Virus record (IMG/VR): IMGVR_UViG_3300029319_000084
Location: 1-50,790 of that record
DNA from: a virus
DNA length: 50,790 nucleotides
Direction: 5' to 3' (one strand)
The number at the start of each line of letters is the position of its first letter. The first letter of the stretch is position 1. Positions 1 through 50,790 of the stretch are shown piece by piece. The position numbers and the translations under genes are program-made. Below the pieces are notes generated by a model, which saw only the letters and a program-made list of their open reading frames with translations, was not told the origin of the DNA and made no database searches.

Positions 1-16
1 CTATTTCACATTTCTC

Positions 17-44
17 TTGACAGCCTTCAAACTGCCATTACAAT
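17..44 (+). promoter_or_regulatory. Early sigma70-like promoter for the exonuclease gene
   Basis: TTGACA at 17-22 and TACAAT at 39-44 are separated by 16 bases. The same arrangement with the same spacer precedes gp32 and uvsY in this window. The predicted start of transcription, about 7 bases past the -10 box, is near 51, only about 3 bases before the ATG at 54. Seen: both boxes and the spacing. Inferred: use by host RNA polymerase early in infection. Confidence 0.75.
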
Positions 45-53
45 TTGAGTGCA

Positions 54-743
54 ATGAAAAAGTTTACACATATCCCACCACCTAAAAATATTCAAGAAAT
101 GAAAACGGTTGAGGACGAAGAAGGTCGCTTCTATCTGGCTCCCGGTGAAAAGCGATACCCGTCCGTCACCACCGTGGTTGGATTTGAGAAAGCCGCTTTC
201 TTTGCAAAATGGCGAAGAGAGAATCCTGTTGAAGCCAAGCGAACGACTGACCGTGGCAACGTCTTACACCTAGCCTGTGAGAATTATCTCAACAATGAAG
301 AGGTCGGTGAACTCGCTCCCAACGAAGCGATGTTGTTTGCCAATATGAAGCGAAGCCTGCATCGTATTGACAACGTTCGCGCACAGGAAGTCCCGCTCTG
401 GAGTCACACTCTGAAACTGGCTGGTCGTGTGGATTGTGTTGCAGAGTTTGATGGCAAGTTGAGCATCATTGACTTCAAGGGTTCTACTCGTCGCAAGTCA
501 CCATCCAACATCACAAACTATTTCTGCCAAGCCACAGCCTACTCAATCATGTGGAATGAAATGATGGGCGAAGAGATTGACCAGATCGTGATTTTGATCT
601 CGTCCGAAGACGGAGCGAATCAAGTCTTTGTCAAGCAGCCCGTTGACTATGTGCGTGAACTCAAACGTGCGATGGAGATTTACAACGCATCAAAACTCCC
701 CACGACGAAGGCGAGCGAGTCTCTCTCCGGTAGAATCTTTTGA
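54..743 (+). CDS. PD-(D/E)XK (Cas4/MGME1-like) exonuclease
   Basis: This 229-residue protein has the motif order of the RecB/Cas4/MGME1-type nuclease superfamily. It shows H72 in an RGNVLHLACE helix, E112, D127 in GRVDC, the D140-F-K142 catalytic pair after a hydrophobic strand, and a QATAYS motif near 159-164. T4-like marine phages often carry such an exonuclease beside recombination genes, where it would process DNA ends. I chose the ATG at 54. A TTG at 45 is in frame but lies next to the -10 box, upstream of the predicted transcription start. No good Shine-Dalgarno sequence precedes either start. The last 54 bases overlap the 3' end of the convergent 404-residue gene. Substrate and polarity cannot be read from the sequence. 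Confidence 0.8.
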   Translation: MKKFTHIPPPKNIQEMKTVEDEEGRFYLAPGEKRYPSVTTVVGFEKAAFFAKWRRENPVEAKRTTDRGNVLHLACENYLNNEEVGELAPNEAMLFANMKRSLHRIDNVRAQEVPLWSHTLKLAGRVDCVAEFDGKLSIIDFKGSTRRKSPSNITNYFCQATAYSIMWNEMMGEEIDQIVILISSEDGANQVFVKQPVDYVRELKRAMEIYNASKLPTTKASESLSGRIF

Positions 744-1904
744 TGGTGTGATGTCCAGCGTAACGTGTGGACGATTCTCTGTATCACGCTCAAACTCAAA
801 CCAGTGGTTGCCCACACCGTTTTCAACTTCGTTGGGGACGATATATCGGTGATAGAAAGATTGCACAGGACGCAAAGCAAATCTTAAGATTGACGAACGA
901 TTATCAATTGCATCTTGCAAAAGATTTGTAATATTGATCCGAAGATTGAATCCGTGTTTCATTGGTTCGCTGATTGTGAAGACTGAGTTTGTTGCCCGAT
1001 CAACGTCATTTGGACCAGTGCCAAAATAACTTGACCAACCCTTATTTGTGTCATAAAAGAATCTTGCATCATCTAAGTCTCCATTTACATAAGAGATTGG
1101 GTAATCCTTCTTCACTCTGACGGCTTCAAACTTTCGTGGATTGATGCGAAGTGGTCCGAGCAGACTAGAGCAACCATTGAACGCAGGTGATGTGATTGAT
1201 CGTTCTCCGTAATGACCCGAAATAGTGAGATTGAGGAATGCACTTCTTACAAAGTCTCCACTTTGAAGTTTATTTGTGTAATCAAACAAGAAGAAACTTT
1301 GCAAAAAGTCTGAGCCTTTGGACTGCTTGCTGCCTGCCTCTCCCATGAAGACTTTTTTCTTTAGACTGTCCAATTCAGAGATATCACTTTGAATTCCATC
1401 TTTCCCGTCTGCGTTAAAGTGCATGAAATTACGCTGAATCAAATTGACCAAAAATTCTTGTTCTTTTGCATCAACCTCTGTGATGTCCACAACATTATCC
1501 AGAAACCCATGAGATAAAATTTGAGATTGAGTCATGTTTGGAATCGTTGGAACCTCTTCTTTTAGGGGTCTTGTTGCTTCGGTGAATAACTGACGATCTG
1601 TCTTTTGTGAAAAGTCTAACTCCGTGTGAAATCTTTGAAGAACTTCCACTGATTTCTGTTGATTGTAAACCTTTGTTTCAAATGAGATGTCATTCGTGGC
1701 TAGGAAACGATTATACCTTACACCTACGGAGTTGTAAGGTGCAGCGTTTTGTTCAATCTTAAAATTATTGATTCCCTTATCAGTTGTAAATTTGACTGAA
1801 TTTCCTGATGGTGCAATCGCATTCCTATTATTAAGAGGGGAAATTCTAGGATTGGGGTTTACTTCTTGTGGTGTTTTTGTATGGGAAGGTTTAGTTTTTG
1901 GCAT
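690..1904 (-). CDS. Unassigned late protein, probably virion-associated (404 aa)
   Basis: I do not recognise this family. The N-terminal 40 residues are polar, Pro/Asn/Lys-rich and look disordered. The remainder looks globular, with aromatic-rich stretches. No signal peptide, membrane segment or catalytic motif stands out. It is the last gene of a three-gene minus-strand group (239 aa, Cys-rich 493 aa, this one). A late-type promoter box at 4160-4167 faces the group, so a virion or assembly role is inferred from timing. An AAAGGA Shine-Dalgarno sequence precedes its ATG. Its 3' end overlaps the convergent exonuclease gene by 54 bases, so the two messages would be antisense to each other there. 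Confidence 0.75.
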   Translation of the reverse strand: MPKTKPSHTKTPQEVNPNPRISPLNNRNAIAPSGNSVKFTTDKGINNFKIEQNAAPYNSVGVRYNRFLATNDISFETKVYNQQKSVEVLQRFHTELDFSQKTDRQLFTEATRPLKEEVPTIPNMTQSQILSHGFLDNVVDITEVDAKEQEFLVNLIQRNFMHFNADGKDGIQSDISELDSLKKKVFMGEAGSKQSKGSDFLQSFFLFDYTNKLQSGDFVRSAFLNLTISGHYGERSITSPAFNGCSSLLGPLRINPRKFEAVRVKKDYPISYVNGDLDDARFFYDTNKGWSSYFGTGPNDVDRATNSVFTISEPMKHGFNLRINITNLLQDAIDNRSSILRFALRPVQSFYHRYIVPNEVENGVGNHWFEFERDTENRPHVTLDITPSKDSTGERLARLRRGEF

Positions 1905-1922
1905 TTTTTTCCTTTCATTCTA

Positions 1923-3404
1923 TTAGGGTGTTAAAGCACCACATGAGCCATCGGCTTTACAACAACCAAATCCCTCACAACCAGCGGCTCCGCCAGTGTA
2001 AGTGGCATCAATTCTACAACTATCGCAAGTGCTACAAATAATAGATCCGCATAGATTACTAAAATCATTATTAACACATGCTAAGATTGCGTCTACATCA
2101 CAGTTTCCACAGCCACATCCACCGTTTGCGGAAGGATTTAAGGCATCACCAAAGACATCACAAGCGACTTCTCCCTCAATGTCAGAATCGCTCGGTCTTT
2201 CAAAGCCGGGACATGCTTTGTTTGTATTAACGACTTGGCATGTGAATTTGGGATCAACTTCAATTTTACAGCCATCAAAGGGAGGGTCATTGGCTTGTTG
2301 GACAACAGTAATGTCATCACAGGTGCAAGTCGCATCACCACACTCAATGCAGTAGAATGGTAATTCACAGAACAACGTGTTATCACAGGCTTGCCCCGGT
2401 TCCAGATCAATGACTGGTCCGGTGCAGTTTTCGGGAAGAGTGGGAGTTGCAACGCCGTCTTGACAACAGCAAACTTCTTGACAGGTCGTGCAGTCACCGA
2501 TACTACCACTGCAAGCATTCGCACCTCCATCATCCGTGCAAAAAAGGTCTGTTGTTCCGGGTGGATTTGTTAAAGCACCATCGCAACCCGGACCAATAAT
2601 CTCTCCTCCAAAATCAACCTCAACTTCATAACAATCACCGCTTTGAGTGAATTCGCAATCTGTATCAGTCACAGCATCACAGAATTGGCAACATGGTCTT
2701 TTCTTTGCATTACAGTTTGGGCAACCACCAAAACCGCCCAAGCCATCCTCGCTTGGAATTGAACATGGATCTATTGGCGGAGTTCCAGCACTGCCAGTGG
2801 TAGTATTTACGATAGTGCCATCTATACACTGTGCATTTGCATTTTCTATCGCTTCTGTAGTAGAGAAACCAGAGCCAGTATAAGTTGTGCAGGTTCCATT
2901 TCTGGCAGTGTTTGTGCCATCTGGGCATGGACGACAACAGGAAATACTTGCTCGGAATTGTGGCTCAGGGTCTGGGCAGTCATCCGTGCAGGGATTATTA
3001 GTCACACAACTTTGCCCAATGAAGAATTCTCCACCTAAAATCGTGCAAGTTTCCCGATCAATATCCGAAACACAAGTACCTAAGATTGACGGATCATTGG
3101 GACATGAAATGCAGCAGGCTCCAGTGTCGTTACATTCACAGATGCTATCGCCGGGCGGTTGACCGATATCAGTATCACAACTGATGCCTCTAAAGAATTC
3201 ACCTTTTTGTAAACAGCAATCTCTAGCAGTGACATTATCTGCACAAACGCATTTTTCACCCTCACTATTTTCAGTGCAACATGACCCGATTTCATCTGGA
3301 TCGTAAATGTCCTCCTCAAGCCGAAGAACAAATCTGTTCTCCACTCTAACCATTTGACCCCTAGACAATGCGGAGTTAGTTTTACGAAGTTTACTACGAG
3401 CCAT
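1923..3404 (-). CDS. Cysteine-rich repeat protein (493 aa, about 60 Cys)
   Basis: I count about 61 cysteines, roughly one residue in eight. Most lie in modules of the form ACC...C...C...GGxFxGxxC. Clear examples are residues around 40-75 and 96-134, where a CC pair, a GTC, an ETC and a GGEFFIGQSC follow in order. CxxC, CCxxC and CCC clusters fill the rest. The first 35 residues are basic and Cys-free, and there is no obvious signal peptide. Similar ACC-type Cys repeats occur in secreted or surface proteins of environmental bacteria. By context this is a late gene between two other unassigned late proteins. It may be a virion surface protein that forms disulfides after lysis, or it may bind metal. 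A GGAG sequence lies ahead of the ATG. Function unknown. Confidence 0.8.
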   Translation of the reverse strand: MARSKLRKTNSALSRGQMVRVENRFVLRLEEDIYDPDEIGSCCTENSEGEKCVCADNVTARDCCLQKGEFFRGISCDTDIGQPPGDSICECNDTGACCISCPNDPSILGTCVSDIDRETCTILGGEFFIGQSCVTNNPCTDDCPDPEPQFRASISCCRPCPDGTNTARNGTCTTYTGSGFSTTEAIENANAQCIDGTIVNTTTGSAGTPPIDPCSIPSEDGLGGFGGCPNCNAKKRPCCQFCDAVTDTDCEFTQSGDCYEVEVDFGGEIIGPGCDGALTNPPGTTDLFCTDDGGANACSGSIGDCTTCQEVCCCQDGVATPTLPENCTGPVIDLEPGQACDNTLFCELPFYCIECGDATCTCDDITVVQQANDPPFDGCKIEVDPKFTCQVVNTNKACPGFERPSDSDIEGEVACDVFGDALNPSANGGCGCGNCDVDAILACVNNDFSNLCGSIICSTCDSCRIDATYTGGAAGCEGFGCCKADGSCGALTP

Positions 3405-3415
3405 TCACTTCTCCA

Positions 3416-4135
3416 TTACGATGCTTGATATGTAAATACCGAGTTTGTATCTCCGCTTTCTGCGATGGCACTAAAACGTAATTTATTGATGTTGTCAATT
3501 TCAATAAAGATTTCTTCACCAACCTGCATAACAAAAGCACCCGTGGTTGCTCCTGCAACCAAACCGTTTTGACCGACAGTGAGAATCGCACCACCTTGGG
3601 CAGTGAATCCTGCAAAGTTTTTGATTTTAATACCAGTCTCACAAGTGAATCCGGGCAGAGTAAGCAAAGTTGAAGTATCAACATTTTGCGTTCCCATTGT
3701 CAATCCTGTAGGAAGATCAACTCCAGAGATTTGAACCCTTGAGTTAGAAACATCAAGTGTTGTCCCTCCGTGATTCACAACACCAAAGGTAACACCACTA
3801 GAGACATGTCTGATGTCTCCTGATACTGCGTCAAATGTCACATTAACAGCATTGACACCAACATCACCAGTGACAGGAATAGCACCACCTTGTGAGTTTC
3901 CGCCGACTGGTAATGTAAGAAAACCGGGATCAAGACCAAAAATTCTGACCGGATAGGGATTAGCCTGTGTGACTAACTGTGCGCTGTTAAATCCACCATA
4001 TGCGACCTTTACGACCTGAACGTGTGCGCCGGTTTGTGAACCGCCAGCACCGAAAGATCCTAAAAAATCGGTGGCGATGTTCGCACCACCAACACCGGGA
4101 TTTAGTCTAACATTGTCTTGCTTATACTCTGTCAT
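3416..4135 (-). CDS. Unassigned structural-type protein (239 aa)
   Basis: The protein is rich in Gly, Val, Thr and Asn, with alternating hydrophobic residues that suggest an all-beta fold such as a head-decoration or fibre-type protein. No catalytic motif is visible, and I cannot give it a T4 number. It is the first gene of the minus-strand group and is divergent from the gp33-like gene. The 42-base gap carries a late-type box for each direction. GGAG lies 9 bases before the ATG, a normal leader. A virion role is inferred from fold character and the late box. Confidence 0.75.
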   Translation of the reverse strand: MTEYKQDNVRLNPGVGGANIATDFLGSFGAGGSQTGAHVQVVKVAYGGFNSAQLVTQANPYPVRIFGLDPGFLTLPVGGNSQGGAIPVTGDVGVNAVNVTFDAVSGDIRHVSSGVTFGVVNHGGTTLDVSNSRVQISGVDLPTGLTMGTQNVDTSTLLTLPGFTCETGIKIKNFAGFTAQGGAILTVGQNGLVAGATTGAFVMQVGEEIFIEIDNINKLRFSAIAESGDTNSVFTYQAS

Positions 4136-4150
4136 GGGTGTATACTCCGT

Positions 4151-4158
4151 CCTACATA
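4151..4158 (+). promoter_or_regulatory. Late-type promoter box (CCTACATA) for the gp33-like gene
   Basis: The box fits the window-wide NNTA(A/C/G)ATA pattern and continues as TACATACTAT to 4162. With T4 geometry (last A at -6) the +1 is near 4164, giving a 14-base leader with GAGG before the ATG at 4178. Confidence 0.55.
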
Positions 4159-4159
4159 C

Positions 4160-4167
4160 TATGTATG
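4160..4167 (-). promoter_or_regulatory. Opposing late-type box (CATACATA) for the minus-strand group 690-4135
   Basis: Read on the minus strand, this box faces the plus box at 4151-4158. Together they form a near-palindrome centred on 4159. The predicted +1 is near 4154, giving a 19-base leader that includes GGAG before the ATG at 4135. Confidence 0.55.
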
Positions 4168-4177
4168 CGAGGTGATT

Positions 4178-4405
4178 ATGTTTGAAGATTTAGAAAAAAC
4201 CTTTTCTAAGAAAGTTGAAGAAAGGGTTCTAAAAACTGGTGATGGATACATGGACACGATTAATCTACTTTGTGAAGAAATGGAAATTGAACCAGAACTC
4301 GTTGCGAAATATTTATCAAAGCCAATTATTGAAAAAATTCGTGTGGAAGCGGAAAATGTAAATCTACTCCCACGCACCCCAAAATTATTTTCAGATGGGT
4401 CTTGA
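4178..4405 (+). CDS. 33: gp33-like late-transcription co-activator
   Basis: This 75-residue protein matches the C-terminal half of T4 gp33, the RNA-polymerase-bound co-activator that works with sigma factor gp55 at late promoters. The best landmark is IIEKIxxEAxxxNLL at residues 50-64. It is preceded by a helical segment resembling the gp33 region that contacts the polymerase flap. T4 gp33 is about 112 residues and ends in a short hydrophobic sliding-clamp-binding motif. Here the protein stops at KLFSDGS, with no such tail visible. The chosen start has GAGG upstream; upstream in-frame codons would overlap the divergent gene. It lies directly before gp32, as in T4. Its TGA stop overlaps the TTGACA of the gp32 promoter. 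Confidence 0.75.
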   Translation: MFEDLEKTFSKKVEERVLKTGDGYMDTINLLCEEMEIEPELVAKYLSKPIIEKIRVEAENVNLLPRTPKLFSDGS

Positions 4406-4429
4406 CACGGGGTCAGACCCGATTACAAT
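4402..4429 (+). promoter_or_regulatory. Early sigma70-like promoter for gp32
   Basis: TTGACA at 4402-4407 and TACAAT at 4424-4429 have a 16-base spacer. The -35 box overlaps the stop codon of the gp33-like gene. The predicted +1 near 4436 gives a leader of about 47 bases before the gp32 ATG at 4483. Confidence 0.8.
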
Positions 4430-4482
4430 TACTACAACTGTCCGACAACAGACAACAACAACTAAAACAGGAGAAAACAGTT

Positions 4483-5385
4483 ATGTCATTTGAAGAACTT
4501 AAACGTCGCAGTGAAAACAAAGATGCTCTCATCCAGAAACTAACGTCAATGGATGATGGAGAAAAGAAGTCATACAAGGATGATCGCTTTTGGCGACCGA
4601 CCGTTGATGACGCAGGAACCGCAAGTGCAGTGATTCGTTTCTTGCCCGAAGCATCGGGTGAAGAGGATGCTTGGGTTCTGTATTTTAATCACGCATTCCA
4701 AGGTCCGGGTGGCTGGTTCATTGAAAACTCTCGCACCACTTTCGGTGAGAAAGATCCGGTTTCGGAAATGAACAGTAAACTTTGGAACAGTGGTTTGCAA
4801 TCCAACAAGGATCTTGTTTCTCAGAAGTATAAGAGAAAGAAGAACTTTGTGTCCAACATCCTTGTGATCAATGATTCAGGTAATCCCGAAAACAACGGTA
4901 AGGTTTTCCTGTATCGTTATGGGATGAAGATTCATCAAAAGATCATGGATGCCATGAAGCCAGAGTTTGCGGACGAAGAGCCAATCGTTCCGTTTGATTT
5001 CTGGCAGGGTGCAAACTTCCGATTGCGTCAACGCAAGGTCGCTGGTTATCCTAACTACGACAAGTCGGAGTTTGATTCGCCTTCCGCTCTCTTTGATGGT
5101 GATGAGGAGAAGTTGAAGGCAGTGTGGGAGCAACAATACGCTCTCAGTGAGTTTGTTGATCCAGCAAACTACAAATCTTATGATGAGTTGAAGACTCGTC
5201 TTGAAAGTGTTCTTGGAGGCTCGCAGCCGACTACGACAGCCGAGAGCGTTGCTGTCAATGAAGCACCAGTTACCCAAACTGAGGATACGGTTTCTGGTGG
5301 TGGTCAGGTGGATCGTGAGGAAGTCCAGCCTGATTCGGAGGAGTCTGCACTTGACTACTTCCAACGGCTCGCTGCCGAGGACTGA
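4483..5385 (+). CDS. 32: gp32 single-stranded DNA-binding protein
   Basis: This 300-residue protein has the layout of T4 gp32, which coats ssDNA during replication, recombination and repair. It begins with a basic segment (LKRRSEN, like the LAST motif for cooperativity). The core contains FWRPTVDDAG and SAVIRFLP, followed by the aromatic/basic binding cleft (RKKNFVSNILVI). An acidic C-terminal tail (residues 250-300) would recruit partners. T4 gp32 binds zinc through one His and three Cys. The corresponding stretch here (ENSRTTFGEKDPVSEMN) has no Cys, so the zinc site is lost, as I recall for marine relatives. The start is fixed by CAGGAG 9 bases before the ATG. It has its own early promoter and a strong terminator. 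Confidence 0.95.
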   Translation: MSFEELKRRSENKDALIQKLTSMDDGEKKSYKDDRFWRPTVDDAGTASAVIRFLPEASGEEDAWVLYFNHAFQGPGGWFIENSRTTFGEKDPVSEMNSKLWNSGLQSNKDLVSQKYKRKKNFVSNILVINDSGNPENNGKVFLYRYGMKIHQKIMDAMKPEFADEEPIVPFDFWQGANFRLRQRKVAGYPNYDKSEFDSPSALFDGDEEKLKAVWEQQYALSEFVDPANYKSYDELKTRLESVLGGSQPTTTAESVAVNEAPVTQTEDTVSGGGQVDREEVQPDSEESALDYFQRLAAED

Positions 5386-5413
5386 TTCCATTCGTAGAGA
5401 TGGAGTCCCAAGA

Positions 5414-5438
5414 CCCCCGCTTCGGCGGGGGTTTTTTT
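5414..5438 (+). terminator. Rho-independent terminator after gp32
   Basis: A perfect 7-bp stem, CCCCCGC/GCGGGGG, with a TTCG tetraloop is followed by seven T residues (5432-5438). It ends gp32 transcription just before the convergent tape-measure gene ends at 5437. On the minus strand the hairpin has no T-run after it, so it is a proper terminator only for the plus strand. Confidence 0.95.
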
Positions 5439-7515
5439 ATCGTAAGAAGTCTCCGTGTCCGATGATGTTTAAGATTTCAACATCAGTGGAGTTTGGTTGA
5501 AGAGAAGAATTCATCGTAAAGGTATTCACGGTTGGGGCGGCGGAGTTCTGAATCACGACAGGACCACCAACGTCCGCAGCACCGACATCAGCAGCAATTT
5601 GTCTAGAAACTTCGGCACTCACCGCTTCCTCAAGTTGGGTGGCAAAAACAGCGGAGGCAACCATGCCAGAGTTATTAATATTTTCTTGCAATTGTGTAAA
5701 GTCTTTTGATGCTGTGGCACTAATAAATTTATCAAACGTATCCGCGTCAAATGCCACCAAAGCAGAGGCAAGTCTGGTGATCGCGTCGGCGGCAAGGTCT
5801 GTGGCTTCCGCAAACATCTTCATTGGTTCAGCACTTTCAGCAAGTTTCATCAAACCAGAGAACATTGAGATTTCAGATCCACCAAAGAATGCAAGACCCT
5901 TTTCAAACAAACCAGCAGACAAATTGATCTCGCCATTCAGAGCCTTACGAAGATCATCCAAGTAATCTACAAAAGAATTATCATAAGTGATTGTGCTAAA
6001 TTTTGCCATCTCTCTTGACAAGTTAGAAACCGAATCTGCCAAAGCATCAAGCCCACCAGTTTGCTCTGACATGGAAGCCAGAATACCAATGAGTTCAATG
6101 TTTCCAATACGTCCTGTGAAGAAGTCAAGAATACCTGAGCCAGCAGCCAACAATGCCGAACCAAAGTCGGCGGCGGCAAAGGCAGCGAGGGAAGCAGCCA
6201 ACGTGCCAATGGCGGCAGAAGCAGCAAGAATATTTGCTGCACTCACATTATTTGAAAAATCAGATATTGTGTCCAAAACTTTCTTTGCTGTGTCGCCTAA
6301 TTTTTCAACCACAGAACCAAGTGTTTCTGCAAGTTTCCCATAAGCGGCGGTGACACCTTCAACAACTTTTAAATAAACACCTCCAATGACTTCAGCAAAC
6401 TTACCCGCAACATCACCAAAAGCCTCAAGAACTGGGATGAATTTTTGTGCGGCATCGCCAAATAGACCTAATGCAAACGCAGCAGGTATGAGTGCGACAC
6501 CTAGAGCCGCGATTGCAGCAGCACCTAAAGAGATAGGAACTACAAAAGTACCCATGACTCCCGCAGCAGCGGCAAACGCTGCAAGAGCGATTCCACCAAA
6601 TATCACTGATTTGAAGTCAACCTTAGAAAAGGTTTCTAATGCTTTTGAAAATACAAAAAGTGTTCCACCAATAAGTCCCAAGGCTATAGCACCTCTGGAT
6701 ACTTGTGCGAACATTTTACCTATGGATGCTATTACTTTAGAAAATCCAAGAAGAGCGACACCACCAAGAGTGACCTTAAGAAAATCAACCTCTGTAAAGA
6801 CTTGCAAGGATGCTGCAAAACCAAAGAGTGCGCCAACCGCAAGACCAAATGCGAGAACACCTTTTGCTATCTGTGAGAAGTCTTTACCTATTTGACGAAT
6901 AAGTAAAAAGAATCCAGTAATCGTCGCCGTTGCTATGATCAAAGTTGAGAAATCAACACCAACAACTTCCATGAGTTTCTTAAGACCGAACGCAAATCCG
7001 ACAAGACCAATCGCCAAGGCACTTAGACCAATTACACCTTTAATAAAATTAGAACCTATGCTACCAAAACTTCCAAGACTGCTTAGAATTTTTGAAATCA
7101 ACCCTTCTGATTTCTTGGGCTTTTCACCATCTTCATCCTCTGTCCCACCTCTTCCAAACAAAACATTACGGAAAGCGTCTGTCAGAGAGTCAGCCAAGTT
7201 TCTTCTAGTCTCTTCCTTTTCCTCTTTTGTGGGGGGCTGCACCGCATCGTTGATACTTTTCAAAACTGGAAGAAAGGCTGTATTAAGATATGAAATGACC
7301 GGGGAGTCTGGCACATCTCCGGTCACAGTTTCCGGATTCAACTGACTAACCGGAGTCATTTGCTCCGGTCCCCTCATTCTATTAAAAAACTTACCTAATG
7401 ACTCTGAAATACTTACAGCGATATCTTGCCCAACTCCTACAGCGGACGCAGAATCATCCTCCTTACCTGACATAAGTGATGATATGATATTGGCAAGTTC
7501 TTCGTTATCAGCCAT
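5437..7515 (-). CDS. Tail tape-measure protein (gp29 role)
   Basis: This 692-residue protein has polar, charged ends. Its central part, roughly residues 155-370, is a series of Gly/Ala/Phe-rich hydrophobic helices, and a long helical C-terminal half follows. This is the usual look of a tail tape measure, which sets tail length and fills the tube. Its place directly after gp26 and the small gp26-coupled ORF fits the common order of tape-measure chaperones before tape measure. T4 gp29 has about 590 residues. At 0.15 nm per residue, the tail would be about 100 nm long (inference). Identity rests on character and position, since I see no strong motif. Confidence 0.75.
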   Translation of the reverse strand: MADNEELANIISSLMSGKEDDSASAVGVGQDIAVSISESLGKFFNRMRGPEQMTPVSQLNPETVTGDVPDSPVISYLNTAFLPVLKSINDAVQPPTKEEKEETRRNLADSLTDAFRNVLFGRGGTEDEDGEKPKKSEGLISKILSSLGSFGSIGSNFIKGVIGLSALAIGLVGFAFGLKKLMEVVGVDFSTLIIATATITGFFLLIRQIGKDFSQIAKGVLAFGLAVGALFGFAASLQVFTEVDFLKVTLGGVALLGFSKVIASIGKMFAQVSRGAIALGLIGGTLFVFSKALETFSKVDFKSVIFGGIALAAFAAAAGVMGTFVVPISLGAAAIAALGVALIPAAFALGLFGDAAQKFIPVLEAFGDVAGKFAEVIGGVYLKVVEGVTAAYGKLAETLGSVVEKLGDTAKKVLDTISDFSNNVSAANILAASAAIGTLAASLAAFAAADFGSALLAAGSGILDFFTGRIGNIELIGILASMSEQTGGLDALADSVSNLSREMAKFSTITYDNSFVDYLDDLRKALNGEINLSAGLFEKGLAFFGGSEISMFSGLMKLAESAEPMKMFAEATDLAADAITRLASALVAFDADTFDKFISATASKDFTQLQENINNSGMVASAVFATQLEEAVSAEVSRQIAADVGAADVGGPVVIQNSAAPTVNTFTMNSSLQPNSTDVEILNIIGHGDFLR

Positions 7516-7517
7516 TT

Positions 7518-7706
7518 TTACTTTCTAATCTTTTGCATCTGTTTTTGATGCTCTTCTCTTTTCCTTTGTAATTCCTTGACGTACATGCCAACGTAGACTT
7601 GTCTCTCCCAAGGGATCATATTTTCAATAGTTTCTAGTGATAGTTTCGCATCAAACATTAAATGAAAGTTTGTATGAATATGCCCCTGCAAGGTATCATG
7701 GGACAT
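7518..7706 (-). CDS. Small ORF coupled to gp26, candidate tape-measure-chaperone extension
   Basis: This 62-residue helical, basic-ended protein (IENMIPWERQVYVGMYVKELQRKRE) has no recognised T4 number; gp51 would be the positional analogue. Its frame is -1 relative to gp26. The ATG at 7706 and a TTG at 7712 both overlap or abut the gp26 stop, and neither has a well-spaced Shine-Dalgarno sequence. A T-TTT-TTT slippery run lies two codons before the gp26 stop. Slipping back one base there would fuse gp26 to this ORF (about 295 residues), like lambda G/GT chaperones that precede a tape measure. Free translation from the ATG cannot be excluded. Confidence 0.7.
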   Translation of the reverse strand: MSHDTLQGHIHTNFHLMFDAKLSLETIENMIPWERQVYVGMYVKELQRKREEHQKQMQKIRK

Positions 7707-7708
7707 GC

Positions 7709-8404
7709 TCAAGTAAAAAAATTCTCAAGTCCCTCCACATGAATTTCTTCAACTGCACCACAATGGGGGCATGTCACGCTCATTTTGATTGAGCATCTGG
7801 GATACTCCTCTAACTTATCCATGATCTTTTGAACTTGTGACAATGATAAAGATTCAACAAAGTCCTTTTTCTCAGATTTTGATAAATCTTTAAATTGAAA
7901 CACACTTTCATTGTTAAAAATTGTCTCAACAATATATTGAATCGTTTCAAGTGGATCGGATTCAACTGTGTTTGCAACCTTTGACATCGCCGCAACGCTC
8001 AGGGGTTGAATCGTCACACCCACCTCATCATTCAGCATGACTTGATTGCTTTCAGGGATTGGCTTTGACAGACCAACGTTTGAAATATCAATACTGATCG
8101 GGCTTTCTTTGCCACACTCTTTACATTTATGATTAATTTCAACCTCTTCACCAATTGACCGGCATCTCATCAAGATAAACAGATGCTCGGTGTCGTTGTA
8201 CGTTAGGTCTTCTAATTTTGCTCCGCTAATAAGACAGCCGCTCACTACGGAATTCATAACCCTAAGAATGTCCTGAATATTTTTAGACTCTTTGATTGTC
8301 AACATCACCTTTTCCTCTTTCACAAGAAAGGGGCGATACACCACTTCCTTTCCCGATGGAAGAGTGGTGTTGTATTCAGGTGTCTTTAAAATTGGAATGC
8401 TCAT
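7709..8404 (-). CDS. 26: gp26-like baseplate hub/tail assembly protein
   Basis: This 231-residue protein resembles the T4 gp26 baseplate family (about 208 residues in T4). It starts with a PSGKEVVYRPFLVKEEK segment and has two CxxC pairs, C94/C97 and C212/C215, probably a zinc ribbon. In T4, gp26 is needed for hub assembly. By position between tube-like and tape-measure genes it may act as a tape-measure chaperone. AAAGGA precedes the ATG. The last codons contain seven T residues (7721-7715), making a possible -1 frameshift site into the following ORF. Confidence 0.75.
   Translation of the reverse strand: MSIPILKTPEYNTTLPSGKEVVYRPFLVKEEKVMLTIKESKNIQDILRVMNSVVSGCLISGAKLEDLTYNDTEHLFILMRCRSIGEEVEINHKCKECGKESPISIDISNVGLSKPIPESNQVMLNDEVGVTIQPLSVAAMSKVANTVESDPLETIQYIVETIFNNESVFQFKDLSKSEKKDFVESLSLSQVQKIMDKLEEYPRCSIKMSVTCPHCGAVEEIHVEGLENFFT
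7715..7721 (-). other. Candidate -1 ribosomal frameshift slippery heptamer
   Basis: On the minus strand the sequence is T TTT TTT in the gp26 frame (codons AAT TTT TTT ACT TGA). Both tRNAs could re-pair perfectly one base back. The next codons would be TAC TTG AGC ATG, continuing straight into the small downstream ORF. I did not identify a clear downstream pseudoknot or hairpin. The slippery run and frames are seen; frameshifting is inferred. Confidence 0.55.
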
Positions 8405-8434
8405 AATTTATCCTTTCATATTATGGTGGTGGTG

Positions 8435-9019
8435 TTAACCTCTAAAAATATCAACGCTAAAATATTTGTATGACATCGTTACGGTAACTTCTTGTAGCGA
8501 TGTTTCTGTGCTAAAGTCAGACACAGAGTATGTTTTCGGAAACATTTCGGTGACGCTATAGGAATGGCTAATCTCACCCTTGGTGTCGGCTGCAAAAATA
8601 ACAGCGTCACAAGCATAGTCTTCTTTGTATTCAAAAAGTCCAGACAGGGGATTGAACATGTCATCCATCCAAGTGTGAAAAATTTTCACCAGATGTCCTT
8701 CTTTGTCGTTAATAAACGTAAACTCTAAGTCACCCTCAAATCCCATTTTGTAAGGATTTTCAAAATCAATACCACTTGAAACGACTGCGTTGCTTTGCAG
8801 AGTTTGTTGTGGTATGGATACTTTAATCATTCTTCTGTTTAAATGCTCAGAGAACTCCCTCATTTGCATCGGAATCGCAGCGAGAGCAGTTTCAAGACCC
8901 GGACCAAATCCAGTGTTTCCAAACTGAAAGATGTAACGGTCGGATCGTTGATATCCGAGTTTGGAAAGCGTGGCTTTGAAAGCCTCTATATTGAATGAAT
9001 CAAAAGAAAAATCAGTCAT
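8435..9019 (-). CDS. Tail-tube-fold protein, possibly the gp54 role
   Basis: This 194-residue protein has features of the gp19 tail-tube superfamily. A middle section resembles tube strands (GFEGDLEFTFINDKEGHLVKIFHTWMDDM), and the C-terminus has the tube-like strand pair SLQEVTVTMSYKYFSVD. It is one of three such proteins here; the canonical tube is at 41408-41965. Lying between the gp4 and tape-measure genes and facing gp48, it is a candidate for the tube-baseplate junction (the T4 gp54 role, though T4 gp54 is longer at about 320 residues). The start is close to a late-type box at 9027-9034 that sits inside the upstream gene. The predicted leader is only 2 bases. Confidence 0.65.
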   Translation of the reverse strand: MTDFSFDSFNIEAFKATLSKLGYQRSDRYIFQFGNTGFGPGLETALAAIPMQMREFSEHLNRRMIKVSIPQQTLQSNAVVSSGIDFENPYKMGFEGDLEFTFINDKEGHLVKIFHTWMDDMFNPLSGLFEYKEDYACDAVIFAADTKGEISHSYSVTEMFPKTYSVSDFSTETSLQEVTVTMSYKYFSVDIFRG

Positions 9020-9606
9020 TGCCTAGTATTTAGGTACTCAGAAATTATTTCTACGATTGCATTTCTGTAAATCGTAAACTTTGAGGACTTTCTCCACTGC
9101 TTTTCAAGGAACTCTGCTGTGTCGCCGTAGTAAATCTCCTCCCAGAGAGAGGGGTCATACTCAATAGCAATAGGTCCGGCTCTGTCAATTCTATAATTTT
9201 TGATTGCAGGAGCCATGACCGCTCTTGGGATTTTCAACTTATCAACGATCTCGTAATACATTAATGACCTAGAGAAGTGTTCTTCATTGGTCATTCGCTT
9301 TTTGTAAAAATTGACCAGATACTTTCTAAAGCGGCTTGGTAAGTAAAACAAATTTATGCCTGTGATATACTTTGGTTGCACAGATATTGTGATAATAGTG
9401 GGAAAAATATGAAAGTATGGAAGAGTGTCACGACCGACAGGGGTGATATATTTTAGTGTTAGAACACGACCCTCACTTAGTCTATTTTTTGGTAATGATC
9501 TTGGTCTGACAGCACGAACAGTTTTATCTGTGATACGGATATCGTTGCTCTTCATAAGAGTTTCATTCAAACGTGTATTGAATGATTGAAAATTACGATC
9601 TGCCAT
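9016..9606 (-). CDS. Unassigned protein beside gp4 (196 aa)
   Basis: I recognise a motif style, TLPYFHIFPTIITI followed by GINLFYLPSRFR (residues about 60-95), that recurs in conserved unassigned proteins of myophages, but I cannot name it. The C-terminal half is helical and basic. It is translationally tight with its neighbours: it overlaps gp4 by 14 bases and the next gene by 4. In T4, gp2 or gp3 are found near gp4, but the match to either is not clear by eye. The last codons of this gene contain the late-type box for the following gene. Confidence 0.7.
   Translation of the reverse strand: MADRNFQSFNTRLNETLMKSNDIRITDKTVRAVRPRSLPKNRLSEGRVLTLKYITPVGRDTLPYFHIFPTIITISVQPKYITGINLFYLPSRFRKYLVNFYKKRMTNEEHFSRSLMYYEIVDKLKIPRAVMAPAIKNYRIDRAGPIAIEYDPSLWEEIYYGDTAEFLEKQWRKSSKFTIYRNAIVEIISEYLNTRQ
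9027..9034 (-). promoter_or_regulatory. Late-type box (CCTAAATA) inside the 3' end of the 196-aa gene
   Basis: The box is coding sequence of the upstream gene, yet it matches the late pattern and continues as TAAATACTAG. The predicted +1 is 9021, two bases before the ATG at 9019. Confidence 0.55.
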
Positions 9607-10033
9607 AAATTTCTTTCTCGGTTAGAATCTTGAACTTCCAACCCTTTTTCTCACAAACCTCAGAGGCGGCTTCCCACTTTGCTTGATTGACGAGATATGT
9701 GTTTGCCTCATTGATAAATCTTTGAGTCATACGCTTTGGTTTTTTCGGAACTTTCGTGTGTTTGAGTGGCTTAACCTCAATCATCAAAGTTTCTATTTCG
9801 CCTTTTTTGTTTTTTACCTCAACAATGAAATCTGGAAAATACCTGTGTCGTTTTTTATCAACTGGGGAAAGGTATGGAATAGCGATCTCCTCCGATGCCC
9901 AACGTATCACATTTGGATTATCATCAAAGGTGAGCATACATTTTCTTTCCCAGAGTGAGCGATAGGTGATTTTTGTGGGATCACCTAAATATTTGCTTGG
10001 GTTCTTTGGTTGGTATTTACCTCTATACGCCAT
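9593..10033 (-). CDS. 4: gp4 head completion protein (nuclease fold)
   Basis: This 146-residue protein aligns well with T4 gp4 (150 residues). Shared landmarks are GKYQPKNPSKYLGDPTKITYRS at the N-terminus, RYFPDF, the IEVKP strand, and RFINEANTYLVNQAKWEAA before a WKFKILTE end. The layout is that of a TnsA/PD-(D/E)XK nuclease: E29, D68 and E86-x-K88 are present. In T4, gp4 finishes packaged heads so that tails can join. The ATG is 1 base from the predicted start of the late box at 10040-10047, and no Shine-Dalgarno sequence precedes it. This is one of the candidate leaderless genes. It is the first gene of the minus-strand group that ends at 5437. Confidence 0.92.
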   Translation of the reverse strand: MAYRGKYQPKNPSKYLGDPTKITYRSLWERKCMLTFDDNPNVIRWASEEIAIPYLSPVDKKRHRYFPDFIVEVKNKKGEIETLMIEVKPLKHTKVPKKPKRMTQRFINEANTYLVNQAKWEAASEVCEKKGWKFKILTEKEIYGRS

Positions 10034-10038
10034 ACATA
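10031..10038 (+). promoter_or_regulatory. Late-type box (CATACATA) for the baseplate genes from gp48
   Basis: The sequence runs on as TACATACTAT to 10042, identical over ten bases to the box at 4153-4162. The predicted +1 is 10044, giving an 11-base leader with TAGGAGG before the ATG at 10055. Confidence 0.6.
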
Positions 10039-10039
10039 C

Positions 10040-10047
10040 TATCTAGG
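10040..10047 (-). promoter_or_regulatory. Opposing late-type box (CCTAGATA) for gp4
   Basis: Read on the minus strand, the predicted +1 is 10034, one base upstream of the gp4 ATG at 10033. It pairs with the plus-strand box at 10031-10038 as a second bidirectional late promoter. Confidence 0.55.
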
Positions 10048-10054
10048 AGGCTCT

Positions 10055-11275
10055 ATGTCAGAAGAAAACCCACAACCAGACCCAAGCGGCGTAAAACCAC
10101 AAACTAGCACACCCTTCGGTAGTTTGAATGATTTACAGTCAGTCAACCTTGGTCAAAATGAGTATTTCTCAACAAGAGATGTTATTTCAAACTCACAAAG
10201 AGGGTATCCATTTAGGGGAGGCGATTCACCTCTTGTTTATCCTGTGGATCTGGCAGCAAACACAAAAAGCAATAGACAAAGTGCAGCCTTGCGATTTGTT
10301 CCGTACAAACGAGAGTCCTCACAAGTTAGAGTTGAATTGTTAAAAACAAATGGATCTATCTCTGGCTTGGGTGTTGGTGATGTTGGCGAGAGTGGTGAGA
10401 TTGAGCAGGGTGCTTTCTTTAATGTAAATGATGACGGAGTTGACGTAAATTACATCAATGAAAATGAAGGCACAATCCGTGGTGCATACGGTCCAGTTGG
10501 TGGTGCGGGTGGTCAAAGTTTTTTACAACAACTCACGGGATCAGGCACGCCGCCCACACCTGAACAACTTGGTCAGTTTGTTGAGAAGATTGGCAGTGAT
10601 GTTAGACTTTCAAGATCGGGAAATCAAAAGTTAGAAGAGATCATCATGTATTGTCCCGGTGGTCTTAACTTTAATGATAGTGTGTCTTACGCAGAGGCAA
10701 GTGCCGGTGCATTTAACTCTGTTGTTGAGGCACTAGCCGGAAACTTTCAGGCGGGTGCTGATAAACTTAAACTTTTGGGTGTCGGCAAACTTAGTAAATT
10801 GATTGGTAAAGTTCCGGGTGTTGGTGAAGACGCTTTGACAAACTTTTTTACGGCTCGTTATGGAATCGTTGAGAACCAACGAATGGAGTCGCTGTTTGAA
10901 AGTGTCAATCGTAAAAAGTTTCAGTTTGAATTTCAGTTTGCTCCCAGAAGCCAAGAGGAATCAATCATTGTTTTGAATATCATTGAAGCATTCAGATTTC
11001 ACATGCTTCCAGAACTTTCTCTTTCGGGTGCAATGCTTTTAGCACCCCATGAATTTGAAGTTGAGATATTAATTAAAGATCCGGGTGGGGCGTATGAAAT
11101 TAATAGAAATATTCCTCAAATCGGACGAGCCTTTTTGGAAAGCGTAAATGTAGACTATGCACCAAACGATAGATCGGCTTTCTTTTACGATGGTGTCCCA
11201 TGTGAAATTAAAGTTCAACTTTCTTTCTCACAAGCACTTCTTATGAACAGACAACTTGTATTGGCAGGATTCTAA
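10055..11275 (+). CDS. 48: gp48 baseplate tail-tube cap
   Basis: This 406-residue protein resembles T4 gp48 (364 residues), which with gp54 caps the baseplate hub and nucleates the tail tube. The C-terminal part is tube-like: KKFQFEFQFAPRSQEESIIVLNIIEAFRFHMLPE, then a β-rich ending with SFSQALLMNRQLVLAGF. The N-terminal 60 residues are polar. The ATG at 10055 has TAGGAGG 5-11 bases upstream, so the longer in-frame extension to 10010 is rejected. It is first in a tight plus-strand baseplate series and ends in an ATGA overlap region with gp53. Confidence 0.85.
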   Translation: MSEENPQPDPSGVKPQTSTPFGSLNDLQSVNLGQNEYFSTRDVISNSQRGYPFRGGDSPLVYPVDLAANTKSNRQSAALRFVPYKRESSQVRVELLKTNGSISGLGVGDVGESGEIEQGAFFNVNDDGVDVNYINENEGTIRGAYGPVGGAGGQSFLQQLTGSGTPPTPEQLGQFVEKIGSDVRLSRSGNQKLEEIIMYCPGGLNFNDSVSYAEASAGAFNSVVEALAGNFQAGADKLKLLGVGKLSKLIGKVPGVGEDALTNFFTARYGIVENQRMESLFESVNRKKFQFEFQFAPRSQEESIIVLNIIEAFRFHMLPELSLSGAMLLAPHEFEVEILIKDPGGAYEINRNIPQIGRAFLESVNVDYAPNDRSAFFYDGVPCEIKVQLSFSQALLMNRQLVLAGF

Positions 11276-12174
11276 TGACTTACTTTAATAAATTTCCAAA
11301 CACGGTTTTTCAAAATCCAGATGGCTCTGTTTCTCAGGTGAAGGATATCCTACGCAGAGTTGTGTTTACTGATGAAAGTTATTTTCAAGACTCCAACTAT
11401 GACAAATATGTGATTCGTGACAACGAAACACCAGACATGGTTGCACAAAAGTTTTATCAAGATCCAAACTTACACTGGATAATCATACTTTACAATACTT
11501 TGATTGATCCTTTCTACACCTTTCCATTATCCAGAACATCCTTTGGAAGTTATGTGGACAAAAAGTATGAGGGTCAGGCTATCTTTATCAGAGGATATGA
11601 AGTCACTGAGGAATTGCCATTCTTTTCAACACTAGGCTCATTTGAACAAGGCGACACCATTTCCACCAGATATGAAGAAGACGGCATTGAAAAATACAAT
11701 AACGAAACACAAAGTGCCATGATTAAAAGGCTTGATCACTCAATGAGCAAACTTGAATTGTTTAATCAAGTAGGAAGTAATTTGGTGGTCGGTGACGCAA
11801 TTGTTAGACGCAGGACAATTCTTGAAAGTCTAAAAGCAGAGGTTGTAAAAACACTTGACTCTAGATTTGCTCCTCATCATTTTGAATTTGAAAAGTCTGA
11901 TGGAGAAAAAGTAATACTAAATCCAATGGCAACTCCACCAGACGCGGACGGAAATCAAACTCCTCTGGGATCATTTTATCCTTTCTCTGACAACACGGTT
12001 GACTTTTCTGATACGATTCTTCATGGATTCATGTATGAGGATGACACAACTTATGTGTTAACGAACGAATCTTATGAGGGAAGAGTCAATGATGCCAGAC
12101 GTAGAATCTTAATTCCTAAAAAGTTTATTGTTCAAAGAATCAATCAAGAGTTTGAAAAACTTATGAGAAAGTAA
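11275..12174 (+). CDS. 53: gp53 baseplate wedge protein
   Basis: This 299-residue protein has the gp53 signature near residues 50-75, ETPDMVAQKFYQDPNLHWII followed by LYN, a LysM-like segment typical of the family. In T4, gp53 (196 residues) joins wedges around the hub. The version here is about 100 residues longer, with an added acidic mid-section (residues about 120-230). The C-terminal segment returns to a conserved wedge-type end (NDARRRILIPKKFIVQRIN). The ATG overlaps the gp48 stop by one base. Confidence 0.9.
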   Translation: MTYFNKFPNTVFQNPDGSVSQVKDILRRVVFTDESYFQDSNYDKYVIRDNETPDMVAQKFYQDPNLHWIIILYNTLIDPFYTFPLSRTSFGSYVDKKYEGQAIFIRGYEVTEELPFFSTLGSFEQGDTISTRYEEDGIEKYNNETQSAMIKRLDHSMSKLELFNQVGSNLVVGDAIVRRRTILESLKAEVVKTLDSRFAPHHFEFEKSDGEKVILNPMATPPDADGNQTPLGSFYPFSDNTVDFSDTILHGFMYEDDTTYVLTNESYEGRVNDARRRILIPKKFIVQRINQEFEKLMRK

Positions 12175-12175
12175 T

Positions 12176-13492
12176 ATGAGCGAAAACTTAAACGTTGTAT
12201 CAAGACCATCACAAGTTCTAATTGAAGACGTAAGAATATCCGCCGCTGGCGGTGAACTAAGTCTTCTGGGACAAGTTGTGTCTATTGATATCTACGAAAG
12301 TATTTTTAGTCCATTTATGACAGGAAATATGCTGATCGCTGATGGTGTTTCGTTTATGAAAACTTTCCCCATCACTGGTCGTGAAATTATTACGATATTT
12401 TATAAAACACCCCTTGATAGAGGAGACATCAAAGAACTCAAAATGCAAATCGTGTCTCAGATTAGTCGTGCGAGAACTGAAAAAAGAACTGACACGGTAC
12501 AACTTAGGCTTTTGTCACCAACAGGATTCTTGGACTTGAATCAAAGTATTAGCGGTTCGTACGAGGGAACCAATTCAGAGATTGTTGCCAATATTTGCGA
12601 TGTGTATTACCAAAAAGAAGTTGAGGTTGATGAAACCTACGGCACAGCAAAATACGCACTTCCATTTCGTAAGCCGTCAGAACACATTTGTAATTTAGGA
12701 AAACAAAGTTATTCGTATGAACACGACCACACCTATAGCGGATATCTTTTCTACGAAACCCGATCAGGATTAAAATTTAAAAGTTTGACAGACCTTTACA
12801 CACAGCAACCAAGTGCCGACGATTTTTATCTTGATGCAAAAGTTGATCGCGGTAATTTTGAAATGGATGATTTACAATTCAAAACTCATATTATGGTTGA
12901 TGTGGTTTTTCCAAGAGGTTTTGATCGTCCGTATCAAATTTCTGGTGGGGGATTTGGTGGTGTTCAGTATACGATTGATCCCACACAAAAATCGTGGGGA
13001 TCGCAACAGATTTCATATCGGGACTCCCCTATCCCACAACAACAGTCCGAGGTTTTCAATCCGATCATTGCAAACACATCCTCCCTAAATGATACTGGTG
13101 CTAAGGTTTATCTTTCTAATAGACAATCACAAAATATAAATGAAACTCAGAACACTAGCACCGACATTGCAAGCACTGATCCATACTCTAGAATAAATTA
13201 TATGTTACACGCTGACACGGCAGTCAATTTTACCATCTCAGGTAACTCAACTTTGGAGGCGGGTAAGACGGTGGAGTTAGTGATAACTAAAAATGCAGCA
13301 GACATGGCGATTGAGGAGAGTGAGTTTGATGAGGAGAAATCTGGTGTATACTTAATTAAAAGTCTTCACAATAAATTTTACTTCCCAAGTGATGGTAAAA
13401 CTGAAATGAAAACTTCTTTACAATGCGTTAGGAATTTTAGGGGAGAAGTTGTCCCCGACACAGTAAGCACAGGAAATTTTAGCGATGAATGA
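12176..13492 (+). CDS. 27: gp27-like baseplate hub protein
   Basis: This 438-residue protein has the size and place of a baseplate hub ring protein. The N-terminal beta domain (residues about 10-90) contains SIYES-type hub wording: VSIDIYESIFSPFMTGNMLIADG, seen in marine T4-like hub proteins. Further domains around DTVQLRLLSPTGF and GYLFYETRSGLKFKSL look like gpD/VgrG-type hub strands. It precedes gp5, its expected partner in the hub, and overlaps it by 8 bases. Divergence from T4 gp27 (391 residues) is high, so the number is given by domain style and position. Confidence 0.7.
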   Translation: MSENLNVVSRPSQVLIEDVRISAAGGELSLLGQVVSIDIYESIFSPFMTGNMLIADGVSFMKTFPITGREIITIFYKTPLDRGDIKELKMQIVSQISRARTEKRTDTVQLRLLSPTGFLDLNQSISGSYEGTNSEIVANICDVYYQKEVEVDETYGTAKYALPFRKPSEHICNLGKQSYSYEHDHTYSGYLFYETRSGLKFKSLTDLYTQQPSADDFYLDAKVDRGNFEMDDLQFKTHIMVDVVFPRGFDRPYQISGGGFGGVQYTIDPTQKSWGSQQISYRDSPIPQQQSEVFNPIIANTSSLNDTGAKVYLSNRQSQNINETQNTSTDIASTDPYSRINYMLHADTAVNFTISGNSTLEAGKTVELVITKNAADMAIEESEFDEEKSGVYLIKSLHNKFYFPSDGKTEMKTSLQCVRNFRGEVVPDTVSTGNFSDE

Positions 13493-14369
13493 TATGGTAA
13501 TGTTTCAAGGTGTGGTTGAAGATCGTAATGACCCATTGAAGTTGGGTAGGGTCAAAGTGAGATGCTTTGGTTTTCACACATCTGATAAGAATAGTTTACC
13601 CACTGCTGATTTGCCGTGGGCGCACCCCATCAATCCTATCACATCAGCGTCACAGAGTGGCGTTGGGGATTCACCCGTTGGTCCGGTTGAAGGCACATGG
13701 GTTATTGGATTTTTTAGAGATGGTGAAGAGGCTCAATTTCCTATCTTTTTTGGAACCATTCCGGGCATTGAATCACAAGAGGCAAAAACTGGTGAGGGTT
13801 TTTATGACCCCACTGGTAACTATCCCAGAGAGCCGGGCAAAAATGGTGTGGATCGTCTTACCAGAAATGAAGAAATTGATCAGACAATTGTTCAAGAAAA
13901 AAGAGATAACTTGGACACGACCACAAGTCCTGTCGGTCTAGGATCAACCACCACTACAACAGAGCCAGAGACTCCTTACAACGCACAATACCCTTTTAAT
14001 CATGTAAAAACATCTGAGTCCGGTCACATTCAAGAATTTGATGACACAGAGGGTTCTGAAAGAATTCACACTTATCATCGCTCAGGAACTTTTGAAGAAA
14101 TTCATCCTGATGGCACGACTGTGACAAAAGTTGTCAAAGATAATTATGTTGCAATTTTAGGTGATGATACTTTGCATGTGAAAGGAACAGTGAACGTTCA
14201 GGTTGAGGGAGATGCAAACATCGGTATCAATGGAAATACAAATTTTGACTTTGGTGGCAACCTTAATGTAAAAATTGGAGGAATGTTCACCATGCAAGGC
14301 GGTGGGGCGATGAGCATGTCATCTGACTCATCTATTGAACAAAAAGCACCAAGGATTGATCTTAACTAA
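13485..14369 (+). CDS. 5: gp5-like hub spike, no lysozyme domain
   Basis: This 294-residue protein starts with the gp5/VgrG OB-fold (residues 1-90; DRNDPLKLGRVKVRCFGFH and GTWVIGFFRDGEEAQFPIFFGT). A linker follows, then a C-terminal repeat of short Gly/Asn/Val-rich strands (residues about 215-290), the triple-stranded beta-helix needle. T4 gp5 is 575 residues and has a lysozyme domain between these parts. Here the OB-fold passes through a Thr-rich linker directly to the needle, so there is no cell-wall hydrolase in this protein. AGGAAA precedes the ATG. A PAAR tip gene lies one gene downstream. Confidence 0.88.
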   Translation: MNDMVMFQGVVEDRNDPLKLGRVKVRCFGFHTSDKNSLPTADLPWAHPINPITSASQSGVGDSPVGPVEGTWVIGFFRDGEEAQFPIFFGTIPGIESQEAKTGEGFYDPTGNYPREPGKNGVDRLTRNEEIDQTIVQEKRDNLDTTTSPVGLGSTTTTTEPETPYNAQYPFNHVKTSESGHIQEFDDTEGSERIHTYHRSGTFEEIHPDGTTVTKVVKDNYVAILGDDTLHVKGTVNVQVEGDANIGINGNTNFDFGGNLNVKIGGMFTMQGGGAMSMSSDSSIEQKAPRIDLN

Positions 14370-15280
14370 TGAGTTCCTACCAACCATACAACCCGACACC
14401 CTCACAGCCATCGCAGCCATCGCAGCCAAGGCAGACACCATCCACACCGCCAAGCACAAGCACACCTGCGACTCGGAGTGTAGGCACGCAATCAACTTCA
14501 CGGGCAGTCTCCACACAAACCCAAGGCTCTGCGTCAGAGATAATCGCACGCCAGCAGTATGTTGGATCTTCTACAGTCACATCGTCAGTTTCTTCAACAT
14601 TTAATCCGACACAAGAAACTGTGGATGAGCAAAACAGACAATTCAGTGCTGATATTGGTCTTGATTTAGAGATTGAAACACTTTCATTTTTCAAATATGT
14701 TGAAGGGCGAGGAGCAAAATTTAGTATTTTCCCAGAGGAGATCGCATACGAAAAAAACTTTACCACCACTCAGGGAGGTAGAGGATCATACCCAAATTCT
14801 CAAACGGCAAGATATCACTTTGTTTACATGATCACATCCGGATACGTTGCACACGGAGCAGCAACACCGCTTACAAATTTGCAAATCAGAGCGGCACACC
14901 CAGAACTAACTGACGAAAAAATTTCTGCCATGAGAAGTGTTTTCAATACGAATTCAACACAAAGACCATTTGTGTTCCCAGTGCAAATCTCAGGCTACGC
15001 CCCCAATACGTCTGAATTAGAAAAATTAAAAACTCTTCAAAGAGAATTGTATTCTTACGTCAATTCTAAGACACCATTAGAATTCAAAAAAACTGAGACT
15101 TTTGAGGGCGCACCATTTAACAGAAAATATCATGTCACAAAAGAGAAATCTACAATCTCAAGTGTCAGTGCTTCGCCCCCCTCAAATCCTAATTCTGGTG
15201 ATTTGTGGTTTGATTCGTCAAGTGGGCGTTTATTTGCTTATGTTAAAATAAATAATAGTATTCAGTGGTTGGAGGTATAA
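14369..15280 (+). CDS. Unassigned baseplate-region protein with Pro/Ser/Thr-rich N-terminus
   Basis: I do not recognise this 303-residue protein. Residues 1-65 are low complexity (Pro, Ser, Thr, Gln) and probably flexible. Residues 95-250 are a mixed globular domain with FSIFPEEIAYEKNF and FVFPVQISGYAPN. The final 35 residues (NSGDLWFDSSSGRLFAYVK) resemble small beta modules found in phage fibre and baseplate proteins. Its start overlaps the gp5 stop and its stop overlaps the PAAR start, so it is likely made with the spike. It may link the spike or tip, or load a tip cargo. Confidence 0.7.
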   Translation: MSSYQPYNPTPSQPSQPSQPRQTPSTPPSTSTPATRSVGTQSTSRAVSTQTQGSASEIIARQQYVGSSTVTSSVSSTFNPTQETVDEQNRQFSADIGLDLEIETLSFFKYVEGRGAKFSIFPEEIAYEKNFTTTQGGRGSYPNSQTARYHFVYMITSGYVAHGAATPLTNLQIRAAHPELTDEKISAMRSVFNTNSTQRPFVFPVQISGYAPNTSELEKLKTLQRELYSYVNSKTPLEFKKTETFEGAPFNRKYHVTKEKSTISSVSASPPSNPNSGDLWFDSSSGRLFAYVKINNSIQWLEV

Positions 15281-15543
15281 TGGCTAGTTTAGGTTGTGCA
15301 AGAATTGGTGACAAATGTGGTGGAATTTATATGTCAACAAATTCTGTAAATCTATTTGTAAACGGAAGACCTGCCGGATCGCTTGGTAGTGTGATTAGTG
15401 GTCACGATCTTCACCTTCCTAACCCCATCGTTACGGCATCCACAACTGTGTTCAGCGGAAACACACCAATTGCACGTTTGACAGACAGGGCTGCATGTGG
15501 ACATGCGACCACAACTGCATCATCTAATGTGAGGGTAGGATAA
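15280..15543 (+). CDS. PAAR-type spike tip protein
   Basis: This 87-residue protein has the PAAR layout. It starts MASLGCARIGDKCGG and includes a VFVNGRPA-type central section (VNLFVNGRPAGSLGS). Histidines and cysteines suited to metal binding lie at H47/H50 and in the CGHATTT end. T4 gp5.4 is the equivalent: it sharpens the gp5 needle and binds a metal ion. The ATG at 15280 has GGAGG upstream and overlaps the previous stop (TAATG). It is followed at one base overlap by the 748-residue protein, which may be a tip-associated factor. Confidence 0.85.
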   Translation: MASLGCARIGDKCGGIYMSTNSVNLFVNGRPAGSLGSVISGHDLHLPNPIVTASTTVFSGNTPIARLTDRAACGHATTTASSNVRVG

Positions 15544-17789
15544 TGGTTCAAGTTTACCCCCAATGGCAAAACTACTGGTTTCCACCCGACACGGACGCTT
15601 TTGATGATGATTATGGATCGCCGTACATGGCGGAAAATGATATAGATGCGTTTTACAACTCATCAACAGTTTTTAATGATTTTTATCTTTCTAGAACAAA
15701 TGCTCAGAGTGGTAGAGAAAATCAATACTCAAATTTATCTCAGTGGGCATATGATGGCGACACTACAGACAACGCAGATCAAAACTGCACGATTGAGCAT
15801 CTAAATCAAGTTCTTGCAGATAAAGATCAACAAGCAAATCCAACAGATACTCTAGAGCAAGATGGTTTTCATATTATTAATGATGACGAAGCCGCTGTTT
15901 TAGATTTTGAAGATGTAAATGTAAATTTAAAATTTATCACACCCGATCCAAATAATCCTGATGTCACTCTCGGAAAAAGCATCATTTTTAACACGCTCTT
16001 CAATGTTATTTTTGGTAAGTATGGTTTAGATTCATTTAATGAAGGGGTCAGTGATACAGGGTATGGTGATAATACAAATTTTGGCGGAGCCTTTGATCCA
16101 CAAAACCCGTACAAAATTAATAAGCGTGTCGCTAAGATTTTTATTGAGGGATATGTTCGTAGATACAGAATCCTTCGTGAAAGATTTCCAAATGCAAACT
16201 TAGGATGCTACTCTTTAGCAGCGGGGTGGGATGTTTTAAGTTATGACAACAAGGGAGAGTATGAGGCAACACGCCGAGGACTCTCAAACTTTTTGCTATA
16301 CATTAATCGTGCGGGACCATATGGTGACGTTGGCAATGTAAATTATATTTTGCCTGAAGACGAAGATGACGGTCCTGAACTTGGTCAAGAGTTGATGAGT
16401 CTGATGGACTCTGCCTCGGTGCGGCTCGTTCTTGGCTCTCAAATTTCACAAATACCAGAACCATTAAGTGATTTTGGAACACCATCTGGACCTTATGGGG
16501 TCGGCACGTTATCTTCAAACTATGAAGATTGGTCAGTTGATGAGGCTAGACTTGTCCTATGGGATCAAATATCAAACACTCTTAATTACGCAAATTTAAG
16601 TGTTAATCTACCCGAACAAACATTCAAGTTAAGTGATTATTTAAAAGTTGCAATTCATCTTCCGTACCGATTTGGAAATGCAGGTCGTGACGACAGAAAT
16701 AATGTTCCCGTTGAATTGATTGACACGACATTTGAATTAATCCAAAAGGGTAATCAAAATCGTGAGTCTATAATTAATGAAATTTATTACTGGGCAGGTG
16801 CGTATTCTGGTAACAACATTTATGCCTTTGAGCCATTGGGTGGAGTTTTCTTTGAAAGATTAGATGGGGTCGGTGAGGATGGTTTTGATCCGACAAATCC
16901 TTACGCACCATCAGGTAAACTATTTGAACTTGAATTATTCAATATTTCTGGATGCGAGGAGCCACCACTACCATTCCCACCGAATCAAATACAGGCACTA
17001 GAGAATATTATCACAGGAGAGGCATTTAGAAGTCCAGTAGAAGGAGCAGTGAACTCTGTCCTTGCTGGGGTTGGTGATGTTCTTGGCGTATTAGGCAACG
17101 CGACTGATGCCCGTCTTGTCAAACCAGATGGCACACCAATTTCAACATTTATTGATCCGGATGGTAATCTTCAAATTCAAAGTGCCGTGGGATTTTTAAC
17201 TGAGCGTCTGAATCGTGCAACAGAAATTTCAAATGAGTTTCAAGATCATGCTTACCGACTCAGTGGAGTCAGTAATTACATAGATGGATTTGAAGCAGGT
17301 GGTAGCATTGGTGATTTTCCGGGTCTTGTCGGGCTTCAAGCAATCGCTAGAAATTACAACAATGTGAGAAATGCGATTGAGGGTGGTAATCTTGGTGAAA
17401 TTGTCAAAGATCATTACTCACCATTTTTCAGTAGCATTTTAGGTCCGGGTGATGCTTTGTACGAGTCCTTCAAATCACTCATTAATGGTGACTTAAGAAA
17501 CTTCTTAGGCACTATCCCACTTAAAGATGATAGATTAGATTTATCTGAGGCGACCATAGATCAGTTAGAAAATCTTGTGGATATTGGAAATGCAATTTTA
17601 GATTTTGAGCAGTCAATTAGAAATCTTATAGATTCGGATAACAATCTTTACTTTTCAGCACTTGACTATCTTGCTAAAAGCACGCTAGGTTTCTCGGTGT
17701 TGACTATGGCTGAAGATCCATGCTTTAGCCAGAAATTGCTCGGACAAATTGCAAAACCAGATTTAAAGGGATTGCTTAATATTTCCTGA
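15543..17789 (+). CDS. Large unassigned protein at the spike tip position, possibly enzymatic
   Basis: I do not recognise this 748-residue protein. Two stretches recall TIM-barrel glycosidases: residues about 200-232 (RRYRILRERFPNANLGCYSL) and 412-436 (IYYWAGAYSGNNIYAFEPLGG). Acidic residues occur at strand-like ends. The last 270 residues are helical with Gly-rich linkers. It sits directly after the PAAR gene, the place where tip cargo or hydrolases are often encoded. The hub gp5 lacks lysozyme, so a replacement envelope- or capsule-degrading activity is plausible. This is inference: no catalytic pair can be assigned by eye. GAGGGTAGGA precedes the ATG. Confidence 0.7.
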   Translation: MVQVYPQWQNYWFPPDTDAFDDDYGSPYMAENDIDAFYNSSTVFNDFYLSRTNAQSGRENQYSNLSQWAYDGDTTDNADQNCTIEHLNQVLADKDQQANPTDTLEQDGFHIINDDEAAVLDFEDVNVNLKFITPDPNNPDVTLGKSIIFNTLFNVIFGKYGLDSFNEGVSDTGYGDNTNFGGAFDPQNPYKINKRVAKIFIEGYVRRYRILRERFPNANLGCYSLAAGWDVLSYDNKGEYEATRRGLSNFLLYINRAGPYGDVGNVNYILPEDEDDGPELGQELMSLMDSASVRLVLGSQISQIPEPLSDFGTPSGPYGVGTLSSNYEDWSVDEARLVLWDQISNTLNYANLSVNLPEQTFKLSDYLKVAIHLPYRFGNAGRDDRNNVPVELIDTTFELIQKGNQNRESIINEIYYWAGAYSGNNIYAFEPLGGVFFERLDGVGEDGFDPTNPYAPSGKLFELELFNISGCEEPPLPFPPNQIQALENIITGEAFRSPVEGAVNSVLAGVGDVLGVLGNATDARLVKPDGTPISTFIDPDGNLQIQSAVGFLTERLNRATEISNEFQDHAYRLSGVSNYIDGFEAGGSIGDFPGLVGLQAIARNYNNVRNAIEGGNLGEIVKDHYSPFFSSILGPGDALYESFKSLINGDLRNFLGTIPLKDDRLDLSEATIDQLENLVDIGNAILDFEQSIRNLIDSDNNLYFSALDYLAKSTLGFSVLTMAEDPCFSQKLLGQIAKPDLKGLLNIS

Positions 17790-17795
17790 TACATA
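17788..17795 (+). promoter_or_regulatory. Late-type box (GATACATA) for gp25
   Basis: The box overlaps the stop codon of the previous gene. T4 geometry places +1 at 17801, exactly the A of the gp25 ATG. No Shine-Dalgarno sequence lies in the 20 bases before the ATG. Confidence 0.6.
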
Positions 17796-17800
17796 AGTAG

Positions 17801-18181
17801 ATGGCTAGGTATAAAGATTTAGATTTAAACTTCAATTTAAACCCTCTGTCGCGTGATATCAACGTTTTGACAGATAGGGACGCTGTTCGTAGGTCAGTAA
17901 GAAATGTAGTTTTGTATAATTTTTTAGAGAAGCCATTTCAACCCAGATTCGGTGGGAATGTGATTCGTCGTTTGTTTGAAAATCTTGACCCAGTATCAAT
18001 TTATTCTATTAAAAAACAAATTACGGATGCCATCCAAGATTATGAAACAAGAGCCACGGTCATCTCCGTGACGGTTCAACCAAACTTTGACACGAACTCT
18101 CTTGAAATTGATATTACATTTAGCATTAGAAATTCACCCGAACCAATCGTCTTAAACATAACACTTGAAAGGGTACGATAA
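17801..18181 (+). CDS. 25: gp25 baseplate wedge protein
   Basis: This 126-residue protein belongs to the gp25/GpW family (132 residues in T4), a conserved core wedge piece that binds the first sheath ring. Landmarks are the DLDLNFNLNPLSRDINVLTD start, AVRRSVRNVVLYNFLEKPFQP and the GGNVIRRLFENLD loop, followed by the beta segment IDITFSIRN. The upstream sequence holds a late box but no Shine-Dalgarno sequence, so its mRNA may begin at the ATG. The stop overlaps the gp6 start (TAATG). Confidence 0.93.
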   Translation: MARYKDLDLNFNLNPLSRDINVLTDRDAVRRSVRNVVLYNFLEKPFQPRFGGNVIRRLFENLDPVSIYSIKKQITDAIQDYETRATVISVTVQPNFDTNSLEIDITFSIRNSPEPIVLNITLERVR

Positions 18182-20229
18182 TGTCAATTGAAAGAAAAGC
18201 ACTTTCAGTAAACGAGTTAGATTTCAACAGAATCAAGTCTAATATTAGCACGTTTCTCAATAATCAATCAACATTCACAGACTATGATTTTGAATCTTCT
18301 GGTCTTAGTGTAATTCTTGACATTCTTTCATACTTTACTCACTATCAGGGTGTATACAATAATCTGGTTGCAAATGAATTATTTTTAGATTCTGCTGTGA
18401 AAAGAAACTCACTTGTCTCTCATGCCAAAAGTTTGGGATACACACCAAGATCAATTTCTGCTCCAGTCGCAGTTGTCAACGTTGAAAACTATGAAGCCGC
18501 TGATGGTTCTTTGGTATTAAGAAGAGGCACTAGATTTACAGGTAGAATCGGAAACACATCATACAACTTTGTTCCCATCAAAGATTATAATTTAGACTCC
18601 ACTGGTAATGCAAACAACGTTGAAATTTATCAAGGCAACGTAAGGTCTGTTTCGTATGTTGTTCCGACTGGTGATTCTTCAATCAAGTATACCATTCCAC
18701 AATCTGGTGTTGATACAAAAACAATTGTTGTTCAAGTTTATGAATCAGTGTCAAACTCTAGCGGTATTAGCGATGTATGGGCGGAGGGTAATAATTACAC
18801 ACAAATTGGACCGAACACTAACGCTTACTTTTTACAAGAAAATTTTGATGAGTCATTTTCAATTTCGTTTGGTGATGGAATCATCGGTAGAAAATTAGAA
18901 GCAGGCAATGTCATCACAATCACATATTTGACCACTGATGGATCTGCTGCTAATGGTTTGGGTAAGGCGGACTCAGATACCAGTCGTTCTTTTGTGATTG
19001 GAAACAGCACCGGATCACCAATTGTTTCTGTTGTCAATTATGCTTCGGGTGGGGGTGAGAGAGAAACAATTTCAAGTATTCGTTACAACGCACCAAAAGC
19101 GTACGCAGCACAAAATAGGGCAGTGACAACAAATGATTTTGAAGCCTTGGTTGCTAACAACTTTGGTGGGTTTAGATCAGTATACGCTTTTGGTGGAGAA
19201 GATGCTGAACCACCTCAGTTTGGAAGGGTTATCATAACTCTAAATCCAAACGTTGGTAGTGTGATTCCCTCAAGCCTTAAAAATTCAATTGAGTCTTTTT
19301 TAAGACAAAGATGCTCTGTCGGCGTGACTCCTATCGTTGAAGATCCGACACCACTTTACATCAAATATCAGTCTAATGTTGTATTCAACCCAAACAGTTC
19401 GTTCTTGAATGTAACTGCACTCAAAGAACAAATAGAAAATAATATTACTAACTTTATTATCACGAACACAAATGATTTTAACACTGCCATCTCAATCAGC
19501 AAACTTCAAAGAAGTGTGTTAAATGCTTTCCCATCAGTTTCATCAATGTCGTTTTCACCATTCATTGAGTATAGATTTGTCCCTGTTGAAAATACAATAT
19601 CGGGATATGTGATTGATCTAAAAAATCCTATTTTCCATCCACATGATGGTCATGTAGCCGTCATTTCTAGTAATTTATTCGGCTACACCGACGCCACTGG
19701 GACTAGACAAAATGTTTATCTTGATGATGATGGCAACGGCAATCTTCGTGTGTATAAAATAGATGGAGGTGAAAAAGTATATCTTGAAAATAATTTTGGA
19801 ACCGTAAATTATGAGAGAGGAGTGATTAATATAAGCAACTATGCTCTATCAATCGCAGAGCAGGGAGGAATTCGTGTTACCGCAAGAATCGGAGCCTCCC
19901 GTCTTACCTCAAGAGGCACTTCAATTTTGTTGGTTGATCAAACAGATCCTAGTAGACAGCAAATTACAATGTTCCCAGACAATAGACCTGACAGACAACT
20001 GATTTCAGCGAATAGTGCAGAGGGTTCATTTGTTGGTACGTCTTCCATCTCTAGACAAATCACACTTGAGGGTGCTGCAAACGTGGTGGTTTCTGAGAGC
20101 GTGACAGGAACACAAAATCCCAGCGGTGGCGGCGGTGGCGGCGATCCATTCGGTGAAACACCATCCACGCCCAGTTTTGACCCACTTCAAGTTCCTGATG
20201 CTGGAGATTTATATGGTGGTGGTTACTAA
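18181..20229 (+). CDS. 6: gp6 baseplate wedge protein
   Basis: This 682-residue protein matches gp6 (660 in T4), the dimeric wedge core whose C-terminal domain links neighbouring wedges. The N-terminus has the family stretch DFNRIKSNISTFLNNQSTFTDYDFE followed by LSVILDILSYFTHYQGVYNNL. The middle shows FDESFSISFGDGIIGRKLEAG and the J-like segment AVTTNDFEALVANNFG. A Gly-rich run of seven glycines occurs near residue 650, just before a Pro-rich end. The AAAGGG before the start lies within gp25. Confidence 0.93.
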   Translation: MSIERKALSVNELDFNRIKSNISTFLNNQSTFTDYDFESSGLSVILDILSYFTHYQGVYNNLVANELFLDSAVKRNSLVSHAKSLGYTPRSISAPVAVVNVENYEAADGSLVLRRGTRFTGRIGNTSYNFVPIKDYNLDSTGNANNVEIYQGNVRSVSYVVPTGDSSIKYTIPQSGVDTKTIVVQVYESVSNSSGISDVWAEGNNYTQIGPNTNAYFLQENFDESFSISFGDGIIGRKLEAGNVITITYLTTDGSAANGLGKADSDTSRSFVIGNSTGSPIVSVVNYASGGGERETISSIRYNAPKAYAAQNRAVTTNDFEALVANNFGGFRSVYAFGGEDAEPPQFGRVIITLNPNVGSVIPSSLKNSIESFLRQRCSVGVTPIVEDPTPLYIKYQSNVVFNPNSSFLNVTALKEQIENNITNFIITNTNDFNTAISISKLQRSVLNAFPSVSSMSFSPFIEYRFVPVENTISGYVIDLKNPIFHPHDGHVAVISSNLFGYTDATGTRQNVYLDDDGNGNLRVYKIDGGEKVYLENNFGTVNYERGVINISNYALSIAEQGGIRVTARIGASRLTSRGTSILLVDQTDPSRQQITMFPDNRPDRQLISANSAEGSFVGTSSISRQITLEGAANVVVSESVTGTQNPSGGGGGGDPFGETPSTPSFDPLQVPDAGDLYGGGY

Positions 20230-22448
20230 TGCCTGACGGTGGATCATTACTACTTCCGTTACAAGCGTTTTCAGAGGACGCATTTCCGTCAACTCTTCCC
20301 CAAGAGGTAGACGAAAGGTTCTCTACGTTATTACAACAAATGCTGCCACAGTTTGTTGTTGATGACCACCCACTTTTTGTATCTTTTCTTCGTGCTTATC
20401 TTGAATTTTCTGAACAACACGGAAATCCGAGAGCAGAGGCGGTGTTACTCAATGAGTATATTGATGTTGATAAAACCTTACCTGAGTTTTTAACTTTTTT
20501 TAAATCACAATACCTTCACGATTTTCCACCAAATCTTTACAAAGGTTTGAACGAACAGCAAGTTATTAAAAACATCAAAGATTACTACGGAGAAAAGGGT
20601 AATCCAAGATCACTTGATCTTTTGTTTAGAATTCTATACAACACAAAAGTAGAGGTAAAGTTTCCGAGAGAGCAAGTCATTGTCGCCTCTGAGTCATCTT
20701 ACGAACAAAGAACAACAGTTTTTACGACAAGATTCAACGGGCAAAAACTATTAGATTATGTCGGCACAAAACTTTTACAAAATGTAAACACTGATAGACC
20801 TGATCAGGGCATTCGTTGCACCGCGTTTATTGACTCCGTTGAGTTTAGAGAATTTGAAGGAATTGATTATGCTGAGATTAAGTTGCGTGATCAATTTGGA
20901 ACTTATGTTCCCAACAGACAAGTTTTATTTGTCAACGAAACTGGACAGTTTTTAGAAGAAGAAATTTTTTCCATCATCACCACCGCCGAGCCAAAGGTGA
21001 TCTCTGGTATTACACAAGATGGTCAAAATTACTCTGTTGGTGACGAAATCATTGTTCGTGATGAACAACAAAAAATCATTTCAAGAATGAAAGTAAATGA
21101 TGTCTCATCAACTGGAGAAATCCAGAAAATCTCAAACTCATTTACTAATAGAATATACTTTGCAAACCGTAATTATACTTTTGATATTTTGACAGCGGGA
21201 GGCACAGGAGCAGACCTTCAAATTGTTAGCACCACCGCCGAGTCTTTTTCAACCAATCCATTTGCGACAGAAAAATCTATTCTATCCGCCAACTCTTTTC
21301 TTCAAAATAACTTTAATTATCAAGAGTTTTCATATGTCATCAGTAGTGATATTCAATTATCAGCATACGCTAAACTAGTTAAAACTTTGTTTCACCCAGC
21401 AGGGTCAATGCTCCTTGGTGAATATGTTTTTAATCAAAGTTTTGACTCGGCAGGTTTGACCACTGATATTAGACAACAACCAAATATTCCGATTCTTGGT
21501 GCTGTCATTGGAAATTATTTTCCGTACACGATAGCCACCACCGCTGACTTACGAGGTGATACTTACGGATCAACCTTTGCAGATTATTATCCTTTAGGAT
21601 TTGATGGTATCACAGCGAACGCTGCCACATTCGGAAACTTTGATTCATCGGGTGCTGGGGTGACTCATGTCCCACTTAGTATTAATGGCAATTTCTTACA
21701 AACAGGCTCACCGATTTATTCTGATGATATGTCTCCAGAAGCGGTTCAGCAGAGGGTACTTGATAATCCTAACTTTAGAAATTTTGTATTGCCCGGATAT
21801 ACTCTTGCTGCATTCCCGCAAGTTACCATGACCGCCACCGACAATGCTGCATCAGAGTTTTACATTGTTCACAGACATCCAAACACGCTTCTTGGTGAGG
21901 GGTTGACTGAAACGCAAGTCGCTGCTGTTAATAAAAATATTAGAAAAGACACAACCACCGGCAAAACTAAACAAGTTGTCAAACGTGTGACTTTTACGAT
22001 TTCTTCAAATTCTGATGGCACGGGCGTGGTTTCTGGTTTGGGAGTGGGTCAAACAATTACTCAACCTCAAGTTAATAATCCCACTGCAATTGGAACTATT
22101 GTTTCTGTGCAAGACACTTTAGTTAGTAATATTCCAAAAGCCTCCTTTAGAGAGGTTACTAAAAGTAGCAGAGCGTCAGCAGAGCAGTCAAACCCCTTCA
22201 CTCAAGTTTCTGTTATAACAGTTGATGTTACAAATGGATCTTTTGTCAACACGATTGTTGAGAGTTTGACGAGTAGTCTACAAACTCAACAATTTGTTTG
22301 TAGTTCATCTAATGGGACTAAATTTTTCGTTGGTGGGGTTGGTGGCACGGATGCAATTACAGTGTCAGAGGCACTTGCCGATTTATCATTCGGCAATGTT
22401 AGAATCTCAGATTTCTTTGATAAGTTACAAACACCAATTTTAGACTGA
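20229..22448 (+). CDS. 7: gp7-like baseplate wedge protein
   Basis: This 739-residue protein lies between gp6 and gp8, the place of gp7 in T4 (1032 residues there). Its N-terminal region (LPQFVVDDHPLFVSFLRAYLEFSEQHGNPRAEAVLLNEYIDVDKT) is typical of the corresponding protein in marine T4-like phages. IKDYYGEKGNPRSLDLLFRILYNT follows near 115-140. The rest is beta-rich with several repeated small domains and an HPAGSMLLGEY motif around residue 390. The number rests on position more than on similarity to T4 gp7. The start overlaps the gp6 stop (TAATG). Confidence 0.6.
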   Translation: MPDGGSLLLPLQAFSEDAFPSTLPQEVDERFSTLLQQMLPQFVVDDHPLFVSFLRAYLEFSEQHGNPRAEAVLLNEYIDVDKTLPEFLTFFKSQYLHDFPPNLYKGLNEQQVIKNIKDYYGEKGNPRSLDLLFRILYNTKVEVKFPREQVIVASESSYEQRTTVFTTRFNGQKLLDYVGTKLLQNVNTDRPDQGIRCTAFIDSVEFREFEGIDYAEIKLRDQFGTYVPNRQVLFVNETGQFLEEEIFSIITTAEPKVISGITQDGQNYSVGDEIIVRDEQQKIISRMKVNDVSSTGEIQKISNSFTNRIYFANRNYTFDILTAGGTGADLQIVSTTAESFSTNPFATEKSILSANSFLQNNFNYQEFSYVISSDIQLSAYAKLVKTLFHPAGSMLLGEYVFNQSFDSAGLTTDIRQQPNIPILGAVIGNYFPYTIATTADLRGDTYGSTFADYYPLGFDGITANAATFGNFDSSGAGVTHVPLSINGNFLQTGSPIYSDDMSPEAVQQRVLDNPNFRNFVLPGYTLAAFPQVTMTATDNAASEFYIVHRHPNTLLGEGLTETQVAAVNKNIRKDTTTGKTKQVVKRVTFTISSNSDGTGVVSGLGVGQTITQPQVNNPTAIGTIVSVQDTLVSNIPKASFREVTKSSRASAEQSNPFTQVSVITVDVTNGSFVNTIVESLTSSLQTQQFVCSSSNGTKFFVGGVGGTDAITVSEALADLSFGNVRISDFFDKLQTPILD

Positions 22449-22454
22449 TAAATA
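22447..22454 (+). promoter_or_regulatory. Late-type box (GATAAATA) for gp8
   Basis: The box overlaps the upstream stop codon and continues as TAAATAATAA to 22458. The predicted +1 near 22460 leaves an 8-base leader containing AGG before the ATG at 22468. Confidence 0.6.
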
Positions 22455-22467
22455 ATAAGAGGTTAAA

Positions 22468-24477
22468 ATGTCAAACACTTTTGATGGAAATCTAAAAACA
22501 CAACTCGCCAAAAACTTTGTCAATCAGTTCGGACCATTTTCTGATGATAAGTTTTATGTGGCTATCTCACGCATTAGTGGAGTTGGTCTAGATAAAAAAA
22601 CAAAGGCAGAGGAACTTAAAACACGAAATAACACTGTATTGGCAAAACGAGTAAACCCTCAAGACGGATCATCTGTGTTAATTAAAAGAAATGATTGGAC
22701 AGAAGGCACGATTTATGCAAAATTAGATTCTAACGAGGACATGTCACTTATTGATGATCCATTCTACGCGATGAATAATGATAAAAATGTTTATATGTGT
22801 ATTGAAAACGCAGGAGGGAATACAGGCTCCAGAATTGAGCCATCTGGAACATCAACAGATCCGATCACACTTTCTGATGGTTACACATGGAAGTTCATGT
22901 ATAGTGTCCCCGAAGACAAAAATTTATTTCTTGATGAAAATTTTATTCCGGTGAATACGCTCCCCGTTTATCCAAGAATCGCAAACGCTTATAATGACAA
23001 TAGACAAAACCAGTATGCAGTTCAATATGAGGGTTCTGTAGATCCAAGAAACGGAACCATTCAAGCGATTTCAATTGTTAGTCAAGACCAAGAAATTTTC
23101 TCTGATGCTTTTACGGAGAGTTCAGAGAATATTATTACATCGGCAGGAAGAGCGACCGCAGTTATTTCCGGAAATCCAATTTCTGGATCTGTTTCAACCG
23201 CCACTCTTGCTGGATATTATATTAGAATTCTAAGTGGTGTGGCAGCAGGTGAAGTTCGTAGAATTTCATCAAACTCTGGTGATAATTTAGTATTATTATC
23301 TGAATGGACGAGCGGTAAAGTCCCCAAGTCGGGTGATAGATTTGAAATTGGTGTGGGCATCACTGTAAGTGGTGACGGCTCCGGATCTGCCGCGTTCGGT
23401 AAAGTAGACTCACTTGGCAGAATTGGTAATATTGTTGTTTACAATACTGGATCGGGTTATTCAACAGCAAGTGCGGTCGTTGATACATCTAGGGCAGAGG
23501 GGATGAACAGTGTTTCGGCATCTTTGACTGCCGCGTCCTCATATGTTTTTGATGTTTTACTGTTTTCGCCGATTGGTGAAGATCCAGCGACAGAGTTGTT
23601 TGCAAGACACGGGGCTTTCTTGGTCAAACTATCGGGATCAAATTCCTCAGAAGATGCAATTTTAGGAAATGATTTTAGGGATATTGTTTTATGGAAAAAT
23701 CCCAAACTTGGTAGTGATGATGCTAACGCAGGTAAAATCGCAGGGTATGATGATTTCTTGACTACCACGGTGAGCATTACAGAGCCGTCAGAAACCGGGA
23801 CCATGAAATCGTTAGGTAGTTTTTCAAACAACAACAGCGAACTCATCGCTGTAGGTGCAAACTCTAATTTGACGGCAAAAGTTTTTGATGGAATCAAACT
23901 TGATAGCAATCAAATCACTGGTAGTTTTAGTGCTTTAAATCTGCGAAAGTCATTTATAGAAGATGAAATTTTAACTTTTATTGGTAGAAATACGTCAAGC
24001 GAACAATTTACACAATCATCTGCCACTGCTAAGGTCAATGTCACCCGTTTTAAGGATTCTGATTTATCAGTAAGTAAAGAAGTATTTACATGCACGACAA
24101 AATTAGACTTGGAGTTTTCCACTAACGGTAATTACTCTCCTGCTCTGGACTCTGGAGTGACTGGAGCAAGTGGAAGCACTGGTCTTGTTGCACGATATCT
24201 TGAAACAACCTCTGGTGGAAATCGGGCTACTATTTCTTTGACCGATGTGAAAAATATTTCTGGTGTTACGCACGGATTTAGAGCCGGAGAAACTATTCAA
24301 TATCCTCTCGCATCAGGAGGAATTGTCACAGGAACAATTAGATCAGGGACAAACTCTGTTCGTGGTCCAGAATTGGACTTATTCTCTGGACAGATGCCAT
24401 ACATACAAGGACTAACTCAGGGTATTGTTCGCGTTGTAGAGCAAGATGAAGTATTTAAATTTATATTTGAGTTTTGA
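22468..24477 (+). CDS. 8: gp8 baseplate wedge protein, extended
   Basis: The N-terminal third carries the gp8 signature. It starts with a FSDDKFYVAISR strand, then NDKNVYMCIENAGGNTGSR, then DGYTWKFMYSVPEDK near residues 140-155. T4 gp8 is 334 residues; this one is 669. The extra C-terminal half is beta-rich with repeated Gly/Ser segments and probably adds outer baseplate or fibre-binding domains. AAGAGG is present before the ATG. Confidence 0.85.
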   Translation: MSNTFDGNLKTQLAKNFVNQFGPFSDDKFYVAISRISGVGLDKKTKAEELKTRNNTVLAKRVNPQDGSSVLIKRNDWTEGTIYAKLDSNEDMSLIDDPFYAMNNDKNVYMCIENAGGNTGSRIEPSGTSTDPITLSDGYTWKFMYSVPEDKNLFLDENFIPVNTLPVYPRIANAYNDNRQNQYAVQYEGSVDPRNGTIQAISIVSQDQEIFSDAFTESSENIITSAGRATAVISGNPISGSVSTATLAGYYIRILSGVAAGEVRRISSNSGDNLVLLSEWTSGKVPKSGDRFEIGVGITVSGDGSGSAAFGKVDSLGRIGNIVVYNTGSGYSTASAVVDTSRAEGMNSVSASLTAASSYVFDVLLFSPIGEDPATELFARHGAFLVKLSGSNSSEDAILGNDFRDIVLWKNPKLGSDDANAGKIAGYDDFLTTTVSITEPSETGTMKSLGSFSNNNSELIAVGANSNLTAKVFDGIKLDSNQITGSFSALNLRKSFIEDEILTFIGRNTSSEQFTQSSATAKVNVTRFKDSDLSVSKEVFTCTTKLDLEFSTNGNYSPALDSGVTGASGSTGLVARYLETTSGGNRATISLTDVKNISGVTHGFRAGETIQYPLASGGIVTGTIRSGTNSVRGPELDLFSGQMPYIQGLTQGIVRVVEQDEVFKFIFEF

Positions 24478-24486
24478 GGAGTATAA

Positions 24487-27400
24487 ATGACCACCGCATA
24501 CGATAAAAATAAGATGGGAAGTATTCCCTACTACAATGACTTTGATGAGCAAAAGAAGTTTTTGCAAGTCTTGTTCAAGCCCGGTTTCCCTGTTCAGGCT
24601 AGAGAACTTTCACAGGTTCAGTCTATTCTTCAAAACCAAATTGAGCGTTTTGGTAATCACATTTTCAAAAATGGCTCTGTTGTTGTCGGTGGTGCTGTAA
24701 ACGAAAGTAATGCGGCTTTCGTTAGAATTGATACAGACTCAACTTTATCAGAAACAACGCTTAATAATATGGTTGGACAAATTATTCGTGGCACAAGCGG
24801 TGGAGTCACGACTGATGCTCGTGTTGTTGCTGTCTCTGATAAACCTGCTGGTGCTTCTTTTTCCAACGACCCATATCAAGTTTTATTCTGTCAATATTTG
24901 ACACCGGGACAATACCACGAAAATCAACGACTTTCAACTGTTGGTGATGGTAACATTGGCGTTGCAGTCACTTCTCTTTCTGGTCAAAGTGCAGTTGGTG
25001 TAGGCACAGTCTCTAACTTCATTACCGTGAATGATGGTGTCTACTTCACGGATGGTTACTTTGCCTTAAATAATCGTCAGTCATTTGCTGCTTATAATTT
25101 AAGTGATGATAATTATCGTGACTTCTCTGACCCTACCGCCTCTATTGGCTTCCAAGTTAAAAAAACTATTGTCACCGTAGATGATGATTCATCTCTAAGA
25201 GATCCGTCTTTTGGATTTAGTAACTTTAACGCTCCGGGTGCAGATCGTTACAAAGTTGAATTGGAGTTGTCGCAAAAAGGATTAACCGGATCAGAGATTC
25301 TTGGATTTGATATTATTAATGATGATAATTTCTTTGAACTTGTTCGTGTTGTTAATGGTACAACGACAAGAAAAATTAAATATCCAGATTATGCTGAACT
25401 AGAAAAAACTTTGGCAAGAAGAACTTACGATGAATCTGGTCACTACACCGTTCGCCCGTTTGAATTGGAAGTAGATACTTACCGTGATACTTTTAACATT
25501 ACCGATACAAGCAAATTTGGTGTCAAACTTGGACCCGGAAAAGCGTATGTTAAAGGCTTTGAGTTTGAAACAATCTCAAACACAAAATTAGAGGACACCT
25601 ACCCAACTGAAACTATTGAAGTTTTTAGCAGAGAAACAATAAATCTTGGTGCGTTTATTCGCGTTACTGATGGATCAAGTCCAATCGTAAGTAAACTTGC
25701 CAATATCACCGACATTGGTGGTAGTAGGTTTGGCAACTCGTTTTTACAGGGACAAAAATTCTTTGTATACGCGACATCATCACAGGGTGGTAATTTAGTC
25801 AAAGTTGGCTCATTCAATCTGAAAAATTTATTCTTTGATTCTGGTGACTCTGGATCTGTAAGAATTTATATTAGTAATCTTGTGTCAACACCTACAGACG
25901 GGCTGGGACTCGCAGATGCCACTCTTTGTAGCACCGGAGATTTGGATAAAGGGCAAGCCCCATCAGATACCGGAAACTTTAGCACATTCAATCTGACTAA
26001 AAATGAAGATAGAATTTTCCCCGGAAACCCAAGACTTTTATTCAAAGTTGGTGAGGGTGTTCAAAGTCTAACAAATCCGGTCAACTTCTCCATGTCTCGT
26101 CCATTCAGAGTTATCACCGATACAAATGGACAAGTCACCTTAAGTGCGACTGATTCAAAAAGAAAGTTTGTCGGCAGCAGAGGAAATGTTCAAGGTGCAA
26201 ACATCACACCAACCTACATTATTCAAAATGGATCAGAAGTTGCAATCAGAAGAACTGAAGAATTTACAATTGATGATACAACTGGTGAAATGAAAGTTAC
26301 AATTAGGACTCGCAACGATGAAGGTGATTTAGTTGTTGCTGGCTCTAATGTCAGGGTTGTAATCTTTGCACCACTTGAGGGAACCGATTCCCAAGCGATC
26401 CGCAAGAAGGTTTTATCGGGGGACATCACAAAGACTTTCTCAACGATCACCTCAAATGGTGTTGTTGATCTTGGTGTCACTGATGTTTTCTCAATCACAT
26501 CAATTACCGATGGCACTAAAAATGATGTGACTGATAGGTTTGAACTGGATGATGGTCAACGGTTGGATGCTTACGATTTTTCATCCCTCAGACTTCGCCC
26601 AGATAGTGTTGCACCAACGGTAAGTTCGGACAACCCACTCACTGTTGTTTATAAAAGATTTAACCGAACTGGTGCAGATGGACCGTTTACTGCCGATAGT
26701 TATACCTCAGTTTCCTCATCTGACATCCCTAAGTTTAACGGTTTGAAACTTTCAAACTTTGTTGACTATCGCCCAGATCGTCAATCCAGCACCATCAATA
26801 ATGCTGATGACTCTTACAGTTATGCCCTCGCAGGTGATGGGTCTTGTGATCCTGTAACACCTCCAGTGGATGATGTTGATGTTATTACCGTGAGGTATGG
26901 GGCAAGAATTGATAGCGTGGTTCTCACTCAAGATCGTGAATTCATTATTATTAAAGGTGTTCCTTCTGCGGTTGATCCTAAACCACCTGCTGTTTCACCC
27001 AATGATATGGAACTTTATCGTCTCATCATTCCAGCGGACGCATCGGTCCCCGAAGATATCAGAGTTGTCTATATTGATAATCAAAGATTTACCATGCGTG
27101 ATATTGGTGTTCTTGAAGAAACTCAAGAAACTGATGGTGATGCAAACTATCGTCGTGGCTTGATAAGTCAGGCGGTTGCGAGAGCAAATTCAACAGATAC
27201 GTCTGTCCCAGTATCTTTGAGTGGTGTATTTGTTGATGAATTTATCGGTCATGCCAACGCTGATGTATCAAGAGTAAACTACAATGTAGCCATTGACCCG
27301 CTTCGCAATAGAATGTATCCACCATTTAACAGTGAGTCCATCGGTGTCAGTGCAGATGCGATTACGAATACAGGAACGGTCATGCCGTCCTCCTTTGATC

Positions 27401-30078
27401 GCGTTATTATGACACAATTTACAGAAACAGCATTTTCAAAGGATACTAACACCACCGGAACTAGAGAGGCTATCAATCCTTATGGATCTGTTGATTATTA
27501 TGGTTCTCTCAAACTCTCACCATTCTGTAGTAATTACTGGGGCGTGACTAAAAAACCAAAAGTCTCTGCCAACTCAGACGGACAATTAAACAACTGGGAA
27601 CTTGATATTACCGTGAGAAGAAACGGTGATGTCACAGGTCGTGATGGGGGATTTGGAACGACTTGGAGAGACTGGGAGATTCACTGGTTTGGTTCAAGGT
27701 TTGAAAGTTTAGAAAATACATCTTTTGTTAGTCCTCTTAATCGTGATTATCGTGGGGGTGATCTTCAAACTGCATTTGTGACACGAAGTTTATCTAGAAG
27801 GCTCGTCAGAAGAATTAGAGATAAAATTTTAGACTTCTCAATCAAACCCTTTATTGCCGAAACAAACATTAAGTTCTTGGCTGAGGGTATGCGACCAAAC
27901 TCTACAGTTTACGCTTACTTGGAGGATGATCTTTTAGGTGGTCCATTTACTGTCGGCGTAACTGGAGCGGTTCAAGAAAATATTACCATTCCATCCGATA
28001 CGTTTACAATTGGACAAAAACGTATTACCGTGTTGGATGACGAATCTGGTGACGTTACCAAAGCAACAACTTCCTCTGATGCCTTTTTCTTTGCAGAAAG
28101 AATGCTTGATACCTCATTGAATGGTGTCTCTTTTACAAGACCACCAATCATCAGAAGAGAAGCATCAAACACAAAATCCCTTAAATTTGAATCATATTCA
28201 GATTTGTTTGATAGTAGTGATAATGTTGTAATTAACTCCTTGAATCCAATTCATCAAATCTTCACGGTGAATCCTGATAACTATCCAAATGGCACTTTCT
28301 TAACAGATGTCACCCTGTTCTTCAATGAACAAACTGAAAACGAAACGCCGATTAGTATCAGCATTAGACCAACTGTGAATGGTATTCCATCTAAATCAAT
28401 TATTATTCCTTTCTCTGAAGTCACCAGAGCCGCGACGGTGGCAACTTTTGATGCAACAGATGATACGGTTTCAAATGGATCAAGATTTACATTTAGCACT
28501 CCGGTTTACTTACCACCCGGAGATTATTCGCTTGCAGTTCAAACTAATGATTTAAGCGTTGAAATTTACACCAACGTGACAGACGTTGAAAGAGCAGAGT
28601 TTGGTCCACTGTATCTCCCAGAAAACAACGGGTCAAACGTTGCATATAACGACAGAAGACTTTGTGTTGAAATGAGATCGGCAGCGTTTGGAACAGACGC
28701 AGGAGGAGGTCAAGTTCTTAACCCGTCTGTTAGTCTGCCATTGTTAAACACAAATTTCACCACAGACCTTCTGTATATTTCTAATTCAGAAGAAAATAAT
28801 TCCATTTTTAATAACACTGTAAGTCTTGTCGCTGGCAGTGCGTCCAAAACTCTTAGACAAAATGCAAGCACAGAAACAGGTAGATCAACCGTGTCAAACG
28901 GTAGTTTACAATTTGACATGCAATTTACTGGCAACTACTCCACGGTAGTAGATGTTGATCAAGTTTCTGCTTTAAGTGCCACCGTTCAAATGAGTGACGC
29001 AGGATCATATGAGGGAAATGAAACATCAAGCGAATTGGCACTGATTGATGGAAATGATTTGGGCGCACCAGCCGTCGCAAGGTATTATAGTAAAATTGTT
29101 GATATTAGTGATCGTGAGGCTGCCGATAGTTTGGCAGTATATGTTGACGGATCATTCTCTCAACGAGATCAAGTTCAAGTTTTTGCTAAAGTTTTAGGTA
29201 CTAAAACAGGTAATATTGATACTGAGCGATACTATCAACTTTATCCTGATGGAGATACGAGAGAGAAGTCTCCTGTGGGAACGGCATCAACACTCTTTGA
29301 GGTATATGACCCCAATTTGGGAGATCCTGAAGGTGCTGATACTCCCCCTCCTCCAGCGTCGGGTAACTTCCCACCAAATGTAAGATTTACACAATATCTT
29401 ATCAAAGTTATTTTTAACGGTGAATTAACTGACGGAGATTCTATTCCATACATTGATGGACTCTCAGCACTTCCGTTAAGACAGAACGTTGGCATTCTCA
29501 ATTTTGCCAGAGCCATTCCTCCCGGTTCCATCTTAGCGTATGGAAGTGAAACGGCTCCCAATGGATTCGTCCCATGTAATGGTGCAGTCCTTGAACAAAC
29601 TGGTGTATACAATAATTTGTATCAAGCGATTGGCACAAGATATAATGATGGTACTGAGGGTAGTAATCAATTTAGAGTTCCTGATCTGACCGCAAGAGTT
29701 CCAGTTGGCTCAGGATTACTTGATGGTAGAAGTAGAACAATTGGTAGCACTGGTGGATCACATCGCCTTCAAGGTCACAGACACCACTTGCTTTCTGGTG
29801 GTGGTGGAGGCAACCTCGCACAAAGTAGAAGTTTCTCTAGGGCGGAGATGACTGACAAAAACAAGAGCATTGCACCCGGTATTTCTGAGGGAAGTGGTGC
29901 AACAGATAATGACAAATATAAACTCGGAACTGCGCTTAATGTTGCGGAGCAACGAGATGCTCGTTTGGCGATATCCGGTAATCCTATTGATTCAGATGAT
30001 TATACCTTATTGGGTGGTGAGGATCTGACAGAACAAATGCCACCATTCCAAGTCGTGAATTACATTATTAAGTATTAA
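24487..30078 (+). CDS. Giant baseplate/fibre protein: DUF4815-type N-terminus and tail-collar C-terminus
   Basis: This 1863-residue protein joins two known phage modules. The N-terminus (residues 10-60: IPYYNDFDEQKKFLQVLFKP, VQARELSQVQSILQNQIERFGNH) is the DUF4815-type domain of large marine T4-like baseplate proteins. The C-terminal 180 residues form a tail-collar domain: PPGSILAYGSETAPNGFVPCNGA, YNNLYQAIGTRY, FRVPDLTARVPVG, GGSHRLQGHRHH, then MPPFQVVNYIIKY. Collar domains end short-fibre and wedge proteins such as T4 gp12 and gp10, and often hold metal-binding histidines; an HRHH cluster is present here. The middle is beta-rich. It may serve as gp10 together with a fibre-type tip. GAGGAG precedes the ATG. 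Confidence 0.85.
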   Translation: MTTAYDKNKMGSIPYYNDFDEQKKFLQVLFKPGFPVQARELSQVQSILQNQIERFGNHIFKNGSVVVGGAVNESNAAFVRIDTDSTLSETTLNNMVGQIIRGTSGGVTTDARVVAVSDKPAGASFSNDPYQVLFCQYLTPGQYHENQRLSTVGDGNIGVAVTSLSGQSAVGVGTVSNFITVNDGVYFTDGYFALNNRQSFAAYNLSDDNYRDFSDPTASIGFQVKKTIVTVDDDSSLRDPSFGFSNFNAPGADRYKVELELSQKGLTGSEILGFDIINDDNFFELVRVVNGTTTRKIKYPDYAELEKTLARRTYDESGHYTVRPFELEVDTYRDTFNITDTSKFGVKLGPGKAYVKGFEFETISNTKLEDTYPTETIEVFSRETINLGAFIRVTDGSSPIVSKLANITDIGGSRFGNSFLQGQKFFVYATSSQGGNLVKVGSFNLKNLFFDSGDSGSVRIYISNLVSTPTDGLGLADATLCSTGDLDKGQAPSDTGNFSTFNLTKNEDRIFPGNPRLLFKVGEGVQSLTNPVNFSMSRPFRVITDTNGQVTLSATDSKRKFVGSRGNVQGANITPTYIIQNGSEVAIRRTEEFTIDDTTGEMKVTIRTRNDEGDLVVAGSNVRVVIFAPLEGTDSQAIRKKVLSGDITKTFSTITSNGVVDLGVTDVFSITSITDGTKNDVTDRFELDDGQRLDAYDFSSLRLRPDSVAPTVSSDNPLTVVYKRFNRTGADGPFTADSYTSVSSSDIPKFNGLKLSNFVDYRPDRQSSTINNADDSYSYALAGDGSCDPVTPPVDDVDVITVRYGARIDSVVLTQDREFIIIKGVPSAVDPKPPAVSPNDMELYRLIIPADASVPEDIRVVYIDNQRFTMRDIGVLEETQETDGDANYRRGLISQAVARANSTDTSVPVSLSGVFVDEFIGHANADVSRVNYNVAIDPLRNRMYPPFNSESIGVSADAITNTGTVMPSSFDRVIMTQFTETAFSKDTNTTGTREAINPYGSVDYYGSLKLSPFCSNYWGVTKKPKVSANSDGQLNNWELDITVRRNGDVTGRDGGFGTTWRDWEIHWFGSRFESLENTSFVSPLNRDYRGGDLQTAFVTRSLSRRLVRRIRDKILDFSIKPFIAETNIKFLAEGMRPNSTVYAYLEDDLLGGPFTVGVTGAVQENITIPSDTFTIGQKRITVLDDESGDVTKATTSSDAFFFAERMLDTSLNGVSFTRPPIIRREASNTKSLKFESYSDLFDSSDNVVINSLNPIHQIFTVNPDNYPNGTFLTDVTLFFNEQTENETPISISIRPTVNGIPSKSIIIPFSEVTRAATVATFDATDDTVSNGSRFTFSTPVYLPPGDYSLAVQTNDLSVEIYTNVTDVERAEFGPLYLPENNGSNVAYNDRRLCVEMRSAAFGTDAGGGQVLNPSVSLPLLNTNFTTDLLYISNSEENNSIFNNTVSLVAGSASKTLRQNASTETGRSTVSNGSLQFDMQFTGNYSTVVDVDQVSALSATVQMSDAGSYEGNETSSELALIDGNDLGAPAVARYYSKIVDISDREAADSLAVYVDGSFSQRDQVQVFAKVLGTKTGNIDTERYYQLYPDGDTREKSPVGTASTLFEVYDPNLGDPEGADTPPPPASGNFPPNVRFTQYLIKVIFNGELTDGDSIPYIDGLSALPLRQNVGILNFARAIPPGSILAYGSETAPNGFVPCNGAVLEQTGVYNNLYQAIGTRYNDGTEGSNQFRVPDLTARVPVGSGLLDGRSRTIGSTGGSHRLQGHRHHLLSGGGGGNLAQSRSFSRAEMTDKNKSIAPGISEGSGATDNDKYKLGTALNVAEQRDARLAISGNPIDSDDYTLLGGEDLTEQMPPFQVVNYIIKY

Positions 30079-30097
30079 GTAAGGACTACATAGTATT

Positions 30098-33000
30098 ATG
30101 GCAGAACCAGATTTTCCACCACCACCCGGCATTTCAGGCGGCGAAACATTAGCCGTTCTTTCTTCAGATGATCTTTTTGTTACATGGTTTGATAGAACGA
30201 ATGCTTTGATTGATGCTGTCAATCCGCTTGAAATTTACGGTCTTACCGCGATGGCTGGTGGATCAAATGATGGTATTACTCTTGCGATTGATAACACCAC
30301 TGGTATTTACAGCGTTGGTTTTTCAACACCCGCACTAATTCACGGAAATACTGAGTTCGTTGATGGAATTACATTCTCCGGTAATTATGTTTCGTTCAAT
30401 GGTGGCACAGTTGACTTTAGCGGTTCTACACTTTATGGAAATGTAGTAAGAACTTTCAATGGGGAAACTGGAGATGTCATCTTTAGTGCAAATGCGAATC
30501 TTCCCGGTGGTGCTAACGGACAAATTCTTGTTTACAATGCTGATGGTGCAACGTGGGAAGCCCAAAACTTCTTCATGGGAGTCACAACCGATATTATCTT
30601 AGCGGGTCCGAGTGGTGGGTTACTTCTCGGTGTGACCAGTGGTGATGCAGGAAACTATTACAGAAAAGGCACGATTCAACTTGGTGGACCAACTGCTGGT
30701 ATTCTGTTTAGAGATGATACGAGAACTAACTCTCACCAAAGAGGTATTTTTGTAAATTATACTGATCGTGACTTTAGAATTGAGGGTGGGGACACTGCCG
30801 GTAATCTTGATACCACAAACAGTCCATACGTTAATATCTCAACTCTTAATAGAAGAATGGGATTGTTTGGCGTTACCAGTCCGGATGCTCCGATTCATTA
30901 CAGAGCCAGAGGATTCGGACAAAGAGAACTGTTAATTGAAACACAGAATGGTAATACATTTGGTTTACAAATTCAGAATGCCCTTGCTACTGTAAACATG
31001 GGAGAGGTTGATGAATTCAAGTTTGATATTTCAACAAATGCAAACAATCAAGGACAATTCAGAGTTTCCGGTGGCACTGCGTCATCAAAATCAAGTGTAA
31101 TTTATGCAAATCAAAGTGGTGATGTTGTTGTAGGTGGAGGCAGCAGAACATCATCAGGTGGGTCTGGATCTCTCAACCTTGCAAGCGGAGAGTTGAGAGT
31201 CGGTGGAGTCACCGGAGAGTCTGGTTACGTCCTCACATCAACTGGTGTAAGTGCAAGTTGGCAAGAAGCCGCTGGCGGTGGTTTTGAAGAAGTAATCATT
31301 GATGGTCAAGACTTTGCCGGTTCCACAAATCCAAACTCACTTGTTCTGAGTCCGGGTCAAAATATTAATCTAAGAGGCTTTTCTTCTGGGGCAAGTGTCG
31401 GTGTAACAGTTGAATCATTTATTCATACTTACGCAGAGGGTGTACCAACTCTTTTTGGTGCTACAAATGAAGGTATTAATATTAAAGGCACACCCGGTGA
31501 TATACAAGTCACAGCGGTTAGCGGAAGTATAAATGGTGTCCAGACAGTTAATTATCAAATTCAAACTCTTGGTGGTGGACCTGAAGGCTCTGACGGCATC
31601 ACTGGACTTAACGCTTTCTTCATTGAAAGTGCAACATCTCCATCTGTAACTGGTCCTTCCTTTGAAGGTCTTCGTGTTACCACGACTGGTGCAGGAATCA
31701 CAGCAACATTTAGTCCGGGTCTTACGACAGGCACTTTAGACCTTGAAGTCACTGGCGTTGGTGGTGGTGGAGCCACTGGAACCACAGGAAGCACAGGTAC
31801 GACAGGATCAACAGGAGCCACCGGAGCAACAGGTGCAACTGGAGCCACAGGCGGAACGGGTGCTACGGGCGGAACTGGTGCTACTGGTGGCACTGGAGCC
31901 ACAGGTGCTACCGGAAACGCAGGATTCAGGTACGAATACTCAGCCTCCACTCCAAACTCTGGTCAATTTAATTACAACAAAGCAGATGGTGAATTTAAAG
32001 TTCACTTTACAACTGCCGATGGTTTGAATATTCAAAATTATCTTAACAGCATTACTAATGGTGGTGATCTGGCATTTGCGATTGCCAGCGACGGTGGTGC
32101 TGTTGCAACTGTCAAATCATCTAGTGTGGGTAGTGGTGCTTCGGTAAGAACAATCGGTGGTGTGACCACTGATAGTGGAACATTTACTGCCGGTGAAGAA
32201 ATTTTCTTCAACTTTTCACCATCTGGCGGTGGAACCGGAGCCACGGGTGCGACCGGAGCAACGGGAGCCACTGGAGCAACGGGTGCGACTGGAGCCACTG
32301 GTGCAGATTCTACTGTCGCTGGTCCAACTGGCACTACTGGTGCGACGGGTGCGACAGGTGCAACTGGTTCAGATGGTTTGACCGGAGCCGCAGGTTTTAG
32401 ATACAAAACTAAAACAGCATCTATACCCAGCGGTGCTATTTTGTTTAACGGTGCGGCTGATCCAAACTTTGCTGTTTCAATCACATCTGATAGTGGAGAA
32501 AGTTTAAAGCCATACTTGGAAACAATCGCCACAGACAGAAATGATAGAATTTATGTTCAAAGTTTGGACGGAAGCAGTCATTACTCCGGTAGAGTCACTG
32601 GAACACAAGACAACACATCTAGCATCACTTTCACTGTTACTGACACAACAGGTACTTTCTATACCACAACCGATACTGATGTTTATCTTTACTTTATCGC
32701 TGGTGGCACTGGTGAGCGAGGACACACTGGTGGAACGGGAGCCACGGGAGCAACCGGGGCGACTGGTGCTACAGGAGCGGGCGGTATTCAATTCAGAGTT
32801 GATGCTTATAATAACACAAGCACAAACCCTGCTGCCGGTGGCATGTGCTATGAGATTGATGCCAAAACTCTTAGATTTGACGATACAGACTTCACAGGTC
32901 AATCAATCGCAGCACAATTCTTCTTAGGTTATCCGGCGGTTGGCGACACGATCAATGTCTCATTCACTAATCTTGTTAGTGGTGCATCCAGAGGTTTTGT

Positions 33001-34606
33001 CTCAGGTAAAATTAAAACGATCACAAACACGGGATCACTCATCACTGTTGTCCTTGAAGATGGAGATTCAGGTAATTTCCCCGGTCAACAACAAGTGCCA
33101 GTTCCAGCAGGTGCGTTTGCTTTTGTAAACTTTGCCAAATCTGGTAGTCAGGGGGCGGCTGGTGCAGATGGTTCCGCAGGATCTACTGGTGCGACCGGAC
33201 CCTCTTCACCGTTTAGATACACAATTAGAGATGTAGCCGATAACCCCGGAACACCGACAGCCGGACAAGTAGTCGTTGATACTAATGGCTCAGGTTCCAG
33301 TAGTAATATCCCATTCATTAGATTCGGATCAACTGATCTTGACGGAAAAGACATTGATACCTTTATTGATGATTTCTGTGATGTGGGTGATATGGTTCAT
33401 CTTTCATCAGTTGATGATGATTATTATGGATTTGGTAGGATTGTTCTTACCGAGGGAACAGGTACAAATCCTGCTACTCGTAGATTGAGAATTTCGGGCT
33501 TCACGGCTGATGGTTCTTTCTCAGCGGGATCAACCGAAGTGTCTGTGCATATTTCTAAACGAGGTTCAACTGGTGGTGTTGGTGATCTTCAATACTATTC
33601 AATTGACGATGAGTCACCATTCCAAAGCACAGAAGCAAATAAGATTTCTCAAATCAAAATTGAAAATGATACTACTAACAATAGTTTCATTACAATGACC
33701 AGAGAAACAAACTCTGCCGAGGACGGAAACGATCAAATTAGGATTAAATTCTCAGGATCTCTCGGTGGTGATGGGGCAAGTGCAGTTGGTGAATATCGTA
33801 TTGATGAAATTACACCGACCACAAGTTCTTATGGGTCTGCTGTTGGCGATCACAATAACATGCAGCCCGGATTTACAATTCCTGCACCTGCCTCTTCAAC
33901 TGCTTGGTGGCAGACATATACTCTTTCTAGGGTTGTGTCAGTTCCATTTAGTAGGTCAGCCAGCCAAGCACAACAATGGCAAAGTGCAGGCGCATCCTCT
34001 TACTTCACTTCAGACTCGGTAACTCCTAATACGAATGGAAATAGTAGCCTAGATGATAGGGGCTTCCCAGCGGCGATTGATGTTTCTGATTTTACAAGTT
34101 CACCATTTGGATCAGATACTACCGGAAATGTGCTTTTGTTAGAAAAAGGCTATATGTATAAAGTATCATATGAAGTCACAATGGCAGGTGGAACAGCGGG
34201 TGTATCTAATACTACTTTGCAAATTCTTGCGTGTGAAGGACGAGATGCTCAAAATAATAGCGCGGAATCATCACCCTCCCAAGCGACCGATGGCGGTGGT
34301 GCTAGAAGTGATGCGTTTGGCACTCAATATACGTTTGTTCAGACTTCTGGAGTTCCTCAGACTGGTAGACTCGCAGATGCCGGAGAGGGACTCAATGGTG
34401 CTTTGTATTCAACAGGACAGAGAAGTGAACTCTCTAGAGATTACATGCAATCATTCAATTATGGTGTTCAAACCAAATCAATCAGTGGCTTTATTGACTT
34501 GAGACAGGCTATTTATGATAAAGGTGTCGTTTTAGCCTTGTCATCAAGAAGCCCAAATCCGGCAAGATTCTTGAGTGCAAGACGTATGGTTGAGGTCGTT
34601 AAATAA
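30098..34606 (+). CDS. Modular tail fibre with collagen-like linkers (1502 aa)
   Basis: The N-terminal 550 residues are beta-rich. Four collagen-like Gly-x-Thr/Gly-x-x blocks follow, at about residues 558-605, 712-766, 869-896 and 1016-1034. Each is followed by a related domain of about 100-115 residues that starts with an FRY-type motif: FRYEYSAS, FRYKTKTA, QFRVDAYN and PFRYTIRD. A fifth start, LQYYSIDD near 1158, follows a shorter KRGSTGG linker. Such layouts belong to trimeric fibres for host recognition. The C-terminus is globular with no collar domain. AAGGA lies 12 bases before the ATG. A weak late-like sequence at 30069-30078 (TAAGTATTAA) deviates at two bases and is not called. Confidence 0.85.
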   Translation: MAEPDFPPPPGISGGETLAVLSSDDLFVTWFDRTNALIDAVNPLEIYGLTAMAGGSNDGITLAIDNTTGIYSVGFSTPALIHGNTEFVDGITFSGNYVSFNGGTVDFSGSTLYGNVVRTFNGETGDVIFSANANLPGGANGQILVYNADGATWEAQNFFMGVTTDIILAGPSGGLLLGVTSGDAGNYYRKGTIQLGGPTAGILFRDDTRTNSHQRGIFVNYTDRDFRIEGGDTAGNLDTTNSPYVNISTLNRRMGLFGVTSPDAPIHYRARGFGQRELLIETQNGNTFGLQIQNALATVNMGEVDEFKFDISTNANNQGQFRVSGGTASSKSSVIYANQSGDVVVGGGSRTSSGGSGSLNLASGELRVGGVTGESGYVLTSTGVSASWQEAAGGGFEEVIIDGQDFAGSTNPNSLVLSPGQNINLRGFSSGASVGVTVESFIHTYAEGVPTLFGATNEGINIKGTPGDIQVTAVSGSINGVQTVNYQIQTLGGGPEGSDGITGLNAFFIESATSPSVTGPSFEGLRVTTTGAGITATFSPGLTTGTLDLEVTGVGGGGATGTTGSTGTTGSTGATGATGATGATGGTGATGGTGATGGTGATGATGNAGFRYEYSASTPNSGQFNYNKADGEFKVHFTTADGLNIQNYLNSITNGGDLAFAIASDGGAVATVKSSSVGSGASVRTIGGVTTDSGTFTAGEEIFFNFSPSGGGTGATGATGATGATGATGATGATGADSTVAGPTGTTGATGATGATGSDGLTGAAGFRYKTKTASIPSGAILFNGAADPNFAVSITSDSGESLKPYLETIATDRNDRIYVQSLDGSSHYSGRVTGTQDNTSSITFTVTDTTGTFYTTTDTDVYLYFIAGGTGERGHTGGTGATGATGATGATGAGGIQFRVDAYNNTSTNPAAGGMCYEIDAKTLRFDDTDFTGQSIAAQFFLGYPAVGDTINVSFTNLVSGASRGFVSGKIKTITNTGSLITVVLEDGDSGNFPGQQQVPVPAGAFAFVNFAKSGSQGAAGADGSAGSTGATGPSSPFRYTIRDVADNPGTPTAGQVVVDTNGSGSSSNIPFIRFGSTDLDGKDIDTFIDDFCDVGDMVHLSSVDDDYYGFGRIVLTEGTGTNPATRRLRISGFTADGSFSAGSTEVSVHISKRGSTGGVGDLQYYSIDDESPFQSTEANKISQIKIENDTTNNSFITMTRETNSAEDGNDQIRIKFSGSLGGDGASAVGEYRIDEITPTTSSYGSAVGDHNNMQPGFTIPAPASSTAWWQTYTLSRVVSVPFSRSASQAQQWQSAGASSYFTSDSVTPNTNGNSSLDDRGFPAAIDVSDFTSSPFGSDTTGNVLLLEKGYMYKVSYEVTMAGGTAGVSNTTLQILACEGRDAQNNSAESSPSQATDGGGARSDAFGTQYTFVQTSGVPQTGRLADAGEGLNGALYSTGQRSELSRDYMQSFNYGVQTKSISGFIDLRQAIYDKGVVLALSSRSPNPARFLSARRMVEVVK
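31769..31912 (+). repeat. Collagen-like (Gly-Ala-Thr) tandem block 1
   Basis: Sixteen imperfect 9-base units of GGN-(GCN/ACN)-AC(N) code for Gly-x-Thr triplets. Codon choice varies between units, so the repeat is conserved at protein level more than at DNA level. It links the fibre shaft to the first FRY domain. Confidence 0.85.
32231..32395 (+). repeat. Collagen-like tandem block 2
   Basis: Gly-Ala-Thr triplets run from 32231, with an ADSTVA interruption near 32302-32322, and resume to 32395. This interruption resembles breaks in other phage collagen stretches and may allow bending. Confidence 0.8.
32702..32785 (+). repeat. Collagen-like tandem block 3
   Basis: Nine Gly-x-x triplets occur, including GERGHT, then four Gly-Ala-Thr copies, between the second and third FRY-type domains of the fibre. 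Confidence 0.75.
33143..33200 (+). repeat. Collagen-like block 4 (short)
   Basis: A shorter Gly-x-x block (GSQGAAGADGSAGSTGATG) sits between the third and fourth FRY-type domains. Confidence 0.65.
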
Positions 34607-34699
34607 AAGATGCGGGTCATGGCTTGATTCAAAATAACTTTTCCAAAAAGTATAGGAAGCCACGTTCCAATACATATAAAAGGAAAAGGAGCGGAATAA
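34607..34699 (+). other. 93-base gap between tail fibre and gp13
   Basis: This is the longest non-coding stretch of the window. It has a small inverted repeat (ACTTTT/AAAAGT near 34637-34651), nested within GGCTT/AAGCC (34621-34625 and 34656-34660). No T-run follows, so it is not a clear terminator. A late-type box occupies 34669-34676 and AAGGAG lies near 34686-34691. No tRNA or small ORF is evident. Confidence 0.5.
34669..34676 (+). promoter_or_regulatory. Late-type box (AATACATA) for the head/neck genes from gp13
   Basis: The box fits NNTA(A/C/G)ATA. The predicted +1 near 34682 gives an 18-base leader with AAGGAG ahead of the ATG at 34700. Confidence 0.5.
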
Positions 34700-35494
34700 A
34701 TGTCCAAGCCCTCATCAAGAGAAGAACTAAAACAATACGCTCTGAGGAAACTCGGCGCACCAGTGATTGAAATTAATGTTGATGACGCTCAACTGGAGGA
34801 CTCTCTAGATGATGCCATTCAAATTTTTCAAGAGTATCATTTTGACGGAACTGAACGTGCGTTGTTCAAGTATGAAATCACTCAGGATGATATCAATAAT
34901 GGCTTTATTGACACAGATACGATTGGACTGACAGGTCCGAACGATTACCCACAGGCAGCGAACGGAACAAAAATTGCTACTGTAACCAAAGTTTTTCAGT
35001 TTGACGACGGTGGTGTTGGAAACAACATGTTTAGCGTTCGTTATCAGACCGCTTTGCAAGATTTGTATGGTCTGAGAAGCATGGGTGACATGTCAAATTA
35101 TTACATCACTCAGACTTACATTGATCTTCTGGCAGATTTTCTCTCTCCTGAAAAGCAACTACGATTCAATAGAGTCACAAATAAATTATACATTGATATG
35201 AATTGGACTGAAACCGTTGAGGTTGGAGACTTTATCGTTGTTGATAGTTATGTGATTATTGACCCAGATGCTTACACTGAAGCATATGATGATATTTTGC
35301 TAAAACGGTATGTCACCGCGTCTTTTAGAAAACAATGGGGCATGAATCTCATCAAATATCAAGGAATCAATTTGCCCGGAAACGTGCAGTTTGACGCTCA
35401 GGCACTTGTATCTCAAGGAAACGAAGAGATGGAGAGAATTGAAGATTCGCTTCAAGACAAATACGAACTGCCACCGGATTTCTTCACGGGGTAA
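34700..35494 (+). CDS. 13: gp13 neck protein
   Basis: This 264-residue protein begins SSREELKQYALRKLGAPVIEINVDDAQLEDSLDDAIQIFQEYHFDG, the typical N-terminus of gp13 in T4-like phages, and has the RQWGMNLIKY-type segment near residue 215. In T4 (309 residues), gp13 and gp14 form the neck that closes the filled head and receives the tail. It is first in the head-tail joining and packaging series that continues through gp17. A Shine-Dalgarno AAGGAG precedes the ATG. A three-base gap separates it from gp14. Confidence 0.92.
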   Translation: MSKPSSREELKQYALRKLGAPVIEINVDDAQLEDSLDDAIQIFQEYHFDGTERALFKYEITQDDINNGFIDTDTIGLTGPNDYPQAANGTKIATVTKVFQFDDGGVGNNMFSVRYQTALQDLYGLRSMGDMSNYYITQTYIDLLADFLSPEKQLRFNRVTNKLYIDMNWTETVEVGDFIVVDSYVIIDPDAYTEAYDDILLKRYVTASFRKQWGMNLIKYQGINLPGNVQFDAQALVSQGNEEMERIEDSLQDKYELPPDFFTG

Positions 35495-35497
35495 AAT

Positions 35498-36364
35498 ATG
35501 GCTACGAATCAATACTTCAATAAGTTTAAAAGTAAAGCAGAGCAAAGACTTGTTGAGGATCTTGTCGTTGAGGCGATTAAGATTCATGGTGTTGATTGTG
35601 TTTATGTTCCACGAACTCTTGTAAGTGAGGATGACATTTTTGGCGAAGATCGTTTGCCCAAGTTTGAAAATGGTCGTGAACTTGAAATGTATGTTGATAG
35701 TTATGATGGATTTGAGGGCGAAGGCGAGGTGATGACTCAATTTGGTCTTGATATCAAAGATGAAATAACTCTGACCCTCTCAAAAAGAAGATTTAGCGAA
35801 ACCTTCGCGGATAAAAATTATCCTTATCCTAGAGAGGGTGACTTAATCTACTTTCCCCTCTCAAATGGATTATTTGAAATTAACTTTGTAGAGCGTGAGC
35901 AGAACTTTTTTAATTTTGGTAAAACATTTACCTTTCAAGTCAAATGCTCCATGTTTGTTTACAGCGGTAGTGATATTGAAACGGGTTGGGATCAGATTGA
36001 TGGTGCGACCTCGGATGTATATCAAAAAATGTTATATCTTACCCTTGGCTCAGGTAGTGGCACGTTCACCGAGGGTGAAAACGCATTCTTATATGATGGT
36101 GGTGTAACTGGAGCAACCATGAGCATTGCTTTGTATGACTCTTCTGATAGTGTCATTGAGGGAACCTTGCTCTCAGGATCTATCACCGGAGTAGACAGCA
36201 TTCTTGGTGAGTCCTCTGGTGCAACGTACGCGGTTACAACAATTGGATTCACACAAGATTACTTTGTTAAAGATGCCTTTGAAGACAATACGACCTTTGA
36301 GTTTGAGGGTTCATCTTTCCTTGACTTTTCTGACACAGATCCATTTTCGGAGGGTGATCTCTAA
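35498..36364 (+). CDS. 14: gp14 neck protein
   Basis: This 288-residue protein starts ATNQYFNKFKSKAEQRLVEDLVVEAIKIHGVDCVYVPRTL, matching gp14 (256 in T4). The segment YPREGDLIYFPLSNGLFEINFVEREQNFFNFGKTFTFQVKCSMF is the other conserved block. The C-terminal 100 residues are acidic and beta-rich. It acts in the neck with gp13. The stop overlaps the gp15 start (TAATG), so the genes are translationally coupled. Confidence 0.93.
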   Translation: MATNQYFNKFKSKAEQRLVEDLVVEAIKIHGVDCVYVPRTLVSEDDIFGEDRLPKFENGRELEMYVDSYDGFEGEGEVMTQFGLDIKDEITLTLSKRRFSETFADKNYPYPREGDLIYFPLSNGLFEINFVEREQNFFNFGKTFTFQVKCSMFVYSGSDIETGWDQIDGATSDVYQKMLYLTLGSGSGTFTEGENAFLYDGGVTGATMSIALYDSSDSVIEGTLLSGSITGVDSILGESSGATYAVTTIGFTQDYFVKDAFEDNTTFEFEGSSFLDFSDTDPFSEGDL

Positions 36365-37203
36365 TGTTTACTACATTTTACAATGAAACGATACGAAAAA
36401 CAGTCGTTGCTTTTGGATCTTTGTTTAATGAAATTTTTGTGCAAAGAAGAGACAAAAATGATAACACTGTCAAAAGAGTTTTAGTACCGATTACCTACGC
36501 TGCTCAAGAAAAATTCATTCGTATGTTGAATGAGTTCCCCGACACAAAAGGTCAAACTGATGCTGCCGCCATCGCAAGTGTTTTACCTCGCATGGGGTTT
36601 TCAATTACAAGCATCAACTATGATGGGGCTAGAAAAAGAAATACTGTTTACAAAAGGTTCAAATATAAAACCACCGATGGATTGGTTGATTCTCAATTTT
36701 CTGAGGTTCCATACAATATCTCGTTTCAACTCGCCATCGCAACTAGAACTATGGACGATGCTTTGCAAATTGTTGAGCAGATTGTCCCATACTTTACCCC
36801 TGAATTTTGTATTAGCGTAAACTTCACAGATTTTAATACAAAAGTTGATATTCCAATCACAATTCAAGCCGTCACGCCTGAGATTGATTATGAGGGAGAT
36901 ACCTCAAATCAAAGGTCTGTAATTTTTACAATTGACTTTGTTGCTTACACTTATGTTTTTTCACCAACAAAAGAAGAAAAGTATATCAAAACCACAGACA
37001 TCACAACATTCAATTCCTTCTTTGATGATGAGACTGGTATCATTGATGGTATCACTGGTCCGACAGCAGCGGCGTTTAGAGTTATATCCAGCGTCACGGG
37101 TGCTTCCGGTTCGGCTACATTACCACCAATCGCTGGAATCACACAAGAATTGTTCCAATATCCGAACACCCTCAGTATCACAGGAGCGACCTTAGATGGC
37201 TGA
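36364..37203 (+). CDS. 15: gp15 tail terminator / proximal sheath stabiliser
   Basis: This 279-residue protein (272 in T4) carries the gp15 signature. It opens with a FYNETIRKTVVAFGSLFNEI start, then VKRVLVPITYAAQEKFIRML and VLPRMGFSITSINYDGARKRN. In T4 it forms the hexamer that closes the top of the tail tube and sheath and binds the neck. The C-terminal 60 residues are Gly/Thr-rich. It overlaps gp16 by 8 bases. Confidence 0.94.
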   Translation: MFTTFYNETIRKTVVAFGSLFNEIFVQRRDKNDNTVKRVLVPITYAAQEKFIRMLNEFPDTKGQTDAAAIASVLPRMGFSITSINYDGARKRNTVYKRFKYKTTDGLVDSQFSEVPYNISFQLAIATRTMDDALQIVEQIVPYFTPEFCISVNFTDFNTKVDIPITIQAVTPEIDYEGDTSNQRSVIFTIDFVAYTYVFSPTKEEKYIKTTDITTFNSFFDDETGIIDGITGPTAAAFRVISSVTGASGSATLPPIAGITQELFQYPNTLSITGATLDG

Positions 37204-37699
37204 TAAAGAACAAAATCCACTTGAAAACGCTTTGGACATAGAGCCTACAGAGGTGCGGGATACGACACATAATGTTAAAGATTCCGCCAAGGTCACGGGC
37301 GAGTTGCGAAAACCTGTAGAAATTGATCTTTCAAAGTTTCCCGAACGAAAAAAGATTGAACAACGTAAAGACTATGGCGAAGTCCGCGAAAACATAAAAG
37401 AAGTGATTGACTATAGCAAAGAAGCCATAGATGGTATTCTCAAAGTAGCGTCAGAAAGCGACAGCCCAAGAGCCTACGAAGTGGTCAGCCAACTTCTTAA
37501 GACGGCGACCGAAGCCAATAAAGACCTACTTGATATTCATAAACAAATGAAATCCTTAGAGGAAGATGAGCAGGTGAGGAATGTGACCAACAACGCATTC
37601 TTCGTGGGTTCCACAAAAGAACTTCAAGACCTCGTTCGCAAACAACTTCCAGAGAAGAAAGTGAAAAAAGTAAAAAACAATGACAAAGAAACTGGATGA
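37196..37699 (+). CDS. 16: gp16 small terminase subunit
   Basis: This 167-residue protein (164 in T4) shows the family core DYSKEAIDGILKVASESDSPRAYEVVSQLLKTATEANKDLLDIHKQMK (residues about 80-125), a long helical hairpin that oligomerises. A basic C-terminus follows, with a KKVKKVK run that suits DNA or gp17 contact. In T4, gp16 recognises concatemer DNA and stimulates gp17. It overlaps gp17 by 20 bases. Confidence 0.92.
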   Translation: MADKEQNPLENALDIEPTEVRDTTHNVKDSAKVTGELRKPVEIDLSKFPERKKIEQRKDYGEVRENIKEVIDYSKEAIDGILKVASESDSPRAYEVVSQLLKTATEANKDLLDIHKQMKSLEEDEQVRNVTNNAFFVGSTKELQDLVRKQLPEKKVKKVKNNDKETG

Positions 37700-39323
37700 A
37701 AAAGCATATCTCGGCAACGCTAACATCAAGGCAGCCGGTGTTGAGTCAGAATATACAAAAGAACAAATTGAAGAATATGCCAAGTGTGTATCTGATCCGA
37801 TGTATTTTATTGAGAATTACATTAAGATTGTCTCTCTTGATGAGGGTCTTGTTCAATTTGAACCTTACAGTTTTCAAAAGAATATTTTAGAATCTGTTCA
37901 CAATGATCGCTTCGTCATTTGCAAGATGCCCCGGCAATCCGGCAAATCCACAACAGTTATTTCATATTTGCTTCACTATGTTTTATTCAATCCTGATAAA
38001 AATGTTGCAATCCTAGCCAACAAATTGACAACTGCTCGTGAACTTCTGGGTCGTCTGAAGTTAGCCTACGAACATCTGCCAAAATGGCTTCAGCAAGGTG
38101 TCGTGGAGTGGAACAAAGGATCTATTGTTTTAGAAAACGGATCAAAAATTCTTGCATCTTCTACATCATCCTCTGCTGTTCGGGGTGGTTCTTTTAACTT
38201 ATTGTTCATGGATGAATTTGCGTTTGTTCCTGAGAATGTGGCAGATGAGTTTTTCAACTCTGTGTATCCCACAATCTCAGCCGGTCAAAGCACAAAGGTT
38301 CTGATCGTCAGCACCCCCAAAGGTTTGAATATGTTTTATAAACTTTGGAAGGATGCCGAGGACGGTCAAAACTCTTACACTCCTATTGAAGTCCACTGGT
38401 CGGACGTTCCCGGTCGGGATGAAAACTGGAAAAAACAGACGATTCGGAATACATCTCCTCAGCAGTTTCGGCAAGAGTTTGAATGTGACTTCCTTGGCTC
38501 CGTAAACACGCTCATAGCCCCTTCAAAGTTGAAATCGCTTCACTACACTCGTCCGATGCAAGAGCGTGAGGACGGCTTGAAGGTCTACTATGAGCCAGAG
38601 CCAGATCACATTTATTTCATGGGTGTTGACGTTTCACGCGGTAAAGATTTAGATTATCATGCCATTACGATTGTTGATGTTACTGCCGCTCCCTACAAAG
38701 TCGTAGCCCAATATAAAAATAATGAACTTTCACCATATCTTTTGCCAAATCTCATTTATGCAATGGGTAAACGATACAACGATGCCTACATCTTAACCGA
38801 AGTAAATGATCTGGGTCAGGAGATTGTTGATATTATGCACAATGAGATGGAATATGAAAACTTACTTGTCACCTCCGTTCGTGGACGAAAAGGACAGGTG
38901 ATGGACGGTGGCTTTGGTAGTTTCCAGACGCAACAGGGTGTGCGTATGAGTCCAAAAGTAAAAAAAGTCGGCTGCACCATGCTCAAGGAGATGATTGAGC
39001 AGGACAAACTCATCATTGAAGATTTTGAAATCATTCAAGAACTTTCATCTTTCATATCTAAAAAAGGATCTTTTGAAGCCGAGGTGGGACACCACGATGA
39101 CTTGGTTATTACTCTTGTGCTTTTTGCGTGGGCATCAACCCAAAATTACTTCAAAGATATGACAGACCTAAATATTCGTGACCAACTCTATAAAGAAAAA
39201 ATTGAAAAATTAGAGGATGATTTAATGCCTTTCGGATTCATAGACGCTGGACCGAATGACACAGAAGTAGACAGTGAAGGAAACGTGTGGAAAAATATTG
39301 ATGATAGTGACATCTCTTTGTAA
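37680..39323 (+). CDS. 17: gp17 large terminase subunit (packaging ATPase and nuclease)
   Basis: This 547-residue protein (610 in T4) has the Walker A motif RQSGKST at about 85-91, Walker B LLFMDEFAF at 174-182, and the coupling motif STPKG at 211-215. The C-terminal RNase H-like nuclease starts at MGVDVSRGKD (D317), with the acidic pair HHDDL near residue 462. It pumps DNA into proheads and cuts the concatemer. It is shorter than T4 gp17 at the N-terminus. No Shine-Dalgarno sequence is required, because it starts 20 bases inside gp16. Confidence 0.97.
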   Translation: MTKKLDEKAYLGNANIKAAGVESEYTKEQIEEYAKCVSDPMYFIENYIKIVSLDEGLVQFEPYSFQKNILESVHNDRFVICKMPRQSGKSTTVISYLLHYVLFNPDKNVAILANKLTTARELLGRLKLAYEHLPKWLQQGVVEWNKGSIVLENGSKILASSTSSSAVRGGSFNLLFMDEFAFVPENVADEFFNSVYPTISAGQSTKVLIVSTPKGLNMFYKLWKDAEDGQNSYTPIEVHWSDVPGRDENWKKQTIRNTSPQQFRQEFECDFLGSVNTLIAPSKLKSLHYTRPMQEREDGLKVYYEPEPDHIYFMGVDVSRGKDLDYHAITIVDVTAAPYKVVAQYKNNELSPYLLPNLIYAMGKRYNDAYILTEVNDLGQEIVDIMHNEMEYENLLVTSVRGRKGQVMDGGFGSFQTQQGVRMSPKVKKVGCTMLKEMIEQDKLIIEDFEIIQELSSFISKKGSFEAEVGHHDDLVITLVLFAWASTQNYFKDMTDLNIRDQLYKEKIEKLEDDLMPFGFIDAGPNDTEVDSEGNVWKNIDDSDISL

Positions 39324-39333
39324 TCAGCATTTT

Positions 39334-39341
39334 GCTAAATA
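39334..39341 (+). promoter_or_regulatory. Late-type box (GCTAAATA) for the tail sheath gene
   Basis: The box continues as TAAATACTAA. The predicted +1 near 39347 gives a 19-base leader with AAAAGGAG before the ATG at 39366. Confidence 0.65.
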
Positions 39342-39365
39342 CTAAGACCAAAAGGAGAATCGTTT

Positions 39366-41375
39366 ATGGCATTCCAAGTTAGCCCCGGTGTTGAAGTCAG
39401 AGAATTTGACCTCACGACAATTATTCCCGCAGTCTCAACGACTGCCACAGGTTTCGCAGGCTTCTTTGATTGGGGTCCGCTTGAGCAAAGAATCACTGTC
39501 ACCAGTCAAAACCAATTAAGACAATTGTTTCGTGGACCCACGGACACGAACTCCTCTTATTGGTTCACTGCTGGAAACTTCTTGAACTATGGTGCAAATC
39601 TTCAAGTGGTTCGTGTTGTTAATCAAGATACCGCTTTGAATGCTGGTGACTCTGGTGGTCATTTAATTAAAAATGAAGAAGACTACGAGTCAGATGAAAG
39701 TGCAGAAACCTTTGGCGGTAACGTTGCAATTGCTAAGTTCCCCGGTGGTGTTGCAGGACAAAACACACTCGGTAACTCTCTGCTGGTGGCGATCTCCGAT
39801 AACACTCACAAATCTGTTGGAGTCAATGGAATTGTAAACGGCGGAACGTCATGTGGATTTACAATGGGTGTTGACGCTGAGCGTGCTATTGGCTCAACCA
39901 CCTTTGGAGACACCCTTGTTGTAAACGGAGTCTCCAGAACAATCACAAGTGCAGATGATGGAAAAACTGGCACATTCTCCGTAACTCCCGCTTTCACTGC
40001 GAGAGAAGCCGGTGCTACTCAGGGTTTGATTAAGTGGAAGTACGCCGACTCGTTCTCCCAAAGACTTCCTGCAACATCACAGTTCGCACTTGATGCCACT
40101 GGTCTTACTGGTGCAAACGACCTTGTTCACGTTGCAGTCGTTGATAAAGACGGTGATTGGACTGGTCAAGCAGGAACACTTCTTGAGACTTTTGATTCAT
40201 TATCAAAAATTGTGGATGCAAAAAACTCACAAGGTGGAAACATCTACTATAGAGAAACAATTAAAGATGGATCTGCATACATCTATACAGGAAATCACCT
40301 TGCCGCAGAAAGTGGTTTTGGAACATCCGGTAGAACGTGGGGTAACACTGCTTCGGTTGGAGCGACCTTCGCAAGCACGGTCAAAAACTTCTATGGTGGC
40401 TTAACAGGCGGTTTCCATGATCTTCCCACTGGAAACGACTTCTATACAGACGGATATGAAAAGTTTGCCGATCCTGAAACAGTTGACATTTCTGTAATTC
40501 TTGGTGGTCCAAACACAGGCACACAGGCAGAACTGGTCAATCAAATTGTGAGTACCAGAAAAGATGCCGTGGCGTTCCTTTCCCCACCGAGAAATGCTTT
40601 GCTCACATCAAATGATCAACCAAGACAAAGTTATCAACAGGTCGCTAATATTAGGGCATACCGAAATGGTGTTAGTGCAGTATCCGAAGGTGGCACAGAA
40701 AACTACACTACAGGCGGATTGAATATTTCATCCTCATACGCAGTGATGGATTCTGGGTACAAATACATGTACGACAGATTCAATGATGTTTTCCGATACG
40801 TCCCATTGAATGGTGACGTTGCTGGTATCGCGGTACGATCTGACTTTGAAACTGAAACATGGTTCTCCCCAGCCGGATTCAATCGTGGTCAAGTCTTAGG
40901 TGTGGTTAATCTTGCTCTCAACCCTGTTAAGTCTGAGAGAGATACGTTGTATCAAGCAGGTGTCAACCCCGTGGTTTCATTCCCCGGACAAGGCACAGTG
41001 TTGTTTGGTGATAAGACCTTGCTTTCTAAGCCAAGTGCCTTTGACAGAATTAATGTTCGTAGATTGTTCATCGTTCTTGAAAAAGCAATCTCCACGGCAG
41101 CCAAGTTTAGTCTCTTTGAACTGAATGACCGCTTTACACGCGCACAGTTTAAGAACCTGATTGAACCATTCTTGCTTGATGTTCAGGCTCGTAGGGGTAT
41201 CACTGATTTCCGTGTCATTTGTGACGAAAGTAACAATACTCCAGAGATCATTGATAGAAACGAATTTGTTGCAGATATCTTTGTGCAACCCACCCGATCC
41301 ATCAACTTTATTACTCTGAACTTTATCGCTACCAGAACTGGTGTGAACTTTGACGAAATTGCTGGTGTTGTCTAA
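39366..41375 (+). CDS. 18: gp18 tail sheath protein
   Basis: This 669-residue protein (659 in T4) starts FQVSPGVEVREFDLTTIIPAVSTTATGFAGFFDWGPLEQ, the classic sheath N-terminus. Its C-terminal domain, RRLFIVLEKAISTAAKFSLFELND, then RAQFKNLIEPFL and FRVICDESNNTPEIIDRNE, is the conserved sheath core that mediates contraction. The middle region (residues about 100-350) is variable and would face outward. It has its own late box and a strong Shine-Dalgarno sequence, in line with high expression. Confidence 0.97.
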   Translation: MAFQVSPGVEVREFDLTTIIPAVSTTATGFAGFFDWGPLEQRITVTSQNQLRQLFRGPTDTNSSYWFTAGNFLNYGANLQVVRVVNQDTALNAGDSGGHLIKNEEDYESDESAETFGGNVAIAKFPGGVAGQNTLGNSLLVAISDNTHKSVGVNGIVNGGTSCGFTMGVDAERAIGSTTFGDTLVVNGVSRTITSADDGKTGTFSVTPAFTAREAGATQGLIKWKYADSFSQRLPATSQFALDATGLTGANDLVHVAVVDKDGDWTGQAGTLLETFDSLSKIVDAKNSQGGNIYYRETIKDGSAYIYTGNHLAAESGFGTSGRTWGNTASVGATFASTVKNFYGGLTGGFHDLPTGNDFYTDGYEKFADPETVDISVILGGPNTGTQAELVNQIVSTRKDAVAFLSPPRNALLTSNDQPRQSYQQVANIRAYRNGVSAVSEGGTENYTTGGLNISSSYAVMDSGYKYMYDRFNDVFRYVPLNGDVAGIAVRSDFETETWFSPAGFNRGQVLGVVNLALNPVKSERDTLYQAGVNPVVSFPGQGTVLFGDKTLLSKPSAFDRINVRRLFIVLEKAISTAAKFSLFELNDRFTRAQFKNLIEPFLLDVQARRGITDFRVICDESNNTPEIIDRNEFVADIFVQPTRSINFITLNFIATRTGVNFDEIAGVV

Positions 41376-41381
41376 GACTCG

Positions 41382-41389
41382 TATAGATA
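41382..41389 (+). promoter_or_regulatory. Late-type box (TATAGATA) for the tail tube gene
   Basis: This is the closest match in the window to the T4 box TATAAATA, with one change. It continues as TAGATACTAA to 41393. The predicted +1 near 41395 gives a 13-base leader containing AAGGAG before the ATG at 41408. Confidence 0.65.
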
Positions 41390-41407
41390 CTAATAAGGAG
41401 CGTCTAA

Positions 41408-41965
41408 ATGAATATTGAAAATTTCAAAAATAGCATCGGCGGCGGCGTAAGACCAGCACTTTTCCGTGTTGGCGGACCAATTGGTGGCAGAGGAGTTGAC
41501 GGAGCAGTTAGTTTCCTAGTCACGGCGGCTGCTCTTCCAGCAAGCACCATCGGTGAAGTCACTGCACCATATCGTGGTAGAACTGTTAAACTTCCAACTT
41601 CAAAAACGTTTGATGATTGGACAATCACAGTCTTATCAGATTCGGACATGAGACTTCGCAGTAAGTTTGAAGGCTGGATGGAAGACCTTAATGGTGCTTT
41701 TGATAATATTCCAGAAAGAGAAATCAACCTGACAAACGCGACAGACTTCCCAGATTGGTCTATTGACCAACTTGATAGAAAGGGAAATGCAATCAAATCA
41801 TATACCATGAAGTATTGCTTCCCCAAAACTGTCTCGGAAATTACAGTTGATGCGACGAGTGAAGACCTTGCATCGTTTACAGTTACAATGGCTTACTCTT
41901 ACTTCACTTCAAGTGATGTGACAGTTGGCTACGGAAATCCCGGTAACAGAACGATTGCTAACTAA
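41408..41965 (+). CDS. 19: gp19 tail tube protein
   Basis: This 185-residue protein (163 in T4) is the canonical tube subunit: FRVGGPIGG, FLVTAAALPASTIGEVTAPYRGR, FDDWTITVLSDSDMRLRSKFEGWMEDLNG and a tube-type end (SFTVTMAYSYFTSSD). Hexamers stack around the tape measure to form the DNA channel. It follows the sheath as in T4. Two other genes of the window, 8435-9019 and 48200-48829, share the fold. Confidence 0.96.
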   Translation: MNIENFKNSIGGGVRPALFRVGGPIGGRGVDGAVSFLVTAAALPASTIGEVTAPYRGRTVKLPTSKTFDDWTITVLSDSDMRLRSKFEGWMEDLNGAFDNIPEREINLTNATDFPDWSIDQLDRKGNAIKSYTMKYCFPKTVSEITVDATSEDLASFTVTMAYSYFTSSDVTVGYGNPGNRTIAN

Positions 41966-41978
41966 GTGAGATTATATT

Positions 41979-43484
41979 ATGCCTATTGAACTCTTTGGAA
42001 TTTCAATAGGAAGAGCGAAAAAAGAGGCACTTTCACAAGCAACGCCTGTAGAGAAAAAAGCCCAGTCATTCGTACTTCCTGATCTTGACGATGCCACGCC
42101 AGTTGAGGCTGGTGGGTATTACGGTATCGGTATTGACCTTGATGGTTCACTCCGATCCGAAGCACAATTTATTACAAAATATCGTGAGATGTCCATGCAC
42201 CCTGAAATTGAGCAGGCAGTTGAAGATATTTGTAATGAATCTATTATTTTAAGTGAATCAAGAAGATTCCCTGTTTCAGTTGTTCTTGACTATGCAAAAG
42301 TCAGTGACAATGCAAAGCAGGCTATTCAAAAAGAATTTGCTTACATTCTGCGTCTTTTGGATTTTAACAATAAAGGTTATGAAATCTTTCGCCGTTGGTA
42401 TATTGACGGCAAAGGTTATTACCACATGATTGTAAATCCAACTCAACCCCGAAAGGGAATTATTGAGATGCGTCCTGTTGATGCAGCAAAAATTAAAAAG
42501 ATCGCAAAAGTTGAAAAAAAGACTGACCCTAAAACTGGTGCAAAAACAATCAAGGGCGTAAAAGAAGTTTACGTTTATCGTGAAAAGCCTGATCAAACAA
42601 CTGCAATTGAAATTGCACCAGAGGCAATTAATTATTATCCTTCTGGACTGTTTGATCCGTCAAGAACACGATCTGTTTCTTATCTGCAAAAAGCAATCAA
42701 GCCACTCAATCAACTTCGCATGGTTGAGGACGCGACTGTGATTTATAGACTTTCGCGTGCGCCAGAACGAAGAATCTTTTATGTTGATGTTGGTTCGCTT
42801 CCCAAAAACAAAGCGGAGCAGTACGTCAAGGGTCTGATGAATCGTTATCGTAATAAACTTGTATACGATGCAAACACGGGTGAGATTCGTGATGATCGTA
42901 AATTTATGAATATGCTAGAGGACTATTGGTTCCCTCGTCGTGAAGGTGGAAAAGGCACAGAAGTCTCCACACTTGACGGTGGACAGAACTTGGGTGAAAT
43001 GGAAGATGTTCTATATTTTGAAAAGAAACTTTATAAATCTTTGAACATTCCTATCTCTCGCCTTGAAGCCGACAATGGTTTCAACATGGGCAGAGCGTCT
43101 GAGATCAGCCGTGACGAATTGAACTTCCAAAAGTTTATTGATCGTCTTCGTGCTAAGTTTAATCTTTTGTTTATGAATGCACTTCGTGTTCAGTGTCTTC
43201 TCAAAGGAATCGTCAGTGATGTTGAGTGGTATCGCATCCAGCAAGACATTCGTTTTGAATATGTGAGTGATTCATACTTCACAGAAAGCAAAGAAAACGA
43301 AAGCATTCAAGAGAGACTTAACATCCTTCGTGATATTAATGATAGCGTCGGTGATTACTATTCACGCGAGTGGGTTCGCAAAAATGTGTTGCGTCAAACC
43401 GATCAAGAAATTAGCGAGATGGACAAACAAATAAATAAAGAAAGAGAACAAGGTTTACTACCAGATAGGTCACAAGAATTCTAA
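41979..43484 (+). CDS. 20: gp20 portal protein
   Basis: This 501-residue protein (524 in T4) shows the portal signature: REMSMHPEIEQAVEDICNESI near 67-87, IDGKGYYHMIVN, RPVDAAKIKKI, and the stem/crown stretch LEDYWFPRREGGKGTEVSTLDGGQNLGE. A further conserved block is FKKLYKSLNIPISRLEADNGF-like at about 345-370. The dodecameric portal is the DNA gate and starts prohead assembly. Its stop overlaps the next start (TAATG). Confidence 0.97.
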   Translation: MPIELFGISIGRAKKEALSQATPVEKKAQSFVLPDLDDATPVEAGGYYGIGIDLDGSLRSEAQFITKYREMSMHPEIEQAVEDICNESIILSESRRFPVSVVLDYAKVSDNAKQAIQKEFAYILRLLDFNNKGYEIFRRWYIDGKGYYHMIVNPTQPRKGIIEMRPVDAAKIKKIAKVEKKTDPKTGAKTIKGVKEVYVYREKPDQTTAIEIAPEAINYYPSGLFDPSRTRSVSYLQKAIKPLNQLRMVEDATVIYRLSRAPERRIFYVDVGSLPKNKAEQYVKGLMNRYRNKLVYDANTGEIRDDRKFMNMLEDYWFPRREGGKGTEVSTLDGGQNLGEMEDVLYFEKKLYKSLNIPISRLEADNGFNMGRASEISRDELNFQKFIDRLRAKFNLLFMNALRVQCLLKGIVSDVEWYRIQQDIRFEYVSDSYFTESKENESIQERLNILRDINDSVGDYYSREWVRKNVLRQTDQEISEMDKQINKEREQGLLPDRSQEF

Positions 43485-44260
43485 TGAATGAGGCAAGAAA
43501 CGCAATTGATCTGATTATCCACGCACCCGAAAGGGTTGCTGAGGGTTATCTATCGTCACTTCTTGCGTCAAAGGCAATTCAACAATTTGAAAAACGTCAT
43601 CTTGAAATTCGTGAAGAAGCCGCACCTCCAGAGGAAGCGGTTCCACCGAGTGAAGTTGATCAAAAAATGGCAGAGATTGAATTGGCAATGGCTCAGAAAA
43701 ACCTTGAGTTGTTGGACACCCAAGGCGATTACATGCGACCAAAAGGTGAGTTGTTTCTTAAGACTTTCAATTTCTTAGACAAAATTGTAACAATCAAAAA
43801 GGTTGGTTCAGGAGTTTCTGCTCCCGTTGTTGTTTATGTTGATGACGGAAAAGGTCCACAAAAATTAGACACCTTTATGACTGCCCCTCAAGCAGAACGT
43901 GAAAGCAAAAAGATTCTTAAACTTCAAGCACAGCAAGCAGAAAAACTTGCTAAAGAAGAAGAAAAGAAAATGGCTGAGATGGAAAAACAACAAGCAGAGA
44001 TGGAAGACGAAAATGAGAAAGTTCAAGAAGCCTCCATTGATGCTCTTCGCCAGTCCTCTTTAGATGGCATTTTGATTGAACACGAAGATGGCTCACAAAA
44101 TTATATGACTTTTCAAGAAACACAGGATGTGCTTGAAATACATAAGAGGCTAAATAATACGAATAGAGATAAATTTGAGAAGACTTTTGCATCCTCACAG
44201 GATGCCGCAACTCAAATGGTTAACTTTTTTCAAGAAAGGCTTAGGAAGGACGTAATATGA
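43484..44260 (+). CDS. Unassigned coiled-coil protein between portal and prohead core genes
   Basis: I cannot name this 258-residue protein. It is highly charged: residues about 60-90 and 125-180 are Lys/Glu/Gln-rich heptad-type helices (KILKLQAQQAEKLAKEEEKKMAEMEKQQAEMEDE). A small globular segment (residues 90-125) lies between them, and the end is a DGSQNYMTFQETQDV domain. T4 has the prohead core genes 67 and 68 here, so a core or scaffold helper is likely. It is coupled to gp20 (TAATG) and to the following gene (ATGA). Confidence 0.75.
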   Translation: MNEARNAIDLIIHAPERVAEGYLSSLLASKAIQQFEKRHLEIREEAAPPEEAVPPSEVDQKMAEIELAMAQKNLELLDTQGDYMRPKGELFLKTFNFLDKIVTIKKVGSGVSAPVVVYVDDGKGPQKLDTFMTAPQAERESKKILKLQAQQAEKLAKEEEKKMAEMEKQQAEMEDENEKVQEASIDALRQSSLDGILIEHEDGSQNYMTFQETQDVLEIHKRLNNTNRDKFEKTFASSQDAATQMVNFFQERLRKDVI

Positions 44261-44799
44261 ACACCCTCTCAATCATTGATGCAATTGCTAATAAACAATA
44301 CAACGCTGCCGAAGAGGGCATGTCCTCTCTTCTTCAGTCTAAAGTTGGTGCTGCTTTGATTGCACGCAAGGACGAAGTGGCAGAAGCCTACGGCGATACC
44401 CTTGGTGAGCAGTCGGATTATGATACCTTCTTTAAGAAAGCCATGAAAAAGTTTGGCATTGAGTCGCCAGCCGATCTCAAGTCCGAAGAGGATAAAAAAG
44501 AATTCTTCAACTATGTTGATAAAAACTTCAAAGGCAAGAATGAAGAAGTCAACGAAGAAGAAGAAGACGATGATGATGACGAAGACGAAGAAGAAGAACT
44601 TGAGGAAGATGAAGAAGTTGACGAAGACATTGAACGTAGGCGACAGCACTTGGGAATGTTTGATGCCTCCGGCAACCCTCGTATGAGTCGTCAAGAGCGA
44701 GCAAGACTCAAGCGTGAAAAGTTGGCGATTAAGGCTCAAGACAAGCGGAAGCACGGATACGTTCCGAAAGCATCGGCAATGAAGAAACCACAAGGATAA
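44257..44799 (+). CDS. 67: gp67-like acidic prohead core protein
   Basis: The N-terminus (IDAIANKQYNAAEEGMSSLL, then ARKDEVAEAY) resembles T4 gp67, as does the long Glu/Asp run in the middle (residues about 90-126). T4 gp67 is 80 residues and ends in the acidic run. This protein is 180 residues. It has an inserted FFKKAMKKFGIESPADLKSE segment and a basic tail (RQERARLKREKLAIKAQDKRK). gp67 is an internal core protein of the prohead, cut by gp21 in T4. The contrast of acidic and basic halves could suit self-association in the core. Confidence 0.7.
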   Translation: MNTLSIIDAIANKQYNAAEEGMSSLLQSKVGAALIARKDEVAEAYGDTLGEQSDYDTFFKKAMKKFGIESPADLKSEEDKKEFFNYVDKNFKGKNEEVNEEEEDDDDDEDEEEELEEDEEVDEDIERRRQHLGMFDASGNPRMSRQERARLKREKLAIKAQDKRKHGYVPKASAMKKPQG

Positions 44800-44802
44800 A
44801 CC

Positions 44803-45456
44803 ATGTTACTGATTACAGAAGTCAACGATAATATTAATCTTATCACCGAAGAAGTGAACGGTGAGAAGCAATATCATATTGATGGCATCTTCATGCAGGC
44901 TGAACAAAAGAACCGCAACGGTCGTGTCTATCCTCAAAAAACTTTGATGAAAGAAGTTCAGCGATACAACAATGAATATGTCAAAACAAGTCGTGCGATG
45001 GGTGAACTCGGACACCCCGATGGACCCCAACTGAATCTTGAGAGAGTTTCACACTTAATCAAGGAACTTCGCGTTGATGGCAATGACATTTATGGTAAAG
45101 CAAAAATTCTTGATACTCCCTATGGCAAGATCGTTAAAGACTTGATCAAAGAGGGTGTGAAGATCGGTGTCTCCTCAAGAGGCATGGGTTCTTTGAAACA
45201 AGTCAATGGTGTGAATGAAGTTCAAGAGGACTTTAACCTTGCAGCCGTTGATATCGTCGCAGATCCTTCCGCTCCTGACGCATATGTTCAAGGGATCATG
45301 GAAGGAAAAGAGTGGGTGTGGGAAAACGGTATTCTCACCGCTCGTCGTATTGAATCACATAAGAAGCACATTGAGCGTGCTTCTAAACCACAACTTGAGG
45401 AAGCGAAGTTGTATGCGTTCGCGGATTTCCTCTCAAATCTAATCAAAGATAAATAA
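44803..45456 (+). CDS. 21: gp21 prohead core protease
   Basis: This 217-residue protein (212 in T4) is the serine protease that cuts prohead proteins after assembly. It has HIDGIFMQAEQKNRNGRVYP, the His motif GELGHPD (H71), and the Ser motif GVSSRGMGS (S124/S125). The LAAVDIVADPSAPDA block follows. This is the herpesvirus-type (S78) fold. The stop overlaps the late box of the scaffold gene. Confidence 0.96.
   Translation: MLLITEVNDNINLITEEVNGEKQYHIDGIFMQAEQKNRNGRVYPQKTLMKEVQRYNNEYVKTSRAMGELGHPDGPQLNLERVSHLIKELRVDGNDIYGKAKILDTPYGKIVKDLIKEGVKIGVSSRGMGSLKQVNGVNEVQEDFNLAAVDIVADPSAPDAYVQGIMEGKEWVWENGILTARRIESHKKHIERASKPQLEEAKLYAFADFLSNLIKDK
45448..45455 (+). promoter_or_regulatory. Late-type box (GATAAATA) for scaffold and capsid genes
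   Basis: The box overlaps the gp21 stop codon. The predicted +1 near 45461 gives a 15-base leader with TAGGAG ahead of the gp22 ATG at 45476. It may also serve gp23, which has no visible box directly upstream. Confidence 0.6.
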
Positions 45457-45475
45457 AGGGAGATAGGAGTCAAAT

Positions 45476-46654
45476 ATGAGTCTCAAAAACGCTTTAGAAA
45501 CCGCGAAGGAAATTCTTGAAATGGAATCCATGACAATGGGTGTTGAAGCCGAAATGGATAAGAAATCAGTTAAGAAAAAGAAAGCAGGTGGAACCGACAC
45601 CGAAGTCGCTGCTGATGCAGATGGCAAAGGTGAAAAGACCGCTGATGGTGTGACTCCAAAGGTCGCCGAACCAACAGGTAAGTCTGTTCCCACGCCCGAC
45701 ATGAAACCCTCGGCTGCTAAGTCTGAGGTTGTTGACGATCTTGACAAGATGGACAAGTCCGAAGAGGAAATGTATGGCTCTGAAGAAGAGATGTATGGCT
45801 CTGAGGAAGAAATGTACGGTTCCGAAGAGGAATACATGTCCAAGCCAGAGGAAGAGATGCACGACGAGGAAGAGGAGTCTGCTGAATTCAAAAAGCAAAT
45901 GAAGAAATTAAAGATGAAAGAACATCTTGGAACTCTTTTCTCTGGTGAAGAACTTTCAGAAGAATTTAAAGACAAAGCATCCACAGTTTTTGAAGCGGCT
46001 GTTGACATGCGAGTTGAAGAAATTCGTAGTGAACTTTCCGAAGAGTTTGAATCAACTCTTGAAGAGGAAAAGGAAGCACTCGCAACTAAACTTGACGAAT
46101 ATCTCACATATGTCGTTGAAAACTGGATGAAGGAAAATCAAGTCGCCATTGACTCTGGCATCAAAACTGATATCTCAGAATCCTTCATGGTCGGACTCAA
46201 GGCTCTCTTTGAAGAGCATTATGTCACCATGCCAGATGCCAAATATGATCTTGTTGAAGGTTTGAACAATAAGATTGACGAAGTTGAAGCAAAACTCAAC
46301 GAATCAATTGAAAAGAATATTGAACTTTCCAAAGGTCTGGTCAAAGCACAGTGTGAAGCCCTCTACGAATCCACATCTAGAGACATGACTTCCACTGATG
46401 AAGAGAAGTTCCGATCAATGGTTGAAGCAATTGACTTCAATTCTATTGATGACTTCCAAGAAAAACTCAGCACTCTCAAGGAAAACTTCTTTGATAGTGA
46501 AGAAACTGTTGTAACCCCTCTCGTTGAGGAGTTCGCCACTGATGAGGACGTTGCCGAAAAAGAACAAACTCTGGATCTCTCGCCCTCTATGACTGCTTAC
46601 ACAAATATGCTTAAAAAAGTAAACAACTCTGCCAAGCAGAATAATCAAGCATAA
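45476..46654 (+). CDS. 22: gp22 prohead scaffold protein
   Basis: This 392-residue protein is longer than T4 gp22 (269). The N-terminal part holds Lys- and Glu-rich segments and an acidic heptapeptide repeat. The C-terminal two thirds are helical: EEFKDKASTVFEAAVDMRVEEIRSELSEEFES, then LDEYLTYVVENWMKENQVAIDSGIKTDISESFMVGLKALFEEHYV, which are typical gp22 blocks. It is the internal scaffold, degraded by gp21. It precedes the capsid gene with a 26-base gap. Confidence 0.93.
   Translation: MSLKNALETAKEILEMESMTMGVEAEMDKKSVKKKKAGGTDTEVAADADGKGEKTADGVTPKVAEPTGKSVPTPDMKPSAAKSEVVDDLDKMDKSEEEMYGSEEEMYGSEEEMYGSEEEYMSKPEEEMHDEEEESAEFKKQMKKLKMKEHLGTLFSGEELSEEFKDKASTVFEAAVDMRVEEIRSELSEEFESTLEEEKEALATKLDEYLTYVVENWMKENQVAIDSGIKTDISESFMVGLKALFEEHYVTMPDAKYDLVEGLNNKIDEVEAKLNESIEKNIELSKGLVKAQCEALYESTSRDMTSTDEEKFRSMVEAIDFNSIDDFQEKLSTLKENFFDSEETVVTPLVEEFATDEDVAEKEQTLDLSPSMTAYTNMLKKVNNSAKQNNQA
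45758..45838 (+). repeat. 21-base tandem repeat in gp22 (EEMYGSE)
   Basis: Three full 21-base copies (45758-45778, 45779-45799, 45800-45820) and a partial fourth code for the repeated heptapeptide SEEEMYG. Third-base changes between copies show that it is not a very recent duplication. The unit is acidic, with one Tyr and one Met per repeat. Confidence 0.9.
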
Positions 46655-46680
46655 TCCATCTAAGAAGGAGAAATTTTCAA

Positions 46681-48126
46681 ATGGATAATTTACTCGTAGA
46701 AAATTTGAAGGAAAAGTGGGAACCAGTCCTCAACTGTGAGGGTATGACCCCTATCCAAGACGATTATCGTCGTAACGTGACGGCAATCTTGCTTGAGAAC
46801 CAAGAGAAGGCTCTTCGTGAAGAAGCCAACGTCGCCCCTGTCCCAACGAGCGGTGAGTTCTCAAACACAAACGGTGCGTTCAACGCGGTCGCTGCGTTTG
46901 ACCCCGTTCTCATCTCGCTCGTTCGTCGTTCCATGCCTAACTTGATTGCATACGACATCTGTGGTGTCCAGCCTATGTCTGGTCCCACTGGTCTGATCTT
47001 TGCGATGAAGTCCAAGTTTACCAATAAGTCTGGTGCAGAAGCCCTGTTTAACGAAGCACCTACCGAATTCTCCGGTACATCCGGTGGCGGTGGCACTGCT
47101 GGCGGTGTTGGTTTCCCATCATTCGGTGGCACAGGCGACCCCTTGGGTAACAAGAATGGTGCTGGTGTCTCCGGTGGTTTCAAGAACTCCCCCGAAGATA
47201 CCGATCTGTCTGACTTTATGAAGCCCGGTGCTACTACCGCTGAACTTGAAACCAGCACATTCAACGAAATGGCATTCGTCATTGACCGTACATCCGTGGT
47301 TGCCAAGACCCGTGCGCTCAAGGCTGAATACACTTCGGAACTTGCTCAGGATCTCAAGGCTGTTCACGGTCTGGATGCTGAGGTTGAGTTGGCTAACATT
47401 CTCTCGGCTGAAATTCTTGCTGAAATCAACCGTGAAGTTGTTCGCTCTGTCTACACCAATGCTAAACTTGGCTGTCAACAAGGAGACCTGTTCTTCAAAT
47501 CAAACGCTGGTTTCTCTGGTGGTTCTGGTGAGCCTACTAACATGGGTGGTATCTACGACCTTGAGCAAGACTCTGATGGTCGTTGGTCTGCTGAGAAGTT
47601 CCGTGGCTTGATGTTCCAAATTGAGCGTGAAGCCAACGTGATTGCTAAAGAAACTCGTCGTGGTAAGGGTAACTTTATTCTCTGCACCTCCGACGTTGCT
47701 TCGGCACTCGCTATGTCTGGCTTCTTAAGCCTGACCCCAACCCCTGACATTAACCTTACCGTTGATGACACAGGTAATACCTTTGCCGGAACTTTGAACG
47801 GTCGTATCAAGGTCTACATTGATCCATACTCCGTGTCGGGTGCTGATTACTGTGTCGTTGGATACAGAGGCTCCAGCCCATACGATGCTGGTATGTTCTA
47901 CTGCCCATACGTCCCGCTGCAAATGGTTCGTGCAGTTGACGAAAGCACCTTCCAGCCCAAGATCGGCTTCAAGACTCGTTACGGTCTTGTGAACAACCCG
48001 TTCGTGTCTGGCAACGGTGTCGGTTCTACTGTTGATAAGAGCGACCCACACAGCAATGCTGCTATTCGCTCTAACCAATACTACAGAATCTTCCGTATTG
48101 CTAACCTTCACGGTAACAACGCCTAA
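46681..48126 (+). CDS. 23: gp23 major capsid protein
   Basis: This 481-residue protein (521 in T4) has gp23 signatures: WEPVLNCEG, FDPVLISLVRRSMPNLIAYDICGVQPMSGPTGLIFAMKSKF, the KTRALKAEYTSELAQDLKAVHGLDAEVELANILSAEILAEINREVV helix region, and SPYDAGMFYCPYVPLQMVRAVDESTFQPKIGFKTRYGL near the end. A gp21 cut site is likely near residues 45-48 (LREE before ANVAP), consistent with loss of an N-terminal scaffold-binding segment, but this is inference. No gp24 vertex gene is visible, as in marine relatives. A Shine-Dalgarno sequence, AAGGAG, precedes it. Confidence 0.98.
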   Translation: MDNLLVENLKEKWEPVLNCEGMTPIQDDYRRNVTAILLENQEKALREEANVAPVPTSGEFSNTNGAFNAVAAFDPVLISLVRRSMPNLIAYDICGVQPMSGPTGLIFAMKSKFTNKSGAEALFNEAPTEFSGTSGGGGTAGGVGFPSFGGTGDPLGNKNGAGVSGGFKNSPEDTDLSDFMKPGATTAELETSTFNEMAFVIDRTSVVAKTRALKAEYTSELAQDLKAVHGLDAEVELANILSAEILAEINREVVRSVYTNAKLGCQQGDLFFKSNAGFSGGSGEPTNMGGIYDLEQDSDGRWSAEKFRGLMFQIEREANVIAKETRRGKGNFILCTSDVASALAMSGFLSLTPTPDINLTVDDTGNTFAGTLNGRIKVYIDPYSVSGADYCVVGYRGSSPYDAGMFYCPYVPLQMVRAVDESTFQPKIGFKTRYGLVNNPFVSGNGVGSTVDKSDPHSNAAIRSNQYYRIFRIANLHGNNA

Positions 48127-48150
48127 GTTTTAGGTAAAAATTAAATACGC

Positions 48151-48183
48151 AGATAGGGGAGCCGAAAGGCTCCCTTATCTTTT
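48151..48183 (+). terminator. Terminator after the major capsid gene
   Basis: A 13-bp stem (one G-T pair) with a GAAA loop at 48164-48167 is followed by TTT. It would separate the abundant capsid message from the gp3-like gene, whose late box follows within 5 bases. Confidence 0.88.
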
Positions 48184-48186
48184 ACA

Positions 48187-48194
48187 CCTAAATA
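48187..48194 (+). promoter_or_regulatory. Late-type box (CCTAAATA) for the gp3-like gene
   Basis: The box continues as TAAATAATAA to 48198. The predicted +1 is 48200, the A of the ATG, and no Shine-Dalgarno sequence lies between the terminator and the ATG. Confidence 0.6.
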
Positions 48195-48199
48195 ATAAG

Positions 48200-48829
48200 A
48201 TGACAGATCCAAATAATCCTTTTATTGGTATTCCGCCTCCGATCTCAGCATCAGGAATATCATCAGATTCAATTTTAAATGATGGAAATCAACTGCCATC
48301 TGTTACTTCCGGTGCGCAAATCGGAAAACCACCCGGACCTGTGAGTAGGCAACCGACAAATGTAAACTATCTGTATCAGACATTTTTTCGTTTTCAAATT
48401 CACCGTTTGCCCAAAATGGAATATTTTATTCAGAGGGTAAACTTGCCCGGTTTCGGGTCGGATCAAGCCTTAGAACAACCGACTCGTTTCGTTGCGGCTA
48501 AACATCCCACTGCAAGACCACGCTTTGATAATCTTACCATGACCTTTCTTGTAAATGAAAGCATGGAAAACTGGCGTGAGATTTATGATTGGATGAAAAC
48601 AATTTACCTAGTCAAAGATCACGATGATTATAACGAAAAGATTTCTAATCATTTTTCTGATGGCACACTTCATATTTTGAATAGTGCGATGAATCCGAAG
48701 TTAGAGATCAAATTTAGAAATCTACTTCCCGTCAGCATGACTGGATTTGAGTTTGATTCATCTGTGACCGACTTGGTTCCATTCACTTCAGAAATCACCT
48801 TTGCCTACGATTATTACGAATTCGTCTGA
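48200..48829 (+). CDS. Tail-tube-fold protein, possibly gp3 tail completion
   Basis: The N-terminal 55 residues of this 209-residue protein are Pro/Ser/Gly-rich. Residues 60-209 look like the gp19 tube fold: FFRFQIHRLPKMEYFIQRVNLPGF, RFDNLTMTFLVNESMENWREIYDWMKTI, and a final EITFAYDYYEF strand. In marine T4-like genomes, as I recall them, the gene between 23 and uvsY is annotated gp3, the tail completion and sheath stabiliser. By eye the fold is tube-like, so a tube-baseplate role is an alternative. The ATG coincides with the predicted late +1, and no Shine-Dalgarno sequence or alternative ATG precedes the conserved region. Confidence 0.65.
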   Translation: MTDPNNPFIGIPPPISASGISSDSILNDGNQLPSVTSGAQIGKPPGPVSRQPTNVNYLYQTFFRFQIHRLPKMEYFIQRVNLPGFGSDQALEQPTRFVAAKHPTARPRFDNLTMTFLVNESMENWREIYDWMKTIYLVKDHDDYNEKISNHFSDGTLHILNSAMNPKLEIKFRNLLPVSMTGFEFDSSVTDLVPFTSEITFAYDYYEFV

Positions 48830-48836
48830 TTTCCTC

Positions 48837-48864
48837 TTGACACGCCCTCTGGGACTCTTATAAT
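48837..48864 (+). promoter_or_regulatory. Early sigma70-like promoter for uvsY
   Basis: TTGACA at 48837-48842 and TATAAT at 48859-48864 match the consensus, again with a 16-base spacer. The -35 box starts 8 bases after the gp3-like stop. The predicted +1 near 48871 gives a leader of about 30 bases containing AAAAAGGA before the ATG at 48901. Confidence 0.85.
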
Positions 48865-48900
48865 CCGAGTGTCAACGAGAAAAAAGGATAAAGATTAATT

Positions 48901-49335
48901 ATGGAACTACATGAACTTAGAGTATTAGTAGAGCAAGATAGCAAGATTGACGATACTCAACTTGATACGGAATCACTGAGACTCCCTGCACTACACAACA
49001 AATATCTTAACTTTTATCACGACGCTAAACTTCGTTATGAAAAAGCGACGAATGAATACAATCGTCTGTATCGGCTCAAGTGGGAATATTATACAGGTAA
49101 GATTGATCAAAAAACACTTGACGAAAAGGGATGGGAGCCTTTTCAGCACAATATTCTCAAGCAGGACATTCCTATCTTTATGAATAGTGACGAAGACCTG
49201 TGCAAAAGAAAAGAAGTGATTACCTACATCAAGTCTATCGTGGAATATCTTGAAGATGTCGTGAAAGAGATTACCTTCCGGCACACGAAAATTAAGAACG
49301 CGATTGAATGGAGAAGATTCTTGTCGGGAGCATAA
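48901..49335 (+). CDS. uvsY: UvsY recombination mediator
   Basis: This 144-residue protein (137 in T4) matches UvsY, which loads the UvsX recombinase on gp32-coated ssDNA. Like T4 UvsY it starts with an LxxLxxLVEQDxxIDxTxLxxE helix. It has the charged helical middle (KYLNFYHDAKLRYEKATNEYNRLYRLKWEYYTGK) and the C-terminal EITFRHTKIKNAIEWRRFLSGA block. It is driven by a sigma70-like promoter and lies between late genes. This fits expression before the late stage, together with gp32 and the exonuclease. Confidence 0.92.
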   Translation: MELHELRVLVEQDSKIDDTQLDTESLRLPALHNKYLNFYHDAKLRYEKATNEYNRLYRLKWEYYTGKIDQKTLDEKGWEPFQHNILKQDIPIFMNSDEDLCKRKEVITYIKSIVEYLEDVVKEITFRHTKIKNAIEWRRFLSGA

Positions 49336-49338
49336 ATA
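49331..49338 (+). promoter_or_regulatory. Late-type box (CATAAATA) for uvsW
   Basis: The box overlaps the uvsY stop codon. The predicted +1 is 49344, one base before the ATG at 49345. A late promoter for uvsW agrees with T4, where uvsW is expressed late. A GGGAG at 49326-49330 lies 14 bases from the ATG, too far to be typical. Confidence 0.6.
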
Positions 49339-49344
49339 TAATGT

Positions 49345-50790
49345 ATGCCCGATTACACTATTGAGGACATTGATTCTTCTAATATCAAAGTCCGCTGTGA
49401 AAGACATCTTGCCAAGGAACTCTCTGACTTCTTTACCTTTAAAGTCCCCGGAAGAGAGTTTATGCCTGCGTATCGTGCAAAAAGATGGGATGGGCAGATC
49501 AAACTCTACAATCTGTATTCTCAACGTATCTACGCAGGACTTGAAGCCTATATTCTCAAGTTTTGTGAGGATCGGAACTATACAGTAGAATTACCAAAAA
49601 GAAGTCCTCCACCAGCCTTCTCAGAAACCCACCTAGAATCGCTTCTGAGCAGTTTGAATATTTCTATTGGTGGGAAGGCGATTGATCCTCACAAGCACCA
49701 GAAAGAAGCCATCCTACACGGTATGAATACAAATCGTTGTTTGTTGTTATCACCGACAGGATCAGGTAAGTCTTTGATCATCTATACGCTCCTAAGACAC
49801 TATTTGAATCTGATCCCAAAGGAACAGAAAGTTTTAATTATCGTTCCGACTATCGGACTTGTTTCACAAATGTTCTCAGACATCTGCGACTACGCAGAAA
49901 AGGACAAAAGATGGAACCCAAGAGAACAGACGCATATGATGTATGCTGGAAAAGAAAAGAACACAAAGAAAAGAGTGGTCATTTCAACTTGGCAGTCGTT
50001 ACACAAACTACCACCAGAATACTTTCAGCAGTTTGGAACAGTCTTTGGCGACGAGGCACATTTATTCAAGTCAAAATCACTGACTTCAATTATGACCAAA
50101 CTCACCCGTTGCCCGTATCGTATCGCAACGACAGGAACTCTTGACGGTATGCTCACTCACAAGTTAGTGATTGAGGGTTTGTTTGGTCCGGCTAAAAAGA
50201 TTATCACAACTAAGAAGTTGATGGAAAAGAAGTTACTTACCAACTTGACTATTGACTGCTTGCTGCTAAAATATTCCGGTAGCGATAGACAGCGGATTAG
50301 AAGAACACCGTATCAAGATGAGATAGAATGGCTCATCACTGACGAAAGACGAAACAAGTTTATATGTGATTTAGCCTTGAAGACAAAAGGTAACACACTC
50401 ATACTGTTCCAGTTTGTGGAAAAGCACGGAAAGGTTCTAAACGAAATGCTTAAAGATTGTGGAAAACCTGTGTTCTATATTCACGGCGGAACTGACGTTG
50501 AGCAGCGTGAGGAAGCCCGTAAAGTTGCAGAAACAATTGACAACGGAATCATCCTTGCGTCCTACGGAACATTTTCCACTGGCGTGAACATCAAACGCCT
50601 AAATAATATTGTGTTCTCATCACCGTCAAAGAGTCGGGTCAGGGTGCTGCAAAGTATTGGAAGACAACTTAGAAAGTCTATTCACAAAAGCACCGCACGA
50701 CTCTACGACATATGTGATGACTTGTCGTGGAAAAAGTATCAGAATCACACTCTTCGTCATTTTATAGAACGTAAAAAGATTTACGACGCT
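49345..50790 (+). CDS. uvsW: UvsW helicase (incomplete at window end)
   Basis: The open frame runs 482 codons to the window edge with no stop. The protein is a superfamily 2 helicase of the UvsW type. The N-terminal domain (residues 1-90) includes REFMPAYRAKRWDGQIKLYN. Walker A (PTGSGKS) lies at about 137-143, DEAH at 236-239, a TGT(L) motif III near 263, and QSIGRQLR motif VI at 436-443. T4 UvsW unwinds R-loops and recombination intermediates and shifts replication away from origins late in infection. The start is ATG at 49345. An ATG at 49341 is in another frame and meets a stop after seven codons. Confidence 0.95.
   Translation, partial: MPDYTIEDIDSSNIKVRCERHLAKELSDFFTFKVPGREFMPAYRAKRWDGQIKLYNLYSQRIYAGLEAYILKFCEDRNYTVELPKRSPPPAFSETHLESLLSSLNISIGGKAIDPHKHQKEAILHGMNTNRCLLLSPTGSGKSLIIYTLLRHYLNLIPKEQKVLIIVPTIGLVSQMFSDICDYAEKDKRWNPREQTHMMYAGKEKNTKKRVVISTWQSLHKLPPEYFQQFGTVFGDEAHLFKSKSLTSIMTKLTRCPYRIATTGTLDGMLTHKLVIEGLFGPAKKIITTKKLMEKKLLTNLTIDCLLLKYSGSDRQRIRRTPYQDEIEWLITDERRNKFICDLALKTKGNTLILFQFVEKHGKVLNEMLKDCGKPVFYIHGGTDVEQREEARKVAETIDNGIILASYGTFSTGVNIKRLNNIVFSSPSKSRVRVLQSIGRQLRKSIHKSTARLYDICDDLSWKKYQNHTLRHFIERKKIYDA

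Follow-up and report, generated by a model that had tools for sequence, protein, structure and literature searches.

Late expression in bacteriophage T4 is a textbook system in which the mRNAs are leadered and dependent on a Shine-Dalgarno (SD) sequence. The gp55/gp33/gp45-dependent late promoters of T4 (TATAAATA) resemble those described here in the kind of box, in the distance of approximately one helical turn to the RNA start and in serving late virion and recombination genes. In contrast, most boxes of T4 and KVP40 are at least 15 nt from the ATG with the SD in between, while here one class of boxes is fused to the ATG and the marine clade also accepts TACATA. The late promoters of cyanomyoviruses, reported as NATAAATA in S-PM2 (PMC2984593), display the same box before homologous genes and likewise differ in being leadered. 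Established leaderless mRNAs, such as lambda cI transcribed from PRM and those of mycobacterial genes, share with the transcripts predicted here an RNA that starts with AUG and the absence of an SD, whereas here a conserved class of T4-like late genes is involved, with one promoter per gene and beside a leadered class. Searches of the open-licence PMC literature found no paper reporting leaderless late expression for T4-like phages, and an earlier description may exist; the AR9 paper calls phage transcripts "often leaderless", yet AR9's own leaders span 26-491 nt.

The DNA analysed, hereafter the window, is the 50,790-base record IMGVR_UViG_3300029319_000084, which derives from a T4-like marine myovirus and carries mostly structural genes. 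Its terminase matches those of cyanomyoviruses and of the methylophage Melnitz at 57-59%, and the deposited SAR11 and OM43 relatives are placed in the same family as the cyanomyoviruses (Kyanoviridae). Phages cultured on SAR11, an abundant bacterial group, are thus among the relatives, and the SAR11 and OM43 isolates are the only phages of this set for which a heterotrophic host is established. In this clade, gp55-type late promoters are very probably fused to the start codons of a set of genes, which would yield leaderless late mRNAs. With 5 to 7 nt between box and start codon, the late RNA polymerase would start at, or within about 2 bases of, the A of the AUG; the late mRNA would therefore be leaderless, and initiation on the 5'-terminal AUG would be expected instead of SD pairing. 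Other late promoters of these genomes form a second class, which would place the RNA start at least 10 nt before the ATG, with a strong SD.

The distance d is defined as the number of bases between box and ATG, such that, with the T4 geometry (box end at -6), d=5 positions +1 on the ATG. The baseplate wedge gene gp25 (phrog_261, + strand) displays the variant ATACATA-AGTAG-ATG (box 17789-17795, feature 17789..17803), its ATG at 17801 coinciding with the predicted +1 and its box adjoining the TGA stop (17787-17789) of the gene before. The same coincidence is observed at the ATG at 48200 (+ strand), where CTAAATA-ATAAG-ATG (box 48188-48194, feature 48188..48202) directly follows a terminator hairpin and T tract located after gp23 (48152..48184, + strand). 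The product of this gene (48200-48829) and that of a 194-aa gene on the - strand (8435-9019) both belong to the tail-tube family (phrog_45); for the former the database match gives this family only and not gp3 by name, while its place before uvsY and uvsW matches that of the annotated tail completion protein gp3 of S-WAM1, suggesting a gp3-like gene. In the UvsW helicase gene (phrog_16, + strand) ATAAATA-TAATGT-ATG (box 49332-49338, feature 49332..49347) sets the predicted +1 one base before the ATG at 49345, and the TAA within the box is the uvsY stop codon. The head closure gene gp4 (phrog_218, - strand) carries the variant CTAGATA-GTATGT-ATG (box 10040-10046, feature 10031..10046), also with +1 one base before its ATG at 10033. 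In the 194-aa tube gene, CTAAATA-CTAGGCA-ATG (box 9027-9033, feature 9017..9033) places +1 two bases before the ATG at 9019, which overlaps the stop of the upstream gp2 (ATGA). The offsets of 0, 1, 2, 0 and 1 assigned by the first-pass annotation to gp25, gp4, the tube gene, the gp3-like gene and uvsW are all correct when read directly from the sequence. At the three genes with offsets of 1 or 2 (uvsW, gp4 and the tube gene) the T4 geometry puts +1 on a pyrimidine (T, T and C, respectively), the first purine being the A of the ATG in uvsW and gp4 and the base before the ATG in the tube gene. A sixth, weaker candidate that the first-pass annotation does not list, CTACATA-GTATT-ATG (30086..30100, + strand, d=5), precedes a tail-fibre-like gene of 1502 aa (30098); its box position is not conserved, and its leaderless status is doubtful because an SD-like TAAGGA is kept before the box and its homologues are leadered.

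The standard [AC]TAAATA is present at three of the five boxes, those of gp25 and gp4 being the variants. The full TATAAATA octamer has no occurrence within the 50.8-kb window. Bare TAAATA is not over-represented there (26 against 28.5 expected), as would be anticipated if the boxes were chance products of an AT-rich genome; thus only the position of the box is informative. Within the window an ORF-opening ATG follows 3/14 boxes at a distance of 3-8 nt, compared with 27/1632 control heptamers (p=0.002), and for exactly d=5 the p value is 0.06, such that the significance from the window alone is modest. The anti-SD pairing free energies of the leaderless genes are -2.2, -2.1, -0.3 and +1.8, with -6.6 for uvsW and -5.8 for 30098, against -6.4 to -10.2 for leadered genes (p=0.003), which bears out the annotated pattern of no well-placed SD at genes with near-ATG boxes and a strong one at genes with longer leaders. 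The value for uvsW comes from a GGGAG located upstream of the box and thus absent from the predicted late RNA. The leadered pattern is exemplified by gp18 (39335..39368, + strand), with CTAAATA at d=24 and the SD AAGGAG, and a distant box with an SD is also found at gp19, gp13, gp22 and 15280.

Each box in the genomes compared was paired with the first ATG that opens an ORF of 80 aa or more, with genes called genome-wide by a mechanical homemade ORF caller, and 124 heptamers of the same composition as [AC]TAAATA served as controls. The box-to-ATG distance is bimodal, with peaks at 3-8 nt and at 15 nt or more separated by a trough at 9-14 nt. Distances of 15-29 are enriched in all genomes, and those of 9-14 are unenriched in HTVC008M, Mosig, Melnitz and the window plus nine contigs. 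In the Pelagibacter phage HTVC008M 11/64 boxes lie at d=5 compared with 16/8572 control heptamers (p=2e-17), and 12 of its 14 short-distance cases, counted before the accepted-gene filter, are at exactly d=5. Enrichment at this position is also displayed by Mosig (6/74 boxes, p=1e-7), Melnitz (3/61, p=3e-4) and the window with nine contigs, a metagenomic, partial and partly related set (12/185 boxes against 41/17452 controls, p=2e-13). Restricting the controls to TAA-containing heptamers takes account of upstream stop codons, and the enrichment survives (p=4e-18 for HTVC008M, 2e-7 for Mosig, 2e-4 for Melnitz and 2e-14 for window and contigs). In contrast, T4 and KVP40 display no enrichment at d=5 (1/154, p=0.24, the single case being in T4 and dependent on the ORF call), and in five cyanophages it is weak and close to background (3/375, p=0.02). 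Short against long leaders number 45/113 in the clade versus 9/189 in T4/KVP40 and the cyanophages (p=4e-10). The start codons at d=5 comprise 32 ATG, one TTG and no GTG (n=33). The predicted relation of SD strength and box-to-ATG distance, examined also in relatives, proved positive, and near-ATG late boxes are very strongly supported in the relatives, more than in the window alone. Chance is an exceedingly unlikely explanation, because the positional enrichment in the clade is approximately 15-100 fold with p values down to about 1e-17, is absent in the AT-rich T4, and the box at the ATG recurs orthologue by orthologue. The same-composition and TAA-containing controls reject AT-richness as its source. 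Chance is thereby refuted for the clade, while the boxes of the tube gene and of 30098 could individually be coincidental.

A/U-rich unstructured start regions help initiation in the absence of an SD, and many of the genes concerned belong to operons. Instead of a promoter, the TAAATA-like element might hence be an A/U-rich site to which ribosomes bind without an SD, on RNAs whose 5' ends lie further upstream, which is improbable given that the hexamer is also enriched, together with an SD, at d=15-29 in the same genomes, and that equally A/T-rich sequences differing by one base (TAAAAA, TATATA, TTAATA and TAAATT) display no enrichment at d=5. Spacing fixed to one base, with a YR step at +5/+6, and the location of gp3 copies after terminators similarly argue against a ribosome site. 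The variant TACATA is enriched in this clade both at d=5 (7/195, 17.7x background) and at d=15-29 (5.5x), which supports a genuine late-box variant and backs the box of gp25. TAGATA at d=5 is not significant in the clade genomes (1/219, 2.2x); it forms the gp4 box of the window, a position where most close orthologues of gp4 have TAAATA or TACATA. Among the 113 leadered promoters of these phages, in which no start codon dictates the sixth base after the box, this base is a purine in 83% of cases (A 55, G 28), a peak also found in 204 leadered control promoters from T4, KVP40, cyanophages and C48C1, which places +1 at this base. The T4-type start geometry would therefore fit these phages. In the d=5 class the sixth base is the A of the ATG, preceded by T or C in 84% of cases, forming a YR initiator. 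The promoter reading thus predicts RNA 5' ends at the ATG with leaders of 0-2 nt, below the approximately 5 nt up to which an mRNA counts as leaderless, gp55 being the presumed recogniser and translation probably following the leaderless route.

The orthologue comparison covers gp25, gp4, gp3 and uvsW, an SD being counted when it comprises at least 4 bases and the leaderless class being set by box position and not by SD absence. An SD is present at 7/122 leaderless versus 53/69 leadered starts (p=5e-25), and thus a box at the ATG goes with absence of the SD, the switch between the two states being coupled. A box so near the ATG occupies part of the stretch where an SD would lie. In the nearest relatives the start of gp25 follows ATAAATA or ATACATA with d=5 exactly; gp25 of HTVC008M also has d=5, and that of Mosig d=8. 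The relatives of gp4 display CTCCTAAATA at d=5-8, with d=5 in HTVC008M; in KVP40 both gp25 and gp4 are leadered and have an SD. Among 90 distinct relatives of gp3, 51 are leaderless, 43 of them at exactly d=5, and 45 of 105 distinct uvsW relatives are leaderless, with neither kind of box in a further 52. In HTVC008M and Mosig gp3 lies at d=5, and it is also leaderless in close relatives of the window. HTVC008M, Mosig and Melnitz all have a leaderless gp2, and gp13, a loose control, has an SD and no near-ATG box in most of the set, with HTVC008M (d=8) as an exception. Conservation of the box is weaker at the tube gene (9019) than at the other leaderless genes. A misassignment of start codons, with true starts located downstream behind an SD, could be suspected at gp3, whose N terminus is poorly conserved and whose PHROG match begins at residue 37. 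It is very unlikely, as gp3 offers no alternative in-frame ATG ahead of the conserved domain, the starts of gp4, gp25 and uvsW align with relatives from residue 1, and the independent deposited annotation of HTVC008M (checked over 1-50 kb) starts genes at these ATGs, including gp25, gp4 and gp2. Conserved downstream starts with an SD are not seen in these alignments, which reject that reading.

The boxes of uvsW, gp25 and the tube gene lie at upstream stop codons, such that read-through from the genes before them could still provide leadered mRNA and translational coupling is possible. These promoters could thus be real but minor or decayed, with expression arising mainly from read-through mRNA, as the uvsY stop within the uvsW box, the stop abutting the gp25 box and the overlap of the tube gene start with the gp2 stop would allow. 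This is rather unlikely, since it does not predict conservation of a d=5 box with loss of the SD and is inapplicable to gp3, located behind a terminator, and to the divergent gp4/gp2. In 40/51 leaderless gp3 relatives, as in the window, a hairpin with T tract that resembles a terminator directly precedes the promoter; such structures also precede 27/39 non-leaderless gp3 genes and therefore bear on leader length and not on class. Only 21 bp (10034..10054) separate gp4 (-) from the divergent tube-cap gene at 10055 (+), which has an ATACATA box at d=16 and a strong AGGAGG, opposite the leaderless box of gp4; the divergent gp2 and gp4 of HTVC008M are 26 bp apart, and this gap holds one box in each direction. 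Thus, gp3 after its terminator and gp4 in its divergent gap have little room for a leader, which is consistent with ATG-fused promoters.

In approximately 40% of the distinct leaderless uvsW relatives an inverted repeat of 5-7 bp holds the box in its loop, and the 3' arm of the repeat reaches up to or into the ATG. Several unrelated arm sequences are found, such as ATCCCTA-AATA-TAGGGAT, TCTCCAT-AAAT-ATGGAGA and GTCAT-AAATA-ATGAC. Stems of at least 5 bp occur in 15/39 against 3.2 expected from flank permutation, which does not fully remove relatedness. The effect on predicted AUG accessibility is small (0.35 vs 0.43, p=0.03), such that the predicted masking is weak. The uvsW of the window does not clearly display the repeat and has no predicted masking (0.77). 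Inverted repeats occur at 1/43 gp3 genes and at none of gp4 or gp25, and a hairpin is rejected as a common feature of the leaderless genes, the repeat being specific to uvsW. In T4 e, soc, 49 and I-TevI the late promoter is part of a hairpin, by which the start region is masked on early transcripts (PMC3014915, PMC2988022). The uvsW relatives with the repeat are similar in that the repeat spans the late box, such that the late RNA would lack the 5' arm, and differ in that the stems are much shorter and there is no SD to mask. UvsW unwinds origin R-loops (PMC3016281), and a late start freed from a hairpin would fit its late role.

Taken from sequence comparisons, a marine T4-like lineage abundant in the ocean appears to have moved a defined set of genes, largely for assembly and recombination, to leaderless expression. 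The ribosomal protein bS21 is encoded by HTVC008M, Mosig and Melnitz, the three phages in culture whose enrichment at d=5 is significant, and was not found in T4, KVP40, Syn9, S-PM2, P-SSM2, Bellamy, C48C1, S-WAM1 or P-TIM68. It is conceivable, if rather unlikely, that two late translation programmes exist, leaderless for assembly and recombination and SD-led for abundant virion proteins, with phage bS21 shifting ribosomes between them; this link is offered as a hypothesis, because the three positive phages belong to one family and the contigs are incomplete. For annotation, leaderless starts may be placed wrongly by start-site models in which an SD is expected. For the biology of these phages, the finding opens tests in cultured SAR11 phages of how, in late infection, leaderless mRNAs compete for ribosomes, and of why these phages carry a ribosomal protein of their own.

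Significant enrichment of late-promoter boxes at d = 5, the spacing that places the predicted +1 at the ATG, and bS21 (PF01165) occur in exactly the same three cultured phages, with bS21 located at positions 91237-91392 of the pelagiphage HTVC008M, 9983-10132 of the pelagiphage Mosig and 34209-34367 of the OM43 methylophage Melnitz-1. PF01165 was found in none of the nine other T4-like genomes tested. Prochlorococcus phage P-TIM68 (KM359505) displays more boxes at d = 3-8 than the other cyanophages tested, five in total with only one at d = 5, and may hold a minor leaderless set.

At the uvsW start of a number of relatives the late-promoter box lies in the loop of a short inverted repeat, the 3' arm of which adjoins the ATG. 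The repeat is present in uvsW relatives L014, L016, L031, L033, L044, L058, L059, L335 and L340, among others, and stems of at least 5 bp were observed at 15 of 39 uvsW starts vs 3.2 expected from permuted flanks. The arms vary in sequence from locus to locus and complementarity is kept. No inverted repeat was found around the box at the gp3, gp4 and gp25 starts. The stop codon of uvsY, TAA, supplies the first three bases of the uvsW TAAATA box (window 49333-49338); similarly, the box of some gp25 relatives contains the stop codon of the upstream gene.

The divergent signals of gp4 and the tube-cap gene overlap at window 10031-10054, where the gp4 start codon shares bases with the tube-cap ATACATA box and the tube-cap Shine-Dalgarno sequence shares bases with the gp4 box. 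A sixth candidate leaderless start in the window, CTACATA-N5-ATG, is located at 30086-30100 and opens a 1502-residue tail-fibre-like gene that retains an upstream Shine-Dalgarno-like sequence.

In the window and contigs G009, G010 and G005, TACATA is enriched 17.7-fold at d = 5 and 5.5-fold at d = 15-29. This clade uses TACATA as a second late box, but pelagiphages, T4 and cyanophages do not, which suggests altered late sigma recognition.
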